From assembly GCF_013280595.1 (NCBI RefSeq), contig NZ_JAAATY010000009.1, positions 248,001 to 312,000 of the forward strand: a DNA stretch of 64,000 nucleotides, given 5' to 3'. Source of the DNA: Kibdelosporangium persicum. GTDB taxonomy: Bacteria; Actinomycetota; Actinomycetes; Mycobacteriales; Pseudonocardiaceae. This document shows, piece after piece, positions 1-64,000 of this stretch. Positions within the stretch are counted from its first letter, which is position 1; each line of letters starts with the position of its first letter. Made by a program: the position numbers and the translations under genes. The notes beneath the pieces were generated by a model. It made no database searches. It was not told the DNA's origin and worked only from the letters and a program-made list of their open reading frames with translations.

Positions 1-256
1 GCACCTGCGGGACGAAGCTCGCACCGGCCCTGGTCCAGTACACCAGCTGCCCGGCGCCGTTGATTTCCAGGAACGAGTGGCCGTTGGTCCGCTCGGCCGA
101 AACGTCCCGCTGTTCGGTGATGGTCGTGCCGGGGACCAGCGGCTTGCCGAAGTCGTCGCCCGCCGCTGATCCCGTTCCCGCCGCGCCGGCCAATCCTGTG
201 CCGATCAGCCCCGCGGCGGCCACACCCCTGATGAGTACAGACTTGATGGTTCGCAC
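1..256 (-). CDS. Secreted tachylectin-like lectin, C-terminus cut by window edge
   Basis: The visible 85 residues begin at a GTG (254-256) with a GGAGGGG ribosome site about 8 bases upstream. They form a classic signal peptide (VRTIKSVLIRG, then an Ala/Gly-rich core), followed by the start of a repeat (GHSFLEINGAGQLVYWTRAG). This matches the blade motif of tachylectin-2-like five-bladed propellers, which in characterised members bind GlcNAc-type sugars. It lies 95 bases downstream of a paralogue on the same strand (352-1077) with almost the same repeat start, so the two are probably a tandem duplication. The paralogue lacks a signal peptide. The gene continues left of the window, so blade number and any extra domain cannot be seen. 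Secretion is well supported; ligand is inference. Confidence 0.75.
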   Translation of the reverse strand, partial: MRTIKSVLIRGVAAAGLIGTGLAGAAGTGSAAGDDFGKPLVPGTTITEQRDVSAERTNGHSFLEINGAGQLVYWTRAGASFVPQV

Positions 257-351
257 TGTTCCCGCCCCTCCGTACCTCTGTCGGGAAGTACGGCAACAGC
301 GTCACCCGAGGCGCCACACGAAGACCACACCGTTGCGCCACAGCGGAAATG

Positions 352-1077
352 TCAGCCGATCAGCCGAGCGTTGTTCCATCCGGTGCCGCGCTGCACCTTC
401 ACGTAGCCGAGCTCGGGATCGAGGGTGTACTCGAACAGGTCACCCGCGGGCGTGTCGACCACGAGGAACCGGTCGAGGTCCAGACCGGCGATCAACCGGG
501 CGTCGGAAAGGTCCATACCATCGTGGTGCACCTCCTGGACGCCCTGTCCCCAGCCGAAGTCGTACCAGTCGGACAGCCCGCCGGTGCCCTTGACCTCCAT
601 GAAGTTGATGTTGCCCTTGCCCGCGATCAGCCGGGTGGCACCCCAGTTCGAGCCGATCACCGACCTGGTCAGCTGGTTGGACGCGGTGAACTCCCACAGC
701 ACGAGTTCGCCGGCCGTGTTGATCTCGATGAACCGGTTGGACGCGATGCCCGCGATCAGCCGCGCGGGCTGCCAGCCCTGGCCGACCACGTCCTCCGCGT
801 AGTGCTGGCCGGTCCACGTCCACTTCGCCAGCCGGTAGTCCGGCTTGATCTCCAGGAACGTGTTCGTGTCGAGGCTGGTGATGGCGTGCGTCCCGTCCCA
901 GTCGCTGCCCCGCACGTGGTTGGCGAAGGTGTTGCCGGACCTCGCCCAGTACACCAACTGACCCTGGTTGTTGACCTCGATGAACGAATGACCGCCGGTC
1001 GACTGGATGCCGATCGACTCGGCAGCCTGCACCATGCCCGTTCCAGCCCCGTCCGCGAGCACCTTCTTGGCTTCCAT
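352..1077 (-). CDS. Tachylectin-like beta-propeller lectin without signal peptide
   Basis: This 241-residue protein consists almost entirely of about five repeats of roughly 45 residues. Each holds a motif of the type FIEVNNQGQLVYW, FLEIKPDYRLAKW or FIEINTAGELVLW, followed by an ARLIAG element, which is the pattern of tachylectin-2 propellers. The start chosen is the ATG at 1075-1077, preceded by GAGGGGAC; a longer reading frame extends upstream but has no comparable ribosome site. The N-terminus (MEAKKVLADGAG) has no hydrophobic signal, unlike the paralogue at 1-256. The protein is therefore predicted cytoplasmic or exported by an unknown route. Family function is carbohydrate binding; the physiological role here is unknown. 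Confidence 0.75.
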   Translation of the reverse strand: MEAKKVLADGAGTGMVQAAESIGIQSTGGHSFIEVNNQGQLVYWARSGNTFANHVRGSDWDGTHAITSLDTNTFLEIKPDYRLAKWTWTGQHYAEDVVGQGWQPARLIAGIASNRFIEINTAGELVLWEFTASNQLTRSVIGSNWGATRLIAGKGNINFMEVKGTGGLSDWYDFGWGQGVQEVHHDGMDLSDARLIAGLDLDRFLVVDTPAGDLFEYTLDPELGYVKVQRGTGWNNARLIG

Positions 1078-1392
1078 CGCACCGTCCCCTCTGCTCCGTT
1101 CGGCCCTACACCTGGTCATCGCTCGACGGGAGAAATTCATCACTCGATTACCCGGGTGAAACTGCATCGTGTCCGAACCTTGTCGTGGCCCCGGCCGGTG
1201 CGGCCTGGTCGCGCCGGCAAACCGATGGCCGATCCCGGCGGGAAGCACCACACTCCTGCAGCACGACGGAAACATTCCGGTCACGTCCGGCGATGCACAT
1301 ACCAAGAGGGGGCAGTCTGCCGTGCAGGGCAACCTGGGACTGGGGCGGCACGTCTTGAAGGGAAGGGGTGGCTTCGCACTGGGGGGTCTGAG

Positions 1393-2394
1393 GTGCTGAG
1401 GATTCATTTCACTACTGCTGACTTGATCCGTACCCGGGTGGCCGCTGCCGCGGATCCGTTCTGGGAGATGGTCCTCAGCCGTCGCAGATTGTTCGAACAG
1501 GACACTGCGCTGGTCATGAGACCGTGGGTGGAACAGATGCGGCCGCAGTCCGGATCGGCACTGCTGCGGCCAGGTTTGGTCGCGTTGGCCGCGTTGAGCC
1601 CGAAAGGGCCGTACTTTCCCGACTTCATGACGCCAGGCGAAGCCGCCGGGGGTTTCGACTCGGGCATGCAGGCCGTGTTGAGCACGCCGAAGTCCCGGCT
1701 GAGCGCGGAGATCGCCCACCTAGCCGCTTCGGCGGACGTGCCGGCGTGGGTACGCCGGGTGGCCGACGGCGAACCCGAGGTTCTGGCCGCTTTGGACCAG
1801 TCCTTGCGGTCGTACTACGAGACGGCGATCAAGCCGCTGGACACGCAGATCCAGTCCAGAGTGGACGCCGACAGGCAGCGCCGTGGCCGGGACCTCCTCG
1901 ACGGCGGCATCGACCAGTTGCTGACCGGTTTCGCGCCGATGATGCGATGGCGCGCGCCGGTGCTGGAGGTCGACTATCCCGTCACGCGGGACCTGTACCT
2001 CGAAGGCCGGGGACTGCGGTTGGTGCCGTCGTTCTTCTGCCGTGGCACGCCGGTCGCGCTGGCCGATCCCGGCCTGCCGCCGACGCTCGTCTACCCGATC
2101 GACCACGACTCGCACTGGGAGATCGCGGGCAACAAGTCCTTGGCGGACTTGCTCGGCAACACGCGCGCGACGGTGCTGCACGCCGTCGACGGCGGTGCGA
2201 CCACTACCGAACTGGCGCGTCGGGTGGCGACTTCGCTCGCGTCCGTCAGCCGTCACACGGCCGTGTTGCGTGAAGCCGGGCTCATCGAGACCCAGCGCCG
2301 TGGCGCCGCGGTCCTGCACACGTTGACACCACTGGGCGAGTCGCTCCTGTCCAACGACAGGCGGGTGGCCGCCCCTTCACTGCTGACCGCGTGA
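1393..2394 (+). CDS. ArsR-like winged-helix transcriptional regulator (DUF5937 type)
   Basis: The protein has 333 residues. The N-terminal 200 residues resemble the DUF5937 region seen in actinobacterial ArsR-like regulators (starts LRIHFTTADLIRTRVA, then a conserved WEMVLSR-type segment). The last 90 residues are a winged helix: TRATVLHAVDGGATTTELA, then SVSRHTAVLREAGLIETQR as the recognition helix and a beta wing. The GTG start at 1393 follows a run of six G. No metal-binding cysteines of classical ArsR are evident, so the signal is probably not a metal. The gene diverges from the lectin gene at 352-1077 and may regulate it, but that is only positional inference. A terminator-like hairpin (2400-2433) follows. 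Confidence 0.75.
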   Translation: MLRIHFTTADLIRTRVAAAADPFWEMVLSRRRLFEQDTALVMRPWVEQMRPQSGSALLRPGLVALAALSPKGPYFPDFMTPGEAAGGFDSGMQAVLSTPKSRLSAEIAHLAASADVPAWVRRVADGEPEVLAALDQSLRSYYETAIKPLDTQIQSRVDADRQRRGRDLLDGGIDQLLTGFAPMMRWRAPVLEVDYPVTRDLYLEGRGLRLVPSFFCRGTPVALADPGLPPTLVYPIDHDSHWEIAGNKSLADLLGNTRATVLHAVDGGATTTELARRVATSLASVSRHTAVLREAGLIETQRRGAAVLHTLTPLGESLLSNDRRVAAPSLLTA

Positions 2395-2399
2395 ACGGC

Positions 2400-2433
2400 A
2401 CGGCGCCGGTGACTGACCCGGCACCGGCGCCGT
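2400..2433. terminator. Bidirectional hairpin between convergent genes
   Basis: A 12-base perfect inverted repeat (arms 2400-2411 and 2422-2433, ACGGCGCCGGTG and its complement) with a 10-base loop lies between the convergent regulator gene ending at 2394 and the permease gene ending at 2447. There is no long T-run, as is common in actinomycetes. Confidence 0.65.
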
Positions 2434-2446
2434 CCGCATTGGATGC

Positions 2447-3259
2447 TCAGTGCCGGGCGAGCCGGAACGCGGAGACAGCCAGCATCGCGGCCAGGATCGG
2501 AACCAACACGACATCAGGGACGGCTCCCAGCAGCAGTCCGCCGATCACGGCACCAACGGCCGACCCGGCGGCCATGACCGCGGTGAACGGCAGATTCTCC
2601 CGTATGACGGCGAAACTCCGGTCCCGGCTGTAGCGCGCGAAGGCGACCAGCATGGTCGGCAGGGAAACCACCAGCGCCAGGCTTCCGGCGACCCGCACGT
2701 CCACGGCGAACAGCAGCGTGATCGTCGGGATGAGCAACTCTCCCCCGGCAACGCCCATGATCGCGGCGACCACGCCGATACCGAACCCGGCCGCGACTCC
2801 GACTGGCAGACGTACCCAGCTCGACAGGCCGACACTGCCCAGAGTGGTGAGATGCGTGGCTACCAAGGCGGCGGCCATACCCACCATCAGCACCGCCAGA
2901 ACGCGGTACAGGGTCGCAGTGCGCATCCGGACAGCCCATGCCGCACCCGTCCACGCACCGAGCAGGCTGCCGGCAAGCAGGTTCGCCGCCACTGTCCAAT
3001 GCGGACCCAACTCGGTCAACGGGACTGCCGACAGCCTTGCGGGCAGTGCGATGAGCACCACGACCAGGCTCATGGCCTTGTTCAGGATCACGGCCGCCAA
3101 GGCGACGAATCCGAACAACCCGATCAGCAGCGGTAACCGGAACTCCGCGCCACCCAGCCCGACCATCCCGCCCAGCACGCCGACCGCCGCGCCCACGGCG
3201 AACACGACCGGCCACGACGTTGCCCGTCTCCCGGCGGTGGTGGTCACCTCAAGCACCAT
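2447..3259 (-). CDS. TauE/SafE-family sulfite/anion exporter permease
   Basis: This 270-residue protein has about eight hydrophobic segments in two similar halves. Glycine-rich turns GGMVGLGGAEFRLPLL near residue 33 and AIMGVAGGELLIPTITLLF in the second half are the duplicated signature of the TauE/SafE (DUF81) family. Members move sulfite, sulfoacetate or related anions across the membrane; the substrate here cannot be told from sequence. The gene is monocistronic and convergent with the regulator at 1393-2394. Confidence 0.85.
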   Translation of the reverse strand: MVLEVTTTAGRRATSWPVVFAVGAAVGVLGGMVGLGGAEFRLPLLIGLFGFVALAAVILNKAMSLVVVLIALPARLSAVPLTELGPHWTVAANLLAGSLLGAWTGAAWAVRMRTATLYRVLAVLMVGMAAALVATHLTTLGSVGLSSWVRLPVGVAAGFGIGVVAAIMGVAGGELLIPTITLLFAVDVRVAGSLALVVSLPTMLVAFARYSRDRSFAVIRENLPFTAVMAAGSAVGAVIGGLLLGAVPDVVLVPILAAMLAVSAFRLARH

Positions 3260-3924
3260 GAGCTACCCCGTTCCGCGCCTCTCGTGCGGTCGAAGGCTAG
3301 TGAGTGTTCAGCTGTCAGGCACCACCCACACCAGCTTGCGGAACTGGTCAGACCCGCACCCCTGCGAACGGGACGATCCGCTCAGATCATTGATCACCTA
3401 TCGCCGTCATCAATCGATCATCAGGGTTACAAGTCCACACTTGGTCTTGCGCCGGATATGGGACATTACGCGGCTGCAGTAGCTACTCCACTCGTTTGCG
3501 GCCGCGGACATACTTATTGTGTGCATGAGGAGCGCAAAGCGCAGCAACGGGGTGGTGCGCGTCCGACACACGGGTCACAGAAGTCACTTCCCCCTGGCCG
3601 GTCTTCTTCTCGCATGCCATTGTTGTCGAGAGATTCACCGCCACCGCTGGGGTGGTGGTTGATCCTCGTTCCGGCCATGCGGTGACGGCCTGGATTGATT
3701 GGCTGTTCCGGGAAGCGCCCACCCGGACCAGTGGCGTCGCAAGCATGAGGAGGCACCGAAAGTCCTGGACCGGCAATGCGGGTTCCGCGAGTTTCCCGGA
3801 CCCGCGAATAGCGTGAATGGAGCATTTCGGGGGGCGCCGTCGGCGTCGCTATGACCGGACGCATTACTCACTTTCGACACGGCAACAGCGCGGTTGAGAT
3901 CCATCCGGCATACCAGGAGATGCA
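3260..3924. other. 665-base gap without a convincing gene
   Basis: I see no reading frame with a ribosome site and family resemblance here. At 3294-3309 there is a sequence close to one arm (about 13 of 16 bases) of the palindromic repeat found at 10611-10656 and 46917-46962, without the second arm; it may be a decayed copy. The middle (3390-3500) is locally AT-richer and could hold promoters for the flanking genes. Confidence 0.4.
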
Positions 3925-4278
3925 GTGACAGAGGCAGTGACCAGTTTCGCGGAATTTCAGAAGCTCGATCTGTGTTCGTGCGAGGGAGGATCGCGCCATT
4001 TCGCGGGAGTTTTCACCATCTCGTGGGTTCCGTCCCAGGAGACCAGCGACCTCACCGTGACGATCACAGGCGGTGGTGACACGCTGGAAGAACGCACGTT
4101 CACGCCCGACAACGCCACGCAGACGTTCGACGTCTCCAACGGCACCTACACCTTCACCGGCACGATCGTCGCCATGTACGACTACGGCGGCATGCACGGC
4201 CAGTTGCACGGCATGCACCTGGTGTTCACGCAGCCGGACGGCAGTTCCGGTTTCACCGGCACGATCGGCCACTGGTAG
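3925..4278 (+). CDS. Hypothetical 117-residue beta-rich protein
   Basis: The GTG start is preceded by CAGGAGATGCA, a good ribosome site. The protein has no signal peptide and no membrane segment. Its middle alternates hydrophobic and Thr/Ser residues (DLTVTITGGGDTLEE, TQTFDVSNGTYTFTGTIV) as in a small beta-sandwich. It then has a Gly/His/Met stretch (MYDYGGMHGQLHGMHLVF) that repeats GMHG/GMHL and could bind metal. I do not recognise a family. It stands alone, with tRNA-Ser downstream on the other strand and a long gap upstream. Coding is supported by codon bias and the ribosome site. Confidence 0.6.
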   Translation: MTEAVTSFAEFQKLDLCSCEGGSRHFAGVFTISWVPSQETSDLTVTITGGGDTLEERTFTPDNATQTFDVSNGTYTFTGTIVAMYDYGGMHGQLHGMHLVFTQPDGSSGFTGTIGHW

Positions 4279-4422
4279 CAGTTGGCTGGTGGCGTCCGAC
4301 CCCACAGCATGCCCACGCCACGCCGCCACCACGCAAGATCGACAACCAGTGGCGGTCAGACCCCTGCGTGACAGGCCAGGGCTAGCTGGGCGATTGCCAC
4401 CAGAGTTGCGGCCACACACCGA

Positions 4423-4457
4423 AACGCCCGGCGGACCGCGCTGGTCTGCCGGGCGTT
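4423..4457 (-). terminator. Hairpin downstream of tRNA-Ser
   Basis: A 15-base inverted repeat (arms 4423-4437 and 4443-4457, one mismatch, 5-base loop) lies 13 bases beyond the 3' end of the leftward tRNA-Ser gene. It can also serve the rightward gene ending at 4278. Confidence 0.65.
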
Positions 4458-4469
4458 CTGGCTGTTTGA

Positions 4470-4559
4470 TGGCGGTAGCGGTGGGATTTGAACCCACGGA
4501 GGGCGTGAACCCTCACACGCTTTCGAGGCGTGCTCCTTCGGCCGCTCGGACACGCTACC
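4470..4559 (-). tRNA. tRNA-Ser(CGA)
   Basis: On the minus strand the 90-base sequence folds as a class II tRNA: a 7-bp acceptor stem (GGTAGCG with CGCTACC), anticodon loop CTCGAAA giving anticodon CGA (reads UCG), a long variable arm typical of serine, T loop TTCAAAT and an encoded 3' GCCA end. All stems pair well. Confidence 0.95.
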
Positions 4560-4591
4560 GCGGAGAAGCTTACCGGACGGCTTCGCGGGGC

Positions 4592-5152
4592 TTACCGCCA
4601 CGCCCGCATTTCGGCGGCGAGGCGGAGGCGGGCCCTGGCCAGGCGAGCGCGGGCAGCCTCTTCGGTGCCGCCGGAGATGCGCGCGATCTCCAGGTGGGGC
4701 AGGCCATGGATCTCGGCGAGCAGCCACGTGTGCAGCTGGGGCGGGGAAAGGTGCGTGAGCGCCACGTTGAGGGCGCGGAAGGCCGCCACCGCCTCGGCCA
4801 TGCGGGGTGGATCACACACCGGGTGGTTCGCGGCCATGTCGGGGATCAGGTCGATGAGCTCCTGCGGGCGACGGCCTCGCAGGACGTTCAGACACTGGCG
4901 GTGCGTCACCCTGAAGATCCAGGTGCGCACCGCCGCGGGGTCAGTCAGTTCGGAGAGCCGCCGCCACGTCGTCACGGACACTTCCTGCACCACGTCCTCG
5001 GCGTCCGCACGGTCGCCGAGGATGCGCAGAGCCATCTGGAAGATCCGGCCGGAGTAGCGGCCGAGCAGGGTGGCGAACGCCGTTTTGTCTCCGCCCGAAG
5101 CGCGCCCTACCAGCGTGGCGTCATCCTCCACACTGGACGGCTCCGAGTTCAC
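4592..5152 (-). CDS. ECF-type RNA polymerase sigma factor
   Basis: The protein has 186 residues. Region 2 is at about residues 20-90 (FATLLGRYSGRIFQMALRI, then GDRADAEDVVQEVSV, the core-binding helix and -10 recognition). Region 4 is at about 120-175 (LTHLSPPQLHTWLLAEIHG, then IARISGGTEEAARARLARA, a helix-turn-helix for the -35 element). Length and order are those of extracytoplasmic-function sigma factors. No anti-sigma factor gene lies beside it; the neighbours are CsbD and tRNA-Ser. The adjacent CsbD-like stress gene, 14 bases upstream on the same strand, may be co-transcribed with it. Confidence 0.85.
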   Translation of the reverse strand: MNSEPSSVEDDATLVGRASGGDKTAFATLLGRYSGRIFQMALRILGDRADAEDVVQEVSVTTWRRLSELTDPAAVRTWIFRVTHRQCLNVLRGRRPQELIDLIPDMAANHPVCDPPRMAEAVAAFRALNVALTHLSPPQLHTWLLAEIHGLPHLEIARISGGTEEAARARLARARLRLAAEMRAWR

Positions 5153-5166
5153 CGACCCTTTGCCGT

Positions 5167-5388
5167 TCAGGGTGTTCGCCGGTCGTCACGCAGCGAGTCC
5201 TTGGCGTCCTGCACCGCGCCCGCTGCCTTGTCGCGCACGTCGTGGCCGGTCTCCTTGACCTCGCCCTTGAGCTGGTCACGTTTGCCGGCCGCTTCCAGCT
5301 CCTCGTTGTCGGTGAGCTGTCCGAGCTTCTCCTTGCCCTTGCCGATCAGCTGTTCGGCCTTGTCCTTAGCCTTGTCGAAGCCACTCAT
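5167..5388 (-). CDS. CsbD-family stress-response protein
   Basis: This 73-residue, highly charged helical protein starts MSGFDKAKDKAEQLIGKGKE and repeats the KxxAEQxxGK.KEKxG pattern that defines the CsbD family. Members are small, abundant proteins controlled by general stress sigma factors in Bacillus and actinobacteria; biochemical function is unknown. It sits 14 bases upstream of the ECF sigma factor gene on the same strand, suggesting a two-gene unit. Confidence 0.85.
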   Translation of the reverse strand: MSGFDKAKDKAEQLIGKGKEKLGQLTDNEELEAAGKRDQLKGEVKETGHDVRDKAAGAVQDAKDSLRDDRRTP

Positions 5389-5439
5389 GGATGTGGAGTT
5401 CCCGTTCCGCCATCCGGCACAACGCAGACGTGATCTACA

Positions 5440-5895
5440 TCACAGTCTGTGCGTCTTGAAGAACTCCTCCATCAGTGCTGTGGCCTCGTCTTCGAGCACG
5501 CCACCGACGACTTCCGGGCGGTGGTTGAGCCTTCGGTCCCTGATCACGTCCCACAGCGAGCCCGCCGCGCCTGTCCTGGGCTCCCACGCGCCGAACACCA
5601 CGCGTTCGATCCGGGCGAGCACCAACGCGCCCGCGCACATCGTGCACGGTTCGACCGTCACGACCAGCGTGCATCCGGTCAGCCGCCAGCCGTCCCCCAG
5701 CTGCCTGGCGGCCGCGCGCAAAGCCAGGACCTCGGCGTGCGCGGTCGGGTCGCCGAGCGCCTCCCGCGCGTTGCACGCCCTGGCCAGCTCCTTGCCGGAC
5801 GGATCGAGCACGAGCGCGCCGATCGGCACATCACCGGTCCTGACGGCCTCAGCGGCCACCGCCAGTGCGGACCGCATCAGGTCCTCGTCGGTCAC
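5440..5895 (-). CDS. tadA: tRNA-specific adenosine-34 deaminase
   Basis: This 151-residue enzyme shows the zinc and catalytic motif THAEVLALRAAA (His ligand, Glu proton shuttle) and the second motif PCTMCAGAL (two Cys ligands). The C-terminal region (MEEFFKTHR) is typical of TadA. It converts A34 to inosine in tRNA-Arg(ACG); a gene for that tRNA lies in this window at 27213-27286. The start chosen is the GTG at 5893-5895, which overlaps the upstream stop by four bases (GTGA); a longer frame would run back through the upstream gene. It is translationally coupled to the associated protein gene at 5892-6380, an arrangement common in actinobacteria. Confidence 0.95.
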   Translation of the reverse strand: MTDEDLMRSALAVAAEAVRTGDVPIGALVLDPSGKELARACNAREALGDPTAHAEVLALRAAARQLGDGWRLTGCTLVVTVEPCTMCAGALVLARIERVVFGAWEPRTGAAGSLWDVIRDRRLNHRPEVVGGVLEDEATALMEEFFKTHRL

Positions 5896-6380
5896 TGGTG
5901 GATGCGGTCGAGCAACGCGCTGAACTCCGAAGCGAACCCGCAGCGCTGGGCGATCATCTGCAACTGCTGGTCCGGGTAGAGATCGACCTCGCCGGTGATC
6001 ACCTGCAGTTCGGGCGCGGGCAGCCCGAGGTCGGCCAGGATGTCCAGCGAGCCCTCCGGCCACAGCTCGTCGTCCTCGTCGTCCGGCGGGTCGACCCGCA
6101 GCAGGTCGAGGGCGTCGGCCGCGATGTCGTAGTCGAGCGCGGCGGCCGCGTCCGACAGCAACAGCGACATCCCGCCAGGACTGGGCCGGAGCAGCAGGAA
6201 GAACTCGTCGTCGACGGCCAGCATGCCGAACACCGCGCCGGTCGACCGGATCTTGCGCAGCTCGGTGATCGCCGAGTCGAGCTCACGCAGGGCGCCTTCA
6301 CTCATGGCGTCGCACCGCCATTTGCCGTCCTCCCGGACGACCGCTACCGCGAAGCCGGCGACTGGCTCCTGGAGAGACAT
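5892..6380 (-). CDS. tRNA adenosine deaminase-associated protein
   Basis: This acidic 162-residue protein (MSLQEPVAGFAVAVVREDG start) is of a family found almost only next to tadA in actinobacteria. It has an alpha/beta pattern with the segment AVFGMLAVDDEFFLLLRP and an Asp/Glu-rich stretch PPDDEDDELWP. Function is not established; partnership with TadA is inferred from the constant gene neighbourhood and here from the four-base overlap. The start is uncertain: the ATG at 6378-6380 lacks a strong ribosome site and an in-frame GTG lies two codons upstream. Confidence 0.8.
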   Translation of the reverse strand: MSLQEPVAGFAVAVVREDGKWRCDAMSEGALRELDSAITELRKIRSTGAVFGMLAVDDEFFLLLRPSPGGMSLLLSDAAAALDYDIAADALDLLRVDPPDDEDDELWPEGSLDILADLGLPAPELQVITGEVDLYPDQQLQMIAQRCGFASEFSALLDRIHQ

Positions 6381-6459
6381 GGACACACCGTATTCCGGTT
6401 CGCGTTCACCCGGAAGAACCAGCCCCCATCGGCGCGCCAGCGATGTCACTATCAAAGAC

Positions 6460-7707
6460 ATGAACGCCACCCGTTCGACCCCGTCACCGTCCGTTTCCCC
6501 GTTGGCCACCGATCCGCGGTTCACCGGGTTGGTCGAGGCGGCACGTGCGCTACAGCCGCGCACAGTGGCGTTGCGCAGAAGGATCCACAAGTTCCCGGAG
6601 CGAGGGCTGAACCTGCCCCGCACCCAGGCGGCCGTGCTCCAGGCGCTGGACGGCCTGGGCATGCACGTGATGACCGGCGAGAAGTGCACCTCGGTGATCG
6701 CGGTCCTCAACGGTGCCCGCCCAGGTCCGACCGTGTTGTTGCGGGGCGACATGGACGCGCTCCCCCTACAGGAGGACAGCGGTCTCGCGTACACCTCCGA
6801 AATAGACGGTGTGATGCATGCCTGCGGCCACGACACGCACACCGCGATGCTCGTGTCGGCCGCACGGCTGCTGTGCAGCCGTAAGGACGCTCTGACAGGC
6901 CGGGTCATCTTCATGTTCCAGCCAGGTGAAGAGGGCTATCACGGCGCCAAGTACATGATCGACGAAGGCGTGCTCGACGCGGGCGGACGGCCGATCGAGG
7001 GCGCGTTCGCCCTGCACATCACGGCTACCGACACGTCAGGCGTGATCCGCAGCAAGGCGGGCGCGATGCTGGCTGCGGCGGACAACTTCACCGTGCGGAT
7101 CACCGGCCGCGGCGGTCACGGCGCGATCCCGCACCACGCCCTGGACCCGGTGCCTGCCGCCGCTGCCATCGTCGGCGCCCTGCAGACCATGGTGACCAGG
7201 CAGATCAGCGTGTTCGAGCCGGTCGTGGTGACCGTCGGCCGGATCACCGCGGGCACCACGTCCAACATCATCCCGGAAACGGCCGAACTCGAAGGCACCT
7301 TCCGGTCGTTGTCCGAGGCCAGCCGCGCCAGGATGCGCGAGGAGCTGCCGAAACTGTGCCACCACGTCGCGGCCGCGTACGGCTGCACGGCGGAGGTCGA
7401 CCTGAACCAGGGCTATCCGGTGACGGTCAACGACGACGTCATCGGCCCGCACGTGGTCGACCTCGCCGGTGCGGTCCTCGGGCAGCGGCACGCCGCGCCT
7501 ATGCCCAACCCGCTGATGGGCGCCGAGGACTTCTCGTACGTCCTGCAGAAGGTGCCGGGCGCGTTCGCGTTCCTCGGCGCCTGCCCGCCCGGCGTCGACC
7601 CGGCCGACGCCGACCCGAACCACTCGAACCGGGTGCATTTCGACGAGTCGGCGCTGGCCAACGGGGTCGCGATGTACGCGGCGTTCGCCCTGGACACGCT
7701 CCGGTAG
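6460..7707 (+). CDS. M20-family amidohydrolase (hippurate/N-acyl-amino-acid hydrolase type)
   Basis: This 415-residue protein shows the metal-binding and catalytic motifs of the M20D amidohydrolases: RRRIHKFPERGLN, GDMDALPLQE, HACGHDTHTAML, and FMFQPGEEGYHGAKYM with the catalytic Glu. The dimerisation-lid start GRGGHGAIPHHALDPV and the C-terminal GAEDFSYVL follow. Such enzymes release an acyl group or ammonia from N-acyl amino acids or related amides; the substrate is not predictable. The start was chosen at the ATG at 6460 because the family begins near the sequence VEAARALQPRTVALRR. No good ribosome site is seen, so a leaderless transcript is possible. It is divergent from the tadA pair. 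Confidence 0.85.
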   Translation: MNATRSTPSPSVSPLATDPRFTGLVEAARALQPRTVALRRRIHKFPERGLNLPRTQAAVLQALDGLGMHVMTGEKCTSVIAVLNGARPGPTVLLRGDMDALPLQEDSGLAYTSEIDGVMHACGHDTHTAMLVSAARLLCSRKDALTGRVIFMFQPGEEGYHGAKYMIDEGVLDAGGRPIEGAFALHITATDTSGVIRSKAGAMLAAADNFTVRITGRGGHGAIPHHALDPVPAAAAIVGALQTMVTRQISVFEPVVVTVGRITAGTTSNIIPETAELEGTFRSLSEASRARMREELPKLCHHVAAAYGCTAEVDLNQGYPVTVNDDVIGPHVVDLAGAVLGQRHAAPMPNPLMGAEDFSYVLQKVPGAFAFLGACPPGVDPADADPNHSNRVHFDESALANGVAMYAAFALDTLR

Positions 7708-7777
7708 GCACCACGAAGACGACAGACTGTGCCGGGACGGTCACAATTACCGGGTGTATTCAACACCGTAGGGCAGG

Positions 7778-8749
7778 ATGTGCGTCGTGCGGCCAGTGTG
7801 CGTGATCGGACTTGGGCTCATCGGCGGTTCGCTGCTGCGCGCGGCGAGCGAATCGGGCAGGCAGGCGTGGGGCTTCACGACGTCCACGGTGGATGCCGAA
7901 GCCGCCACAGTGGACGGCTACACGGTCGCGTCCGAGGTGAGCGACGCCCTGCGCCAGGCCGGTGATCAGGACGCGATCGTGGTGATCGCCGTCCCGTTGC
8001 CCGCGGTGGACCGGACCTTGGGCGCGATCGCCGCGCACGCGCCGGAATGCGTGCTGACCGACGTGGTGAGCGTGAAGTCGCCCGTCGAGCTGGTGGTACG
8101 GCAGACCGTGCCGCGCACGCGGTACGTCGGCGGGCATCCGATGGCGGGTACGACCTCGTCCGGCTGGGCGGCCGGGTCCGCCGGGTTGTTCAAGGACGCG
8201 TCCTGGGTGCTGACCGTCGAGGACGAGACCGACCTGGAGGCGTGGCGTGATGTCGCACGCCTGGTCCTGGACTGCGGCGCGCAGATCGTGCCCGCGACCG
8301 CGGCCGGGCACGACGACGCGGTCGCCCGGATCTCGCATCTGCCGCATCTGCTGGCCGCTGTGCTCGCCGCGGTTGGTGCCGACGGCGGGAACCTGTCGCT
8401 GGCGTTGGCCGCGGGCTCGTACACCGACGGCACGCGTGTTGCCGGAACGCGTCCGGAGCTGATCCGTGCGATGTGTGAGGGCAACCGGGGACCGTTGCTG
8501 GACGCCGTCGACGACGCGCTCGGCCGGCTCGGCGCCGCGCGTGGCGCGCTGGCGTCCACCGGATCTCTTGGCGCGACGGTGGAAGCCGGTCATCAGGGCT
8601 GGCAGGCGTTGCGGGACTACCGCGGGACGGCCCGTCCGCCCGGCCGCATCGACCTCAGTGCCCCGGACGCCCGCGAGACGCTGCTGGCCCTCGGCGACCA
8701 CGGTGGCCGGATCGTCGGGCTGGACGGGGATTTCGCGCTGACCGGATAA
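7778..8749 (+). CDS. tyrA: Prephenate dehydrogenase
   Basis: This 323-residue enzyme of tyrosine biosynthesis converts prephenate to 4-hydroxyphenylpyruvate with NAD(P). The N-terminal Rossmann motif is VIGLGLIGGSLLRA. The conserved SVKSPVE and GGHPMAGTTSSGW motifs carry substrate contacts, and the C-terminal helical dimer domain contains RISHLPHLLAAVL. There is no fused chorismate mutase or ACT domain. The ATG at 7778 sits very close to its AGGGCAGG site, and an in-frame GTG at 7787 is an equally good start. A location close to tadA recurs in actinobacteria. Confidence 0.92.
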   Translation: MCVVRPVCVIGLGLIGGSLLRAASESGRQAWGFTTSTVDAEAATVDGYTVASEVSDALRQAGDQDAIVVIAVPLPAVDRTLGAIAAHAPECVLTDVVSVKSPVELVVRQTVPRTRYVGGHPMAGTTSSGWAAGSAGLFKDASWVLTVEDETDLEAWRDVARLVLDCGAQIVPATAAGHDDAVARISHLPHLLAAVLAAVGADGGNLSLALAAGSYTDGTRVAGTRPELIRAMCEGNRGPLLDAVDDALGRLGAARGALASTGSLGATVEAGHQGWQALRDYRGTARPPGRIDLSAPDARETLLALGDHGGRIVGLDGDFALTG

Positions 8750-8814
8750 CTCGTTCGGTATCGACCGCGCAACGAAAGTGTGAACGAGGGCACATCGCCC
8801 CCTAGCTTGTCTGG

Positions 8815-10605
8815 GTGGAGCGCCGTCTGTTGCGTCGAGCCGGATACGTGGCCGGGGGTCTGGTGGTCGTCGCCGGAGCCGTGGTCGCGCTGCGTAATAC
8901 CGACACGCCGACCGAGCAGGAACCGCCGCCTCCCACACCGATCCAGACCATCGTCAAGGAGTTCGTCAACGACAGCGCCCTGGCCCCGAAACCCGGCAAC
9001 CGCCCGGAAAGACCTGCGGACCTCTCGGTGCTTCCGGGACCGCACCGGTTACAGGTGACGTGGGCGGCGAAGACACCCGGTTACGAGGTGCAGCTGCGCG
9101 GCGAGGGCGGCGTGATCCGCAACCAGCTGATCGCCGACAACGCGGTGCAGTTCGACGGTTTGGAGGACACCGTCGAATACCAGGTCGAAGTCCGGGCCGT
9201 GGACTCCTTCGGCCAGCGGTCCGACCCGTCGGTCATCCGGAAACGACCGTCCGACAACCGTCCTGACGAAAGCCGCTACGCCCTCGTCGACCACTTCGAC
9301 GGCGATGTCGTGCCCGATCCGGCACGGTGGCGACTCGCGAACAACGCAGCCTGCGCACGAATGTCCCGTGGAGTGGGCGACGACAGCCACAGGCTGATGA
9401 TCAGCGCCGCCTGTGGCAACGAATCCGTCGCGTTACGCTCCCGGACTCCCTTGCAGCTCAAGGACAACGGCGGCGAACTCGGCAGGCTGATGATCGAGAC
9501 CGACTGCCCGCCCAGGGACGGTGAGCTGCTGTTCGACCTGGTCCCCGGCCCGGCGGACCTGATCGACAGCGGACTGCCGCCCGGCACGGTCCGGGTGAAG
9601 ATCACGCCGGATTCGGTCACCCTGCCCGGCGCCGAGCCGGTCGCGATCCCCCGCCGGACCGGCCTGAGCTCCCGCTGGGAACTCGTCCTGCGCACCGACG
9701 GCCTGTCGTTGTGGCGTGACGGAACCAAAGTGGCGAGCAGCGGTTTCGTGCCCACGTGGACGTCGGCGACGCCCCTGTTCGGTTTCGCCGGGCCGCCCAA
9801 CGGTTTGAGCTACATCGGCGTCGACGCGATCGGCCTGTCCAGTGCCGAGACGCCCGCGTTCGTCCCGCCGCCGCGGATCAGCGCGACCAACGCGGGAAAG
9901 GCGACGAGGACCGAGCTGATGTCCGGAGTTCTGGGCGGCCAGCTGCGGATGACAGTGCGGACGACACTTCGTGAGCCGATGGAGCCGTTCACGGTCGAGA
10001 TCGCCGGCCGCTCCTTTCCCGCACGGCCGGCCGTCGACGGGCACGTTTTCGCTCCCACATACCGGTTCCCGATCGTCGCCGACCTGCCCGCCGACGCGCT
10101 CGTGCTGTCCGGCGACCGCCGTGAACTGCGGATCACCGTGCGCGGCGCCAATCCGAACATCTCACCGGTCGTGCAGCACGCCGACCTCGAACTGATCCCC
10201 GACCCGGCGGGCAAGCCCGCACCCGATCAGGCCGAACCGCCGTCCGAGCCGGCGGAACGGCCACGCCTGGTCCTCGCTTCGCTGAACACGACCTTCCTGG
10301 ACGCCGCCGGCCGCAAGATCGAGAACAACGAGCTCTCCTCCCGGGGACGTGTTGTGCTGGAGGTGACCGCCGAAGGGCTGGCGATGCACGCGGGACTCGC
10401 CGGGATCGAGGTTTTCGTGGACGCCCAACGGATCGTGGGCATCCCGACCAACAAGGACGGCCCCGGCGTCGCCGGGCAGTGGCGCATCGCCCTCAACAGC
10501 GCGGCTTTCCCGCCAGGACCGCACAACGTCGAGGTGAAGGCGATCAGCACGGACCCGAACGTGCCCCCCGGCTACACCACCACGACCTGGTCGATCCCCC
10601 GCTGA
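8815..10605 (+). CDS. Membrane-anchored extracellular protein with fibronectin type III domain
   Basis: The protein has 596 residues. A single N-terminal hydrophobic helix (YVAGGLVVVAGAVVAL) follows a basic start and should act as an uncleaved anchor or signal. A fibronectin-III-like domain covers about residues 65-145 (PADLSVLPGPHRLQVTW through EYQVEVRAVDSFGQRSDPS). Residues 160-345 look like a concanavalin-like jelly roll, opening with LVDHFDGDVVPDPARWRL. Two more beta-rich segments follow. It contains TTA codons (HR-L-QV and VA-L-RS), which are rare in such genomes and can make expression bldA-dependent. The GTG start lies about 6 bases after a possible -10 box (TAGCTT, 8803-8808), suggesting a leaderless mRNA. 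Role unknown; carbohydrate or cell-wall binding is a guess. Confidence 0.7.
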   Translation: MERRLLRRAGYVAGGLVVVAGAVVALRNTDTPTEQEPPPPTPIQTIVKEFVNDSALAPKPGNRPERPADLSVLPGPHRLQVTWAAKTPGYEVQLRGEGGVIRNQLIADNAVQFDGLEDTVEYQVEVRAVDSFGQRSDPSVIRKRPSDNRPDESRYALVDHFDGDVVPDPARWRLANNAACARMSRGVGDDSHRLMISAACGNESVALRSRTPLQLKDNGGELGRLMIETDCPPRDGELLFDLVPGPADLIDSGLPPGTVRVKITPDSVTLPGAEPVAIPRRTGLSSRWELVLRTDGLSLWRDGTKVASSGFVPTWTSATPLFGFAGPPNGLSYIGVDAIGLSSAETPAFVPPPRISATNAGKATRTELMSGVLGGQLRMTVRTTLREPMEPFTVEIAGRSFPARPAVDGHVFAPTYRFPIVADLPADALVLSGDRRELRITVRGANPNISPVVQHADLELIPDPAGKPAPDQAEPPSEPAERPRLVLASLNTTFLDAAGRKIENNELSSRGRVVLEVTAEGLAMHAGLAGIEVFVDAQRIVGIPTNKDGPGVAGQWRIALNSAAFPPGPHNVEVKAISTDPNVPPGYTTTTWSIPR

Positions 10606-10610
10606 TCAGC

Positions 10611-10656
10611 CTCGTGAGTGTTTATCCGTGTTCTAACCCTGATAAACACTCACGAG
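10611..10656. repeat. Dispersed palindromic repeat / terminator, copy 1
   Basis: Perfect 16-bp arms (CTCGTGAGTGTTTATC at 10611-10626 and its complement at 10641-10656) flank a 14-base loop. It lies between the convergent genes ending at 10605 and 10662, where it should terminate both. A near-identical element, in the opposite orientation as judged by its loop, is at 46917-46962. Confidence 0.85.
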
Positions 10657-10661
10657 GGGGT

Positions 10662-11255
10662 TCAGACGCGGTGGGCGAGGTGGGGGTATTCGATCACGAA
10701 GCCTGAGCTGTCCACGGTCAGGTCCGCGCTGAAGGTCTCGTCGGCGTAGTTCACGACCGAGCTCTGCTCGCCGACCGACACCGTCGTGTAGGTCTGCTGC
10801 GAGACGCGGAGCGACAGATCCGGCAGCGACACGTACACGACCGGCAGTTCGTGCGTGCCGGGCTCGCGGTGCAGGCCGAGCCTGCGGATCGGCAGGGAGT
10901 TGAACAGGACCGAGCCCTCGACGTCCACTTCGAGCGCTCCGCCGAAGGCCGCGCGTTCGCTACCCTGGCCACGGTCGACCAGCCAGAGGCCGTCCTTGGT
11001 GCGGGTGACCGAGATCTGGCACTCGTTCTCGGCCGTGGTCGCGCGGATCAGCAGACGGCTGAACGCGCCGGACTGGTCGGTCCCGGCCTCGAAGGAGGCG
11101 CTGAAGGCCTCCTCGTCGCCGGTCGCCGCGGCGATGATCCGGCCGGACGCCTTCAACCGGTCGTCGGAGACCAGCAGACGGACCGACTCCAGCCGGGGCG
11201 TGTCCACGCCCTGCCAGGTCAGGATGGTGGGTTTGCGGGTGATCGTCGTGGTCAC
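10662..11255 (-). CDS. Putative glycolipid-binding domain protein
   Basis: This 197-residue protein opens with TITRKPTILTWQGVDTPRLES, and its middle segment YVSLPDLSLRVSQQTYT matches the actinobacterial family annotated as putative glycolipid-binding (DUF1089-like). The pattern is all-beta with no signal peptide. It starts with GTG (11253-11255), overlapping the upstream antitoxin-like gene by four bases, so the two are translationally coupled. The biochemical activity of the family is largely inferred from structure; I have no evidence for a specific ligand. Confidence 0.7.
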   Translation of the reverse strand: MTTTITRKPTILTWQGVDTPRLESVRLLVSDDRLKASGRIIAAATGDEEAFSASFEAGTDQSGAFSRLLIRATTAENECQISVTRTKDGLWLVDRGQGSERAAFGGALEVDVEGSVLFNSLPIRRLGLHREPGTHELPVVYVSLPDLSLRVSQQTYTTVSVGEQSSVVNYADETFSADLTVDSSGFVIEYPHLAHRV

Positions 11256-11446
11256 GCGGTGTCCTGCTTGGGCCTGTCCGGGATCATGTCCTGGATCTTG
11301 CCGACGACGGAGTCGATCTGGGCCTCGTGCCCGAACTTCTGCTTGGCGAACTCGCCAGCCTTCTCGACACCCTCTTCGATCTTGCCGCCGTGCTGGTTGA
11401 CAAGGTCCTGCGCCTTGTTCCTCAGCTCGTCGAAGTTCATTGCCAT
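11252..11446 (-). CDS. Antitoxin-like small protein (Rv0909/MT0933 family)
   Basis: This 64-residue helical, charged protein (MAMNFDELRNKAQDLVNQHG) resembles the MT0933-like family, annotated as antitoxin after the mycobacterial Rv0909-Rv0910 pair. The ATG at 11444-11446 is preceded by GTGAGGGAG, a good ribosome site; a longer frame without such a site exists. The coupled downstream gene would be the partner by position, but it looks like a glycolipid-binding protein rather than a known toxin. The toxin-antitoxin label is therefore weak and a general stress role is possible. Confidence 0.65.
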   Translation of the reverse strand: MAMNFDELRNKAQDLVNQHGGKIEEGVEKAGEFAKQKFGHEAQIDSVVGKIQDMIPDRPKQDTA

Positions 11447-11477
11447 GTCGTCTCCCTCACCAGGCCCGTCTCGCAGG

Positions 11478-13421
11478 CTACCCAACCCGGCGGACTGGTT
11501 GCAGCAGCCTTCGGACGATCTGCCCGCCCGTCCGGGTGTACCAGTCCGGTCCGCGCAGCGTGGCCAGCACCGACACCAGCTCCGTGACCAGCCGGGACAG
11601 CCGGTCGACGTCGGGCATGGGCATCCGCTCCGGCGGACGTTCCTCCCTGATCGAGGCCACGGCCTCGGCGACCGCGTCGGTCAGTGCCTCGATCGCGTCG
11701 GGCGAGATCGGCTCGGCGCCGCGTTGGATGCCGACAGCCAGGCCGGTCACGGCGTCGGCCGCCCGTTCCAGGGTCACGATCACCGGCCACCACGCCGCCG
11801 CCTGCAGGCCCGCGGCGGACGGTTCGACCACGGCCTGCTGGAAGGCGTTGCGCAGGTCGGACAGCTGCCGATAGGTCTCCCTGCGTAGTTTCACCCTTTT
11901 GTCCGAACCGGACAGCCCGTGCTCGATGTACTTTCCCAGCGACTCGAGGGTGCTCAGCAGCTGTGTCCCCACCCGGGGCCGCAAACTGCCTGGCCACAAC
12001 AGGTATCCGAAGACCAGCACGATCGCGCAGCCCAGTGCGGTGTCGGTCAGGCGGGCCGCGACCAGGCCCCAGTCGTTGGCATGCGCCAAGTCCAGCTGGA
12101 CGATCACGAGCGGCGTGACGAACGTGGAGAACATGCCGTAGTTGCGGTCACGGCCGTACGGCAACGCTCCGGCGATCACCGCCACCAGCACGACCAGGAC
12201 CCATCCACGCGGATCGAACGCCAGCACGAGCGCGCCGAGCAGGACCCCGAGCAACGTGCCGAGACCTCGCAGGACCGCACGGCCGAAGACGGACCCGAAG
12301 TCCGGCTTGAGCACGATCGCGACCGTCAACGCGACCCAGTACGAGTATTCGAGCCGCAACGCCCAGCCAAGGAACTCGGCGACCGCCATGCACAGCATCA
12401 GGCGCAACGCGTGCGACCACGCCACCCAGCCGGTGAAGGCGTCCAGGCGTTCCCGCAACCGCACGTGGTCCTCGGGATCGCGGTGATCACGTTTCCCGCC
12501 CGGCGCCGCGAGACCCTCCAATCCGGCCCGCAACGCCGCCAGGCCGCGGGAGGCCTCGTCGAACTCCGGCGCCGGCGGCAACGGTTTGTCCAGCCGGATC
12601 GCCTCGGCGATCGCGGTCATGTGCAGCACGACCTGGGCGGGCGGCTGCCGTCCGACGTTCACCAGGGCGACGCTGGCCTCGACGACGGGCGTGGTGTCGG
12701 CCAGGAGCGTCATCAGCCTGCGGTACGCCCGGTCACGCCCGGAGAGGTTCGAACGGGCCGTCAGCAGGGCGTCGTAGGCGTCGTTGAGGGCCGTGGTGAG
12801 GTCACGCCTCGCCGCGCGGGCACCTGCGGTGCCTGACGCCGCGAGCATCACGGCGAGCTCGTCGTAGATCTCGGCCACGGCGGCGCGCTCCGGGCCTGTT
12901 GCCTTGAAGGGCCACGCGGCCAGCGCCAGCAGCCACACGAGACCCGCGCCGACGACGAACCAGAACGTGGCCGAGAGCGTGCCCCTGGGCTGACCGGCGC
13001 CCAACGCCGCGAACACGAGCATCTGCAAGGCCGCGAGCGACGCGATGTTGCCGCTCGTGCTGATCAACGCCGAGATCCCGGCGAGGCCGACGATGACCGC
13101 TGCCGACCACCAGCCGTGGCCACCGGCCAGGCTGCCGAGGAAGAACCCGATCCCGCCGCCGACCGCCGCCCAGCCGATCCGCCGCGCGCGGTACCGGTAG
13201 GGCCCGTCCGCGTCACCGAAGGTGCCGCACAACGCGCCCATCGAGACGATCACGCCGATGTCGAGCCGGCCCACGGCCAGCCCGATCCCGATCGGCCCGG
13301 TGATGGTGATCGCCGCCCGCACGATCCGTTTCCACGGCACCGGTGCCTTCTTCGACCGGAGCAACTGGACAAGCCAATGTGGAGCGGCGACCTGCTTGCC
13401 CGTTGCACTCGTCCCCGGCAC
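11478..13421 (-). CDS. FUSC-family integral membrane protein (aromatic-acid-exporter type)
   Basis: This 647-residue protein has two hydrophobic blocks of about five to six membrane helices each (roughly residues 35-170 and 340-470), each followed by a cytoplasmic helical region. This is the duplicated layout of FUSC/YccS/AaeB-like proteins. The second block has the family-typical segment SYWVALTVAIVLKPDFGSV with FGRAVLRGLGTLLG. Members are thought to export aromatic acids or other organics, but few have been tested. It starts 30 bases upstream of the antitoxin-like gene and could head a three-gene leftward unit. Confidence 0.85.
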   Translation of the reverse strand: MPGTSATGKQVAAPHWLVQLLRSKKAPVPWKRIVRAAITITGPIGIGLAVGRLDIGVIVSMGALCGTFGDADGPYRYRARRIGWAAVGGGIGFFLGSLAGGHGWWSAAVIVGLAGISALISTSGNIASLAALQMLVFAALGAGQPRGTLSATFWFVVGAGLVWLLALAAWPFKATGPERAAVAEIYDELAVMLAASGTAGARAARRDLTTALNDAYDALLTARSNLSGRDRAYRRLMTLLADTTPVVEASVALVNVGRQPPAQVVLHMTAIAEAIRLDKPLPPAPEFDEASRGLAALRAGLEGLAAPGGKRDHRDPEDHVRLRERLDAFTGWVAWSHALRLMLCMAVAEFLGWALRLEYSYWVALTVAIVLKPDFGSVFGRAVLRGLGTLLGVLLGALVLAFDPRGWVLVVLVAVIAGALPYGRDRNYGMFSTFVTPLVIVQLDLAHANDWGLVAARLTDTALGCAIVLVFGYLLWPGSLRPRVGTQLLSTLESLGKYIEHGLSGSDKRVKLRRETYRQLSDLRNAFQQAVVEPSAAGLQAAAWWPVIVTLERAADAVTGLAVGIQRGAEPISPDAIEALTDAVAEAVASIREERPPERMPMPDVDRLSRLVTELVSVLATLRGPDWYTRTGGQIVRRLLQPVRRVG

Positions 13422-13439
13422 AGGACCATCTAAACAAAA

Positions 13440-13470
13440 CCAGGCCCGGTGGACGCGCCACCGGGCCTGG
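13440..13470 (-). terminator. Rho-independent terminator of the surface-protein gene
   Basis: Perfect 13-bp arms (CCAGGCCCGGTGG, 13440-13452, and its complement, 13458-13470) with a 5-base loop are followed, on the minus strand, by a T-rich tract (TTTTGTTTA). It lies just beyond the stop of the gene at 13484-14668. Confidence 0.85.
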
Positions 13471-13483
13471 AGTGCTGCCTATG

Positions 13484-14668
13484 TCACGCGCGACGACGAC
13501 GACGCTGGAAGATCAGCGCACCGACACCGCCACCGACGAGCACGACACCGATGATCAGCGGGGTCAGCACCGAGGCACCGGTGTTGGCCAGCTCGTTATC
13601 GGTGTTCTTCGGCTGCGGCTGCGGGGCCTGCTCCGTGCTGGGCGCAGTGGCGACGGCCCAGTCCGCAGACCCCTTGGCCTCCAGGCGCACCTTCTCCGAG
13701 CTGGCCAGGATCATCGACTGCGAAGCCAGGTGCGAGTCGGCGCGAGCACCCTTCTTGCCCAGTGCGACGAACAGTCGGCCGAGCGAGAACTCGCTTTCCC
13801 CGGCGACGGTGAACTCGACCTTGCCGGTGGTCACCGAGGCCGGGACCTTCACGTAGAACTCGTACTTGTCCAGCGACTGGATCTTGGCGGCGACGTCGGC
13901 CTTCGGCAGTTCCTTGCCGTCCTTGTCGCTGAAGATGACGCCCTCGGGCAACTTGGCCGTGATGGCGATGCCCGCGGCGGTCGTGGTGACCACGAACGGC
14001 CCGATCAGGCTGTCGGGCTTGCCACTCAGCTTGGTCGGTTCCAGGGTGAGCACCGGCTTGGGCGCGGCAGAGATGCCCACGTTGGCTTCGCCGATCAGGT
14101 ACTTGTAGACCTTGACGACGTCGTTCTTGGCTTCGGGATTCTTCGGCGTCGGGGCGTCCAGCTTCAACTGGGCGTCGTCGCTGAAGTGCCAGATCGCGGC
14201 CTGCGTCGCGGTGACCGCCTCGGCGACGTTCAGCCCGCCGTCGAACTCGCCACCGATCTTCTTGGCCATGGCCTCGGCGGACAGCTCCGGGTACCCGTTG
14301 TGCAGGATCCAGTTGATCTTGGCGCTGTTCTTTTTGAACGAGGTGCCCTGTTTGGGGTGCTCGTTCCAGGCAGCCTCTTCGTACTCCGCGCCAGGCTTGA
14401 TGCTGGTGTAGATGTCGACGCAGTAGGTGCGCAGCCGCTTGTCGCCGACCTCAAGGACAAAGAGCGAGGTGTCAAACTTGCGCTTGTCCTCCGGACCGTT
14501 GGTCAGCTCGATCTGGTAACCCTGGCCGGCTGTCTTCTCGGCCTCGGTCGGATTGACGATCTTGCCTCTAGCGGCTTCCGCGGCCGCGGGCGTCACCGAA
14601 GCCAACAAGGCCGTGGCCGTGACGCCAACCAGTGCCGCGCCGACGCGCAGCTTCTTCACCCGACTCAC
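13484..14668 (-). CDS. Thioester-domain surface protein with LAxTG sortase signal
   Basis: The 394-residue precursor has a signal peptide (to about residue 31, ending TPAAAEA). Its thioester (TQXA) domain has Cys83 in RTYCVDIY and Gln156 in TATQAAIWHF, the pair that forms the internal Cys-Gln thioester used for covalent attachment to host or surface amines. Beta-rich stalk domains follow. The C-terminus carries LANTG (360-364), a hydrophobic helix and a basic tail (QRRRRRA), which is a sortase E-type cell-wall anchor. Known relatives include adhesins of Gram-positive bacteria and streptomycete surface proteins. It is monocistronic with its own terminator. Confidence 0.9.
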   Translation of the reverse strand: MSRVKKLRVGAALVGVTATALLASVTPAAAEAARGKIVNPTEAEKTAGQGYQIELTNGPEDKRKFDTSLFVLEVGDKRLRTYCVDIYTSIKPGAEYEEAAWNEHPKQGTSFKKNSAKINWILHNGYPELSAEAMAKKIGGEFDGGLNVAEAVTATQAAIWHFSDDAQLKLDAPTPKNPEAKNDVVKVYKYLIGEANVGISAAPKPVLTLEPTKLSGKPDSLIGPFVVTTTAAGIAITAKLPEGVIFSDKDGKELPKADVAAKIQSLDKYEFYVKVPASVTTGKVEFTVAGESEFSLGRLFVALGKKGARADSHLASQSMILASSEKVRLEAKGSADWAVATAPSTEQAPQPQPKNTDNELANTGASVLTPLIIGVVLVGGGVGALIFQRRRRRA

Positions 14669-14847
14669 GATTTGGTGCTCCCTCTTCGGTTAGTGCCCCA
14701 GCTACCCCGTGTGCTTTCGCAGCTGCTCGCGACACACGCGCGCCCTCGTCCCTCTAACGTGTGTCAGGAACAACTACCTGGCGTACATCTACCGATCAGC
14801 GGCGTGACTCTATCCACTTCGTGAAGCGGGTGTGATGCGGGGTACGT

Positions 14848-16524
14848 TTACCGCGCCGCCCACTCGTTCACCACCTGGTCAAGGACAGTGAGCGGGAGCG
14901 GCCCGCTGCCGATGACAAGATCGTGGAACGTCCTGATGTCGAACCGTGACCCCAGCGCCTTCTCCGCGGCCGCCCTGATCCGTTGGATCTCCAGCCTGCC
15001 GACCATGTAGGACAGCGCCTGCCCCGGATACGCGATGTAACGGTCCACTTCGGTCGCGATCTCCAGCTGCGGCATCGGCACGTTCTCGGTCATGTAGTCC
15101 ACGGCCTGCTGCCGTGACCAGCCCTTGGCGTGCAGACCCGTGTCCACGACAAGACGTCCGGCCCTGGTCGCGTCCAACGCGAGCATGCCCAGGCGGGCGA
15201 TGTCGCCGGAATACAGGCCCATCTCGTCGGCCAGCCGTTCGCAGTACAGGCCCCAGCCCTCAACGTACGCGTTCACGTCGGCCAAACGGCGCAACAACGG
15301 CAGGTCTTGCAGTTCGCCCGCGATCGTGAGCTGGAAGTGGTGTCCTGGCACGGCTTCGTGGAACGCCGTCACCTCCGAGGTGTGCCTGTACCGCTCACCG
15401 GGCTGATATGTATTGGCGAAATAAGTGCCCGCGCGCTGACCGTCCAAAGACGGCGGCAGGTAGTACGCCATCGGCGCGCCCGGGGCTTCCGCCGCGGGCA
15501 CCGGTTCGACCTTGCAGCTGTGCGAAGGCAGCCGCCCGAACCACTTCGGTGCCTCCGCTTCGGCGCGTTCGATCGCGGTGCGCGCCGAGGAGAGCATTTC
15601 CTCCTCCGAGCTCCAGCGCAATGCCGGGTCCTCGCGCAGCCGGGTGAAGATCTCCTGCACGTCCTTGGTGCCGAACACCCGGGAGCCGATCTCCGCGAAC
15701 TCGCCGAACAACGAGTCGATCAGGTCGAGTCCGGTCTGGTGCAGCTCCTCGGCCGTGCGGTCGGTCGTGGTGTGCACTCTGGACAGTCGGCCGTACAGCT
15801 CGTCCCCGCCGGGCAGCCAGGTCAGGCCCGCCTTCTCGGCGGGACGGCCGTGCTGGGCCAGCTCGCCGGCCAGGACCTCGCGGTACTTCGCGAACGCGGG
15901 CCGGACGACCTCGTCGATGATCCGGTCCCGCTCGGCCACGAAGGACTCGGCGATCCCGGCAGGCGGCTGCGGCCTGCGCAGCGCATCGTCCTCAGGGGAC
16001 GCTCCGAGATACCGGTCGAGGTGCGCGACGGCGGCCTGAACCAGGTGTGCCACCGGAACACGGCCCGCGGCGACGCCTTCCCGGTGCCGTACGGCGAACG
16101 CCTCCAGGTACTCGGGCAGAGCCCGCAGCCTGGTCAGGTAGTCACGGGCCTTCTGCTCGGTCGGCAGCGCGGTCATCGGCAGCATGGTCAGCAGGCCGGC
16201 CGCGGGACCGACGAACAGGTCGGTGACCGTGTACTCGGCCATCTTCGAGTCGATCCGGTCCACCATGGTCTGTGCCTGCTGGGACACCACGGCCAGGGTG
16301 ATCGCGTCCTGCGCGCTCACCGTGCCCTTGTCGACCGCGTCGGCGCGCCTGTCCAGCTCCAGCGCATGCAGCCGGCTGGCCTCGTCCGCGGCCGCCGAGG
16401 GGTCGCCGACCAGCGCGTCATACCCGGGGATGCCGTGCAGCGAAGCGCCGATCGGGGATCGGTCGAAGCCCAGCCGGATCAGTTCGTCCGCCAGCGCGTC
16501 GGCCTGGCTCGAAGGGGTCGTCAT
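14848..16524 (-). CDS. DUF885-family putative metallo-hydrolase
   Basis: This 558-residue protein contains the family hallmark FHEAVPGHHFQ in its second half, an HExxxGHH-type motif likely to bind zinc with Glu as catalyst. It also has the conserved C-terminal segment AYPGQALSYMVGRLEI. No signal peptide is seen, although some family members are secreted. Members are annotated as putative peptidases or carboxypeptidase-like enzymes, mostly without proof. The ATG at 16522-16524 lies 9 bases beyond the stop of the MarR-like regulator, so the two genes are probably one transcript. Confidence 0.85.
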   Translation of the reverse strand: MTTPSSQADALADELIRLGFDRSPIGASLHGIPGYDALVGDPSAAADEASRLHALELDRRADAVDKGTVSAQDAITLAVVSQQAQTMVDRIDSKMAEYTVTDLFVGPAAGLLTMLPMTALPTEQKARDYLTRLRALPEYLEAFAVRHREGVAAGRVPVAHLVQAAVAHLDRYLGASPEDDALRRPQPPAGIAESFVAERDRIIDEVVRPAFAKYREVLAGELAQHGRPAEKAGLTWLPGGDELYGRLSRVHTTTDRTAEELHQTGLDLIDSLFGEFAEIGSRVFGTKDVQEIFTRLREDPALRWSSEEEMLSSARTAIERAEAEAPKWFGRLPSHSCKVEPVPAAEAPGAPMAYYLPPSLDGQRAGTYFANTYQPGERYRHTSEVTAFHEAVPGHHFQLTIAGELQDLPLLRRLADVNAYVEGWGLYCERLADEMGLYSGDIARLGMLALDATRAGRLVVDTGLHAKGWSRQQAVDYMTENVPMPQLEIATEVDRYIAYPGQALSYMVGRLEIQRIRAAAEKALGSRFDIRTFHDLVIGSGPLPLTVLDQVVNEWAAR

Positions 16525-16533
16525 GCCACGAAA

Positions 16534-17043
16534 CTAGTCGGTCAGGCCCCATTTGCGGTGCAGCTCGGCCCGTCGCTCCCGCCACTCCGCCATGAACTGC
16601 GGCAGGCGTTCGTGCATGAAGGCGTAGAACTCCAGGGTTTCCTTCCACCGCAACCCGGCGGGCGTGTGTTCGCCGAGGATCTCCATGCCCTCCCGCATGG
16701 TGATCTCCCAGCGGTGCATCAGCTGCTCGCGCCGGGTGACCACGTCGTACCAGAGGTCGTCGTTGACGACGTAGTAGTCGCGCCGCGAGCCGGGCTCGCG
16801 CTCGCGCTCGACCATGTTGGCGTGGCTGAGGTAGCGCACCGCGCCGGAGATCGCCGCCGGGCTGACCTGGAGCAGCTCGGCCATGTCGGTCGCGGTCATC
16901 CGGCCGGAGTCCTCGCAGAGCAACGCCACGAACACTCGCGCGGCCATCCGTTGCATTCCCGCGTCGGCGAGGTGTCCGGCGTACCGCTCGATGAACTTCA
17001 GGACCGCGGTCGGGTCCCGCTGCGATTCTGGTGCGACGCTCAC
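16534..17043 (-). CDS. GbsR/MarR-type winged-helix regulator
   Basis: The 169-residue protein has a winged helix at about residues 35-100 (MAARVFVALLCEDSGRMTATDMAELLQVS as helices, with PAAISGAVRYLSHANMVER as the recognition helix, then a wing) and a helical C-terminal dimer region rich in Trp and Arg. The start is the GTG at 17041-17043, behind a strong AGAGGAGG ribosome site; an ATG just upstream is out of frame and closed by a stop. The gene diverges from the ABC exporter pair at 17136 across a short AT-rich promoter region, so it most likely represses that exporter, a common layout. Confidence 0.85.
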   Translation of the reverse strand: MSVAPESQRDPTAVLKFIERYAGHLADAGMQRMAARVFVALLCEDSGRMTATDMAELLQVSPAAISGAVRYLSHANMVEREREPGSRRDYYVVNDDLWYDVVTRREQLMHRWEITMREGMEILGEHTPAGLRWKETLEFYAFMHERLPQFMAEWRERRAELHRKWGLTD

Positions 17044-17135
17044 CGATCCATCCTCCTCTGGGAGTTGGTTGCCACAAGTAAGTTTATACGCTTTCTTAAC
17101 TTCATGATTTTGTGAAATGAGTGTAACTTTGCCGC
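17044..17135. promoter_or_regulatory. Shared divergent promoter region
   Basis: These 92 bases are strikingly AT-rich for this genome (17079-17130). They separate the regulator gene from the ABC ATPase gene. They should hold both promoters and the operator; I could not define exact boxes. Confidence 0.6.
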
Positions 17136-18026
17136 ATGACACACGCGATATCCGTGTCCGGCCTGGTCAAGAACTTCGGCCGGACACGTGCGCTGGACGG
17201 TCTGGACCTGACCGTCAGCGAGGGGGAGGTCCACGGCTTCCTCGGCCCCAACGGGGCCGGCAAGTCGACGACCATCCGTGTCCTGCTGGGCCTGCTGCGC
17301 GCTGACGCGGGCACCGCCCGGCTGCTCGGCGGCGACCCCTGGGGGCAGGCCGCCGAACTGCACCGCCGGCTGGCCTACGTGCCCGGCGACGTCACTCTCT
17401 GGCCGAACCTGTCCGGCGGCGAGGTCATCGACCTGCTCGGCAGGCTGCGGGGCGGCCTGGACCCGAAGCGCAAAGCCGTGCTGCTGGAGCGCTTCGAACT
17501 CGATCCCACCAAGAAGGGACGCACGTACTCCAAGGGCAACCGGCAGAAGGTCGCCCTGGTGGCGGCGTTGTCGTCGGATGTCGAACTGCTCGTGCTGGAC
17601 GAGCCCACGTCGGGCTTCGACCCGTTGATGGAGGCGATGTTCCGCGAGTGCATCGAAGAGGAGAAGGAACGCGACCGGACGGTGCTGCTGTCCAGCCACA
17701 TCCTCTCCGAAGTGGAGGCACTCTGCGACCGGGTGAGCATCATCCGCAACGGCCGCACGGTCGAGACCGGATCGCTCGCCCAGCTGCGGCACCTGACCAG
17801 GACGTCCATCCAGGCCGAACTGGCCGTCGAACCGACCGGCCTGGCCGGCCTGCCGGGCGTGCACGACCTGCAGGCGCGGGACCACCACGTCAAGTTCGAG
17901 GTGGACACCGCGGAGCTGGACGGCGCGCTCAGGCACCTGACCACGTTCGGCATCCGGTCGCTGACCAGCCAGCCGCCGACGCTGGAGGAACTGTTCCTGC
18001 GGCACTACGAGGACGAACCGAAATGA
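17136..18026 (+). CDS. ABC transporter ATP-binding protein (drug-exporter type)
   Basis: This 296-residue ATPase has Walker [19 protein letters not shown], signature [15 protein letters not shown] (a KGN variant of the usual SGGQ), Walker [15 protein letters not shown] and the switch His in [13 protein letters not shown]. The C-terminal extension is that of DrrA-like or CcmA-type exporter ATPases. Its stop overlaps the start of the permease gene (ATGA at 18023-18026), so the two subunits are translationally coupled. Substrate unknown; exporters of this class often confer antibiotic resistance. Confidence 0.92.
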
Positions 18027-19609
18027 CCACCCTCGTGGGCACCGGATCGCTGATCCGGCTGGCGCTGCGGCTGGACCGGGTCCGGCTGCCGATCTGGATC
18101 CTGGTGACCGCCGGCCTGGTGCTGGCGACCGCGAGCTCGGTCGCGGAGCTCTACCCGACGGAGGCGTCCCGCAGGCAGATCGCGGCCACGATAGGCAGCA
18201 ACCCGGCGATGACCGCGATCTACGGCCAGGTCTACGACACGTCGCCGGGCGCGGTCGTGATGTGGCGACTCGCGATCACGGGCGCGCTGCTGGTCACGTT
18301 GATGAGCATCATGACTGTCAACCGGCACACCCGTCAGGACGAGGAAGCCGGCCGGCTGGAGCTGATCGGTGCGACCGTGGTCGGCAGGCACGCCCCGATG
18401 GCGGCCGCGCTGATCGTCGCGACGGGCGCGAACATCCTGGCGGCACTGCTGATCGCGGCGGGCCTGACGGGCCAGGGCATGCCGGTCGACGGGTCGTTCC
18501 TGGCCGGATTGTCCTTCGGTGCATTGGGAATCACGTTCGCCGCAGTGGCCGCGGCCGCCGCCCAGCTCGCCGAGAACGCCCGCACGGTCACGGGAATCTC
18601 GGTGCTCGTCCTGGCCGTGGCGTTCGTGCTGCGGCTGATCGGTGACGCGGGTTCGGCGACGTGGGTCAGCTGGCTCTCCCCCATCGGGTGGCTGCAGAAG
18701 GCCCACCCGTACGCGGAAAACCGTTGGTGGATCGTGGTTTTGCTGCTCGCGGTCGCGATTGTCCTGATTGGAGCGGCCTACGCGCTTGTCAGCAGGCGTG
18801 ACCACGGTGCCGGGCTGGTGCGTCCACGACCAGGCCCGGCGGACGCCGCCGCTTCGCTGAACGGCCCGTTCGCACTGGCGTGGCGGCTGCACCGGTGGTC
18901 GATGATCGGCTGGATGATCGGTTTCCTCGTGCTGGGCGTGATGTTCGGCAGCATCGCCAACAGCGCGACGGACCTGGTGAAGGACAACCCGCAGGTCGCC
19001 AGGATCGTCGAGCAGATGGGCGGCAAGTCCGCGCTGATCGACGCGTTCATGACGGCGATCCTCGGCATCATCGCGCTGGTCGCCTCGGTCTACGCCGTCC
19101 AGGCGACCCTGCGACTGCGTGCCGAGGAGACGAGTGTGCGTGCGGAGCCCGTGCTGGCGACGGGCGTCAGCCGGCTCGGCTGGGCCTTGAGCCACTTGGT
19201 TTTCGCCGCCGTCGGAGCGGCCGTGATGCTCGTGGCGGCGGGTCTGGCGATGGGTGTCGCGTACGGCATCTCGGTCGGCGACGTCAGCGGTCAGCTCGGC
19301 AATGTCCTTGAGGCCGCGCTGGTTCAGCTGCCCGCGACACTGGTCGTCGCCGGAATCGCCATGGCGCTCTTCGGTTTGGCGCCGCGGTACGTGATCGGCA
19401 GCTGGGCGGCGCTGACGGTCTTCTGGCTGCTCGGGCAGCTCGGCCCGATGCTCCAGGTGCCGCAGTGGCTGATGAACGTCTCACCGTTCACGCACGTGCC
19501 GAAGCTGCTCGGAGACATCAGCGCGACTCCGCTGATCTGGCTGTCCGTAGTGGCCGTCGTGCTGATGGCCGTCGGTCTCGCGGGCTTCCGCCGCCGCGAC
19601 ATCGGTTGA
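18023..19609 (+). CDS. ABC exporter permease (polyketide-antibiotic exporter type)
   Basis: This 528-residue integral membrane protein has about twelve helices in two similar halves, each starting with a segment of the type [16 protein letters not shown] or [16 protein letters not shown]. Both halves carry the soluble motif that follows the second helix ([39 protein letters not shown]). This is the pattern of the COG3559 family described as exporters of polyketide antibiotics. It pairs with the ATPase encoded immediately upstream. A strong bidirectional hairpin (19617-19654) ends the operon. Confidence 0.88.
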
Positions 19610-19616
19610 CGCACAA

Positions 19617-19654
19617 GGGAAGTGGGTGAGCCTCGCTCGGCTCACCCACTTCCC
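19617..19654. terminator. Strong bidirectional terminator hairpin
   Basis: Perfect 15-bp arms (19617-19631 and 19640-19654, GGGAAGTGGGTGAGC and complement), extended by one inner C-G pair, enclose a 6-base loop between the convergent permease gene and the gene ending at 19661. Confidence 0.85.
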
Positions 19655-19660
19655 GGTGTG

Positions 19661-21247
19661 TCAGGGCCGGTTCAGCCGGCAGGCGCCGGGATCGGCGGTG
19701 CCGCGATACGTGGTGGTCCAGTCGGTTCCGGTCTCGATGACCTTGCCGAGGCCGTCGTCGTCCCTCGGCGCCCAGCGGTCGGACTCCGGGTAGTACCGGT
19801 GCCAGCGCAGCGCCGGGCTGGTGCCCTCCTTGCTGCCCAGGCCGTACAGGATGTCGGCGCCGGGCGAGAAGATGCTGGTGTAGGCGTTCCAGCCGGAACC
19901 CGCGTCCTTGTTGCGCTGGGTCCACTGCTTCGTGGTGTGGTTGTACTTGAAGCGGAACATCTGGCCGCTGGAGGTCCGGGCGTACAGCACGCCGTCGCCC
20001 GCCGCCGTGATCGACGTGTAGCTCTGCCACCCGGTGTCGATCACGTCACCAGCGGCGTTCACCCACGTCTTCGTCGTGTCGTTCCACAGGTAGGAACGCA
20101 GTTCACCGGTGGCGTTGACCGTGTAGATCCGGCCTTCCGAGTCGACCGTCATCCTCGTCGGGAACTGCAGCTGACGAGTCCAGCCAGTGCCGACCCTCTC
20201 GCCGCCGGTAAGGACTTCGCCGTTGCGCCGCCACAGACGTACGTCACCGTCCGCGAACGGATCTGACGCGTTGACCTTCTTGTGGACCTCCCACACCAGA
20301 CCGTTACGGCCGCCGTAGACCGCGCCGAGCCAGTTCGGGCCGTACGCGTCCGAGTTGGCCGTCACGTGCCCATAGCTGCCGTTGCGCGCGCTGTTGCCGT
20401 AGATGTGGTCACGCCACAGGATTCCGCCACGGTTGATGTACAGGCTGCTTTCTTCCTCGCAGTCGACGGTCAGATCCGGGACTTCCTGCCTGATCCATTC
20501 GTAGATGTCGTCGACCCGTGCCTCCGTCATCTCCGAGCGGGTCTCGGTGACACCGAGGCAGCCACGCTGGAACGACGGTCCGTGGATGGCGACCACTTCG
20601 AGAGTGCCGTTGTTCTCCCGGAAGGCCGGGCCGCCCGCGTCACCGCGGCACGTGCTCCCGCTGCCGGTGAGCGTCAGGTTCGGCGTGTTGACGGCACTGA
20701 CCGTGGCGTCGGTCATGTGTGCCTGGCCAGGAATCCACTCGCCGCCGGTCCGGCCGGTTCCGACGAGCTTGAGCGACTGGCCCGCCACGGGTGGCGTGGT
20801 GGCGAGCTTCGCCACGTGGTACATCGAGTACGCGGTCCGGGCCAGCACGAGATCACGATCCCGGCGCGGGACGAGTTCCACGACATGGTCGTAGGTGCTC
20901 TGTGCCCGCGGCTCCGGCGTCGGTCCCATGTACGCCGCGTCGCTGATGATGTTGTCGCGGTCGAACGGACCGGCGGGCAGGTTCTGCCACTGGGCCGGGT
21001 TGTCCGCGAAGCAGCTGGCGGCGGAGATCAGCCAGTACTCCGAGATCACCACACCGGTGCAGTCGGCCTGCTTGCGGTGGTAGGTGTCGGGTTTGTCGAT
21101 GGTGATCCGGACGACCGCGGCGGCCGGGCTGTCCTCGCCGGTGACCGGTGTGCCACCGCTGACGGCCGACGCGGGCACGGCCGTCAGCGTCATCGCCGTG
21201 CCACCGACCAGGATCGCCGTCAGCACACGGCGCGAGACGCTGTTCAT
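19661..21247 (-). CDS. Secreted trypsin-fold pseudoprotease fused to a tachylectin-like propeller
   Basis: The protein has 528 residues: a signal peptide (to about residue 28), a chymotrypsin-fold domain at about 30-265 and a tachylectin-like propeller to the end (repeats such as RIYTVNATGELRSYLW and GVLYARTSSGQMFRFKY). Two of the three catalytic residues are replaced. The family motif TAAHC reads SAASC (Ser78 for His) and GDSGGP reads GDAGGP (Ala204 for Ser); the Asp (Asp132 in RDRDLVLAR) remains. Disulfide-type cysteines (63, 79, 200) are kept, so the fold is probably intact but inactive. The ATG at 21245-21247, behind AGGGAG, is preferred. An earlier in-frame ATG (21266-21268) overlaps the upstream stop, so the pair is probably co-translated. 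Confidence 0.85.
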   Translation of the reverse strand: MNSVSRRVLTAILVGGTAMTLTAVPASAVSGGTPVTGEDSPAAAVVRITIDKPDTYHRKQADCTGVVISEYWLISAASCFADNPAQWQNLPAGPFDRDNIISDAAYMGPTPEPRAQSTYDHVVELVPRRDRDLVLARTAYSMYHVAKLATTPPVAGQSLKLVGTGRTGGEWIPGQAHMTDATVSAVNTPNLTLTGSGSTCRGDAGGPAFRENNGTLEVVAIHGPSFQRGCLGVTETRSEMTEARVDDIYEWIRQEVPDLTVDCEEESSLYINRGGILWRDHIYGNSARNGSYGHVTANSDAYGPNWLGAVYGGRNGLVWEVHKKVNASDPFADGDVRLWRRNGEVLTGGERVGTGWTRQLQFPTRMTVDSEGRIYTVNATGELRSYLWNDTTKTWVNAAGDVIDTGWQSYTSITAAGDGVLYARTSSGQMFRFKYNHTTKQWTQRNKDAGSGWNAYTSIFSPGADILYGLGSKEGTSPALRWHRYYPESDRWAPRDDDGLGKVIETGTDWTTTYRGTADPGACRLNRP

Positions 21248-21264
21248 CGCGAGAGTTCTCCCTG

Positions 21265-21789
21265 TCATGGCGCGCTGGCCCTGATCTCCAGCAGGGTCTC
21301 CGGCGGGTTGCCGGGCCCCGCGCCCTCACCGACCGGCGTCCACGCGTTCTTGTCGATCGGGTAGACCTTGGTCTGGTTGTTCACCGTGAGCGTGGCTTCG
21401 ACGTCCTTCTCGTCTCCCTTGATCAGGTAGACGCTCGGGATCTCCAGCGCGATGTAGCCGGTGATCCGGTACCGGCCGCCCCAGTAGGCGGGCTCGGCCT
21501 TGAAGCAGACCCGGCCCTTCTCGGTGCTGCGCAGTTCGATCAGCCCGCTCGGCCCGCAGGTGGCCAGCTGGATCGTGCCGTCACCGCCGATCAGCTTGAT
21601 GCCGCGTTCGGCCAGGATCTGCGCCGCACCCGGATATGACGTGTCCTCCACTGTGCTCGTCGGCGTGTCCGCGGGCGCCGCGGCCGGCTTGGCCGCGGGC
21701 GCGGCACTGCCGACGGGCGCGGCGAAAGTCACCGCGACCACGGCGGCCGCGGTCACCACGGTGGCCAATGGTCGACGATGGACGCGCAT
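21265..21789 (-). CDS. Hypothetical secreted protein upstream of the pseudoprotease
   Basis: This 174-residue protein has a signal peptide (RRPLATVVTAAAVVAVTFA, cleavage near residue 30), then an Ala/Pro-rich linker and a compact domain with two cysteines (ATCGPSG and GRVCFKAE) that may form a disulfide. The start was chosen at the ATG at 21787-21789, preceded by GGAAGGGAGCG. It reaches the start of the pseudoprotease gene, so the two are probably one transcript and act together outside the cell. I do not recognise the family. Confidence 0.65.
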   Translation of the reverse strand: MRVHRRPLATVVTAAAVVAVTFAAPVGSAAPAAKPAAAPADTPTSTVEDTSYPGAAQILAERGIKLIGGDGTIQLATCGPSGLIELRSTEKGRVCFKAEPAYWGGRYRITGYIALEIPSVYLIKGDEKDVEATLTVNNQTKVYPIDKNAWTPVGEGAGPGNPPETLLEIRASAP

Positions 21790-22271
21790 ACGCGCTCCCT
21801 TCCTGATTCCACAATTAATTCGCGTTCGCGTATTCGCAAAAAGGGCAGCACTGTTCACCGGCAGGTCCGGCAATAATGGACACACCGGAAAAACGCGCGC
21901 CGACTCACCTGCCCGGCAACCGGGCACGGGTGGGTCACGAACCGGCCGGACTAGCGCTCCGCCGGCCTCCCATAGCAGTGCACGTTCTTGCACACCCCCT
22001 TGTCACCAGGCCTTTATGGCCCCCCAGAGTGACATGACGAATCGAACGTAGCGACGATCAATCAGGCCGAGGTACCGCCGTTCGCAGCATTCAAGCCGCG
22101 ACGAAGGCTTATTAGGCCAGTTGGACCGAAAGGTATTTTCGGGCTGTCACGCCAACCGGTAACGGTGTACCGTCCGCAGACGAAGCGGGCCGATCTTCGC
22201 CATGGCCCGCCGGCAACCCTGAACAGCACTCGCCTTTTCGAAACGTTCCGGGATCTGGGGGTTCATTCACC
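21790..22271. promoter_or_regulatory. Divergent intergenic region before the toxin gene
   Basis: This 482-base stretch has no convincing gene. It must contain the promoters of the leftward secreted pair and of the rightward 1349-residue toxin gene, and probably a long 5' leader for the latter. GC-rich inverted stretches near 22183-22215 could form hairpins, but I could not match a known riboswitch. Confidence 0.45.
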
Positions 22272-25200
22272 ATGGCGAGATTCCGCACTGTCTTATCCAC
22301 TCTGCTGGCCACGGCGTTGACCGCCGGGCTGGTGACCGATCTGCCGGTGGTCGCCGCCGCGCCGGACAATCCGGTCAGCGACCGTCGTCAGGTCGTCAAC
22401 CTGCTGAGATCCGGCGGTCCCGACATCGCCAAGGCGGCCGAGGCCGCCCTGCTGGGCACCGAAGCCGACGTCCGGCAGTTCCTGCTGACCGGCCAACAGG
22501 TCGCGAGCGAACGCGACCTGCGTGTCCAAGTCACCCTTGTGCTGAGCGCGGGCGGGCGCGTGGTGCGTCAAGCCGCGCAGCGCGCACTCGACGGCACTGT
22601 CGCCGACATGCGGGCTTTCCTTGACACAGGCTGGAAACAGCCGTGGGAGGAGGACCTGCGGATCCAGGTCACCCAGGCCATGGCCGCAGGTGGGCCGACG
22701 GTAAAAACCGCTGCCCAGCGCGCACTGGACGGCACACCCGACGACCTGCTTGTCTTCCTGCAGTCCGGGCAGCAGCGCGCCCAGGACGACGACGACACCA
22801 TCCACACGGCCCAGTTGCTGTCCACAGGCGGCCCTGAGGTTCGTAAGGCCGCACAGCGTGCACTGGACGGGACCATCGAGGACGTCCGTGAGTTCCTCCG
22901 GCTGGGCTACCAGGCCGCGGCCGCACGGGACCAGGAGACGATCTCGGTCAAGCAACTGGCCGACTTGGCCAAGAACGCGGGCGCCAAGGCCGCGGCGGAA
23001 ACCCAGTCCGCCAAGGACGCCGCCGACCGCGCGGTGCACGCCGCCCAGCTGGCCAAGGCGGCCGCGGCCCAGGCCGCCGACGAGACCAAGGCGGCGAAGG
23101 ACTCCGCCACGAAGGCGGCCGCCGCCGCGAGCCGAGCCGCGGACGCCGCGAAACGTGCCGCCCAGGCGGCACAGACCGCGCTCACCGCCGCGGTCGTGGC
23201 CAACGAAGCCGCCCGGATCGCCGCCAACGCGGCAAGCCAGGCGGCGACCGCGGCCTCGTTGGCCGGTGAAGCCGCTTCGCGGGCCAACAAGGCGGCCCAG
23301 GCGGCCCATGCCGAGAAGAGCAAAGCCGAACAGGCCAGGCAAGCCGCGGCCGAAGCCAGGGCGGTTGCCGACGGCGCGCGGCTGGCCGCTCAGGCAGCAC
23401 AAGCGGCCGGCCAAGCAGCCGTCGCCGCCGGTCAGGCCGCGGTGGCCGCGGCACGGGCCGGGCAGGAGGCCATCGCCGCGTCGAACGCCGCCAAGCAGGC
23501 AGGCGGGTACGCCAAGGAGGCCGGTGCCAAGGCGGAAGAAGCGGAACGTGCCGCCGCCCACGCCAAGCGCGCCGCGGACGAGGCGACTCGGGCGGCCAAC
23601 GTGGTCCAGGCCATCGCCAACGAGGCGGCGGCCGCCGCGAACGAGGCCCGTGACCACGCCAACCAAGCGGCCACACACGCCGACAACGCCGCGACCCAAG
23701 CCGAATACGCGTACATCCACGCCGGTGAAGCGGCTGGGCAGGCCGATATCGCGGCACAGCACGCGCAACGGGCGAAAGAGGCGTCCGACCAGGCGGGTCG
23801 TGCGTCCGACCAAGCCGGCCGGATCAGCCTGATCGCACGCAAGACCGACACCGAACGGCTTGCCGCCCAGCAGGCACAGGCGATCACCGACGCCGAAGTC
23901 GCACTGCAGGCCGAAGAGGCACGCAAGGCAAGACAGGACTGGGAGGCAGGCGAACAAGCCAAACTGGAGGCCGAGACCGCCAGGCTGCTCGCCGAGGCAC
24001 GCAACCCGGCGACCCCGCCCGATGTCGTGATCACCAACGGCCGCAAGGTGGCCGCACGACTGGTGTTCACCGGTGGGGCATGGCTCAAGGCGTCCGCGGA
24101 GGACGCGCTCGCCGGCACCGAGGCGGACGTCAAAGAGTTCGTCCACATCGGACTGGACAACGCCACCGAGTCCGACGACCGGGCCAGCGTCAGCTACATC
24201 GTGGACTCCACCACGTCGCCCGCGATGCGGCAGGCCGCGCTCACAGCGCTGAACGGGACGTGGTCGCAGGTCAAGCAGTTCCTCGACATCGGCCAGCACG
24301 AGGTCAGGGCGGACGAGTACCGGATCAAGATCGCCCAGCTGATGAACGGCGCCGGGCCACGGGTGAAGGCGGCGGCGAACGCCGCGCTGAACGACGGTGG
24401 CGTCCAGGCGTTGCGCGACTTCCTGAAGACGGGTTACGACGTCGCACAGGAAGAGGACGACCGCGTCACGGTCGCGCAGATGCTCAGCGCGGGTGGTCCC
24501 GAGGTCAAGGCGGTCGCCCAGGCAGCGCTGTCCGGCCCGCCCTCCTACCTGCGGGACTTCCTGCAGACCAAGGTGCACACCGCCAGGCAACGGGACGCCG
24601 ACACCGCGTCGCACGTGGCCAACATCGACACCTACCTGGCCGGCGCGGCGATGTCCGCCGCGGAGGCCAAGATCAGTGCGGCGAAGGCACTCGAGGCCGC
24701 CGCGATCGCCCGTGGCGCGGCACAGGAGGCCGCCGCGTGGGCGCTGGCCGCGGAGCAAAGCGCCCAAGCCGCCGCCCAGTACGCCACGGACGCGAGGGAG
24801 TCGGCGACCGAAGCACAGCGATCCGCCGACCAGGCCGCGCAGTCGGCCAGACTCGCGCGGGAAGCCGCGGCCGCGGCACAGCAATCAGCCCAGGCCGCGG
24901 CCAAGTCCTCGGCACAGGCCCAGGCGTCAGCCGAGAAGGCACGCTCGTACGCCGATGCCGCCTACGCCGCGGCCGAACAGGCTCGTGCGGCCGCGATCGA
25001 AGCAGGCAAAAGCGCCGCCCAGGCGGCGGCTGAGGCGGCGGCCGCGGCCCGTCGCGCCGCCGAACTCCAGCGCCAGGAGCAGGAGCAGAAACGGCAGCAG
25101 GACGACCAACGCAACCAGGACCTGTCGTCGGGCGGCGGGCCACCGCCACCCGGTGACGATCCCGACTACGACGAAGAACCGCTGCGCAGCGACGAGGATG

Positions 25201-26321
25201 TGCTGCGGGACGCGGAAGGCGAGGAGGAGCTCGCCAACTACCGCACTGCCCTGCGCGAGCAGGGCAAGGACATCATGGACTTCGTCATCGACCAGGGCGG
25301 CCAGGTGTTCCTCGACCTGGTCGGCTGGACCGACGCCAAGAAGTGCTTCACCGAGGGCGACATCGGCGCCTGCATCTGGACGCTGATCAACGCGCTCGGC
25401 CCGTTCAAGCTGATCAAGGCGGCGGTCAAGCTGCCGGAGATCGGCTCGGCGATCTTCAAGATCGTCCGGGGCATCGGCCCGTTCCGGCGTGCCGTGCAGG
25501 CCGCGCGGGGCACTGTCGACCGGTTGCGGGCGGTCATCCAGGACGTCTTCGAGCGGATCAAGTTCCCGTGCGCGCCCAACAGTTTCACCGCCGAGACGCC
25601 GGTGTTGCTGGCCGACGGGAGCCGCAAGCCGATCAGCGAGATCCGGCTCGGCGACCGGGTGCTGGCGACCGATCCGCACACCGGGGTGACCGAGGGCCGC
25701 CCGGTCGTCGATCTGATCACCGGCGGTGGGACGAAGAAACTGGTGACCATCTCGGTGGCGGGTGGCCAGGTGCGGGCGACCGACGAGCACCCGTTCTGGG
25801 TGGCCGATCCGGGCGAGTGGAAGCACGCCAAGGAGGTCAAGCCGAACGACCGGTTGCGGTTGCCCGACGGGCAGTACGTCACCGTCACGGCTACGCATCC
25901 GTGGACCGACGTCCGCGATGTCTACAACCTGACCGTCGACGGCATCCACACGTACTACGTCCTTGCCGGAGACAGTGCGCTTCTCGTGCACAACTCCGGT
26001 GGCGCGAAGATCTGCGCGATCGGCCAGGCCGGTGAGGAAGCCGCGAACATCGTCAAGAACACGACGAAGTTCCTGGTCAACGGCCGCAACCGGATCCCGG
26101 ACGAGTTCAACTCGACGATGCACCGGATCAGCGAGGTCAAGAACGTCCGCTACCAGCGGTACACCCGGCAGCTGCGCGACTACGTCGATCTGGCCAAGGC
26201 ACAGACCCCGCCGTACATGTTCCGGCTGGTCGTGCGGGTCGGCAACGGCACGAAGCTGTCCAAGCCGTTGCAGCGGGAAGTGGACGCCGGGAGGATCATC
26301 CTGTCCAGGCTGATCCCGTGA
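22272..26321 (+). CDS. Polymorphic toxin: ALF repeats, Ala-rich coils, Hint domain, REase-fold nuclease
   Basis: The protein has 1349 residues. A signal peptide (1-30) is followed by about four ALF-type repeats at 38-220, each with a core like KAAQRALDGT then a FL..G segment. A long Ala-rich coiled coil (about 235-560) follows, then a second ALF block (590-770), a second coil (780-950) and a linker. The Hint autoprocessing domain runs from Cys1100 (CAPNSFTAETPVLLADG) to His1240-Asn1241-Ser1242. The last 108 residues carry GQAGEEAA, RIPDEF and EVKNV, as in the Tox-REase-7 nuclease family. This is a Sec-exported polymorphic toxin that likely releases its nuclease tip by Hint cleavage. A TTA codon (codon 8) may link it to bldA. 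The HEAT-repeat gene just downstream is the candidate immunity gene. Confidence 0.88.
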   Translation: MARFRTVLSTLLATALTAGLVTDLPVVAAAPDNPVSDRRQVVNLLRSGGPDIAKAAEAALLGTEADVRQFLLTGQQVASERDLRVQVTLVLSAGGRVVRQAAQRALDGTVADMRAFLDTGWKQPWEEDLRIQVTQAMAAGGPTVKTAAQRALDGTPDDLLVFLQSGQQRAQDDDDTIHTAQLLSTGGPEVRKAAQRALDGTIEDVREFLRLGYQAAAARDQETISVKQLADLAKNAGAKAAAETQSAKDAADRAVHAAQLAKAAAAQAADETKAAKDSATKAAAAASRAADAAKRAAQAAQTALTAAVVANEAARIAANAASQAATAASLAGEAASRANKAAQAAHAEKSKAEQARQAAAEARAVADGARLAAQAAQAAGQAAVAAGQAAVAAARAGQEAIAASNAAKQAGGYAKEAGAKAEEAERAAAHAKRAADEATRAANVVQAIANEAAAAANEARDHANQAATHADNAATQAEYAYIHAGEAAGQADIAAQHAQRAKEASDQAGRASDQAGRISLIARKTDTERLAAQQAQAITDAEVALQAEEARKARQDWEAGEQAKLEAETARLLAEARNPATPPDVVITNGRKVAARLVFTGGAWLKASAEDALAGTEADVKEFVHIGLDNATESDDRASVSYIVDSTTSPAMRQAALTALNGTWSQVKQFLDIGQHEVRADEYRIKIAQLMNGAGPRVKAAANAALNDGGVQALRDFLKTGYDVAQEEDDRVTVAQMLSAGGPEVKAVAQAALSGPPSYLRDFLQTKVHTARQRDADTASHVANIDTYLAGAAMSAAEAKISAAKALEAAAIARGAAQEAAAWALAAEQSAQAAAQYATDARESATEAQRSADQAAQSARLAREAAAAAQQSAQAAAKSSAQAQASAEKARSYADAAYAAAEQARAAAIEAGKSAAQAAAEAAAAARRAAELQRQEQEQKRQQDDQRNQDLSSGGGPPPPGDDPDYDEEPLRSDEDVLRDAEGEEELANYRTALREQGKDIMDFVIDQGGQVFLDLVGWTDAKKCFTEGDIGACIWTLINALGPFKLIKAAVKLPEIGSAIFKIVRGIGPFRRAVQAARGTVDRLRAVIQDVFERIKFPCAPNSFTAETPVLLADGSRKPISEIRLGDRVLATDPHTGVTEGRPVVDLITGGGTKKLVTISVAGGQVRATDEHPFWVADPGEWKHAKEVKPNDRLRLPDGQYVTVTATHPWTDVRDVYNLTVDGIHTYYVLAGDSALLVHNSGGAKICAIGQAGEEAANIVKNTTKFLVNGRNRIPDEFNSTMHRISEVKNVRYQRYTRQLRDYVDLAKAQTPPYMFRLVVRVGNGTKLSKPLQREVDAGRIILSRLIP

Positions 26322-26328
26322 CCGAGGA

Positions 26329-27129
26329 GTGCGTGCCATCTCCAGCGTGACCTCCGAGCAGCAAGCCGAGCGGATTCGGCGGTACTACGAGGAGAAGTCC
26401 AGGACCCGCCCCCGCAAGGGCGGGTCCTGGACCGGCCTGTCCCACGAGGAAGTCGTCGAACGCGTGCTGAACGAGTTCGACGAGCCAGGCGTTCCGGGCG
26501 CACAGCGCGACTACATGCGGGCCGCGGCCGGTGTGCTGCGCGATCTGGCGGCGATCGGGTTGCCGGTGCTGGCGGTCCAGGACCTCTACCAGTTACGGCT
26601 GAACTTCGGGCCGCCGATCGGCTCGAAGCCCATCGACTACCGCGCCGCGGTACCGGTGTTGCTCGACTGGATCACCAAAGTGGACTATCCCCCACTGGCG
26701 CACGACATCCTGCACGCGGTGTCGCCCGGCTTCGCCAAGAAACAGGCAAGACCGGTGCTGTTGCGGCTGTTCACGCGGCCACCGGCGGGCTCTCCGTTCA
26801 CTTTGGACAACCTCAGGGCGAGTCTCGGCATCTCGCTCGGCGACTTCGCCGATCCTTCGGTGGCGGACGAGTACATCGCCTTGGCACTGGACCGCGGCCA
26901 CGGGGAAGCACGGTCCGGGATCGTGCAGAAACTGCCCAAGACCAAAGACGAGCGTGTTCCGGAAGTGCTGCTCAGCCTGATGGACGATTCGGCTGTGGCG
27001 CCGTTCGCCATCCAGGCGCTGGGGCGGATCAAGTACGCGCCCGCGAAGCCGCACTTGGAGCGGGCGTTGGACAGCGAGGACTGGAACGTACGGACTCAGG
27101 CGAAGAAGGCACTGAAGCGACTCGACTGA
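26329..27129 (+). CDS. HEAT-repeat protein, candidate immunity protein for the upstream toxin
   Basis: This 266-residue helical protein ends in HEAT-like repeats (VPEVLLSLMDDSAVAPFAI, then RALDSEDWNVRTQAKKALKRL). It begins 7 bases after the toxin stop. In polymorphic toxin loci the gene directly after the toxin normally encodes its inhibitor, and HEAT or SUKH-type folds are common, so immunity is a reasonable inference but untested. There is no signal peptide, which fits a cytoplasmic protector. It contains a TTA codon (YQ-L-RLN), like the toxin gene. The start is uncertain: GTG at 26329 or GTG at 26347, neither with a well-spaced ribosome site. Confidence 0.7.
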   Translation: MRAISSVTSEQQAERIRRYYEEKSRTRPRKGGSWTGLSHEEVVERVLNEFDEPGVPGAQRDYMRAAAGVLRDLAAIGLPVLAVQDLYQLRLNFGPPIGSKPIDYRAAVPVLLDWITKVDYPPLAHDILHAVSPGFAKKQARPVLLRLFTRPPAGSPFTLDNLRASLGISLGDFADPSVADEYIALALDRGHGEARSGIVQKLPKTKDERVPEVLLSLMDDSAVAPFAIQALGRIKYAPAKPHLERALDSEDWNVRTQAKKALKRLD

Positions 27130-27140
27130 GCACAGTTGTG

Positions 27141-27166
27141 TGGGACGGGCGCACGGACCCGTCCCA
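27141..27166. terminator. Bidirectional hairpin between immunity gene and tRNA-Arg
   Basis: Perfect 9-bp arms (TGGGACGGG, 27141-27149, and complement, 27158-27166) with an 8-base loop, extendable by a further pair, lie between the rightward HEAT gene and the leftward tRNA-Arg gene. Confidence 0.65.
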
Positions 27167-27212
27167 CCAGCACCCCACATGTTGCTCCACACTCACCCGC
27201 CGTGCCGGGCGG

Positions 27213-27286
27213 CGTCCTCGCGAGGATTCGAACCCCGGGCCTCGGCGTTCGTAGCGCCGCGCTCTCTCCGGCTGAGCTACGAGGAC
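27213..27286 (-). tRNA. tRNA-Arg(ACG)
   Basis: The 74-base minus-strand sequence folds as a cloverleaf: acceptor GTCCTCG/CGAGGAC, D stem GCTC/GAGC, anticodon stem CGGCG/CGCCG with loop CTACGAA (anticodon ACG) and T stem with loop TTCGAAT. The terminal A of CCA is not encoded. A34 of this tRNA is the substrate of TadA (5440-5895). Confidence 0.93.
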
Positions 27287-27299
27287 ATTTCACAGAAAA

Positions 27300-27332
27300 G
27301 AGCCGCCGAATCGGATTCCCGATCGGCGGCTC
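27300..27332 (-). terminator. Terminator-like hairpin upstream of tRNA-Arg
   Basis: Ten-bp arms (27300-27309 and 27323-27332) enclose a further 4-bp stem with an ATTC loop. On the minus strand a TTTT run follows directly. It would stop leftward transcription arriving from the aminopeptidase side before the tRNA promoter. Confidence 0.55.
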
Positions 27333-27605
27333 TCGCGCGCTGACTCAATTCTTCAGCAGCGAGAGCCATCCTGACCTGCACGGAAGCACATGTCTCGGTC
27401 GTCGGACCAGTTCATTTCACTTCCCCCTTCCGGTGTTGACAGGAATGACTATGACGCATTCCGGGTTGCCGGTCCAACGATTATTCGACCGGCGGAAACC
27501 TTGCAGCGGATACGTCAACGTGACGCGGGTGAAGGAGGCGCCGCCCGGTGGGCGCCGGGCCACGGTTGCAGCTCGGGGCTGCGACAAGGCTCGGTAGTGG
27601 CTGGC

Positions 27606-27635
27606 GGCCCGCCGCTGAGAGGTCAACGGCGGGCC
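27606..27635 (-). terminator. Hairpin after the aminopeptidase gene
   Basis: Perfect 9-bp arms GGCCCGCCG (27606-27614) and CGGCGGGCC (27627-27635) with a 12-base loop lie just beyond the stop of the leftward gene at 27649. Confidence 0.6.
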
Positions 27636-27648
27636 CCGGGTGAGTGGT

Positions 27649-28826
<1,178 letters not shown>

Positions 28827-28974
28827 GGAAATGAAAAAGCCACCCGTCGCACGCGACAGGTGGCTCCCGGTCTCCATGACGTTTCAAACCGTCATGGCGG
28901 GGAACCACCACAGTGCATGCGATTGCGCTTTGTCATGGGTAAAGCGTCGCATGCCGGTCAACAGGGTTTCCACC

Positions 28975-29085
28975 TGTGGACAACCCTGTGGATGAGTGGC
29001 CTGGCCTGTGGATAACCCCCCTCGCATCCGCAGGCCGAGGCCCTCGGCGGTGTGGATGGCCGCGACGCGCGTCCCCTGTGGACAA
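28975..29085. other. Cluster of DnaA-box-like 9-mers
   Basis: Within 111 bases there are five same-direction 9-mers related to the complement of the actinobacterial DnaA box. TGTGGACAA occurs at 28975-28983 and 29077-29085 (complement TTGTCCACA, consensus). TGTGGATAA is at 29007-29015 (complement TTATCCACA, consensus), TGTGGATGA at 28987-28995, and TGTGGATGG at 29051-29059 (weaker). No dnaA or dnaN gene is near. The rest of the 28827-29267 gap shows only a possible -10 box (TACTAT, 29222-29227) for the next gene. Confidence 0.6.
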
Positions 29086-29267
29086 GTCAGTCCGCCGACG
29101 TCGGCGCGCGGTGTTCACCCGATTGGCCCCCACCTGGCCGTCACCTGCGGGTTCACCGCTTTCCGGTACGCCCATCCGACAATCTGGTTCATCCGTGGTT
29201 CACGGCACACACCGGACGCCTTACTATGCGTATCCGTCATGGGGGGCCGGGAAAGGAGCAGCCCAGG

Positions 29268-30131
29268 GTGCCGAAAAGAGTCAATGACCTGTTCAACCTG
29301 GAGACCGTGAGGCGTGCGATGCGGGACAAGGCCGTCCGCATCGTCGACCAGGTTGTCAGCCGCTACCACCATGAGCAGGCCGAGCACATCGCCCGCCTGG
29401 AGCGGCAGGTCACTGAGCTGCGCGAACAGCTGCACAAGGAAATCGTGCACCAAGGGGACCGGACCAGGGACCGGGTGCTGGAGTTCGAGATCCGGCACCG
29501 CCGCGACATCCCGTTCGCGGCCGACCATGAGGCCGCGCAGGAAAGCGCGCGGTTCGTGCACGAACACATGCCGACCAAGCAGGCGTTCCCGCACGCGCAC
29601 GCCACCCTCGAGCACGCGCTCTCGCTGGCCCCGCGCGGCGGCCTGGCGCTGGAGTTCGGTGTGTGGCAGGGCACCACGCTCAAGATCATCGCCACCGACC
29701 GCGACGGCGAGGGCGTCTACGGCTTCGACTCCTTCGAAGGACTGCCGGAGGACTGGCGCAGCGGGTTCCCCGCCGGGCACTTCACCGTCGAGGGACTGCC
29801 GGACGTGCCCGGCGCCGAACTGGTCGTCGGCTGGTTCGACGACACCCTGCCCGGCTTCCTCGACGAGCACCCCGGCGTGGTGGATTTCCTGCACGTCGAC
29901 GGCGACCTCTACAGCTCCGCGAAGACCGTTCTCGACCTGGTCGGCCCGCGGTTGCGCGAGGGCAGCGTGATCCTGTTCGACGAGTTCTTCAATTTCCCCG
30001 GCTGGCAGAACCACGAGTACAAGGCGTGGATGGAGTACGTGGAGCGCACCGGCGTCCAGTTCACGTACGAGGGCTACACGTGGAACAACGAGCAGGTCAT
30101 CGCGAAGGTGACCAAACCGGGCCGACACTGA
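29268..30131 (+). CDS. TylF/MycF-type SAM-dependent methyltransferase
   Basis: The protein has 287 residues. After a charged coiled-coil N-terminus (about 1-80), the class I methyltransferase core starts with LALEFGVWQGTTLKIIA and continues with GVYGFDSFEGLPEDW. FLHVDGDLYSSAKTVLD and a later Asp in ILFDEFFNFPGW follow; these residues bind the metal in the TylF/MycF sugar O-methyltransferase family. The GTG at 29268 follows AAAGGAG by about 11 bases. It precedes cell-wall glycosyltransferase genes, so it may methylate an envelope sugar rather than a secondary metabolite; that is inference from position. Confidence 0.8.
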   Translation: MPKRVNDLFNLETVRRAMRDKAVRIVDQVVSRYHHEQAEHIARLERQVTELREQLHKEIVHQGDRTRDRVLEFEIRHRRDIPFAADHEAAQESARFVHEHMPTKQAFPHAHATLEHALSLAPRGGLALEFGVWQGTTLKIIATDRDGEGVYGFDSFEGLPEDWRSGFPAGHFTVEGLPDVPGAELVVGWFDDTLPGFLDEHPGVVDFLHVDGDLYSSAKTVLDLVGPRLREGSVILFDEFFNFPGWQNHEYKAWMEYVERTGVQFTYEGYTWNNEQVIAKVTKPGRH

Positions 30132-30145
30132 CCTGAACCGATGGT

Positions 30146-30182
30146 GAACAGGCCGCGTCCGCGAGAGGGACGCGGCCTGTTC
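30146..30182 (+). terminator. Terminator after the TylF-type gene
   Basis: Perfect 15-bp arms (GAACAGGCCGCGTCC, 30146-30160, and complement, 30168-30182) with a 7-base loop, 14 bases past the stop. Confidence 0.85.
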
Positions 30183-30310
30183 CCGTTGTGGCCCCGGGGC
30201 CGGGTTCTGGCTCGTCCGGCCCATAACTACACTTTCCTCCTGTTCGCAGCCGGGGGAACTGATCGCTGCTGATCAAGCCGAGCGCGCAAAATGATCGAGA
30301 GGGCAGACCG

Positions 30311-32620
30311 TTGATTGACGGGAGTACGGCCGCCGACGTGCGACCGGACGAGAACGCCACCGGACGGTCCGTCCCGGAGTGGCTGTGGGTCATCGCCATC
30401 GGTCTGATCGGCGCGCTGGTCTTCCTGATCCCGTACCTGCAGAACCCGTACTTCTACTACATCGGTGACAACCCCGAGTCGTTCGTGCCGAACTGGTACC
30501 ACTACGGCGAGCAGCTGCTCAAGGGCATCTGGCCGACGGTCGACTCGGCGGGCTGGTACGGCGGCAACTACATCGGCGAGGCCGCGGCGTCCACCTGGAA
30601 CCCGGTCTTCGTAGTCTGCTACATCATCGTCGCGCAGTTCAACAGCCTGACAGCGGCGGCGGCGTTCGTGATGATCGCGCACCTGTCGCTGCTGTCGATG
30701 GGCACGTACCTGCTGGCCCGTGAGTACGGCGCCGCGCGCGTGTCGTCGACGGTGTTCGCGTTCGCCGTGCCGCTGAGCGGCTTCACCTTGTACTACGAGG
30801 CCTCCGGCTGGCCGGCCGGTCTGGCCGCGTTCGTGTGGGTCACCTGGTTCTGGTGGGCGGCCCACCGGTTCGCGCGCGGGGCGTCGTCCCCGCTGCTGCC
30901 GTTCCTGATCGGCGCGATGGCGATGACCATCGGCAACCCGTACGCGGCGCTGGGCCTGATCATCGTGATGTTCGGCATCGGCGTCGAGCTGCTGGTCCGC
31001 AAGAACGTCCGGACCTTCGTGAACCTGGCCATCATGGGCGCCTGTGTCGGCTCGGTGGCCGTGCTGGTGTTCTTCCCGCTGCTCGGGGCGATGCCGGTGA
31101 CGTCGCGCCAGGAGCTGGCGATGATCGCCAACGACACGTTCCTGGTGCCCGGCGTCGGTGACCTGGTCTCGTCGAGCGCACCGAGCTACCTGCCTGCGAT
31201 CACCAACTGGGGCGGGCAGGTCCGCGAGAACCTGCCGTCCACGTACTTCGTCTGGTTCGCCATCCCGCTGCTGCCGTGGCTGCGCTGGCGCACGCTGCTC
31301 AAGCCGGCTCGTTCGCTGGTCAGCCTGGGTGTGGTCGGCGCGATCTACGCGATGCTGAGCTTCGGCCCGTCGAACCTGTGGCTGTTCCGCTGGCCGATCC
31401 GGCTGATCGAGTACCTCTACCTGGCGATGGCCGTGCTGCTGGCCGTCGTGCTGTCCAAGGGCCTGGCCAAGGACCACTTCCGCAACCGGGCGCTGGCCAC
31501 GGTCGGCCTGGTCGGGGTCGGCGCGTACCTGTCGTTCGCGGTCCGGCCGGAGTTCTGGCGGATGCACGCGCTGGCGACCGTGCTGGTCCTGCTCTTCTTC
31601 TTCGCCGCACTGTGGGCGTACAAGAAGCGCGGCTGGTACGCGTTGGGCGCGATGCTGCTGGTCGGCACGGTCGGCATCGCCACGTACCAGACCAACCGGA
31701 TCCCGTACCCGGGCGTCGCGGTCGGCCCATCGATCGTGCCGGCGAGCGACGTCAACCGGGTCAAGGCGGGCACCGACGACTACAAGGGCACCTACCTGCA
31801 ACTGGCGTCGCAGGGCCTGGTCAAGGGCACCAGCGAGCAGGACGACGGCGAAGTCATGTTCGGCAACCTGTCCGTGCTGACCGGGCACGAGTCGATCACC
31901 CGGTACAGCGGCATCGGCTTCACCGAGTTCACCTCGGCGCTGTGCATGGACTACAAGGGCTCGGTGTGCCCGGACGCGTACCGCAACGCGTTTCGAACCG
32001 TTCAGGGCACCGACATCCCGTTGATCGACGCGCTGCGTGTGCAGACGCTCGTGCTGCAGGACGCGCTGTTCCCCGATGTCGTGAACAACCCGCCGCCGAA
32101 GGGCTGGAGCGTCGCGGAGCGTGAAAGCGGACGCACCGTGTGGACACGGGACGCGCCGCTGGCATACCCGGGCCGCGTATCCTGGGCCTCACGTGGCACC
32201 ACGGTGGTCTCCTCGATCTCCGAACCCGCCACCGAGCAGGTCAAATTCAATGCGCCCGCCGGGGGCGGGACGCTGCTATTCGCTCGCCTTGACTGGCCCG
32301 GATACAGCGCCACAGTCGACGGCAAGACGGTCGAGGTCCGCAACGGGGACGCCGGCCTGATCACCATCGACGTGCCCGCCGGTGAGCACACGCTCGTGCT
32401 GGACTACGAGACTCCAGGGCTGCGACTCGGCGTGACCCTCCTGGCCGGGGCGACCCTGGTGGTGCTGATCCAGACGTTCTGGTGGTGGCGGACCGTCCGC
32501 CGCACCCGGCGCCGCAACGACGCGGAGCCGAACCCCCGAAGTGACGGTGGCGTCGCCGATGCCACCACCGAGATCTCCCCGGTCCTGACGCCCGCGGGAC
32601 CACACGACGAGAGAATCTGA
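30311..32620 (+). CDS. Large multi-spanning membrane protein (YfhO/GT-C-like)
   Basis: The protein has 769 residues with about thirteen membrane helices in the first 510. A periplasmic region of about 200 residues with beta-rich pattern follows (GRVSWASRGTTVVSSISEP, then VDGKTVEVRNGDAGLITIDVPAGEHTLVLDYE), then a last helix and a polar tail. This is the layout of YfhO-like GT-C fold proteins, which add sugars from lipid carriers to cell-wall polymers. The early loop holds Asp residues (IGDNPESFVPNWYHYGE) where GT-C enzymes have their catalytic acid. It starts with TTG at 30311 behind GAGAGGG, and lies 15 bases upstream of glfT2, so a joint role in arabinogalactan assembly is likely. Confidence 0.7.
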   Translation: MIDGSTAADVRPDENATGRSVPEWLWVIAIGLIGALVFLIPYLQNPYFYYIGDNPESFVPNWYHYGEQLLKGIWPTVDSAGWYGGNYIGEAAASTWNPVFVVCYIIVAQFNSLTAAAAFVMIAHLSLLSMGTYLLAREYGAARVSSTVFAFAVPLSGFTLYYEASGWPAGLAAFVWVTWFWWAAHRFARGASSPLLPFLIGAMAMTIGNPYAALGLIIVMFGIGVELLVRKNVRTFVNLAIMGACVGSVAVLVFFPLLGAMPVTSRQELAMIANDTFLVPGVGDLVSSSAPSYLPAITNWGGQVRENLPSTYFVWFAIPLLPWLRWRTLLKPARSLVSLGVVGAIYAMLSFGPSNLWLFRWPIRLIEYLYLAMAVLLAVVLSKGLAKDHFRNRALATVGLVGVGAYLSFAVRPEFWRMHALATVLVLLFFFAALWAYKKRGWYALGAMLLVGTVGIATYQTNRIPYPGVAVGPSIVPASDVNRVKAGTDDYKGTYLQLASQGLVKGTSEQDDGEVMFGNLSVLTGHESITRYSGIGFTEFTSALCMDYKGSVCPDAYRNAFRTVQGTDIPLIDALRVQTLVLQDALFPDVVNNPPPKGWSVAERESGRTVWTRDAPLAYPGRVSWASRGTTVVSSISEPATEQVKFNAPAGGGTLLFARLDWPGYSATVDGKTVEVRNGDAGLITIDVPAGEHTLVLDYETPGLRLGVTLLAGATLVVLIQTFWWWRTVRRTRRRNDAEPNPRSDGGVADATTEISPVLTPAGPHDERI

Positions 32621-32635
32621 GGAGCAGGAAACCGC

Positions 32636-34504
32636 ATGCCGACCCAGCAGGAGCAGAAGGTGGCCAAGCCCCAGAAGACAGGCGGCTCCCAATCGAGCAT
32701 CCGCGGCGTGGTTCAGCGAATCCTGTTCGCCTCACCCAGCCCGCAGGCGCCCAACGAGCTGTACTCGCTCGGAACCTACGGTGCTGTCCGGCCGGAACGC
32801 CACCGCGTGGTCGTCGAGCCGGACGCCCGGCTGACCACGAACACGTACTTCGGCCGGCTGCCCGCGAGCTACCTGCAGCGCTGGACGCGGATTCGTGAGC
32901 TGGAGGCGGTGTTCCGGGTCCGCGGCTCGGGCAGGCTGGAGATCCACGCGTCGGACGCCGAGGGTGAGCCCCGGATCCTGTCCACCGCCGAGGTCGCCAC
33001 CCCGGCCGAGCAGGAGGTCCGGCTGAAGGTCACGCTCGACCGCTTCATGGACGGCGGCTCGATCTGGGTCGAGGCCGTGACCACGGCCGAGGAGCTGACC
33101 ATCGAGGACGTCCGCTGGGTGGTCGGCGAGCCGCTGCGGGACCGGTTGACCTCGGTGGTCATCTGCACGTTCAACCGTGCCGACGACTGCCTGAACACCA
33201 TGCGCGCGCTCGGCGAGGACACCGAGCTGCTGGCCACGCTCGAGCACGTCTACGTGGTCGACCAGGGCAACGACACCGTGCAGAGCCGTGAGGGCTTCGA
33301 CAAGGTCGTCGAGCTGTTCCAGGGCAAGCTGCGCTACCTGCGTCAGCCGAACCTGGGCGGCGCGGGCGGCTTCACCCGCGGCATGTTCGAGATCAGCGGC
33401 GTCGGCGGCAAGCACGCCAACGTCCTGCTGATGGACGACGACGTGCTGCTGGAGCCGGAGACGGTCCTGCGTATGGCGTCGTTCGCCAACAACGCGACCG
33501 ACCCGGTCATCGTCGGCGGCCAGATGCTGTACCTGTACCACCCGAACCGCCTGCACATCGGTGCCGAGACCACGGACCTCGCGCTGCTCAAGCCGGGTGT
33601 GCCGGTGGCCGGCGCGGTGCACAACGTGGACCTGACCAAGGAGCTGCCGCACCGCAGGGTGACGGCCGGCTACAACGCCTGGTGGTCCTGCCTGATCCCG
33701 GCCGAGGTGATCGAGCGCTGCGGCCTGCCGCTGCCGCTGTTCTTCCAGTGGGACGACATCGAGTACGGCACCCGTGCGGGCCGCCACGGCTTCGCGACCG
33801 TCACGCTGCCCGGCGCGGCCGTGTGGCACGCGGACTTCGCGTGGAAGGACTGGGACGACTGGGCCCGGTACTTCAGCCTGCGCAACTCGCTGATCACGTC
33901 CGCGCTGCACTGGGACGGCTTCGACGGCAAGACCGCGGCGAAGGTGCTGGCCAAGCAGCTGGCCGAGTACCTCGTGTCGATGCAGTACGGCATGGCGGCG
34001 ACCCTGCTGAAGGCCCTTGAGGACTTCCTGACCGGCCCGTCGGTGCTCACCGACGGCGGTGTGGCGGCGGCGGCCGATATCCGCAAGCTGCGCAACGACT
34101 ACCCGGACACCCACCGCAAGCAGCCCGCCGACCTGCAGGTCGAGGGGGCTTCGACGCTGCCGATCATCGACGACCCGGGCAACCCGTCGCTGCCCAAGGC
34201 CGTGATGGTCAAGCGTGTGCTGAACATCCTGACCGGCCGCAACGGCGGCGCGGCGCAGATCATGGCCCGCGACGCCAAGTGGTGGCACGTCTCGCTGTTC
34301 AAGTCGGTGATCGTCACGGACTCCGCGCAGGACGCGTTCCGCGTGCGGCAGTTCGACCGTGAGGTCGTCGTCGACCTGGCCAAGCGGGGCACGAAGATGC
34401 TGGCGCGGCTGGCCAAGGAAGGCGTCGACGCCCGTGAGGCGTGGCGTGGCGCCATGGGCGAGCTGACCACCCGGGAGAACTGGGACCGCCTCTTCAAGTC
34501 CTGA
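32636..34504 (+). CDS. glfT2: Galactofuranosyltransferase GlfT2
   Basis: This 622-residue enzyme closely matches the architecture of mycobacterial GlfT2 (about 637 residues). An N-terminal beta-sandwich is followed by a GT-A fold starting TSVVICTFNRADDCLNTM, with the metal-binding triad Asp267-Asp268-Asp269 (LLMDDDVLLEPETVL). The catalytic segment is FFQWDDIEYGTRAGR (Trp372-Asp374), the conserved His398 is in AVWHADFAWKDWDDW, and a helical C-terminal domain follows. It polymerises galactofuranose from UDP-Galf onto the lipid-linked galactan of arabinogalactan. Its presence is the best evidence for a mycolata/Pseudonocardiales-type wall. It follows a membrane protein gene by 15 bases and is closed by a hairpin. 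Confidence 0.93.
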   Translation: MPTQQEQKVAKPQKTGGSQSSIRGVVQRILFASPSPQAPNELYSLGTYGAVRPERHRVVVEPDARLTTNTYFGRLPASYLQRWTRIRELEAVFRVRGSGRLEIHASDAEGEPRILSTAEVATPAEQEVRLKVTLDRFMDGGSIWVEAVTTAEELTIEDVRWVVGEPLRDRLTSVVICTFNRADDCLNTMRALGEDTELLATLEHVYVVDQGNDTVQSREGFDKVVELFQGKLRYLRQPNLGGAGGFTRGMFEISGVGGKHANVLLMDDDVLLEPETVLRMASFANNATDPVIVGGQMLYLYHPNRLHIGAETTDLALLKPGVPVAGAVHNVDLTKELPHRRVTAGYNAWWSCLIPAEVIERCGLPLPLFFQWDDIEYGTRAGRHGFATVTLPGAAVWHADFAWKDWDDWARYFSLRNSLITSALHWDGFDGKTAAKVLAKQLAEYLVSMQYGMAATLLKALEDFLTGPSVLTDGGVAAAADIRKLRNDYPDTHRKQPADLQVEGASTLPIIDDPGNPSLPKAVMVKRVLNILTGRNGGAAQIMARDAKWWHVSLFKSVIVTDSAQDAFRVRQFDREVVVDLAKRGTKMLARLAKEGVDAREAWRGAMGELTTRENWDRLFKS

Positions 34505-34517
34505 TTTCTGGCAGCGG

Positions 34518-34547
34518 AAGGCTGGAGTGGTTCGTCACTCCGGCCTT
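34518..34547 (+). terminator. Terminator after glfT2
   Basis: Twelve-bp arms with one G-T pair (34518-34529 and 34536-34547) and a 6-base loop, followed by T-rich sequence, 13 bases after the stop. Confidence 0.75.
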
Positions 34548-34591
34548 TCTGTCGTTTCACAACCGTCGCGGCTGGGCACCCCACAGGGAGT

Positions 34592-35734
34592 TTGTCCGCG
34601 CGACCCGCGGAGGGTGTCTTGCTGGCCGACCGCTACAGAATCGACGAGCTGCTCGGAACCGGGGGCATGGCCGACGTGTACCGCGGGTGGGACACGCTCC
34701 TGCAGCGGTCGGTCGCGATCAAGGTGTTCCGCGAGCAGGCGGACGTCACGGCACGCCGCCGCTTCGACAACGAGGTCCAGATGCTGGCCACGTTGTCCCA
34801 TCCCGGCCTGGTCTCGGTCTTCGACGCCGACACCGACCGGCAGACGCCGTTCGCCGTGTTGCAGCTCGTCGAAGGCCAGACGTTGCGTGCCCGGATCCGC
34901 CAGGGACCACTGTCGGCCGACGAGGTTCGTACCCTGGGCGCGCAGATCGCCGACGCTTTGGCGTACGTGCACGACGAGGGCGTGATCCACCGGGACGTCA
35001 AGCCTGCCAACGTCCTGCTCGACAGCGACGGCACGGCCTACCTGGCGGACTTCGGCCTCGCCAAGGCCGTGGACGCGACCCGGATGACCCAGGCCGACAT
35101 GTTGGTGGGCACGGCGGCGTACCTGGCCCCCGAACAGGTCCGCGGCGGCGACCTGGACTCCCGGGTGGACGTCTACGCCCTCGGCCTGGTCCTGCTGGAA
35201 TGCCTCACCGGCCACCGGGAGTACGAGGGCAACGAGATAGAGACCGCGGTGGCCCGGTTGCACCGCCCACCGGCGATCCCGCCGGACCTGCCGGCCGACC
35301 TGGTCCGGCTGCTGTCGTCGATGACCTCACTGACTCCACGCCGCCGTCCCACCGCCGCGGAGTGCGCCGCGGCCCTGCGCAGATCCGAGACCCTGACCCT
35401 TGTGCCACCTCGGCGTTCCGCGAGGAAGCTGGTGGCGGCAGGTGTCGGCGCGTTGTTCGCGACCACCGCCCTGGTCTGGACTACCGCGAGCAGCGGCAGT
35501 CACGATCCGGTGATCAGCGATCCCCGGCTGGCGCCCGCGTCGGTCGCTCCGCCTGCCGCCGTGCCGGTCGCGGAACCCGCCGTCGCCCCGCCGACGACTC
35601 AGACCGCGGTCGACGCCATCCGCAACCAACCCGTCGTCAAGCACGACGTCGGCGCCCCTCCGAACGACCACAGGCAGGGCCCGAACAAGGGCAAAGGCAA
35701 AGGTTCGAACAGCGGCAAGAAGCCGAAGCACTGA
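34592..35734 (+). CDS. Membrane-anchored Ser/Thr protein kinase (PknB-like, no PASTA)
   Basis: The protein has 380 residues. The kinase domain (about 12-265) is complete: glycine loop LLGTGGMADVYRG, lysine in VAIKVF, catalytic loop VIHRDVKPANVLL, DFG in LADFGLAKA and GTAAYLAPEQV. One membrane helix follows (about 285-305), then a Pro/Ala-rich and finally Gly/Lys-rich outer tail (GKGKGSNSGKKPK) without PASTA or sensor domain. The start is uncertain: TTG at 34592 is close to GGGAG, while an in-frame TTG at 34619 has a better-spaced GGAGGG. It converges with the LCP gene. It probably relays envelope signals, as such kinases do; targets unknown. Confidence 0.88.
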   Translation: MSARPAEGVLLADRYRIDELLGTGGMADVYRGWDTLLQRSVAIKVFREQADVTARRRFDNEVQMLATLSHPGLVSVFDADTDRQTPFAVLQLVEGQTLRARIRQGPLSADEVRTLGAQIADALAYVHDEGVIHRDVKPANVLLDSDGTAYLADFGLAKAVDATRMTQADMLVGTAAYLAPEQVRGGDLDSRVDVYALGLVLLECLTGHREYEGNEIETAVARLHRPPAIPPDLPADLVRLLSSMTSLTPRRRPTAAECAAALRRSETLTLVPPRRSARKLVAAGVGALFATTALVWTTASSGSHDPVISDPRLAPASVAPPAAVPVAEPAVAPPTTQTAVDAIRNQPVVKHDVGAPPNDHRQGPNKGKGKGSNSGKKPKH

Positions 35735-35737
35735 CCG

Positions 35738-36876
35738 TCAGTCCACACACGGAATCGGAGCCGGCGCCTGGTTCGCCGGTGCTGCCGGGACGTCCGCGGG
35801 CGGTGGTGCGGTTTCCGGCTTCTCCTGCTTCTTCGGTGCCGGGTTGAGCATCTCGGCGACGGCGGCGCGGACCTTGTGGGGGTCGACGATGTTGATGCTT
35901 TCGCCGTCGACCGTTTCGGTGCGCTCGATCGGCAGGGTCAGGTAGGTCATCCGGCCGCGGGTCAGGTTGGACATGCGTATCGCGAAGTCGAACAGTTCGA
36001 TGCCCTCGTCCACCACGACGTTCTGTTTGGCGACGTCGACCAGGCCGGGCAGCAGCGCGGCTCCCTCGCTGCGGACCTTGTGCATCACGGCGGCGACGAA
36101 TGCCTGCTGACGACGGGTGCGATCGAGGTCGCCGTTGTGCAGTCCGTGGCGTTGCCGGACGAAGGCCAGAGCCTGGGACGCGTTCAGGGTTTGCCGTCCG
36201 GCCGTCAGGTTGGCGCCGGACAGGGGTCGTGGGTCGCGTTGGTGACGCACACCTCGATGCCGCCGAGGGCGTTCGCCAGGTAGTAGAACCCGGCCAGGCT
36301 GACCTCGGCGATGTGGTCGATCGGCACGTCGAGGAACGTGCGGACCGTGTCGATCTGGGCGCGGCGGCCGGCTTCCCGGCCGCGGAACTCCAGCTCGTGC
36401 GGGTCCCGCAGGCCGTCGGCGCGCAGCCTGGTCTCTTCGGCGATCTTGGCGCGGCCGTACGCCTCCTTGATCTTCCCGCGGACCGGGCCGCCGGGGATGC
36501 CGTGCAAGTCGACGAAGTTGTCGCGGGGAACAGACAACGCGGTGGCCTGTGAACCGTCATGGGGGATGTGCAGCAACATCAACGTGTTCGCGTTGTAGCC
36601 GCCGCGATCGCTCTCCCCGGCGTGCAACTGGGTCAGGATCGCGTCCGGCAGCGGGTCGCCGTTCAGGTCCAGGCGGGTGGTCAGTCCCATCACCAGGATG
36701 TTCACCGCGCCAACGGATCGCGGTGCGTCCGGGGCGATCGCCTTGGACCTGCGCACGCCTTCGTCCAGATCCCGGTACGTGGCCCAGGCCACGCCCGCGG
36801 CGACCATCAGCGTCACGGACAGCAGAATCCAAGTGGTCCGGACCATGACGATCGCGGACTTCCGCGGCCACCCCAT
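35738..36876 (-). pseudogene. LCP-family (LytR-CpsA-Psr) wall-polymer transferase, frameshifted
   Basis: The first part (from the ATG at 36874-36876) has a membrane helix (TWILLSVTLMVAAGVAWAT) and the LCP core: SVGAVNILVMGLTTR, LSVPRDNFVDLHG, and GFYYLANALGGIEVCVTNATHDP. It then hits a stop. The rest of the family pattern continues at once in another frame (PLSGANLTAGRQTLNASQALAFVRQRHGL) to 35738. The switch lies in a C-run (complement of about 36224-36227); a single added C would rejoin the frames into a normal LCP protein of about 380 residues. LCP enzymes attach arabinogalactan or other polymers to peptidoglycan. This is either a broken gene or a sequencing error in a homopolymer. Confidence 0.82.
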
Positions 36877-36951
36877 GCCGCGGATGTTACGCGACGGGGT
36901 GGTTGAGCTATATCCTGTTTGGAGTCCGATCAAGACAGCGGGACGGCAGCG

Positions 36952-37338
36952 GTGGGGGAAGTACCGGTACATCCGCGGGTACCTGTGGAAGTACCAGCGG
37001 TCGCGGCCGTCGCCATCCTTACTGTCTTCGTAGGTATGGGGTTGATCACGGACGGCGGCACCGTCGGCTGGGTCTTCGGAGCGTGGGTCATCACCGGCAT
37101 GGTCGCGGCAGCGGCGCTCGTCCGGCCGGTGGGCCTCTGGATTGTGGTTCCCGCGCCGCCGATCGTCCTGCTGATCGTGGTGGTGGTCCGCATCGCGTGG
37201 CACTGGCAACCGGTGTGGGGCAACACAAAAGAGCTTGTCGCCGCGTTCGCACCCCCGTACCTTCACGGATTCCCGTGGCTTGCGGCCGCCGTCGGCGTCG
37301 GTCTCACCATCGCGGTCATCCGCATCACCAGACGCTGA
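36952..37338 (+). CDS. Small integral membrane protein (DUF6542-like)
   Basis: The protein has about 128 residues and four predicted helices (AVAAVAILTVFVGMGLIT; GWVFGAWVITGMVAAAALV; LWIVVPAPPIVLLIVVVV; a last one near FPWLAAAVGVGLTIAVI). The pattern of a helix, a GG.VGW.FG turn, RPVGLW and APP resembles the actinobacterial DUF6542 family; function unknown. The GTG at 36952 is chosen because a -10-like box (TATCCT, 36911-36916) would place the transcript start near 36922. A TTG at 36919 in the same frame would add 11 residues. It diverges from the LCP gene. Confidence 0.6.
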   Translation: MGEVPVHPRVPVEVPAVAAVAILTVFVGMGLITDGGTVGWVFGAWVITGMVAAAALVRPVGLWIVVPAPPIVLLIVVVVRIAWHWQPVWGNTKELVAAFAPPYLHGFPWLAAAVGVGLTIAVIRITRR

Positions 37339-37363
37339 GTTCTGTTTCACCTGGGGGTCATTC

Positions 37364-37546
37364 ATGCCGCAGGACAACGAGAGACCTGTGTTCGCATCGG
37401 CCGGCCGCGGCCGGGCATTCGTCCGGCTGGCCAGCCGGTTGCTGGCGGCAGGCATGGTCGTGCTGGTCGTCGTGATCGTCGCGACCACGCTCTGCTCCGT
37501 CCACGTCGACACGGCATTGCCATGGCTCGGCACCGTTCCCAGGTAG
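37364..37546 (+). CDS. Small single-pass membrane protein (60 residues)
   Basis: The ATG at 37364 follows a GGGGGT site. One strong helix (LLAAGMVVLVVVIVATTLC) is flanked by a basic cytoplasmic N-terminus. It overlaps the next gene by 25 bases, so it is probably translated with the NodB-GT2 fusion protein and may be an accessory subunit of it. No family recognised. Confidence 0.5.
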   Translation: MPQDNERPVFASAGRGRAFVRLASRLLAAGMVVLVVVIVATTLCSVHVDTALPWLGTVPR

Positions 37547-39567
37547 GCCGGATTCCCTGGGCGCATTGGATCACCGTGGTCATCGGCGTGCTCCTGCTGC
37601 TGGGCACGCTGACGATCCACGCGTACAGCGTGACCACCTCGCCCGAGGCCGAGCCCACACGCGCCGACGGGACCGTCGACGTCACCGACAACACCATCGC
37701 CCTGGTGATCCACGACAGCCCGAATCCGAAGTGGACAGCACGCATCCTGGACGCGCTGCGCAGGCACCACGCGCACGCGACGTTCATGGTGGCCGGGACA
37801 CGGGTGAACGACCATCCCGAACTGGTCCGGCGGATGCTCGACGAAGGCCACGACATCGGCATCACCGGACTTCGCCCAGGTGACGTCACCCAGCTGCCCG
37901 GCTGGCAACGGGACCTCGAGCTGTCCTTGGCCCAGCAGTCGCTGGCCGCGGCCATCGGTGTCCACACGCGACTTTTCGGTGTGCGGCCGAATGCGTCCGA
38001 CGAAGCGCTGAGGACGCTCGAGCATGACGGCTACCTCGTTGTCAAGCCAACCAGCGACGCGTTGTCCTTACCTTGGGGCGACCTTCCGGCACTCTCCGCC
38101 GTCGCCGGGCCCGGCACAGTCGTCCGGATGCATGACAACGGCAGCGTCACCGTGGACGAGGTGAACGGCCTGCTGTCCACAATGTCCACTCGTGGGCACC
38201 GCTTCGCGACCATGTCCGAGGCACTGATGATGCCTCGTCCGCACGACGAAGCGGGCCTGGGCAGCCGGATCACCGGGCACCTCACCGCCGCGGCCCAGAA
38301 TCACGGCGGCACGCTCGTGATCGTGCTGAACGCGCTGATCATCATGGCCGCGTTGTTGGCTGTGCTGCGCACGTTGATGCAGCTCGGCTTGGCGAACACC
38401 GCACGCCGCTTGGCGCGCGAGCGTGAGCTGAACCCACCGCCGTGGTACTCACCGCCGGTTTCGGTGGTCGTGCCCGCGTACAACGAAGCCGCGAACATCG
38501 TCGCCACAGTTCGGTCGCTGCTGGCCAACACGCACATGGCCGACGTCGAAGTCATCGTGGTGGACGACGGTTCCACCGACGGCACCGCGGATCTGGTGCT
38601 CGCGCTGGACTTACCAGGGGTACGCGTGATCCGGCAACGCAACGCGGGCAAGTCGGCCGCGCTGAACACCGGCATCGCGCATGCCACTCACGACATCCTG
38701 ATCCTGGTGGACGGCGACACCGTGTTCGAACCGGAGACCATCGGCCACCTCGTGCAGCCGATGGCCGACGCGAGCGTCGGCGCGGTGTCCGGCAACACCA
38801 AGGTGGCCAACCGGCGTAGCCTGCTCGGCCGTTGGCAGCACCTGGAGTACTGCGCGGGGTCCAATCTGGACCGCCAGATCCTCAACGCCTTGCAGTGCAT
38901 CCCGACCGTGCCCGGCGCGATCGGCGCGTTCCGCCGGGAAGCACTGCGGGACGTCGGCGGGATCAGCTCGCAGACCATCGCCGAGGACACCGACCTGACG
39001 ATCGCGATCACGCGCGCGGGCTGGCGCGTCACGTACACGCCTGACGCGCGGGCGTGGACCGAAGTCCCGGCCACGCTCGGCGCGCTGTACCGGCAGCGTT
39101 ATCGCTGGTCGTTCGGCACGTTCCAGTCGATGTGGAAGCACCGGCACAGTTGGCGCGATCGCGGGCCGTCCGGTCGGATGGGCCGCTACGGCCTGTTCTA
39201 CCTGTTCGCGTTCCAACTGCTGTTGCCCTTGCTCGGTCCGGCGATGGACGTGTTCGTGTTGTACGGCATGTTCATCGCGGAAGCGCCGTACGCGATCGTG
39301 GTCTGGTTGCTGTTCCTGGCGATCCAGACCGCAGGCGCCGGTTACGCCCTGTATCTCGACGGCGAGTCGTTGCGTCCACTGTGGGGACTGCCCCTGCAAC
39401 AGGTGGTCTACCGGCAGCTCACCTACCTCGTGGTGATTCAGTCGATCGTCACGGCACTGCATGGCGCGCAGCTGAAGTGGCAGACCAACGTGCGAACCGG
39501 CCAGGCCGCCCGGAAACTCAGTGGTGTCGAAAGTTTCGAACCGAAGGACCCGGCCAGACAGCACTGA
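37522..39567 (+). CDS. Degenerate NodB (deacetylase-like) domain fused to GT2 glycosyltransferase
   Basis: The protein has 681 residues. Helix 1 (about 18-36) exports a NodB-fold domain (55-245); a second helix follows, then a cytoplasmic GT2 domain from about 310 and C-terminal membrane helices. The family arrangement is polysaccharide deacetylase plus processive glycosyltransferase. The deacetylase site is lost: TFDDGP reads VIHDSP (62-67) and the zinc motif NHTxTHP reads ITGLRPG (114-120), so both zinc His are missing. The GT2 site is intact: DDGSTDGT from Asp348, VDGDTV, AEDTDL (Glu488-Asp489) and QRYRW. It therefore likely makes a beta-linked polysaccharide without deacetylating it. TTA codons occur at LS-L-PW and LD-L-PG. 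Confidence 0.88.
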   Translation: MARHRSQVGRIPWAHWITVVIGVLLLLGTLTIHAYSVTTSPEAEPTRADGTVDVTDNTIALVIHDSPNPKWTARILDALRRHHAHATFMVAGTRVNDHPELVRRMLDEGHDIGITGLRPGDVTQLPGWQRDLELSLAQQSLAAAIGVHTRLFGVRPNASDEALRTLEHDGYLVVKPTSDALSLPWGDLPALSAVAGPGTVVRMHDNGSVTVDEVNGLLSTMSTRGHRFATMSEALMMPRPHDEAGLGSRITGHLTAAAQNHGGTLVIVLNALIIMAALLAVLRTLMQLGLANTARRLARERELNPPPWYSPPVSVVVPAYNEAANIVATVRSLLANTHMADVEVIVVDDGSTDGTADLVLALDLPGVRVIRQRNAGKSAALNTGIAHATHDILILVDGDTVFEPETIGHLVQPMADASVGAVSGNTKVANRRSLLGRWQHLEYCAGSNLDRQILNALQCIPTVPGAIGAFRREALRDVGGISSQTIAEDTDLTIAITRAGWRVTYTPDARAWTEVPATLGALYRQRYRWSFGTFQSMWKHRHSWRDRGPSGRMGRYGLFYLFAFQLLLPLLGPAMDVFVLYGMFIAEAPYAIVVWLLFLAIQTAGAGYALYLDGESLRPLWGLPLQQVVYRQLTYLVVIQSIVTALHGAQLKWQTNVRTGQAARKLSGVESFEPKDPARQH

Positions 39568-39680
39568 ATGACGGGTTCTTGACTCTGTGTGCACATCCCC
39601 ATACATTTATTTCGAATATGTTTTCGAAAGTTTCGATGTGGTCGATTGCCGTCGTCGCCTCCATCACCCAGCGGAGGGAG

Positions 39681-40916
39681 ATGTATGTGATCCGCTCCAA
39701 GAACCGTTCGAAGACCGTCGCGCTGGTGATCGCGGCGCTCACCATCGCAGGCACCCTGACCGCACAAGCCGCTCCCGCAGCCGCCGCGCCCGTCGAGGAC
39801 GACGGGGTCGACTGCCCGGTCACGCTGCCCGGCTCGACCCCTGCCAACGCCAAACTCCCCGATCCGTTCCAGAAACTGAACGGGTCCCGGATCACCGCCA
39901 AGGCCGACTGGCGATGCCGCCGAGCGGAGATCAAGAAGCTGGCGGAGCGGTCCGTCTACGGCGAGAAACCCGCGAAGCCCAGCAGCGTCACGGGAACGGT
40001 GTCCACTTCGAACATCACCGTGAACGTCTCGCACAACGGCCGGAGTGCGAGTTTCTCGGCCAGGGTCGAACTGCCGAGCGGCTCCGGGCCTTTCCCGGCC
40101 GTCGTCGTCCTGGGCGGGTTCGGCGCGGACACGGCGGCCATCAAGGCCGCGGGCGCCGCCGTCATCAACTACGACCCGCTCGCGGTCGGCCGGGAAGGCA
40201 CGCCACGGAACAACAAACAAGGCGCGTTCTACAGCGTCTACGGTTCCTCCAGCAGTACAGGGTTGCTCCTGGCGTGGGCCTGGGGTGTCAGCCGGATCAT
40301 CGACGTCATCGAGCAGTCAGGCGGCGGCATCCTCCGCCCCGACGCGACCGGCGTCACGGGATGCTCGCGGTACGGCAAGGGTGCCTTCGTGACCGGCGCG
40401 TTCGACCAGCGCATCGCCCTCACCATGCCGATCGAGTCGGGTACCGGCGGTGCTCCCGCTTTCCGTTCGGTTGCCAGGGAAAGCGGCGCCCAGGGGTTGG
40501 GCAGCGCCTATGGCGAGCAGCCCTGGCTGGGCGACGCGTTCACCTCGTTCACCGGCAACCCGGCGGGCCTGCCCGTGGACACGCACCAGGTGATCGGCAT
40601 GATCGCGCCCCGAGGCCTGTTCGTGATGGACAACCCGCACATCGACTGGCTCGCCGCCAGGTCGGGCAGCGTGGCGGCGCTGGCAGGCGCCGAGATCTAC
40701 AAGGCACTCGGCGCGGGCGCCGACATCACGTACTGGTCCGACGTCCAGGACGGCAACCACTGCGCCTCCCGGTCCGAATGGCGGACGCCGCTGCAGCAGC
40801 ACATCCAGAAGTTCCTACTGAAGACGGGCAACACCGCGGGCACTTTCCGGATCTCCGGCAAGAAGGCGGGCAACCTCGCCGAATGGCGGGACTGGCAGAC
40901 CCCTGCTCTGTCCTAG
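39681..40916 (+). CDS. Secreted glucuronoyl-esterase-like enzyme (CE15)
   Basis: This 411-residue precursor has a signal peptide (KTVALVIAALTIAGTLT, cleavage near PAAAA). An alpha/beta-hydrolase has the CE15 nucleophile motif GCSRYGKGAF (Ser), a Glu in MPIESGTG and a catalytic His in DGNHCASRSEW. CE15 enzymes cleave ester bonds between glucuronoyl groups of xylan and lignin alcohols, so the organism probably degrades plant material. No carbohydrate-binding module is attached. The start is the ATG at 39681; GTG at 39687 is better spaced from GGAGGG and equally possible. It is followed by a clear terminator. Confidence 0.87.
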   Translation: MYVIRSKNRSKTVALVIAALTIAGTLTAQAAPAAAAPVEDDGVDCPVTLPGSTPANAKLPDPFQKLNGSRITAKADWRCRRAEIKKLAERSVYGEKPAKPSSVTGTVSTSNITVNVSHNGRSASFSARVELPSGSGPFPAVVVLGGFGADTAAIKAAGAAVINYDPLAVGREGTPRNNKQGAFYSVYGSSSSTGLLLAWAWGVSRIIDVIEQSGGGILRPDATGVTGCSRYGKGAFVTGAFDQRIALTMPIESGTGGAPAFRSVARESGAQGLGSAYGEQPWLGDAFTSFTGNPAGLPVDTHQVIGMIAPRGLFVMDNPHIDWLAARSGSVAALAGAEIYKALGAGADITYWSDVQDGNHCASRSEWRTPLQQHIQKFLLKTGNTAGTFRISGKKAGNLAEWRDWQTPALS

Positions 40917-40927
40917 CACCGCCACAT

Positions 40928-40961
40928 GGCCCGGTGCGGCAGCCACCCGCCGCACCGGGCC
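40928..40961. terminator. Bidirectional hairpin after the CE15 gene
   Basis: Perfect 12-bp arms (GGCCCGGTGCGG, 40928-40939, and complement, 40950-40961) with a 10-base loop lie between convergent genes. Confidence 0.8.
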
Positions 40962-40967
40962 GTTCTC

Positions 40968-41378
40968 TCAGTCGGCGCTACCGGCCGAGTCGGCCGAGTC
41001 GACGGGTGCGGCCTTCCTCGGAGCCTGGACCTTCGTCACCTTGGGTTGCTGTTTCACGGCGGCTGGGGCGATCTTCGCGTCCGGCGAGTCGGCGGAGTCC
41101 AGTGCCGGTGCGGGGACAGGGGCCGGTGCGGGGACAGGGGCCGGTGCGGGGTTCACGGAGTCGGCAGCCGAAGCTGTCGGCGAGTCGGCTGACTCAGGAG
41201 AGTTGTCGACGGCACCCGCCTGGTTCTGAGCCGTTCCGGCGTCGTACTTCTGCACGACGGGAGCGGGGTGCGGGTCGCGCACGGTCGTGTCGTCAGAAGC
41301 CACGGCCGCGGCGGTGCCGAAGCCCGCCAGCGCGAAAGTCGTGACGCCGGCGATGATCCAGGGCCGCTTGCTGTTCAT
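40968..41378 (-). CDS. Hypothetical Pro/Ala-rich secreted or anchored protein
   Basis: This 136-residue protein has an N-terminal signal-like helix (PWIIAGVTTFALAGFGTAAAV) and then a low-complexity chain with the repeated unit PAPVPAPA and an acidic Asp-Ser-Ala pattern near the end. The DNA shows a tandem 18-base repeat at about 41106-41150. The ATG at 41376-41378 follows AAGGAGGAACC, a strong ribosome site. No known domain; it looks like a wall-spanning spacer. Confidence 0.6.
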   Translation of the reverse strand: MNSKRPWIIAGVTTFALAGFGTAAAVASDDTTVRDPHPAPVVQKYDAGTAQNQAGAVDNSPESADSPTASAADSVNPAPAPVPAPAPVPAPALDSADSPDAKIAPAAVKQQPKVTKVQAPRKAAPVDSADSAGSAD

Positions 41379-41457
41379 GGTTCCTCCTTGCTGGGCTTGT
41401 GCTTCCAGGTTGTCCGGTGGAGATGAAGGGAAGTGCTGCCTGACGGTGAAGGAATTC

Positions 41458-42600
41458 TCATGGAAGGCTGCTCTCGGCCAGCTCGATCCGGAGTTCGGTG
41501 TTGCGCAGCCAGTTCTCTTCCTGCACGCGGTACGGACCGGTCGCCAACGACAGCACCACTGCCGCCGTCCGCCGCCGTAAGGCCGCAGGGTCAAGGCAAT
41601 CGGCGAAATGCGCTTCCAGCTGATCGTGCACGGCCGTGATATGCGTGGCGTGGTCCGGCCGGGTCTGCGCGAGAACTGCGAGGTGCCCCAGCAGGCATGC
41701 CGCGTCGTCCAGCCGTTCGCCGCGACCGGCGGTGTCGATGTCGAGCAACCGGGCGTGTCCATTGTGGATGATGAGCTGGTTCTCGTAGAAGTCGCCGTGC
41801 ACCGGCACATCCGGTCCTTCCGGCCGGTCGTGGAAGACCTTCTCGGCGATCGCGCGAGCCCGGGGCGCCAGGTGCGGGGCAACGGCACCCACCACACCGG
41901 CGTAGTGCGGGGCCTTCTGTCCCCAAGTCGGTCCGCGCTCGCCGTCCGCCAGTTCCCAAGGCAGACTGTCCAGCGCTTCGACGACGCTGCGCGGATCGAC
42001 TTCCTTGTGGTCCAACAACTTCTCACGCAACGTCCGCCCCGGCAGGCCGGCCAGGAGGACCAGGCCGTCGTCCGTCCATCCCAAGGATTCCGGTGCGGTG
42101 GGCGTGATGCGATGGCGGTGATGGAGTTCCTTGGCGAGCGCCGGCCGTACCACCTTGACGAAAACCCTGCGGTGGCCGGGAAGCCGGACTTCGACGACGG
42201 CTCGCCGCCGTGGCCGGTACGCCCTCGTCCGGATGGTCACGTCGCCGCCCACCGCCAGCCCGGTGGCTTCGATGAGAACCCGAGCCCGCACCGGATCGAG
42301 TGCCCGCGCCAGTCCAGGCAGGTCCGGGTCGAACGGAAACCGCCAGACACCGACCTCGGTCGTTCCGTCGCTCACCCGCACGGCGCCTTCGGGCAGCCGG
42401 CCGGACGAGGCGGCCAGGACTTCGTCCCTTATCCCGTCAGGCCAGCTGACCGTGGCCGCGTAGCTGACCGTGGTCCGCCTGCCCGGCTGATGGTCGACCT
42501 GCGTGGCGGTCCAGCCCAGCAGTTTCCCGCCGGCTTCGGCCACCACCGCGGCGAGCATGTCGCCCGCCGTCACTCCGGTCAGCACAACGAGATCCGCCAT
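41458..42600 (-). CDS. APH-family (aminoglycoside phosphotransferase-like) kinase
   Basis: The protein has 380 residues. The kinase-fold motifs are VPVHGDFYENQLI (Brenner motif HGDxxxxN with catalytic Asp) and LLDIDTAGRGERLDD (metal-binding Asp). The first 130 residues form a separate N-terminal domain beginning LTGVTAGDMLAAVVAEAGG. The family phosphorylates small molecules such as antibiotics, choline or sugars, and the substrate cannot be told. The ATG at 42598-42600 is preferred over a longer frame that overlaps the divergent gene. It is not clearly tied to the biosynthetic cluster. Confidence 0.8.
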   Translation of the reverse strand: MADLVVLTGVTAGDMLAAVVAEAGGKLLGWTATQVDHQPGRRTTVSYAATVSWPDGIRDEVLAASSGRLPEGAVRVSDGTTEVGVWRFPFDPDLPGLARALDPVRARVLIEATGLAVGGDVTIRTRAYRPRRRAVVEVRLPGHRRVFVKVVRPALAKELHHRHRITPTAPESLGWTDDGLVLLAGLPGRTLREKLLDHKEVDPRSVVEALDSLPWELADGERGPTWGQKAPHYAGVVGAVAPHLAPRARAIAEKVFHDRPEGPDVPVHGDFYENQLIIHNGHARLLDIDTAGRGERLDDAACLLGHLAVLAQTRPDHATHITAVHDQLEAHFADCLDPAALRRRTAAVVLSLATGPYRVQEENWLRNTELRIELAESSLP

Positions 42601-42727
42601 GGCACCAGCATCTCCGGGCCGGATGATCCGGCCATGAGGTGGCGATGAAGAAACTTTCATCTTCGGACCAGCGGGGATTCGGTGCGCTAGCGTGTCGACT
42701 TTGTCCGATTCGAGAAGGGGGATCGTG

Positions 42728-43453
42728 ATGGATGTGGACACCGAGCGGATCTACCCGGCCCGTCGCGTCAGCCTTCGAAGAACGGGCTGGATCCTCCTCG
42801 GCGTGACGCTCGCGATCAATGTGGCGAGCATGGCGGTGCCCGCGCTGATCGACCACCCGCTGACCACGAACCGCGGCGAGATCCAGGAATACCTGGACGT
42901 TTTCGTGGAGGGGAACCTGCCGACCTGGTGGAGCACGGGGCTGCTCGTGATCACCGCGGCCGCGCACGCCGTGCTCGGCGCGATCGGCCATGCCGCCCGG
43001 GTCAACGGCAGCTGGGCGTGGTTCGCCAGCGCCACCATGCTCGGAATGTTGTCCCTCGACGATCACACCCAACTACACGAACGTCTCGACCGCATCGGCC
43101 GCGAACTGGTGACGTACAACGACGGTTTCCCGTTCTACTGGCTGATTCCCGGTCTGGCCGCCGGGCTCTTCGTCGCCGTCGGCCTGCTGCTGCTCGCCCG
43201 CCACCTCCGCGGCCGCCCTCGCTGGTACATGATCACCGGCTGTGCGCTCCTGCTCGCCGCGGCTCTCGGCGGCGAGACGCTACAGGGCCTGCTCATCGCG
43301 TCCGGCCAAAGTGGACCGTTGTACGTGCTGACGTACCACGCGGAGGAACTCGGCGAGAACCTCGGCGTGCTGGCCATGCTCGCCGCCGCGGCCCACTCGG
43401 CCCGCATCACACGCACGCAGTACTCGTTCGATCTGCGGTATCCGCTCACCTGA
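42728..43453 (+). CDS. Six-helix membrane protein of unknown function
   Basis: The 241-residue protein has about six helices (LLGVTLAINVASMAVPALI; LLVITAAAHAVLGAIG; an aromatic one at SWAWFASATMLGMLSL; then FYWLIPGLAAGLFVAVG; ITGCALLLAAALGG; LGVLAMLAAAAHSA). Acidic and His residues cluster on one side (DDHTQLHERLD, then YHAEELGEN), a pattern seen in metal- or heme-binding membrane proteins. The start is ATG 42728 (or GTG 42725) behind GAAGGGGGATC. It diverges from the APH-like kinase gene. Family not recognised. Confidence 0.6.
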   Translation: MDVDTERIYPARRVSLRRTGWILLGVTLAINVASMAVPALIDHPLTTNRGEIQEYLDVFVEGNLPTWWSTGLLVITAAAHAVLGAIGHAARVNGSWAWFASATMLGMLSLDDHTQLHERLDRIGRELVTYNDGFPFYWLIPGLAAGLFVAVGLLLLARHLRGRPRWYMITGCALLLAAALGGETLQGLLIASGQSGPLYVLTYHAEELGENLGVLAMLAAAAHSARITRTQYSFDLRYPLT

Positions 43454-43690
43454 GAAATACCAGACGCCCCGGCTGACAATTACCTGGGAATCCCGCAGCG
43501 AGTCCAGCTGGATCACAACAATCGATGACACAAAAACGACGGAACTTGGAATCGACAGGTCCGCGTCGCGATCGCCGATCGCCTGGCGATCATCGTTGAG
43601 GCTGTGCTTGACTGGAAGAGCGCCGCCCATTCCTGGGCGTGCAGCACGACACACGATGGGGGTTTTGTGTTCACCACAAGGAATCCTGGG

Positions 43691-44092
43691 ATGTCCATGC
43701 CCTTTTCCTCGGGAGCCCGGCGATTGACTGTCGGCGTGATCCTCGCGCTCGTCGCGACAACGGCCATCGCCGCGCCTGCCCAAGCGCAGAATCAGGGCGC
43801 GAGCGCCCTGTCGGGCGGTTATGCGGACTGTCCAGTGAGCCACGTCTGCCTCTGGGACAACATGAATTACCGGGGTGGCTGGCTGGTCCTGGGGTCTGAC
43901 TCCAGCGACATCGGCAACTGGCGAGACCGGGCGAACAGCATGCGGAATCGGACCGGCTACCCCGTGAAGCTGACCGATAAAAGGACGTTGCAGCCGGACG
44001 ACTCGATCAGGTACGCGGCAAATCAGAGCGAGAACGATTTCGGCGCCTTCGGCTGGAACAACCGGATCGACAAGGTCGAAATTCTGGACTGA
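43691..44092 (+). CDS. Secreted small protein, peptidase-inhibitor I36 / beta-gamma-crystallin type
   Basis: The 133-residue precursor has a signal peptide (RRLTVGVILALVATTAIAA, cleavage after APAQA) and a domain with CPVSHVCLWDNMNYRGG and a later FGAFGWNNRIDKVEI. This matches the SMPI-like peptidase inhibitor family I36, which has a crystallin-like fold and a conserved Cys pair. Members inhibit extracellular metalloproteases or simply bind the cell surface. The ATG at 43691 follows AAGGAA; an upstream in-frame GTG (43667) is also possible. Confidence 0.75.
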   Translation: MSMPFSSGARRLTVGVILALVATTAIAAPAQAQNQGASALSGGYADCPVSHVCLWDNMNYRGGWLVLGSDSSDIGNWRDRANSMRNRTGYPVKLTDKRTLQPDDSIRYAANQSENDFGAFGWNNRIDKVEILD

Positions 44093-44170
44093 CGCCGCAT
44101 GAACCGTCGATCGCGATGACGGTTCGTGCTTTGAGTTCTCAGCTCACAAGCACTGCCGGTATCGCACGCG

Positions 44171-44205
44171 AAAGCGGCCGTCAGTTGACCCTGACGGCCG
44201 CTTTT
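44171..44205. terminator. Bidirectional terminator at the left border of the gene cluster
   Basis: A near-perfect inverted repeat (AAAGCGGCCGTCAG at 44171-44184 and its complement at about 44191-44204) is flanked by A and T runs, so it can end transcription in both directions between the convergent I36 and glycosyltransferase genes. Confidence 0.85.
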
Positions 44206-44233
44206 GTGCGGACTGGCCGGCTGTGATCCGGCG

Positions 44234-45412
44234 TCAGCCCAGCGCGGACTCCTCGATGATTCCGGCAGCGGCCCGTGCTCCGCCCGACGCCTGTATCTCC
44301 CTGCGCATCCACCGGAGATTGGCCTGGATGCCCGCGTCCGAGCTGATCTTCGCGACGGTTTCGCGCAGCGCCGTCACAGTGACGTCCTCAGGCCGCAGGT
44401 GCAGTCCGAGACCGAGCTCGGTGACCTGGGCCGCGTTGGGGTACTGCTCGGCGGTCTGCGGGACCGGCAGCAGCGGCACGCCGTGCCGCAGTCCTGCCAT
44501 CATCGTGATGACGCCCGGGTGGCCGATCAGCACCTGGGCGTGGGGCAGCACGTCCTCGTAGGGCACGTACCGATGGACCTGGACGTTCGGCGGTATGTGG
44601 CCGGTGAGCTCGCGGTTGCCCAGCGCGATCACCGCGTGCCAGTCCATCTCGGCGAACGCGTCGACGCAGGTGCGGGCGAACGCTGAGCCTTCCTGGAAAC
44701 TGCTGCCGAGCCCGATCAACGCCAACGGCCGCGAATCCAACGGCGGCAGCCACGTACCGTCCGGGGGTGGCACGCACGGGCCCACGAAATGGACGTTGTC
44801 GAACGTCGGTCCCGCCGGCTGGAAGGCACGCGGATGGTACGCGATCGTCCGCACGCCTTCGTCCAGCAGGAACTGCTCGACGTCCAGGCCGGTCCCGTCG
44901 AGCAACTGAGCCATTTCCCCGAGGACGTCACGGAAAACGGGGCCGCTGAACGAGTACTGCTCGTAGTTCCCGGCAGGGTTCCAGTGCTCGTTCGCGGCGA
45001 GCGTCCCCATGCTCTGCAAGGCAGGGATTCGCCGTCGCGCGGCGAACAACCTGCCCGCCCAGCTCAACGAGTCGTGCACGACCACGTCCGGCACGTCACC
45101 GGAGAACGTTTCCTCCAGCACAGGGAGCACTCGGCGCGCTTCGTGGGTCAGCATGCGCAGCGCGCTGACGTAGTCGTCATCCTTGTACTGGTCCGAGTCG
45201 AGCATGTCGGCGATCTGCTCGGTCGCCTCCGCGGTCCGCATCACCGACTCGACCGGCACGAGCTCCGCGCCCACCGCCTTGACCTGCTCGCCGAAATCGG
45301 TGGTGACCGCGTAGCTCACGCGGTGCCCCCTGGCGACGAGCTCGGTCACGACCGCCAGCGTCGGCGACACGTGCCCAGGGAACGGAACTGAACAGAAAGC
45401 TATGTGCACCAA
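44234..45412 (-). CDS. GT1 glycosyltransferase (macrolide/MGT type)
   Basis: This 392-residue GT-B enzyme starts with FCSVPFPGHVSPTLAVVTEL, the acceptor-domain motif with a GH pair. The donor domain has ALIGLGSSFQEG and LIGHPGVITMMAGLRHGVPLLPVP, where the usual HGG reads HPG. Such enzymes add NDP-activated deoxysugars to natural-product aglycones. It lies 20 bases downstream of the NDP-hexose 2,3-dehydratase gene on the same strand. The likely donor is therefore a 2-deoxygenated hexose and the acceptor the terpenoid product. It starts with TTG at 45412 (8 bases after GGAGG) or GTG at 45409. Confidence 0.88.
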   Translation of the reverse strand: MVHIAFCSVPFPGHVSPTLAVVTELVARGHRVSYAVTTDFGEQVKAVGAELVPVESVMRTAEATEQIADMLDSDQYKDDDYVSALRMLTHEARRVLPVLEETFSGDVPDVVVHDSLSWAGRLFAARRRIPALQSMGTLAANEHWNPAGNYEQYSFSGPVFRDVLGEMAQLLDGTGLDVEQFLLDEGVRTIAYHPRAFQPAGPTFDNVHFVGPCVPPPDGTWLPPLDSRPLALIGLGSSFQEGSAFARTCVDAFAEMDWHAVIALGNRELTGHIPPNVQVHRYVPYEDVLPHAQVLIGHPGVITMMAGLRHGVPLLPVPQTAEQYPNAAQVTELGLGLHLRPEDVTVTALRETVAKISSDAGIQANLRWMRREIQASGGARAAAGIIEESALG

Positions 45413-45431
45413 GGGGGAAACCTCCAGGACT

Positions 45432-46877
45432 TCACCACAGTGTCCGCATGCACGCGAGCAGGCTGCGTGCCTCGACGTTGAGGTAGTTGCTGTGCATCAG
45501 CAGGACTCCGAGCTGGTTGAGTGTCATCCAGCGGTAGCCGTACGGCGCCTCGACCGGGATGTCGTCGCCGACGTCGATGACGACGTTGCGGTTCTGGGCG
45601 TGCAGGAACCGACCGCCCTCTTCGGACTGCATCACGTCGTAGCGGATGCGGCGCGGGTCGACGGTCAGCACGTAGTCCAAATAGGACGGCCGATATCGCT
45701 CGGGATAGTGCGCGTAGTTGTCCGGCTGGCAGTGCACAGTCGGCGCCAGTTCCGCACCGTTGAGCGAACCCGCGTCGACCCTCGCCTGCATCAGCACGTG
45801 CAACACACCGTTGACGCGTTTTGTCAGAAACGCCGTCAGCCCGGGATTGTTCGGCTCGACAAGCGGTTGCCGCCACCCGGAGACCTCCCGGCTGCTGGCC
45901 TCCACGGACACCGCGACCACCTTGAAGTACCGACCGCTCTCGTGCGCGATCTGGACGTCGTCGCGGTACCAGCCGCCCTGCACCGTGTCGTTCAACGGAA
46001 TCCGCCGCTGGACCAGGTCGCGCGTCGCCCGGATCTCGGTCAGCCAGCTGAGGATGTCACTGCCGCTGTGCAACGCGGAAGTGTTGCCCGCCAGTGACTG
46101 CAGCAGTGAACCAGCGAACGTGCCGTCGCCGTCGGGTGCCTCGAATCCGACGGCTGGAACACAGGAGATCACGGTCCGCGAGTCCATGTTGACCACGTTG
46201 TCGCGCTGCAGGAGCTGTTTGATCTGACCGAAGGTCAGCCAACGGTAGTCGTCGCCGACCGGAACGTCCTCCTCGGTCTCGACCACCATGTTGCGGTTGC
46301 GCTTGTGCAGGAACCATGCGCCCTGTTCGGACTGCAGCACGTCGACGAGCACCCGACCGCCACGGGCGCCGGTGAAGTAGTCGAGGTAGTCGACGTGCTT
46401 GCCCCGGTGCACACCGAGGTAGTTGCTCCTGGTCGCCTGCACGGTGGGCGAGAGCTGCACCGTGTTGACGTTCCCCGGCTCCATCTTGGTCTGCATCAGG
46501 CAGTGCAGCACCCCGTCGAACTCCTTGACCAGGATGCCCAGGATGCCGATCTCCGCCTGCACGATGATCGGCTGGATCCAGCTGCTGATCCACTGCCGGT
46601 CGGTGCGCACACTGATCCCCTCGACCGAGAAGAACCGGCCGGAGGCGTGCGCCAGGTTGCCGGACCGAACGTCGAAGGCCCACCCGGTGGCCTCGGCGAA
46701 CGGAATCCTGCTGATCCTGGCCCGCCCGGCCACGGTCCGCCGCGCCAGCCAGTCCGCCAGCTCGGCGGCCGGTGTCACCGAGCTGTGCTCGGTCGCCGCG
46801 GACAGCATGAAACGGCGCGCGGTGTCAGCCTGATCAGCGACCGGCAGTTCGTGGTGGATCAGTGGTGTCTCGGCCAT
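45432..46877 (-). CDS. NDP-hexose 2,3-dehydratase
   Basis: This 481-residue protein consists of two similar halves (about 30-250 and 260-480). Each carries segments of the type GRFFSVEGISV, GVLHCLMQTKMEPGN, VQLSPTVQATRSNY and GYRWMTLNQL, the signature of the enzymes that remove the 2-hydroxyl from NDP-4-keto-6-deoxyglucose (relatives in tylosin, erythromycin and oleandomycin pathways). The product is an unstable 3-keto sugar that needs a 3-ketoreductase, encoded nearby at 47828-48844. The ATG at 46875-46877 is used. This is the strongest single marker of deoxysugar synthesis in the cluster. Confidence 0.93.
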   Translation of the reverse strand: MAETPLIHHELPVADQADTARRFMLSAATEHSSVTPAAELADWLARRTVAGRARISRIPFAEATGWAFDVRSGNLAHASGRFFSVEGISVRTDRQWISSWIQPIIVQAEIGILGILVKEFDGVLHCLMQTKMEPGNVNTVQLSPTVQATRSNYLGVHRGKHVDYLDYFTGARGGRVLVDVLQSEQGAWFLHKRNRNMVVETEEDVPVGDDYRWLTFGQIKQLLQRDNVVNMDSRTVISCVPAVGFEAPDGDGTFAGSLLQSLAGNTSALHSGSDILSWLTEIRATRDLVQRRIPLNDTVQGGWYRDDVQIAHESGRYFKVVAVSVEASSREVSGWRQPLVEPNNPGLTAFLTKRVNGVLHVLMQARVDAGSLNGAELAPTVHCQPDNYAHYPERYRPSYLDYVLTVDPRRIRYDVMQSEEGGRFLHAQNRNVVIDVGDDIPVEAPYGYRWMTLNQLGVLLMHSNYLNVEARSLLACMRTLW

Positions 46878-46916
46878 ACCTGCCCCAGGGGTTCAGCTCC
46901 GCTGGACGGGTCTTCT

Positions 46917-46962
46917 CTCGTGAGCGTTTATCAGGGTTAGAACACCGATAAACACTCACGAG
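46917..46962. repeat. Dispersed palindromic repeat / terminator, copy 2
   Basis: Sixteen-bp arms with one mismatch (46917-46932 and 46947-46962) and a 14-base loop that is the reverse complement of the loop in the copy at 10611-10656 (13 of 14 bases). It overlaps the stop codon of the methyltransferase gene (46956-46958) and separates that gene from the 2,3-dehydratase gene downstream. Confidence 0.8.
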
Positions 46963-47831
46963 GGGGGTTTGCCCGCCACCGCGATCACGTAGTCGGCACG
47001 GGCTATCTCCCGCGCCAGCGGGGAGTCGAGGCCAGGCGTGCCGACACGGTCGCGGAACTGCTTGTGGAACATGCCCATCTGGGCACGGGCGTCCGGCTCT
47101 TCGAGCCGCCTGGCCAGATACCGGCGCCATGGTTCGTAGACGTGCTCCCGGATCGACCGCACCGACACGTCGGTGTAGCCGGTCGCGGTCAGTTTGCGCG
47201 CGTACTCCTCGGCCGGATAACAGTTCTCCGGTGGCACGCCGCGTGCCACAGCGCTCCGCCGCACCGCGTCGGGATGCGTCGGCAGGATCTCCGCTGTGGC
47301 CAACACCCCGCCCGGCCGCAACACCCGGTACGCCTCACGGAAGAAGTCGACCCTGGTGAGAAAGTGATGCGCGGACTCGAGCGCGACGACGCGGTCGAAA
47401 CTGCCCGACTCGAACGGCAGCTCGGTCGCGGACCCCTCACGGAAGTCCGTGCGGTCAGCCAAGCCGAGCCGCCGGGCTCGCTCCGTGGCCGCGCGCACGT
47501 GCAGCGGGGTGATGTTGATCCCGGCGATCTCGCCGAGGTTCCTGCTGGTGAGCCAGTGCAGCGCCGCGTCGCCGTAGCCGAAGCCGACGTCGAGCACGCG
47601 GTCCCCCGGCTTGAAACCGGCTTCGTCGGCCAGCAGGTCTGCCAGTGCCTGGGCGGCCTCGTCCAGATCGGTGCAGCCCGACTCCCAGTAGCCGAGGTTG
47701 ACGTACGAGTTGGTCTTGTTCAACAGGTTGTAGTCGAACAGCTCGTACAGCCTCCTGATCTTCTTCTCCCGGGACGCCCCTTCGACCTGGATCGCCTTGA
47801 CCAGCATGCGGGCGGTTCGCCAGAAGCTCAT
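46956..47831 (-). CDS. SAM-dependent methyltransferase, probably acting on a sugar or aglycone hydroxyl
   Basis: This 291-residue class I methyltransferase has motif I RVLDVGFGYGDAALHW, motif post-I GINITPLHVRAATERA, motif II FDRVVALESAHHF and motif III LRPGGVLATAEIL. The N-terminal segment YELFDYNLLNKTNSYVNLGYW resembles natural-product O-methyltransferases of the EryG/RebM kind. It starts at the ATG at 47829-47831, overlapping the oxidoreductase stop by four bases, so it is translationally coupled to the 3-ketoreductase. Sugar O-methylation is the favoured but unproven role. Confidence 0.85.
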   Translation of the reverse strand: MSFWRTARMLVKAIQVEGASREKKIRRLYELFDYNLLNKTNSYVNLGYWESGCTDLDEAAQALADLLADEAGFKPGDRVLDVGFGYGDAALHWLTSRNLGEIAGINITPLHVRAATERARRLGLADRTDFREGSATELPFESGSFDRVVALESAHHFLTRVDFFREAYRVLRPGGVLATAEILPTHPDAVRRSAVARGVPPENCYPAEEYARKLTATGYTDVSVRSIREHVYEPWRRYLARRLEEPDARAQMGMFHKQFRDRVGTPGLDSPLAREIARADYVIAVAGKPPS

Positions 47832-48844
47832 CCCGGACGTCCCGTGAGCGGGCGGCGGACCGCGGCCATGCGCACACGGTCGACCAGTGCAGCCTGTCGG
47901 ACCACTGGTTTTCCTTCCAGTTCGGTGTTGACGCCGTGCCGGACACGGTTGACAAAGGCAGTGAGCACGCCGACGAAGTGGTCGTCGGCAGGCAACGTGA
48001 GAACCTGGACGGCGTCCTGTCGCTCGACCCGGACCACCGGCCGATGGGCCGCGGTCGGGGTGTACGCCCATTCGACGACGATCCGTCCCTCGCTGCCCCA
48101 GAGCTGGTAGCCGCACTTGTACGAGCGATCCATCCCGAACAACACGTGCGCGGTCTTGCCGTCGGCCGTGCACAACAGCGCACTGCCGCTCACGTCCACG
48201 CCGTGTTTCGGGTCGTACCGCAGGGTCGCGCCGGCCACGTCCAGTGCGTCGCCGAGGTACGTCAACGCCGTGCGGATCGGGTAGCCGCCGACGTCCAGCA
48301 ACGAGCCGCCGCCGAGGCCGGGCTGATAGCGCCAGTTGTCCGGTGACTTGCCGGGGAACGCGTACTCGGCGATGACGGTGCGCAGTTCGCCGATGGCACC
48401 GTCGGCGACGAGCCCGCGCACGGTCCGGTGCTGCGAGTGGCACAGGAACATGAAGTTTTCCAGGAGTGCCAGGCCCAGCGACTCGGCGAGGGCGACCCGG
48501 GATTCGGTCAGCTCCGCCGTCGCGGTCATCGGTTTCTCGGCCAGCACGTGTTTTCCGGCGCGCAGCGCCCGTTCGATCCACTCCGCGTGGCACACCGGCG
48601 GCAGCGAGATGTACACCGCTTCGACGTCCGGCCGGGCGAGCAGCCGTTCGTATCCGGTGACCGGCTCCGAGCCGAACCTGGCGGCGAGGTCCGCGGCCTT
48701 GCCCTCGTCGCGGCTGGCGATCGCGGTGATGTCGACCAGCGGTGAGGCCGCCATCGCGGGCAGTGTCCGGCGCGAAGCGATGTCCGAGCAGCCGAGCACA
48801 CCGCATTTCAGCGGCATGGTCGTGGTCTGCGGCTCCGCGAACAT
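47828..48844 (-). CDS. Gfo/Idh/MocA oxidoreductase, probable NDP-hexose 3-ketoreductase
   Basis: The 338-residue protein has an N-terminal Rossmann fold (KCGVLGCSDIASRRTLPAM), the family motif HVLAEKPMTATAELT with the catalytic Lys, and the C-terminal substrate domain with GGGSLLDVGGYPIRTAL. Enzymes of this group (KijD10 type) reduce the C3 keto group made by 2,3-dehydratases to give 2,6-dideoxysugars. Its place in the same leftward block supports that reading. The start is the ATG at 48842-48844 behind GGGGGTG. It heads the leftward operon. Confidence 0.88.
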   Translation of the reverse strand: MFAEPQTTTMPLKCGVLGCSDIASRRTLPAMAASPLVDITAIASRDEGKAADLAARFGSEPVTGYERLLARPDVEAVYISLPPVCHAEWIERALRAGKHVLAEKPMTATAELTESRVALAESLGLALLENFMFLCHSQHRTVRGLVADGAIGELRTVIAEYAFPGKSPDNWRYQPGLGGGSLLDVGGYPIRTALTYLGDALDVAGATLRYDPKHGVDVSGSALLCTADGKTAHVLFGMDRSYKCGYQLWGSEGRIVVEWAYTPTAAHRPVVRVERQDAVQVLTLPADDHFVGVLTAFVNRVRHGVNTELEGKPVVRQAALVDRVRMAAVRRPLTGRPG

Positions 48845-49293
48845 GTCACCCCCGGGTCGTCCATTGTGGACGCCAGACCACCAGGCCGGCTCGGTGTGGC
48901 GTGCCTCTTTCCTACCGGCTGCGGGCGTGGGCCTGCGAATCCGGCATGGACAGTCGAACGCGAACACCCCCGGCCGCGGTACGCCGAGTGCGCACCGGAA
49001 ACTTTCGCCGCGCCGACCGAAAATGGTCACAAGCATGACACTCGGCCACCCGAACACAACGGGAAAGAAGATTCAGCGTTAATAGTGATCCACCGGGCCC
49101 GAGTCAAGCGGATTGCACCTAGTTGCGATCGGCACGCCGGGGTACTGCCGATCAATGGCCACGCGTCGTTCGACACGATATCGACAGCCCGGGCCAAGAT
49201 CACCGGCCGGGCCGGTCAAACTCGCAAGACCAGGGGCAATACCTGCAACTGTGATGGTTGACCAACGTTCGGCGGGCTGCCTAGCCTCAATGG
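48845..49293. promoter_or_regulatory. Divergent control region of the sugar block and FkbM gene
   Basis: This 449-base gap has no gene. It carries the promoter of the leftward sugar operon. For the rightward gene it has a candidate promoter: -35 TTGACC at 49258-49263, 18 bases, -10 TAGCCT at 49282-49287. This would place the transcript start at the ATG (49294), a leaderless mRNA. I could not define SARP-type direct repeats with confidence. Confidence 0.45.
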
Positions 49294-50085
49294 ATGACCA
49301 CTGGAGATCAGGGGCCGCCGGAATCCTTCTATTGGCAGCTTGTTTCCTTTGGAACAAGCCATGAGGACGTCGTTCTGATGCGTGCGTTCGCGGACACCAT
49401 GAATGGGTACTTCGTCGATGTCGGGGCCGCAGATCCGGTACTGGCTAATGTGGTCAAGAATCTTTCCGAGCATCTCGGCTGGACCGGGGTGCACATCGAA
49501 CCCGATCCGAATTTCGCCGACCGGCTGAAGAACGCCTACCCCGGCGACCACGTCGTGCAGGCGGTGGTCGGTGCGCGGGCCGGACGCGCGGAGTTCTTCG
49601 AGGTGGACGACGGGTGGCTCTCGACGATGGACCCGGTGCGGGCGGCCGCGTACGAGGACGAGGGACGGACGGTGAACTCCCGCGTGGTCGACGTCACCAC
49701 TCTGGACTCCGTGCTGCACTCGGTCGGCGCACGGGCCCCGATCGACCTGCTCAAGATCGACGTCGAGGGCACGGAGCCGGACGTGCTCGCCGGGTTGTCC
49801 TTCGAGACCTGGAAACCCCGGGTCGTGGTGGTCGAGACCACCACGACCACACCGCGCCCAGGCGCCGCCAACTGTGATGATCTGCTGCGCGCCCACGGAT
49901 ACACGCACACACTGTTCGACGGGTGCAACGGGTTCTACGTCGCACCAGGGGAACCACGGGAGTTCGTCGAAGCGTTGAGCGTACCGGCCAACGTGTTCGA
50001 CCGGTACGCACCCGTCATCTGGTTCCTGCAACTCGACGAGGACCAGCGGCCGCCCGTCCGGCTGGCGCCGCGCAGGCTGACGTGA
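49294..50085 (+). CDS. FkbM-family methyltransferase
   Basis: The 263-residue protein has motif I GYFVDVGAADPVLANVVKNL, GVHIEPDPNFADRL for SAM ribose binding, and the family hallmark DLLKIDVEGTEPDVLAGLSF. FkbM enzymes O-methylate hydroxyl groups of natural products and glycans. It stands between the deoxysugar block and the SARP regulator gene, so it probably methylates a sugar or the aglycone of this pathway. The ATG at 49294 lacks a ribosome site and probably lies at the transcript 5' end. Confidence 0.87.
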   Translation: MTTGDQGPPESFYWQLVSFGTSHEDVVLMRAFADTMNGYFVDVGAADPVLANVVKNLSEHLGWTGVHIEPDPNFADRLKNAYPGDHVVQAVVGARAGRAEFFEVDDGWLSTMDPVRAAAYEDEGRTVNSRVVDVTTLDSVLHSVGARAPIDLLKIDVEGTEPDVLAGLSFETWKPRVVVVETTTTTPRPGAANCDDLLRAHGYTHTLFDGCNGFYVAPGEPREFVEALSVPANVFDRYAPVIWFLQLDEDQRPPVRLAPRRLT

Positions 50086-50109
50086 CCACAACGTGTTCGA
50101 CCGTCCGGA

Positions 50110-53103
50110 TCACCTGGGCCCCAGCAAGTCCACTCCGGACGGAACGTGCCCGTTGCGCAGGTCGGCCAGATACGCCCGCACGTCGGCGGCGCGTTCGTCG
50201 TTGAGGTCGGTCAACATGCGGTGCGCTTCGGCGAGGAATCGCATGGCCTGTTCGTACTGACCGGCGCTCGCCTGCATCGTGCCCAGCGCGGTCAGCGCGT
50301 AGGCCTCACCGTGCCGATCACCGGCCTCGACACACACGGTGAGCGCCCGCTTGGTCGTCTCAGTCGCCTGCTCGTACTCGTCCCGCATCAGGTGCGTCTG
50401 GCCGAGGTTGATCAGGAACCGCCCGGCGACGAACATGTCGCCGGCTTCCTCGCTGTGGACACAGGCCTGCTGGTAGCACTCGATCGCCTCGTCGAGCATG
50501 TTCAGATCGCGATACGTGTTGCCGAGGTGGTCGAGGTTGATGCAGACCGCGTGGATGTCGTTGATCCGGCGGTAGAGCGCAAGCGCGTGCTCGTGGTGCC
50601 GGATCGCCACGTCGAACCGGCTCAGGCGCCGGTTCACCTCGGCGAGGCCCATCGCGGCGAACCCCTCGGCGTAGTGGTTGTCGATCTGCCTGCACACCTT
50701 GATGGTCGCCTCGTAGTACGCGATGGCACGCTCGTAGAGCCGTTGCTGGGCCCAGCCGAACGCCAGTCCGAGCAACAACTCGCACTCGACCTGCTGGTCC
50801 GACAGCATCCGGGCCGAGTTGAGCGCGATCTCGTACGCCGCGGTGCCGTCGGACCAGTGCCGTCCGACGTCGTAGTAACCCTCCAGTCGCAGCGGGATCT
50901 GGCAGGCGTGGGTGAGCAGGCCATGGTGCTCAGCGGCCCGGATCAGGTGCGGGATGTCGGCACGAACCGAGTCGCACCAGGCCAGCGCCTCGTCGACGTC
51001 GGCGAAGGCCACCGGCACCACCAGCGGATCCCGCGGCGCCAGCTCGGCACGACGGCGCACCGGATGGATCAGCTGGTCGCAGGCGTCCACCGTGTGCAGG
51101 TAGAAGTCCAGCAGCCGCCGCATCGCGCGGCGGATGTCCTGCGGGTCCTCGGCCTGCGCCCGTTCCAGCACGACCGCGCGCATCAGGTCGTGCAGTTCGT
51201 ACCGGCCCGGCGCGGCTTGCCTGATCAGGTGCGCGTCGACGAACTCCTCCAGCATCCGGTCGGCGGCCGGGACAGTGAGCCTGGCCAGCGCCGCCGCGGC
51301 GTTCAGCTCGATGGTCGCGCCGGGGTGCAGCCCGAGCAGGGTGAGCACTCGGCGCCGGTCGGGTTCCAGGTCGGCGATGGACAGGTTGAACGCGGCCGCC
51401 ACGCTGTGCTCGCCCGCGTACAGCTCGGTCAGCCGCTGCCGCAGATCGCCGAGCCGCTGCCGGACGTGCTCGAGCGTCCAGAAGGGACGGTCGCGCAGCC
51501 GGACCGCGGCGATCCGGATCGCCAACGGCAGCCGGCCGCACAGCTCGACGATCTCCTCGACCAGTTCGCTCGGTTCGTCGGAAAGCCGTTGCGGTGTGCA
51601 GATCCTGGTGAACAGGGTGACCGCGTCGGCGAGCGGCAGCACGTCGACCGACAGCGAATGCGCGTGGTGCAGCAGGCCGGTCAGCCGCTTGCGGCTGGTG
51701 ATCAGCGTACGGCTGGTTCCCGCACCCGGCAACAGCGGGCTGACCTGCGCCTCGCTGTGCGCGTTGTCGAGCACCACGAGCATTCTGCGGTGGGCCAGCA
51801 AGGAACGGTACATGCTGGCACGCGCTTCCGTGCTGTCCGGCAGCGCGCTGGTGGACGCGCCAAGAGCGCGCAGCATCAGCTCAAGAGCCTCCCGCGGCTC
51901 AAGTGGATCGACACCGTCGGTGTGCCCGTGCAGGTCCACGAACAGCTGCCCGTCAGGATACCGGGCTGCCAGCCGATGTGCGGCGTGCACAGCCAACGTC
52001 GTCTTGCCGGTACCTGCCATTCCGTCGATCGTGAAGATCACCCGTTCGGCGGTGGCGCTGCCCTCGCCGGTGGCCGGCATCGTGATCAGTTCGGCTAGTT
52101 CCGCATCGCGGCCGGTGAACGTGGGCAGGTCGGCAGGCAGTTGCGCCGGCCGGTCCGCGCCAGGAGGCGCCACCGGGTCGGGACGGACAGGCAACACCGT
52201 TCTGGTCGAGTGGCGGGTCCGGAAACCGTGCAGGCTCGCGGTGCCGGTGATCCGCGCCAGCCGCTCCGACGCCCGAGCGTCCGGCCGCCGGGAGTCCACT
52301 GTGGAGTCCGCGGCGCCCGGTGTCACGACGGCGGCGACCGGCGGCCTGCCCGGCTCGTCGCCCGCGAGCAGCCGCTGGTGCAGGTCGCGCAGTTCGGCGC
52401 CTGGTTCGACGCCGAGCTCCTCGACCAGGCGCAGCCGGGTCTGCCGGAACACGTTCAGCGCCTCGGTGCGCTGGCCCGACCGGTGCAGCGCGACCATCAA
52501 CATGCCGGCCATCCGTTCCCACAACGGGTTTCTCAGCAACAGCGCCCGTAGTTCGGGAAGGACATCGGCATGATGCCCGAGAGTCAACCGGGTTTGCAGG
52601 TATTGCTCATGCACCCGTTCCCGATGAGCCTCCAGCCGGGCCGACTCGGCCTCGAGCAACGGTTCGAGCGCCACGTTCTCCAACGCCCTGCCCCGCCACA
52701 CGCGCAGCGCCCGCTCGTAGAAGTCGCAGGCGACCGCCGGGTCGGTGGCCCGCTCCCCCTGCGCCGCCAGGTCGGTGAACCGGTCGACGTCCAGCTCACC
52801 GGGCCGCACCGTCACCAGGTGCCCGCCCCTGCGCGTCCGCAGCCGTGACTCAGGCTCGTCCGGCACCCGCAAAATGCGGCGCAGCCTGGTCAGATACGTC
52901 CGCAGGTTGGACTCAGCCGATGTGGGCAGATCCGACCACACCAGCTCAAGCAGTTGCTTAGTCCGTACCTCCTCGTTGGCGTGCAACAGCAGCGCGGCCA
53001 GCACCGCCCGCTGCCTTGGGCCCCCCAGCGGGCGCTCCTGTCCGGTCAGGTATACGGTCACCGGGCCGAGCAGCTTGAACTCCATGGCACTTGCCCACGG
53101 CAT
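50110..53103 (-). CDS. Large SARP-type pathway regulator (SARP/BTAD, NB-ARC ATPase, TPR)
   Basis: The protein has about 997 residues. An OmpR-like DNA-binding domain (FKLLGPVTVYLTG through LRTRRGGHLVTVRPGELD) is followed by a BTAD domain (DVDRFTDLAAQG to about 260). A linker leads to an NB-ARC/STAND ATPase with P-loop IDGMAGTGKTTLAVHA and Walker B MLVVLDNAHSE. At least seven C-terminal TPR repeats follow. This is the AfsR-like architecture of cluster activators in actinomycetes. It diverges from the ParB-like regulator across a 200-base region. Start: ATG at 53101-53103 (AAGGAA 8 bases upstream), or ATG at 53083-53085, which gives the family-typical MEFKLLGP. No TTA codon was found. Confidence 0.92.
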   Translation of the reverse strand: MPWASAMEFKLLGPVTVYLTGQERPLGGPRQRAVLAALLLHANEEVRTKQLLELVWSDLPTSAESNLRTYLTRLRRILRVPDEPESRLRTRRGGHLVTVRPGELDVDRFTDLAAQGERATDPAVACDFYERALRVWRGRALENVALEPLLEAESARLEAHRERVHEQYLQTRLTLGHHADVLPELRALLLRNPLWERMAGMLMVALHRSGQRTEALNVFRQTRLRLVEELGVEPGAELRDLHQRLLAGDEPGRPPVAAVVTPGAADSTVDSRRPDARASERLARITGTASLHGFRTRHSTRTVLPVRPDPVAPPGADRPAQLPADLPTFTGRDAELAELITMPATGEGSATAERVIFTIDGMAGTGKTTLAVHAAHRLAARYPDGQLFVDLHGHTDGVDPLEPREALELMLRALGASTSALPDSTEARASMYRSLLAHRRMLVVLDNAHSEAQVSPLLPGAGTSRTLITSRKRLTGLLHHAHSLSVDVLPLADAVTLFTRICTPQRLSDEPSELVEEIVELCGRLPLAIRIAAVRLRDRPFWTLEHVRQRLGDLRQRLTELYAGEHSVAAAFNLSIADLEPDRRRVLTLLGLHPGATIELNAAAALARLTVPAADRMLEEFVDAHLIRQAAPGRYELHDLMRAVVLERAQAEDPQDIRRAMRRLLDFYLHTVDACDQLIHPVRRRAELAPRDPLVVPVAFADVDEALAWCDSVRADIPHLIRAAEHHGLLTHACQIPLRLEGYYDVGRHWSDGTAAYEIALNSARMLSDQQVECELLLGLAFGWAQQRLYERAIAYYEATIKVCRQIDNHYAEGFAAMGLAEVNRRLSRFDVAIRHHEHALALYRRINDIHAVCINLDHLGNTYRDLNMLDEAIECYQQACVHSEEAGDMFVAGRFLINLGQTHLMRDEYEQATETTKRALTVCVEAGDRHGEAYALTALGTMQASAGQYEQAMRFLAEAHRMLTDLNDERAADVRAYLADLRNGHVPSGVDLLGPR

Positions 53104-53304
53104 CCACAGGTTTCCTTCCCAGCTGCACACAGTTGTCTGTCGACTGTACGCGCGTTATGTGCTGGTTTATGTGCACTCGTCATGAAGACTGGCCGTCGTC
53201 ATCAGCCGAAGGAGCGGATCACCAGCGGGTGTGGCCCCACGGGCAACCGTGTGCGGTCCGCTCCGGGCAGGGGATCCGCCGCGACCAACCACGTTGGTGA
53301 AGGG
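53104..53304. promoter_or_regulatory. Divergent promoter region between the two cluster regulators
   Basis: Two hundred bases separate the SARP gene from the ParB-like regulator gene. Its first 70 bases (53120-53185) are AT-richer than the surroundings and are the likely site of both promoters. No operator defined. Confidence 0.45.
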
Positions 53305-54369
53305 ATGACTTGGATGGATCAGGACGGCTGTGGGGAGCCGGCGGAGGTATCCGGGAGTGACGCCGAGATTTCGTCGCTGTGGCGGGCGTACCAGTCCGGC
53401 GGCGCGCCCATCGAGTTGGTTCCGGTCAGCACGTTGCGTCTCGGTGACACGCCGAGGACCGGTGGGGTGAGCGACGAACACGTCCAGGCACTGGCGAAGA
53501 CCGAGACCCGGCTGCCGCCGATCCTCGTGCACCGGCCGACGATGCGCGTGATCGACGGCGTGCACCGGCTGCGTGCCGCGGAGCTCGGCGAGCACCGGCG
53601 CATCGAAGCACAGTTCTTCGACGGCGACGAGGACGACGCGTTCGTGCTGGCCGTCGAGGCGAACACCGTCAACGGGCTGCCGTTGACGCTGGCCGACCGC
53701 AAGGCCGCGGCGGCACGCATCATCATGACCCACCCGACACGTTCGGACCGGTGGATCGCGCTGGTGAGCGGCCTGGCGGCGACGACCGTCGGTGCGATCA
53801 GGAAGTGTTCGACTGTTTCAGACAGACGGTCGAACACCCGGATCGGCCGGGACGGCAGGCTGCGTCCGCTGGACAGCTCGGAAGGCCGGAGGCTGGCGGG
53901 CGAACTCATCAGGGCCAACCCGAACAGGTCCTTACGGGACATCGCCAGGGCTGTCGGGATCGCGCCGTCCACCGTGCTGGACGTGCGCAACCGGTTGAGC
54001 TGCGGCGAGGACCCCGTTCCGGTACGACGGGACAGCGGGGCGAAGGCGACGCGCCTGGACAACGGGCACCGGCTCACCCGGCGCACGGTCCCGGCGCAGG
54101 CCGACTCCGAAGTAGATCCGCCGACGATCCTGAGCACCCTGCGCAAGGACCCGTCGCTGCGGTTCAGCGAAGCGGGCCGCACGCTGTTGCGCTGGCTGGA
54201 CGTGCACACCGTCAGCGGATCGACAGCCCCCGCGGTCGAGGACATCCCAGCGCACTGCGTAAGCACGATCGCCGCGCTGGCCAGGCACAACGCGCGGTTC
54301 TGGCTCACGCTCAGCAAGCACCTGGACGAGCTGGAGCAGGACGGCTGGCCCACCGCGCAGGCCCACTAG
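53305..54369 (+). CDS. ParB-like transcriptional regulator (StrR-type) with TTA codon
   Basis: The protein has 354 residues. An N-terminal ParB/sulfiredoxin-like domain (PIELVPVSTLRLGDTPR, then LPPILVHRPTMRVIDGVHRLRAA) is followed by a helix-turn-helix near 145-180 (LTLADRKAAAARIIMTHPTRSDRWIA-like, AATTVGAIRK). A second DNA-binding helix pair lies at about 200-230 (SLRDIARAVGIAPSTVLDVRNR). StrR-type regulators of streptomycin and glycopeptide clusters share this plan. Codon 210 is TTA (53932-53934), so production may depend on the bldA tRNA. Start ATG 53305 or 53314. It heads the main rightward operon; the next gene begins 15 bases after its stop. Confidence 0.82.
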   Translation: MTWMDQDGCGEPAEVSGSDAEISSLWRAYQSGGAPIELVPVSTLRLGDTPRTGGVSDEHVQALAKTETRLPPILVHRPTMRVIDGVHRLRAAELGEHRRIEAQFFDGDEDDAFVLAVEANTVNGLPLTLADRKAAAARIIMTHPTRSDRWIALVSGLAATTVGAIRKCSTVSDRRSNTRIGRDGRLRPLDSSEGRRLAGELIRANPNRSLRDIARAVGIAPSTVLDVRNRLSCGEDPVPVRRDSGAKATRLDNGHRLTRRTVPAQADSEVDPPTILSTLRKDPSLRFSEAGRTLLRWLDVHTVSGSTAPAVEDIPAHCVSTIAALARHNARFWLTLSKHLDELEQDGWPTAQAH

Positions 54370-54384
54370 ACGGGAATCCGCGAT

Positions 54385-55419
54385 ATGCAGCGCATGGACT
54401 CCGGCCGGACGGTGCTGATCACCGGCGGCTGTGGCTTCATCGGCACCCACCTGGCGACCAGTCTGTCCGGCCAGGGCTTCCGGGTGGTGGTCGCCGACCT
54501 GGCGCCCTGGCCGGACCGGCTGGTCGAGTCCGTGCGGCTGGACATCGCGGACTTCCCGGCCTGCACCGAGGTGATGCGGGCGGTGGACCCGCACGTCGTG
54601 TTCCACCTCGCGGCCTCGTCCACGATCGACTCGGCGTACCACGATCCGCACGGGTCACTGGTGACCAACGTCGGCGGGACGATCAACCTCCTGGAGGCCG
54701 CCCGGCTCGGCGCGAGCAGGCTGGAGCGGTTCGTGTTCTCCTCGACCGACAAGGTCTACGGGGAACTGACCGGCGACGCCTACGTGGAGTCGTCGCCGTT
54801 GGAAGCCCGCGGCGTCTACGACGTCGGCAAGATGTCCGCTGACACCCTGGTCCGGCTCTACGGCTCGGAGTTCGAGCTGCCGACGGCGATCCTGCGGCTG
54901 TGCAACGTCTTCGGCCCCGGTGACCCGAACACCGGGTCGCGGATCGTGCCCCGCACGCTGAGCAGGCTCTTCGACCCGGCCGGCCCCCAGCCGCCGGTGA
55001 TCTACGAGGGATCGATCGCCCACGGCAGGGACTACGCGTACGTGACCGACGTCGTGCGGGCGCTGACCACGATCGCTTTCGACCGGCGAGCGGTCGGCGA
55101 GACCTACAACATGGCACCCGCGGCCCACCGCACCACACTTGACCTGGTCGAAGAGATGATAGATCAGTCCAGACGGGCCTGCGAACCACACGACCGGGAC
55201 CGCGCCGACGCCATCAGGAAGAACGGGTACGAAGTCGTGCACGGCCACGGCATGCCACGTGCCCTGGAACGACAACACTGTGACGGCGGGAAGATCAGCG
55301 CGCTGGGCTTCCGCAACGTCGTGTCCATGTCGGAGGGACTGCGCCGGACGATCACGTCGTCCATGCGGGAGTTCGGCATCGTCCCGGAATCGGACGACGA
55401 CCGTTGCCAGACCGCCTAA
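54385..55419 (+). CDS. NAD-dependent nucleotide-sugar epimerase/dehydratase (extended SDR)
   Basis: This 344-residue protein has the NAD motif VLITGGCGFIGTHLATSL, FHLAASSTIDSAYHDP and the catalytic YDVGK (Tyr145, Lys149). The segment before it reads SSTDKVYGE (Asp122-Lys123). RmlB-type dTDP-glucose 4,6-dehydratases have Asp-Glu there, while CDP-glucose and UDP-GlcNAc 4,6-dehydratases have Asp-Lys. It may therefore be a 4,6-dehydratase of the DK type, or a 4-epimerase/decarboxylase. It is the only such gene in the window. Position just after the ParB-like regulator makes it the first structural gene of the operon. Confidence 0.85.
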   Translation: MQRMDSGRTVLITGGCGFIGTHLATSLSGQGFRVVVADLAPWPDRLVESVRLDIADFPACTEVMRAVDPHVVFHLAASSTIDSAYHDPHGSLVTNVGGTINLLEAARLGASRLERFVFSSTDKVYGELTGDAYVESSPLEARGVYDVGKMSADTLVRLYGSEFELPTAILRLCNVFGPGDPNTGSRIVPRTLSRLFDPAGPQPPVIYEGSIAHGRDYAYVTDVVRALTTIAFDRRAVGETYNMAPAAHRTTLDLVEEMIDQSRRACEPHDRDRADAIRKNGYEVVHGHGMPRALERQHCDGGKISALGFRNVVSMSEGLRRTITSSMREFGIVPESDDDRCQTA

Positions 55420-55555
55420 CGGTCAGTAGGTTCTGAAACGGGGCTGTTACAACGTTTTCCCGGACCGGAAACCGGGCGGAGCCCATTCCCGCCGTGCCCC
55501 GAGCCTTCGCGCCCAGTCCGCATCCGTGACACCGACATCGGAGGGTTCGCGCAGC

Positions 55556-56653
55556 ATGCAGCCACACGCTTCCGGCACCGCGATGGACGACGCCGAGTTG
55601 CGGCGCAGGCGCGCCGACTACCACCGGGAATGGACAACGGGCACCGACCGGTTCTTCCACCCCAAGGCCGAGTCGTGCCCGTGGTGCGGTGGCAAGGACA
55701 TCGGTTTCCGAATCCGGCTCACCGACACCCGGCAGTGCAAGCCCGGTACGTTCGACATGGACGAATGCGCTTCGTGTGGCCACATCTTCCAGAACCCGAT
55801 GCTGACCGGGACCGGATTGGCCTACTACTACCGGGATTCGTACGACGGGCTGGGCCGGGACCACTACGGCTCGGTCGCCGAGTACAGCTCGTCGGCGCAC
55901 CGCAGACGAGTCCGGTTGTTCGACGGCATGCCCCGGCCCGGACAGTGGCTCGATGTCGGCGCACGGCATGGGCATTTCTGCCGGGAGGCCCGGAAGTTCC
56001 TGCCCGGCACGAAGTTCTGGGCGTTGGATCAGAGTCCGGAGATCGTGCACGGGCAGCAGCGGGGATGGGTCGACTTCGCCGGGCAGACCCCGTTGACCGA
56101 GTTCGCCGAGCGGCACGCGGGTGAGTTCGACGTGGTGAGCATGATCCACTACCTGGAGCGCACCGCCTCGCCACAGTCCGAACTGGACGCCGCACGCCGG
56201 CTGTTGCGCGACGGTGGCGCGGTGCTGATCGAGTCGGTCAACCCGGCGAGCCGGTTCGCCCGGCTGCACGGCAGGTTCTGGTACTGCTGGATGGCTCCGC
56301 AGAACCTGCACCTCATCCCGCACCGGAACATGTGCCGGTTGCTGACGGAACGCGGTTTCGAAGTGGTGCGGGTGCAACGGGGACCGGCCAACAAGCCGTT
56401 CGACAACCTGGCGGCCCTGCTCACCGCGTTGAACCACCACTTGCCCGCCGCGAAGTCGTGGCCGTGGCTGAGCCGGGCCGTGCGGCCGGCTGAGCGGTGG
56501 TTACGCAGAGCGGTGATGGCACTGGCGAGCCCGGCGCTCGGCCTCGCCTTCGTCCTCGACCTGCTGTTACACGTGCCGACGTCGCGCGGCCGGGGCGGCA
56601 ACACCTACCGGATTGTCGCCGTGGCGCGCTTGAGGAGTGATTCCCCTTGGTAG
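55556..56653 (+). CDS. Zinc-motif SAM methyltransferase with two TTA codons
   Basis: The protein has 365 residues. An N-terminal zinc ribbon is CPWCGGKD with CASCGHIFQNP; a methyltransferase core follows from GQWLDVGARHGHFCREA, with EFDVVSMIHYLER and GAVLIESVNPASRF. This combination occurs in sugar C-methyltransferases and related enzymes, but the C-terminal 100 residues include a hydrophobic stretch (ALASPALGLAFVLDLLLHV), which suggests membrane contact. Codons 316 (56501-56503) and 338 (56567-56569) are TTA. The ATG at 55556 follows GGAGGG by 10 bases. It overlaps the cyclase gene by 7 bases, so the two are co-translated. Confidence 0.8.
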   Translation: MQPHASGTAMDDAELRRRRADYHREWTTGTDRFFHPKAESCPWCGGKDIGFRIRLTDTRQCKPGTFDMDECASCGHIFQNPMLTGTGLAYYYRDSYDGLGRDHYGSVAEYSSSAHRRRVRLFDGMPRPGQWLDVGARHGHFCREARKFLPGTKFWALDQSPEIVHGQQRGWVDFAGQTPLTEFAERHAGEFDVVSMIHYLERTASPQSELDAARRLLRDGGAVLIESVNPASRFARLHGRFWYCWMAPQNLHLIPHRNMCRLLTERGFEVVRVQRGPANKPFDNLAALLTALNHHLPAAKSWPWLSRAVRPAERWLRRAVMALASPALGLAFVLDLLLHVPTSRGRGGNTYRIVAVARLRSDSPW

Positions 56654-58386
56654 CAGAGCTTCGTGACTGGGAAGGCGTTGACGTGAACGTCGGACAGCTT
56701 CAGGCACGCGCCGACCGGGCCGCCGAGAGCGCGATCACCCACCTGTACGACCGGCAGCGAGAGGACGGGTCGTGGGTGGACCGGTTGTCCTCCTCGACGA
56801 TCGCGACCTCGCTCGGTGTGTTGTCGCTCAACCGGGCCGATCCCGAAGGCTACGCGTCGCGTATCGCTTCCGGCATCGCGTGGTTGCGTGCGCACCAGCG
56901 CGACGACGGCGGCTGGGCGATGGCCGACGCGGAGTGGCCGAGCAGTCCGGGGATGACCGCCTTCGCGATCGCCGCGCTGCACGAGGTCGACTCCGACGCG
57001 TCCCACCGGCACATCCAGCGTGGCCGGACGTTCCTGGACGAGAACGACGCGGTGAACGTGATCCCCGGCCTGAACGGCCAGGCGCCGAAGACGTGGCCGG
57101 CGGCGTTGCCGACCATCTGGGCGTTGACCGGGCTGCGTGACTTCGAGCAGCAGCCGGATCTGCCGGTCGAGGCGATTCTGGTGCCGCGGCGGTGGCGCAA
57201 CAAGGTGTCGATCGCACTGCCGGCGATCCTGGGGCTGGGTGTGATGCAGAGCCGGACGATGAAGCGGTCCGCGCCGCGCCGCGTCCTCGGCCGGATCGCC
57301 GAACCGCTCGCGTTGAACTGGCTGCGGGAGATCTCCGGGACCAACGGCGGGATCGAGGAGTGCCCGATGATCGCCGGGTTTCTCTACCTCGGGCTGCGGC
57401 AGGCCGGTACCGGTGTCGATCTGCAACTGGCGTCGCTGCGGTACCTGCTGGAGACACAGCGGGAGGACGGGTCGTGGGCGATCGACCGTGATCTGGAGAT
57501 CTCGGTGACCGCGTACTCCATCATGGCGCTCAGCGAGTTCCAGGACGTGGCCACCGAACCGTTGATGCAGGGCACCCGGGAATGGCTGCTGCGCAACCAG
57601 TGGAACAAACCGTTCCGGCAGTTCGGGATTCCGTCGGGCGGCTGGGGCTGGGCCAATCCGTCGGGCTGGCCGGAGTCCGAGGACACCGCGGTCGTCCTCG
57701 GGGTGCTCGCCGACCTCGGCGTGCCCCGCACGCACCCGGCCGTCCAGCTCGGTGTGCAGTGGTTGTTGAAGATGCAGAACCGGGACGGTTCCTGGTCCGA
57801 ATGGGTTCGCAACACCAACATCATGAACGACCGGCCGTGCCCGGGCGTGACCGCCCACGTCGTCATGGCGTTGCAGCGGTACGGCCTGTCGGACGCGCCG
57901 GGCACGGCGCTGGCAAGGGCTTTGGAATACCTGCGCACACACCAGGAGAAGGACGGGTCGATCTCGTCGGTGTGGTTCCGCGACAACACCCACGGCACCA
58001 GCAGGCTGCTTGAGGCCTTTGTGGACAGTCGAAAGGGCAGTGAGCCCGCCGCGGTGGCGGCACGGGACTGGTTGCTGGCCAACCAGGCCGCGGACGGCGG
58101 CTGGCCACTGAAGCACGAGCTCCCGCCGAAGGGCAGCACGGCCGAGGAAACCGCGTGGGCGCTGTTCGCGTTGCTCAAGGCTGGCGAGAACCCCGCCGGC
58201 CCGGCCATCCTACGAGCCGTGGAGTGGCTGGTGAACCACCAGGACAGCCAGGGCACCTGGCGGCCGAGCAATGTCGGGCTGTACTTCGACGACCTGTGTT
58301 ACACCGACGACCTGATCGCGCACACGTTCGTCCTGCGTGCCCTCGGCCGGTGGATCAAGACCATCTCCCGGGGTGAGTCGGGATGA
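56647..58386 (+). CDS. Squalene-hopene-cyclase-like class II terpene cyclase with ESED in place of DXDD
   Basis: The protein has 579 residues (hopene cyclases have about 630). Six to seven QW repeats are visible: QREDGSW, QRDDGGW, TQREDGSW, MQNRDGSW, HQEKDGS, NQAADGGW and HQDSQGTW, covering both alpha-barrel domains. The catalytic acid motif DXDDTA, which protonates the polyene, reads Glu343-Ser-Glu-Asp346-TA. Both the lead Asp and the protonating Asp are thus Glu, with the final Asp kept. The residues before it (WGWANPSGWP) align with the normal context. The substrate should be a linear isoprenoid (C20-C30) supplied from elsewhere. The TTG start follows GAGGAG; GTG 56683 is an alternative. 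The start of P450 1 overlaps the stop (ATGA). Confidence 0.9.
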   Translation: MVAELRDWEGVDVNVGQLQARADRAAESAITHLYDRQREDGSWVDRLSSSTIATSLGVLSLNRADPEGYASRIASGIAWLRAHQRDDGGWAMADAEWPSSPGMTAFAIAALHEVDSDASHRHIQRGRTFLDENDAVNVIPGLNGQAPKTWPAALPTIWALTGLRDFEQQPDLPVEAILVPRRWRNKVSIALPAILGLGVMQSRTMKRSAPRRVLGRIAEPLALNWLREISGTNGGIEECPMIAGFLYLGLRQAGTGVDLQLASLRYLLETQREDGSWAIDRDLEISVTAYSIMALSEFQDVATEPLMQGTREWLLRNQWNKPFRQFGIPSGGWGWANPSGWPESEDTAVVLGVLADLGVPRTHPAVQLGVQWLLKMQNRDGSWSEWVRNTNIMNDRPCPGVTAHVVMALQRYGLSDAPGTALARALEYLRTHQEKDGSISSVWFRDNTHGTSRLLEAFVDSRKGSEPAAVAARDWLLANQAADGGWPLKHELPPKGSTAEETAWALFALLKAGENPAGPAILRAVEWLVNHQDSQGTWRPSNVGLYFDDLCYTDDLIAHTFVLRALGRWIKTISRGESG

Positions 58387-59753
58387 CCGCCACCCCGGCG
58401 CGCGGAGTCGCCGACGCGGTGCCCGGCAGGACCCGGCGCCTGCCGCCTGGCCCACGGCTGCCCGCGGTGGTGCAGACGGCGATGTGGGCCGTCGCGCCGG
58501 TGTGGTTCGGCAAGACGTGCCTGCGCCGCTACGGGCCGCTGTTCACCGCACGGATTCTCGGGTTCGGCGATGTCGTCTACATCAGCACACCGGACGGCAT
58601 CCGCCGCATCCTGCGCGACGACGCCGGTGATTTCGACGCGGCCGCGGCGAACGAGTCGATCCGGTTCGTGGTCGGCGAACACTCGCTGCTGATGTCCGGC
58701 GGCGCCCAGCACACCGAACGGCGCAAGGTGCTGATGCGGCCGTTGCACGGCGACAACGTCACCGCGTACGTCGAGGTGATGAAGTCCATTGTGGAGCAGG
58801 AGGTCGTCGGGTGGCGGCCGGGGTCGGCCGTGCGGCTGCTCGACTGCTTCCAGCGGGTCACGCTGGAGGTGATGATCCGGGCGGTCTTCGGCATCACCGA
58901 CTCCGCCCGGCTGACCCGGCTGCGGGTGCTGGTGCCGAAGCTGCTCGACGTCAATCCGCTGATCATCCTGGTGCCCGCGGTACGCCGGTCGTTCGGCGGA
59001 TTCGGGCCGTGGGCGGCGTTCCAGCGGCTGCTGCGGGAGGTCGACCAGATCATCTTCGCGGAGATCCGCGAGCGCCGCGCGGAGCTGGCCGCCGACCCGT
59101 CCGGACGGGGCAGTGACGTGCTGTCCCTGCTGCTGGCCAAGGGCCAGGACAATCCGGCGGTCACCGACCAGGAGCTGCGCGACCACATGGTCACCCTGCT
59201 CGCGGTCGGCCAGGAGACCACCGCGACGCAGCTTGCCTGGTTCTTCGAACGGGTCGTCCGCGCGCCGGGCGCGCTGGAACGAGTCGAGACCGCGGTGCGC
59301 GACGAGGACTGGAAGGTCCTCGACGCGGCGATCCACGAGGCGATCAGGTCCCGTCCGACCACATTGGACATCGGCAGGATGGCCACGAAGGAATGGACGG
59401 CAGACGGCTACGTCTTCCCCGCGGGCACGATGTTCGCGGTCTCGCTCGGCTTGCTGCACCTGTCCGGGCGACTGCATCCGGCACCGGAGAGCTACTCCAT
59501 CGACCGGTTCCACCCGGTCGAGCCGCCGAGTGCGCACTTCCTGCCGTTCGGCGGCGGCAGCCACCGGTGCCTCGGCGCTTCGCTGGCGATGATCGAGATG
59601 CGCACGGTGATCAGTACGATCCTGCGCTCCGTCCGGCTACGGGTGCCCCGGTCCACACCGGAAGGGGTCAAACCGAAGGGGCCGATGCTGGTCCCGCGCC
59701 GGGGCGCGCAGGTGATCGTCACGGAGAACCGTCTGTTCGCGGGACGAGGGTGA
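58383..59753 (+). CDS. Cytochrome P450 (1 of 4), LPPGP-type
   Basis: The 456-residue protein has the proline-rich N-terminus RRLPPGPRLPAVVQ typical of CYP110/CYP120-like enzymes rather than the short actinobacterial type. Its I-helix is LLAVGQETTATQLA (acid-alcohol pair intact), its ExxR motif EAIRSRP, and its heme loop FLPFGGGSHRCLGASLA with Cys396. It overlaps the cyclase stop by four bases, so the enzyme is made with the cyclase and probably oxidises the cyclised hydrocarbon first. Position on the scaffold cannot be predicted. No dedicated ferredoxin gene is in the window. Confidence 0.93.
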   Translation: MTATPARGVADAVPGRTRRLPPGPRLPAVVQTAMWAVAPVWFGKTCLRRYGPLFTARILGFGDVVYISTPDGIRRILRDDAGDFDAAAANESIRFVVGEHSLLMSGGAQHTERRKVLMRPLHGDNVTAYVEVMKSIVEQEVVGWRPGSAVRLLDCFQRVTLEVMIRAVFGITDSARLTRLRVLVPKLLDVNPLIILVPAVRRSFGGFGPWAAFQRLLREVDQIIFAEIRERRAELAADPSGRGSDVLSLLLAKGQDNPAVTDQELRDHMVTLLAVGQETTATQLAWFFERVVRAPGALERVETAVRDEDWKVLDAAIHEAIRSRPTTLDIGRMATKEWTADGYVFPAGTMFAVSLGLLHLSGRLHPAPESYSIDRFHPVEPPSAHFLPFGGGSHRCLGASLAMIEMRTVISTILRSVRLRVPRSTPEGVKPKGPMLVPRRGAQVIVTENRLFAGRG

Positions 59754-59755
59754 GA

Positions 59756-60961
59756 ATGGACGTACCGGTCCGTAGTTTTCCGTTCCCGCGTGCGCCGCGG
59801 TTGGACCTGGAGCCGGAATACCGGTGGTTGCAGGACAACGAGCCGGTCACGCGGGTGAAGTTCCCGTACGGCGAGGAGGCCTGGCTGGTCACCAGGTACT
59901 CCGACGTCCGCACCGTGCTGACTGACCCGGCGTTCGGCCGTGCCCTTTCGCTCGAACGTGACGTACCGCGGGTGACGGAGGAGAACTTCAGCGGCGGCAT
60001 CGTCGCGATGGACCCTCCCGAGCACACCCGGGTTCGCGCCGTGTGCCGGCACGCGTTCACCCCCAGGACGGTGGCGCGGCTACGCGAACGCGCCACGGCG
60101 ATCGCCACCGAACTGGTCAAGGACGCGCTGGCGGCGGAGATTTTCGACGGCGTGGCGGACTTCGCGCTGCCGTTCACCCTGAAGATGATCTGCGAGCTGC
60201 TCGGGGTGCCGTACGCCGACCGCGACCACTTCCGGCACTGGGCCGAGGCCGGCCTGGCGACCACCTCGATCTCCGAGGACGAGCGGTGGGCGGCCACCGG
60301 GCACATGTGGGACTACGTCGCCGCGCTGGTCGCCGAGCGGCGTGCGAAGCCGCAGGACGACCTGATCTCGGCCATGCTCGCCGTCCAGGCGGACGGCGGG
60401 ACGGTGTCCGACGACGAACTGGTCATCCTCGCCATGACCATCCTCGTGGCCGGCTACGAGACCACGTCGACCCAGCTGCCGAACTTCGTCTACGTCCTGC
60501 TCGAAGACCGCACTCGGTTCCAGCGACTGGCGGCCGATCCCCTGCTCGTGCCGACCGCGGTCGAAGAGCTCATGCGGTACGTACCGCTGGAAGCCAACGG
60601 CACGACGCCCCGCTACGCCACGCAGGACGTGGTGCTCAGCGGCACCCTGATCGAGGCGGGCTCGCCGGTGGTGGCCGCGTCGGTGATCGCCAACCGCGAT
60701 CCACGGGTGTTCACCGACCCCGACCGGCTGGACTTCGCCCGCGATCCCAATCCGCACATCGGGTTCGGCGTCGGCGCGCACTTCTGCCTCGGCGCGCCGC
60801 TGGCGCGGCTGGAACTCCAGGTGGCGCTGGAGGTGCTGACCTCGGCCGCGCCCCGGGTGCGGCTGGCCGCCGACGAGCAGGCGATCGAGTGGAAGGCCGG
60901 GATGCTCGTGCGCGGCCCGTCCCGTCTGATGCTGACCGAGAGGAGCGGAGAGACGTCATGA
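59756..60961 (+). CDS. Cytochrome P450 (2 of 4), CYP105/107-like
   Basis: This 401-residue soluble actinobacterial P450 has [18 protein letters not shown] in the C-helix, I-helix [12 protein letters not shown] (intact Glu-Thr pair), ExxR in [11 protein letters not shown] and heme loop [18 protein letters not shown] with Cys344. The ATG at 59756 follows GAGGG by 6 bases and lies 2 bases after the previous stop. The stop overlaps the next P450 gene by four bases (ATGA at 60958-60961). A tailoring hydroxylase for the terpenoid is the natural reading. Confidence 0.93.
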
Positions 60962-62199
60962 CCTCACCCGAACCTGGCGCCGCCGTCACGTCCCGCGAAC
61001 CACCGCCGGTCGAACGGTTCCGGCCGGCCGACCTGGACGAGCAGGACTGGCGGAAACTACGGGCCACCTGCCCGGTCTCGCACGTCACCACCCCGGACGG
61101 CACCGACGTCTGGCTGGTCAGCCGCTACAAGGACATCCGCAAGGTGCTGGGCGGCCAGGTGTTCAGCGTGTCCCCGATCGACCTGGAGCGCGGCGGCGGA
61201 ACGGCCGAGGCGAACGAGTCGATCTTCCAGGACCCGCCCGAGCACACCCGGTTGCGCGGCCTGGTGGCCGGGCCGTTCGCGGTCGGCTACGTCGAGCGCT
61301 ACCGCGACACGATCCGGGCCAAGGCCGACCAGCTGATCGAGGCCATGGGCGCGGCGGGCGCACCGGTCGACGTGATGGCCGGTTTCGCCAAACCGTTGAC
61401 GATGAACGTGATCGCCGAGGTCGTCGGCGTGCCCGAGCCGGACCGCGGGATGTTCCAGGAGCTGTCCGACCAGTTGCTGGTGCCGCTGTCCGAGGCGCAG
61501 GGCGTCATCGCGCTGGAAGGCTGGAAGCAGCTCAACGACTACGTCCGCGACCTGATCGCCGAACGTCGCCGCACCACCGGCCACGAGGGTGCGGACCTGC
61601 TCGCGCACATGATCCGGGCACAGGAGAACGAAGGCACGGTCGACGACGTCGAGTTGGCGACCATGGTCCTCGGTCTGCCGGTCGCGGGGTACGTCAGCAC
61701 CGCCAACGCGATCGCCGTGGCCATGCGTTACCTGGTGGAGTTCGGCTGGCTGGCCGAGTTGCGGGCCGCCGCGGACCCCGCCGAGCTGCGCAAGCAGTTC
61801 GTCGAGGAAGTGCTGCGAATCCAGTCGGGGGACAACGGCGAGTCGATGCCGCGCTTCGCCTCCGAGGACGTGCAGGTGGGGGAGGTCACCATCCGCAAGG
61901 GCGACATGGTGGTCGCCCCGCTGATCGCGGCCAACCGCGACGAGGAACTGTTCGCCGATCCCGACACGTTCGACCCGCGCAGGCCCGGCCTGATCCGGCA
62001 CATCGCGTTCGGTTTCGGCATCCACCGCTGTCTCGGCGCCAACCTGGCCCGCCTGGAGTTGCAGGTGGTCATCGACGCGCTGACCGAGTGCGGGCTGGAC
62101 TTCGAGATGGTCGAGGCGTGGAAGGCGGTGCCGTGGAAGGTCAACATGCTCGGTGACCGGTTCCCCGAGCGGATGGTGGTCCGGGTGAGGACGCCATGA
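60958..62199 (+). CDS. Cytochrome P450 (3 of 4) with altered I-helix
   Basis: The 413-residue protein has ExxR in [10 protein letters not shown] and heme loop [17 protein letters not shown] with Cys358. The I-helix oxygen-activation motif, normally AGxET, reads Ala243-Gly-Tyr-Val-Ser-Thr248: the acid is replaced by Val and the Thr by Ser. P450s with such changes in actinomycetes often do unusual chemistry (dehydration, epoxidation by a substrate-assisted route) or use altered proton delivery. Four-base overlaps on both sides place it firmly in the operon, before the second glycosyltransferase. Confidence 0.92.
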
Positions 62200-63362
62200 C
62201 GGGCAAACACGTTCTGTACGCGTCGATCCCGGCATGGGGACACGTCTACCCGGTGATCGAGGGACTGACCGAACTGGTCCGGCGCGGCCACCGGGTGAGC
62301 GCGCTGGCGTCGGGGAGTTTCGCGCCGGAGGTCGGCGAAGTCCTTGACGTGGTGCGTTACGACTCGCCGATGGACAACTCGAACGCGGCCCTCGCGGACA
62401 TGAGCACCGTGCTGCCGCTCATGCTCAAGGAGACGCGCACGGCCTACGCCACGCTCAGCCAGGCCATCCGCGACGACCGGCCGGACGTGATCGTGTCCGA
62501 CGTGCTGTCGACGGCGGGCTGGCTGGCCGGGCAGGCCTTCGGCATCCCGGTGATCCGGACGTGGCCGGTGTTCGCGTCGAACTCCGAGTTCTCGCTGCAC
62601 CAGGACTACGAGTCACGGTCGGACACCGACGAGTCGATGGCCGCGTTCTTCGGTGCTGTGGCGGAGTTCCTCGACGACGTGGGGCTGTCGTCGTCGGTGT
62701 CGCCGGAGCAGTTCTTCGACAACGAGGCCGACCGCAACATCGTGCTGTTCCCCCGCGAGATCCAGCCGAAGGGCGAGACGTTCGACGAACGGTTCACGTT
62801 CATCACGCCGTGCATCCGGCCGTCCGAACAGTCCCCGGAACGGCAGTGGCTGGCCGCGTCGCAGCCGCTGGCCGTGGTCTCGCTCGGCACGGTGTTCAAC
62901 GACAAGATCGGTTTCTTCCGCACGTGCATCGAGGGCGTCGAGCGCCTCGGCTGGTACACGGCGGCCGCGTTGGGCGGCAAGGTCTCCCCGGCCCAGGTCG
63001 GCCCGATCTCCCAGCGGGTGCTGTTGCGGGCGAAGCTGCCGATGATCGACACGCTGCGGCACGCGTCCGTCGCGATCTCCCACGGCGGGCTCACCAGCAC
63101 CATCGAGGCGCTCGCGCAAGGTGTGCCGGTGCTGATCGCCCCGCAGATCGGCGAACAGCGCGGTGTGGCGGACAGCATCGAACGGCTCGGCCTCGGGGTC
63201 CGGCTGCACGAGCCGTTCACCTCGGCCGAACTGGCCGACGTGATCAAGACGGTCGCGAACGACTCCGCCATGGCCGAACGGCTCGAACAGTTCAAGCAAC
63301 GGCTGCGGGACGGCCGCAGCGGGGCGCAGTTCGCGGACGCCGTCGAAGTCGCGTTCGCCTAG
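62196..63362 (+). CDS. GT1 glycosyltransferase (second of the cluster)
   Basis: This 388-residue GT-B enzyme begins [20 protein letters not shown]. The donor domain has [16 protein letters not shown] and [21 protein letters not shown] with the canonical HGG, ending in [19 protein letters not shown]. It belongs to the same macrolide-type group as the enzyme at 44234-45412 but differs clearly in sequence, so the product probably carries two sugars or a disaccharide. Coupled by ATGA to P450 3; the fourth P450 gene starts 24 bases after its stop. Confidence 0.92.
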
Positions 63363-63386
63363 CGCCACGAAGGGAGGTGCTTTCCC

Positions 63387-64000
63387 GTGCAGCACGAACA
63401 ACTGACCGCACCACTCGCCGACTACCCGTTCACCCGTGACTCGATCATCGAGCCGGCACCGGCACTGGCGGACCTGCGCACCGCCGCGCCGATCCACAAG
63501 GTCCGGCTGGCGTCCGGCGGGCACGCCTGGCTGGTCACCCGGTACCAGGACGTCCGGCTGGTGCTCAACCACCCGGCCTTCGGCACGCAGTACCCCGGGT
63601 CGATCCCCGTCGCGGACGAGGACAACCTCGCGGCGGGGTTCATGTTCCTCAAGGACCCGCCGGACCACACCAGGCTGCGCCGGAGCGTGACCCGCGCGTT
63701 CACCGCGCGGCGGATCGCCGAGCTGCGCGACCGCGCGCAGGAGGTCGCCGACGACCTGGTCACCGCCATGCTCGCCGCGGGCCCGGTCGCGGACATCCAG
63801 GAGCAGTTCGCCTATCCCCTGCCGATCTCGATCATCTCCGAACTGCTCGGCATCCCGGACGCCGACCGCGGCCGGTTCCGCGGCTGGGCCGACATCGTGG
63901 TCCGTTCGGTCGGCGGCGCGGACTTCGGGGCGGCCTTCACCGATCTGCAGCGGTTCGTCGTGCGGCTCGTGGAGTCCAAACCGGACGGCGGCGATCTGCT
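63387..64000 (+). CDS. Cytochrome P450 (4 of 4), truncated by window end
   Basis: The first 204 residues are visible from the GTG at 63387 (GGAGG 10 bases upstream): N-terminus with YPFTRDSIIEPAPAL, B-C region FGTQYPGSIPVADEDNL, and C-helix PPDHTRLRRSVTRAFTARRI, all typical of CYP105/107-like enzymes. The I-helix and heme loop lie beyond the window. The operon clearly continues to the right, where further tailoring genes and possibly the prenyl synthase would be expected. Confidence 0.9.
   Translation, partial: MQHEQLTAPLADYPFTRDSIIEPAPALADLRTAAPIHKVRLASGGHAWLVTRYQDVRLVLNHPAFGTQYPGSIPVADEDNLAAGFMFLKDPPDHTRLRRSVTRAFTARRIAELRDRAQEVADDLVTAMLAAGPVADIQEQFAYPLPISIISELLGIPDADRGRFRGWADIVVRSVGGADFGAAFTDLQRFVVRLVESKPDGGDL

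Follow-up and report, generated by a model that had tools for sequence, protein, structure and literature searches.

The phenalinolactone cluster type (Streptomyces sp. Tu6071) is represented here by two Streptomyces loci only, G995 and G1035, which we take to be phenalinolactone-type from their gene content. Their KS III, prolyl dehydrogenase, adenylation and radical SAM genes are presumably those for 5-methylpyrrole-2-carboxylate, and their FAA hydrolase (both loci) and TauD dioxygenase (G995) were taken as lactone genes. In fungal meroterpenoid pathways, prenyl transfer by a UbiA enzyme and FAD-dependent epoxidation are followed by cyclization by a Pyr4-type cyclase. A passage of PMC13307353 places Pyr4-type cyclases in such pathways. 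For bacterial type II synthases, the central Asp was described in a passage of PMC9814783 as almost 100% conserved among 964 sequences collected by BLAST from Tpn2, and a passage of PMC11795633 describes oxido-GGPP as more easily protonated. A review passage (PMC10301674) gives the structure of longestin/KS-505a and cites the paper on its cluster; through a cited title it also points to a further system, likened here by description, in which the type II synthase is atypical and the product is a related lactone.

The window, a stretch of 64,000 nucleotides from a soil actinomycete, was analysed by gene calling (with a custom gene caller, so that gene starts may be off) and by Pfam/NCBIfam profile scans. 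Between 44234 and 64000, every gene type named in a previous sequence-only reading was recovered. The left part holds two of the three methyltransferases and one of the two GT1 glycosyltransferases: a GT1 glycosyltransferase (g38, 44234..45370, minus strand; EryCIII-like_C 73.7 bits, NCBIfam MGT 302 with a cut-off of 260), an NDP-hexose 2,3-dehydratase (g39, 45432..46877, minus; PF03559 529 bits), a methyltransferase that is perhaps a sugar O-methyltransferase (g40, 46956..47807, minus; Methyltransf_11), a Gfo/Idh oxidoreductase that fits the expected ketoreductase and is a probable NDP-sugar 3-ketoreductase (g41, 47828..48844, minus; GFO_IDH_MocA 84 bits), and an FkbM methyltransferase (g42, 49378..50085, plus; PF05050 79.7 bits). 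Two regulators follow: a SARP/NB-ARC/TPR protein (g43, 50110..53085, minus; BTAD 120 bits, NB-ARC, TPR), with a 68% homologue at the same place in Actinokineospora fastidiosa, and an HTH protein that we presume to be possibly StrR-like (g44, 53314..54369, plus; HTH_24 28 bits), with 62-77% homologues in five of the six closest clusters.

The remaining genes of the window lie on the plus strand. They encode an extended SDR, perhaps a sugar dehydratase or epimerase (g45, 54385..55419; Epimerase 155.7 bits; present in all six closest clusters), a methyltransferase with an N-terminal Cys-rich stretch (g46, 55583..56653; Methyltransf_23; present in three of the six), the class II, squalene-hopene-type terpene cyclase (g47, 56683..58386; SQHop_cyclase_C 146.6 bits, N domain 97.9), three cytochromes P450 (g48, 58383..59753, PF00067 165 bits; g49, 59801..60961, 95.9 bits; g50, 60958..62199, 98.8 bits), the second GT1 glycosyltransferase (g51, 62196..63362; MGT 262.8, cut-off 260) and a fourth P450 (g52, 63387..64000, on to L007:1571), which ends 571 bases beyond the window. 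A role of g45 as an RmlB equivalog was rejected (138.6 bits against a cut-off of 365.1); two RmlB-type dehydratases above cut-off are encoded elsewhere in the genome. As the sequence-only reading had stated, PKS and NRPS domains are absent, none being found among the 30 proteins scanned.

Extending the sequence to the right, which the same reading had advised, added 13,669 bp of contig (downstream stretch L007), up to a contig end inside an ispG/GcpE gene. Since the contig and the cluster genes continue over this length, position 64000 is the edge of the window and not of the cluster. The continuation of the cluster (L007:1568-14669) encodes a PhyH dioxygenase, a UbiA enzyme, a FAD monooxygenase, a further methyltransferase, an acyl-CoA-dehydrogenase-like protein, a hydrolase, a fifth P450, a B12 radical SAM enzyme, a polyprenyl synthase, a LytB-DXS fusion (g62) and the start of ispG. 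The polyprenyl diphosphate synthase gene that had been proposed as worth looking for is present, just outside the window (L007:10688-11722). Contigs C9 and C48 were considered as end-to-end neighbours and not joined, because both end inside ispG-like genes reading towards the contig end. An altered cyclase motif, and the genes past the window for PhyH, UbiA, the epoxidase, the B12 radical-SAM enzyme and the MEP steps, change how the cluster is to be read.

Gene order from cyclase to epoxidase (g47-g55) is conserved across Actinokineospora, Kibdelosporangium, Amycolatopsis, Nonomuraea and Kutzneria. All six closest clusters contain them at 63-88% (71-86% for g49, 68-88% for g50, 63-84% for g51), and g56, g60 and g61 are found there too, the g56 and g60 counterparts of Nonomuraea being on a separate short contig. 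In the wider clade, a match to g48 occurs at 12 of 13 related loci, UbiA and polyprenyl synthase genes lie near the cyclase at all 13, and a FAD epoxidase-like gene does so at 12; that of A133 is 23 kb off on the same contig.

The altered catalytic motif of g47 is the most unusual feature of the cluster. Its SQHop N and C domains and its AlphaFold model (pLDDT 89.8) indicate a double alpha-barrel fold, with SHC 2sqc as the best PDB match (TMq 0.83) and a TMq of 0.79 to human OSC 1w6k. Unlike SHC, with 24% identity to 2sqc, the protein has E331-S-E333-D334 instead of the canonical DXDD (D-V-D-D in SHC), whose middle Asp is the general acid, and no squalene-synthase gene was found among the genes scanned. 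An alignment (A2) covered 19 of 24 cyclases from the window and the homologue search, leaving out L047, L064, L066, L067 and L054, the last with one stop codon in the fetched stretch. In a tree of 56 rows, midpoint-rooted without an outgroup (L019, L021, L016, L013, L026, L130, L067, L114 and L064 being left out as duplicates or partial), the 14 members of one clade (SH-aLRT 100) all had E-[S/T]-E-D where DVDD stands in SHC. This family may lie outside the 964-synthase survey of PMC9814783; PDB titles include that of a type II cyclase D303E variant bound to FPP. Perhaps the acid of g47 was swapped to Glu because the substrate is an epoxide.

For the 42 tree rows with fetched flanks, a FAD epoxidase-like gene was found nearby at 31 of the 34 loci lacking DXDD versus one of the eight that have it, and at 30 of 33 versus one of four when loci of at least 15 kb were counted. 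Fisher's test gave p = 3e-5 on these 42 non-independent rows, while the number of independent contrasts in a phylogenetic test was 2-3, for a sign-test p of 0.5; the association is thus limited by the small number of independent origins. The DXDD loci left out by the 15-kb limit are short contigs, on which an epoxidase gene could have gone undetected. Exceptions are L061, which has both DXDD and an epoxidase-like gene, and L055 and L131, which have neither; outside the count, an epoxidase was found at L130 (no DXDD) and none at L064 (DXDD-like).

The UbiA enzyme (g54; PF01040 117.7 bits) has GDYFDRELD as its first motif, versus NDxxDxxxD, so that Gly takes the place of Asn; most relatives share this Gly, and a few have Ser. 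In the polyprenyl synthase g61, the residue before DDxxD is Ala, where G995 and G1035 have Phe; Ala also occurs at DXDD loci and at the phenalinolactone-like locus G872 and so is not special to the clade. A Met-to-Ala change at the chain-length residue of CrtE gave C25, according to a passage of PMC7261888. A C20 chain seems less probable than one of C25 or longer, against the lower end of the C20-C30 range predicted earlier. The B12 radical SAM enzyme g60 belongs to the KedN5 family (NF033712 1027.1 bits, cut-off 700), with CPYKCSFC at 211 as its CxxxCxxC motif and TokK and CysS as nearest solved sequences. What sets it apart is its place in a terpenoid cluster that has no polyketide genes; among the literature matches listed, no terpenoid precedent for a KedN5-type enzyme was seen. 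Solved relatives of the PhyH dioxygenase g53 include the fungal dioxygenases PrhA and AusE.

The earlier reading had also set phenalinolactone apart as relying on another kind of cyclase. This did not hold, since the cyclase of the phenalinolactone-like Streptomyces loci is a homologue (32-33% identical to g47, 35-37% to the C48 copy) and is accompanied there by UbiA and a FAD epoxidase. They further share with this locus the polyprenyl synthase, a type II cyclase without DXDD, the MEP genes DXS and ispG, the GDxxDRxLD motif of UbiA, P450s, a 2,3-dehydratase and a g41-like ketoreductase. The cluster is thus related to the phenalinolactone-like ones, with the same core logic, but has diverged from them. 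The claim of a gene set without known match is tempered by this kinship. The open-access literature matches listed, which among the near relatives covered Kibdelosporangium and Actinokineospora by name, showed neither a product of the cluster nor a terpenoid glycoside from these two genera. The common core, P450s included, would also suit a plain phenalinolactone/tiancilactone-type cluster for a C20 gamma-butyrolactone diterpenoid glycoside, which we nevertheless consider very improbable: the low cyclase identity comes with an N-F-L-D-S motif in place of E-S-E-D, Ala replaces Phe before DDxxD, and the FAA hydrolase, TauD, KS III, adenylation and full-length acyl-CoA-dehydrogenase genes are not among g38-g62, where the only pyrrole-type candidates are the KedN5-type radical SAM enzyme and a protein with an N-terminal acyl-CoA-dehydrogenase domain. 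PhyH and the KedN5-type enzyme are, in turn, extra here. A classical type II/type I tandem is somewhat less remote but still unlikely. In it, g47 would cyclise an unmodified polyprenyl diphosphate by alkene protonation, a UbiA-type terpene synthase would ionise the cyclised diphosphate, and the FAD enzyme would act late. Canonical-DXDD loci of Chloroflexi and Rubrobacteraceae (several on short contigs) do combine cyclase, polyprenyl synthase and UbiA without a detected epoxidase, and passages of PMC9814783 and PMC10301674 report UbiA-type cyclases occurring next to type II synthases; g54 could instead be a diphosphate-ionising cyclase acting after g47. Against this stand the Glu at the catalytic middle position throughout the clade and the epoxidase-like gene near nearly all of its cyclases.

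The deoxysugar genes raise a different question. In the 18-60 kb fetched around 13 related cyclases, g38, g39, g41 and g42 have no counterpart, so that a place in the conserved core was rejected for the block, which looks like an accessory of the strain. The predicted deoxysugar is therefore backed by genes in this strain and not by the conserved part of the cluster, which lacks 2-deoxysugar genes at the 13 loci. Together with the frequency of 2,3-dehydratases in the family (147 of 297 genomes), the missing counterparts would fit two unrelated adjoining clusters, a terpenoid core from g43 onwards and a module (g38-g42) for another aglycone. We regard this as rather doubtful: homologues of g40 (43-44%) occur in three of the 13 related clusters, a glycosyltransferase is part of the block, whose end adjoins the regulator g43, and no aglycone gene was seen among the five genes scanned on the left side of 44234 (no Pfam match for two, the others of peptidase-inhibitor, glucuronoyl-esterase and deacetylase/GT2 types). 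With no counterpart in relatives, the link of the block to the core aglycone rests on position and on these g40-like genes. Eight places were fetched around the nearest relatives of g39 (best 61-62%), seven of them in other genomes and one elsewhere in its own; none showed the terpenoid core or a full g38-g42-like block. Homologues of g41 (47-53%) occur at the same loci as other 2,3-dehydratases; at four of the eight places they lay nearby (48-53%), and weak g40 homologues did so at two.

We thus favour, with a probability of roughly 60% for the explanation as a whole, a single cluster reaching at least from 44234 to the contig end at L007:14669, whose core is conserved and whose sugar block is specific to the strain, and in which epoxide-initiated cyclization of a chain of C25 or longer would be followed by oxidation, methylation and glycosylation. 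The gene content supports the earlier proposal of an oxidised, methylated and glycosylated isoprenoid, and a sugar-bearing terpenoid of this kind is probably the product type. From the gene set we infer that the LytB-DXS fusion and ispG would supply C5 units for chain building by g61, and that UbiA would transfer this chain onto a small acceptor molecule; no gene for making the acceptor was seen in the cluster. The FAD monooxygenase g55 would then epoxidise the terminal double bond, and g47 would protonate the epoxide through the middle Glu of E-S-E-D and close a 3-hydroxylated polycycle. This order resembles the fungal meroterpenoid logic of prenyl transfer, FAD epoxidation and cyclization, with the differences that the cyclase is a soluble SHC-type enzyme rather than Pyr4 and that no polyketide gene is present. 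The five P450s and PhyH may oxidise the polycycle, the methyltransferases, including g60, may methylate the product, and g51 may glycosylate it. In this strain, g38-g42 would add a second sugar, a 2,6-dideoxy one that is perhaps O-methylated, starting from dTDP-4-keto-6-deoxyglucose supplied by genes located elsewhere in the genome.

A broader proposal, which we put forward tentatively and at less than even odds, is that the bacterial E-x-E-D cyclases are a lineage of their own, specific for epoxides and with Glu as proton donor. These type II enzymes would have originated independently of the oxidosqualene cyclases and of the phenalinolactone-like N-x-L-D clade, and their products would be an as yet undescribed compound class: glycosylated terpenoids of C25 or longer, C-methylated by B12 radical-SAM enzymes. 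With Glu in all its members and epoxidase-like genes alongside, the clade offers a testable case of a cyclase acid tuned to its substrate, and the E-x-E-D motif together with an epoxidase-like gene could serve to find clusters for epoxide-type terpenoids by genome mining. The cluster is conserved in at least five actinomycete genera and has MEP genes of its own, and should therefore be worth expressing.

Gene calling on the window and on the continuation of its contig (L007), with the proteins scanned against Pfam and NCBIfam, recovered every gene named in the sequence-only reading. The outline of that reading stands, and it was incomplete: the window edge falls mid-cluster, and the contig continues for a further 13,669 bp with cluster genes that it did not cover. 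First come g53 and g54 (L007:2482-3450), for a PhyH dioxygenase and a UbiA enzyme, then g55, for an FAD_binding_3 monooxygenase, and the methyltransferase gene g56. The product of g57 has the N domain of acyl-CoA dehydrogenases, and that of g58 is an alpha/beta hydrolase. The fifth P450 of the cluster is g59; it is followed by g60, a B12 radical-SAM methyltransferase assigned to the KedN5 family (1027 bits against a cut-off of 700), and by the polyprenyl synthase g61. The last complete gene, g62 (L007:11802-14495), is a LytB-DXS fusion of 897 aa in one frame, joining the last and the first enzymes of the MEP pathway; homologous fusions of 901 and 906 aa occur in Actinokineospora and K. aridum. 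An ispG/GcpE gene starts at L007:14492-14669, where the contig terminates inside it. A second ispG-like gene is likewise broken at the end of another contig of this genome (C48:3-311; 95% identity over 58 aa), and both contig ends probably mark where a repeat interrupted the assembly. The enzymatic steps proposed for the cluster are all deduced from family membership.

Cyclase matches at E 1e-40 or better were found in 27 of 397 genomes of the order, this genome counted, and a scan of named genome contigs yielded 23 cyclase relatives. The nearest is from Actinokineospora fastidiosa (88%), followed at 83% by Kibdelosporangium aridum, Amycolatopsis coloradensis and a record carrying the name Rhodococcus rhodnii NRRL B-16535. 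Those of Kutzneria sp. CA-103260 and Nonomuraea terrae reach 77% and 75%. The 12.4 Mb R. rhodnii record (JOAA01) appears to belong with K. aridum in the genus Kibdelosporangium, and its species label looks wrong. Within that genus, the UbiA of the cluster is found at 75% identity or more in 3 of the 8 genomes compared, a set that includes this one. The N. terrae cluster carries a tandem PhyH pair (L049:18068 and 18945; 69% and 64%).

The extended SDR g45 and genes g47-g55 are present in all six closest clusters, with the order of g47-g55 kept. Also present in all six are g56, g60 and g61, although in Nonomuraea g61 precedes the cyclase and g56 and g60 lie on a separate short contig. The HTH regulator g44 is found in five and g62 in four; g46 (a methyltransferase), g57, g58 and a close g59 are each found in three. 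The glycosyltransferase g51 and g45 are part of the conserved core. The left-hand sugar-block genes g38, g39, g41 and g42 fall outside it: 13 related loci were inspected over 18-60 kb each (one is a paralogous copy within the same genome), and none has a match to them. For g40, three of these loci have matches of 43-44%. We read the g38-g42 block as a strain-specific second glycosylation. Two RmlB-type dehydratases are encoded elsewhere in the genome and could supply its NDP-sugar precursor; 2,3-dehydratases like g39 are frequent in the family (147/297 genomes).

The predicted model of the cyclase g47 (56683-58386; pLDDT 89.8) best matches squalene-hopene cyclase (TMq 0.83). A gap-free match to the motif places P-E-S-E-D-T where that enzyme has P-D-V-D-D-T, and E-[ST]-E-D is found in 14/14 sequences of the g47 clade (SH-aLRT 100). 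D-x-D-D is the motif of the neighbour clade under midpoint rooting, whose members come from Chloroflexi, Rubrobacteraceae and other actinobacterial genomes. Cyclases of phenalinolactone-like Streptomyces loci read N-F-L-D-S and another clade x-x-L-E, so that motifs other than DXDD occur in two or more distinct parts of the family. A Tpn2-seeded survey describes the central Asp as almost 100% conserved among type II synthases (PMC9814783). A third class II cyclase-like gene (C9:18027-18818; 528-aa frame, 30% identity) lies ~230 kb left of the window, with a gene resembling the SARP/TPR regulator g43 ~8 kb from it.

The altered motif goes together with an epoxidase-like gene, detected with our own HMM of FAD monooxygenases from the g47 clade and the Streptomyces loci. 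Such a gene was found in the fetched flanks of 31/34 loci without DXDD versus 1/8 with it (30/33 versus 1/4 among loci of at least 15 kb); these rows are not phylogenetically independent and reduce to 2-3 contrasts (sign test p 0.5). For L052, one of the three non-DXDD loci with no such gene in the flanks, the same contig carries it 23 kb off. Since g55 has just six matches at E 1e-30 in this 10.35 Mb genome, its proximity to the cyclase is unlikely to be due to chance. Oxido-GGPP is described as more easily protonated in PMC11795633, and PDB titles list FPP complexes of a type II cyclase in its D303E variants; we infer that this FPP is unreacted. Taken together, these points favour epoxide-first cyclisation, in which g47 would employ an altered acid.

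The polyprenyl synthase g61 has Ala five residues before DDxxD, as do all 14 clade members, the related locus G872 and the DXDD loci read; two phenalinolactone-like loci have Phe. In a cyanobacterial CrtE, Met to Ala at the same position shifted the product to C25, according to PMC7261888. The g61 sequence contains neither a FARM insertion nor His before GQ, features that PMC9385802 describes for type II and III GGPP synthases. On these residues, a product of C25 or longer appears likelier than C20.

UbiA proteins of the g54 family, here and at related loci, carry GDxxDRxLD, or SDxxD in a few, where UbiA enzymes usually have NDxxDxxxD. Two Streptomyces loci (G995 and G1035) share the core logic of the cluster, with a cyclase 32-33% identical to g47, a UbiA and an FAD/squalene-epoxidase-like protein. 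Both also encode KS III, an acyl-CoA-dehydrogenase (presumably prolyl-type), an adenylation protein, B12 radical SAM, 2,3-dehydratase, DegT protein and FAA hydrolase, with TauD in G995. We take this content to fit phenalinolactone (5-methylpyrrole, trideoxysugar, butyrolactone), which suggests phenalinolactone-type loci; their lactone- and pyrrole-type genes are missing from our cluster.

The paralogous cluster in the same genome (C48:1-35000) has a cyclase 58% identical to g47, with the same E-S-E-D, together with UbiA, epoxidase-like, PhyH, DXS, P450 and glycosyltransferase genes. The epoxidase-like gene is at the same distance, ~23 kb, in the related cluster of Amycolatopsis sp. A133. The C48 cluster contains no homologue of g39 or g41 and carries KS-, FabA-like and PP-binding genes. 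With these other neighbours around a second copy, the core seems to have been re-used with different side modules.
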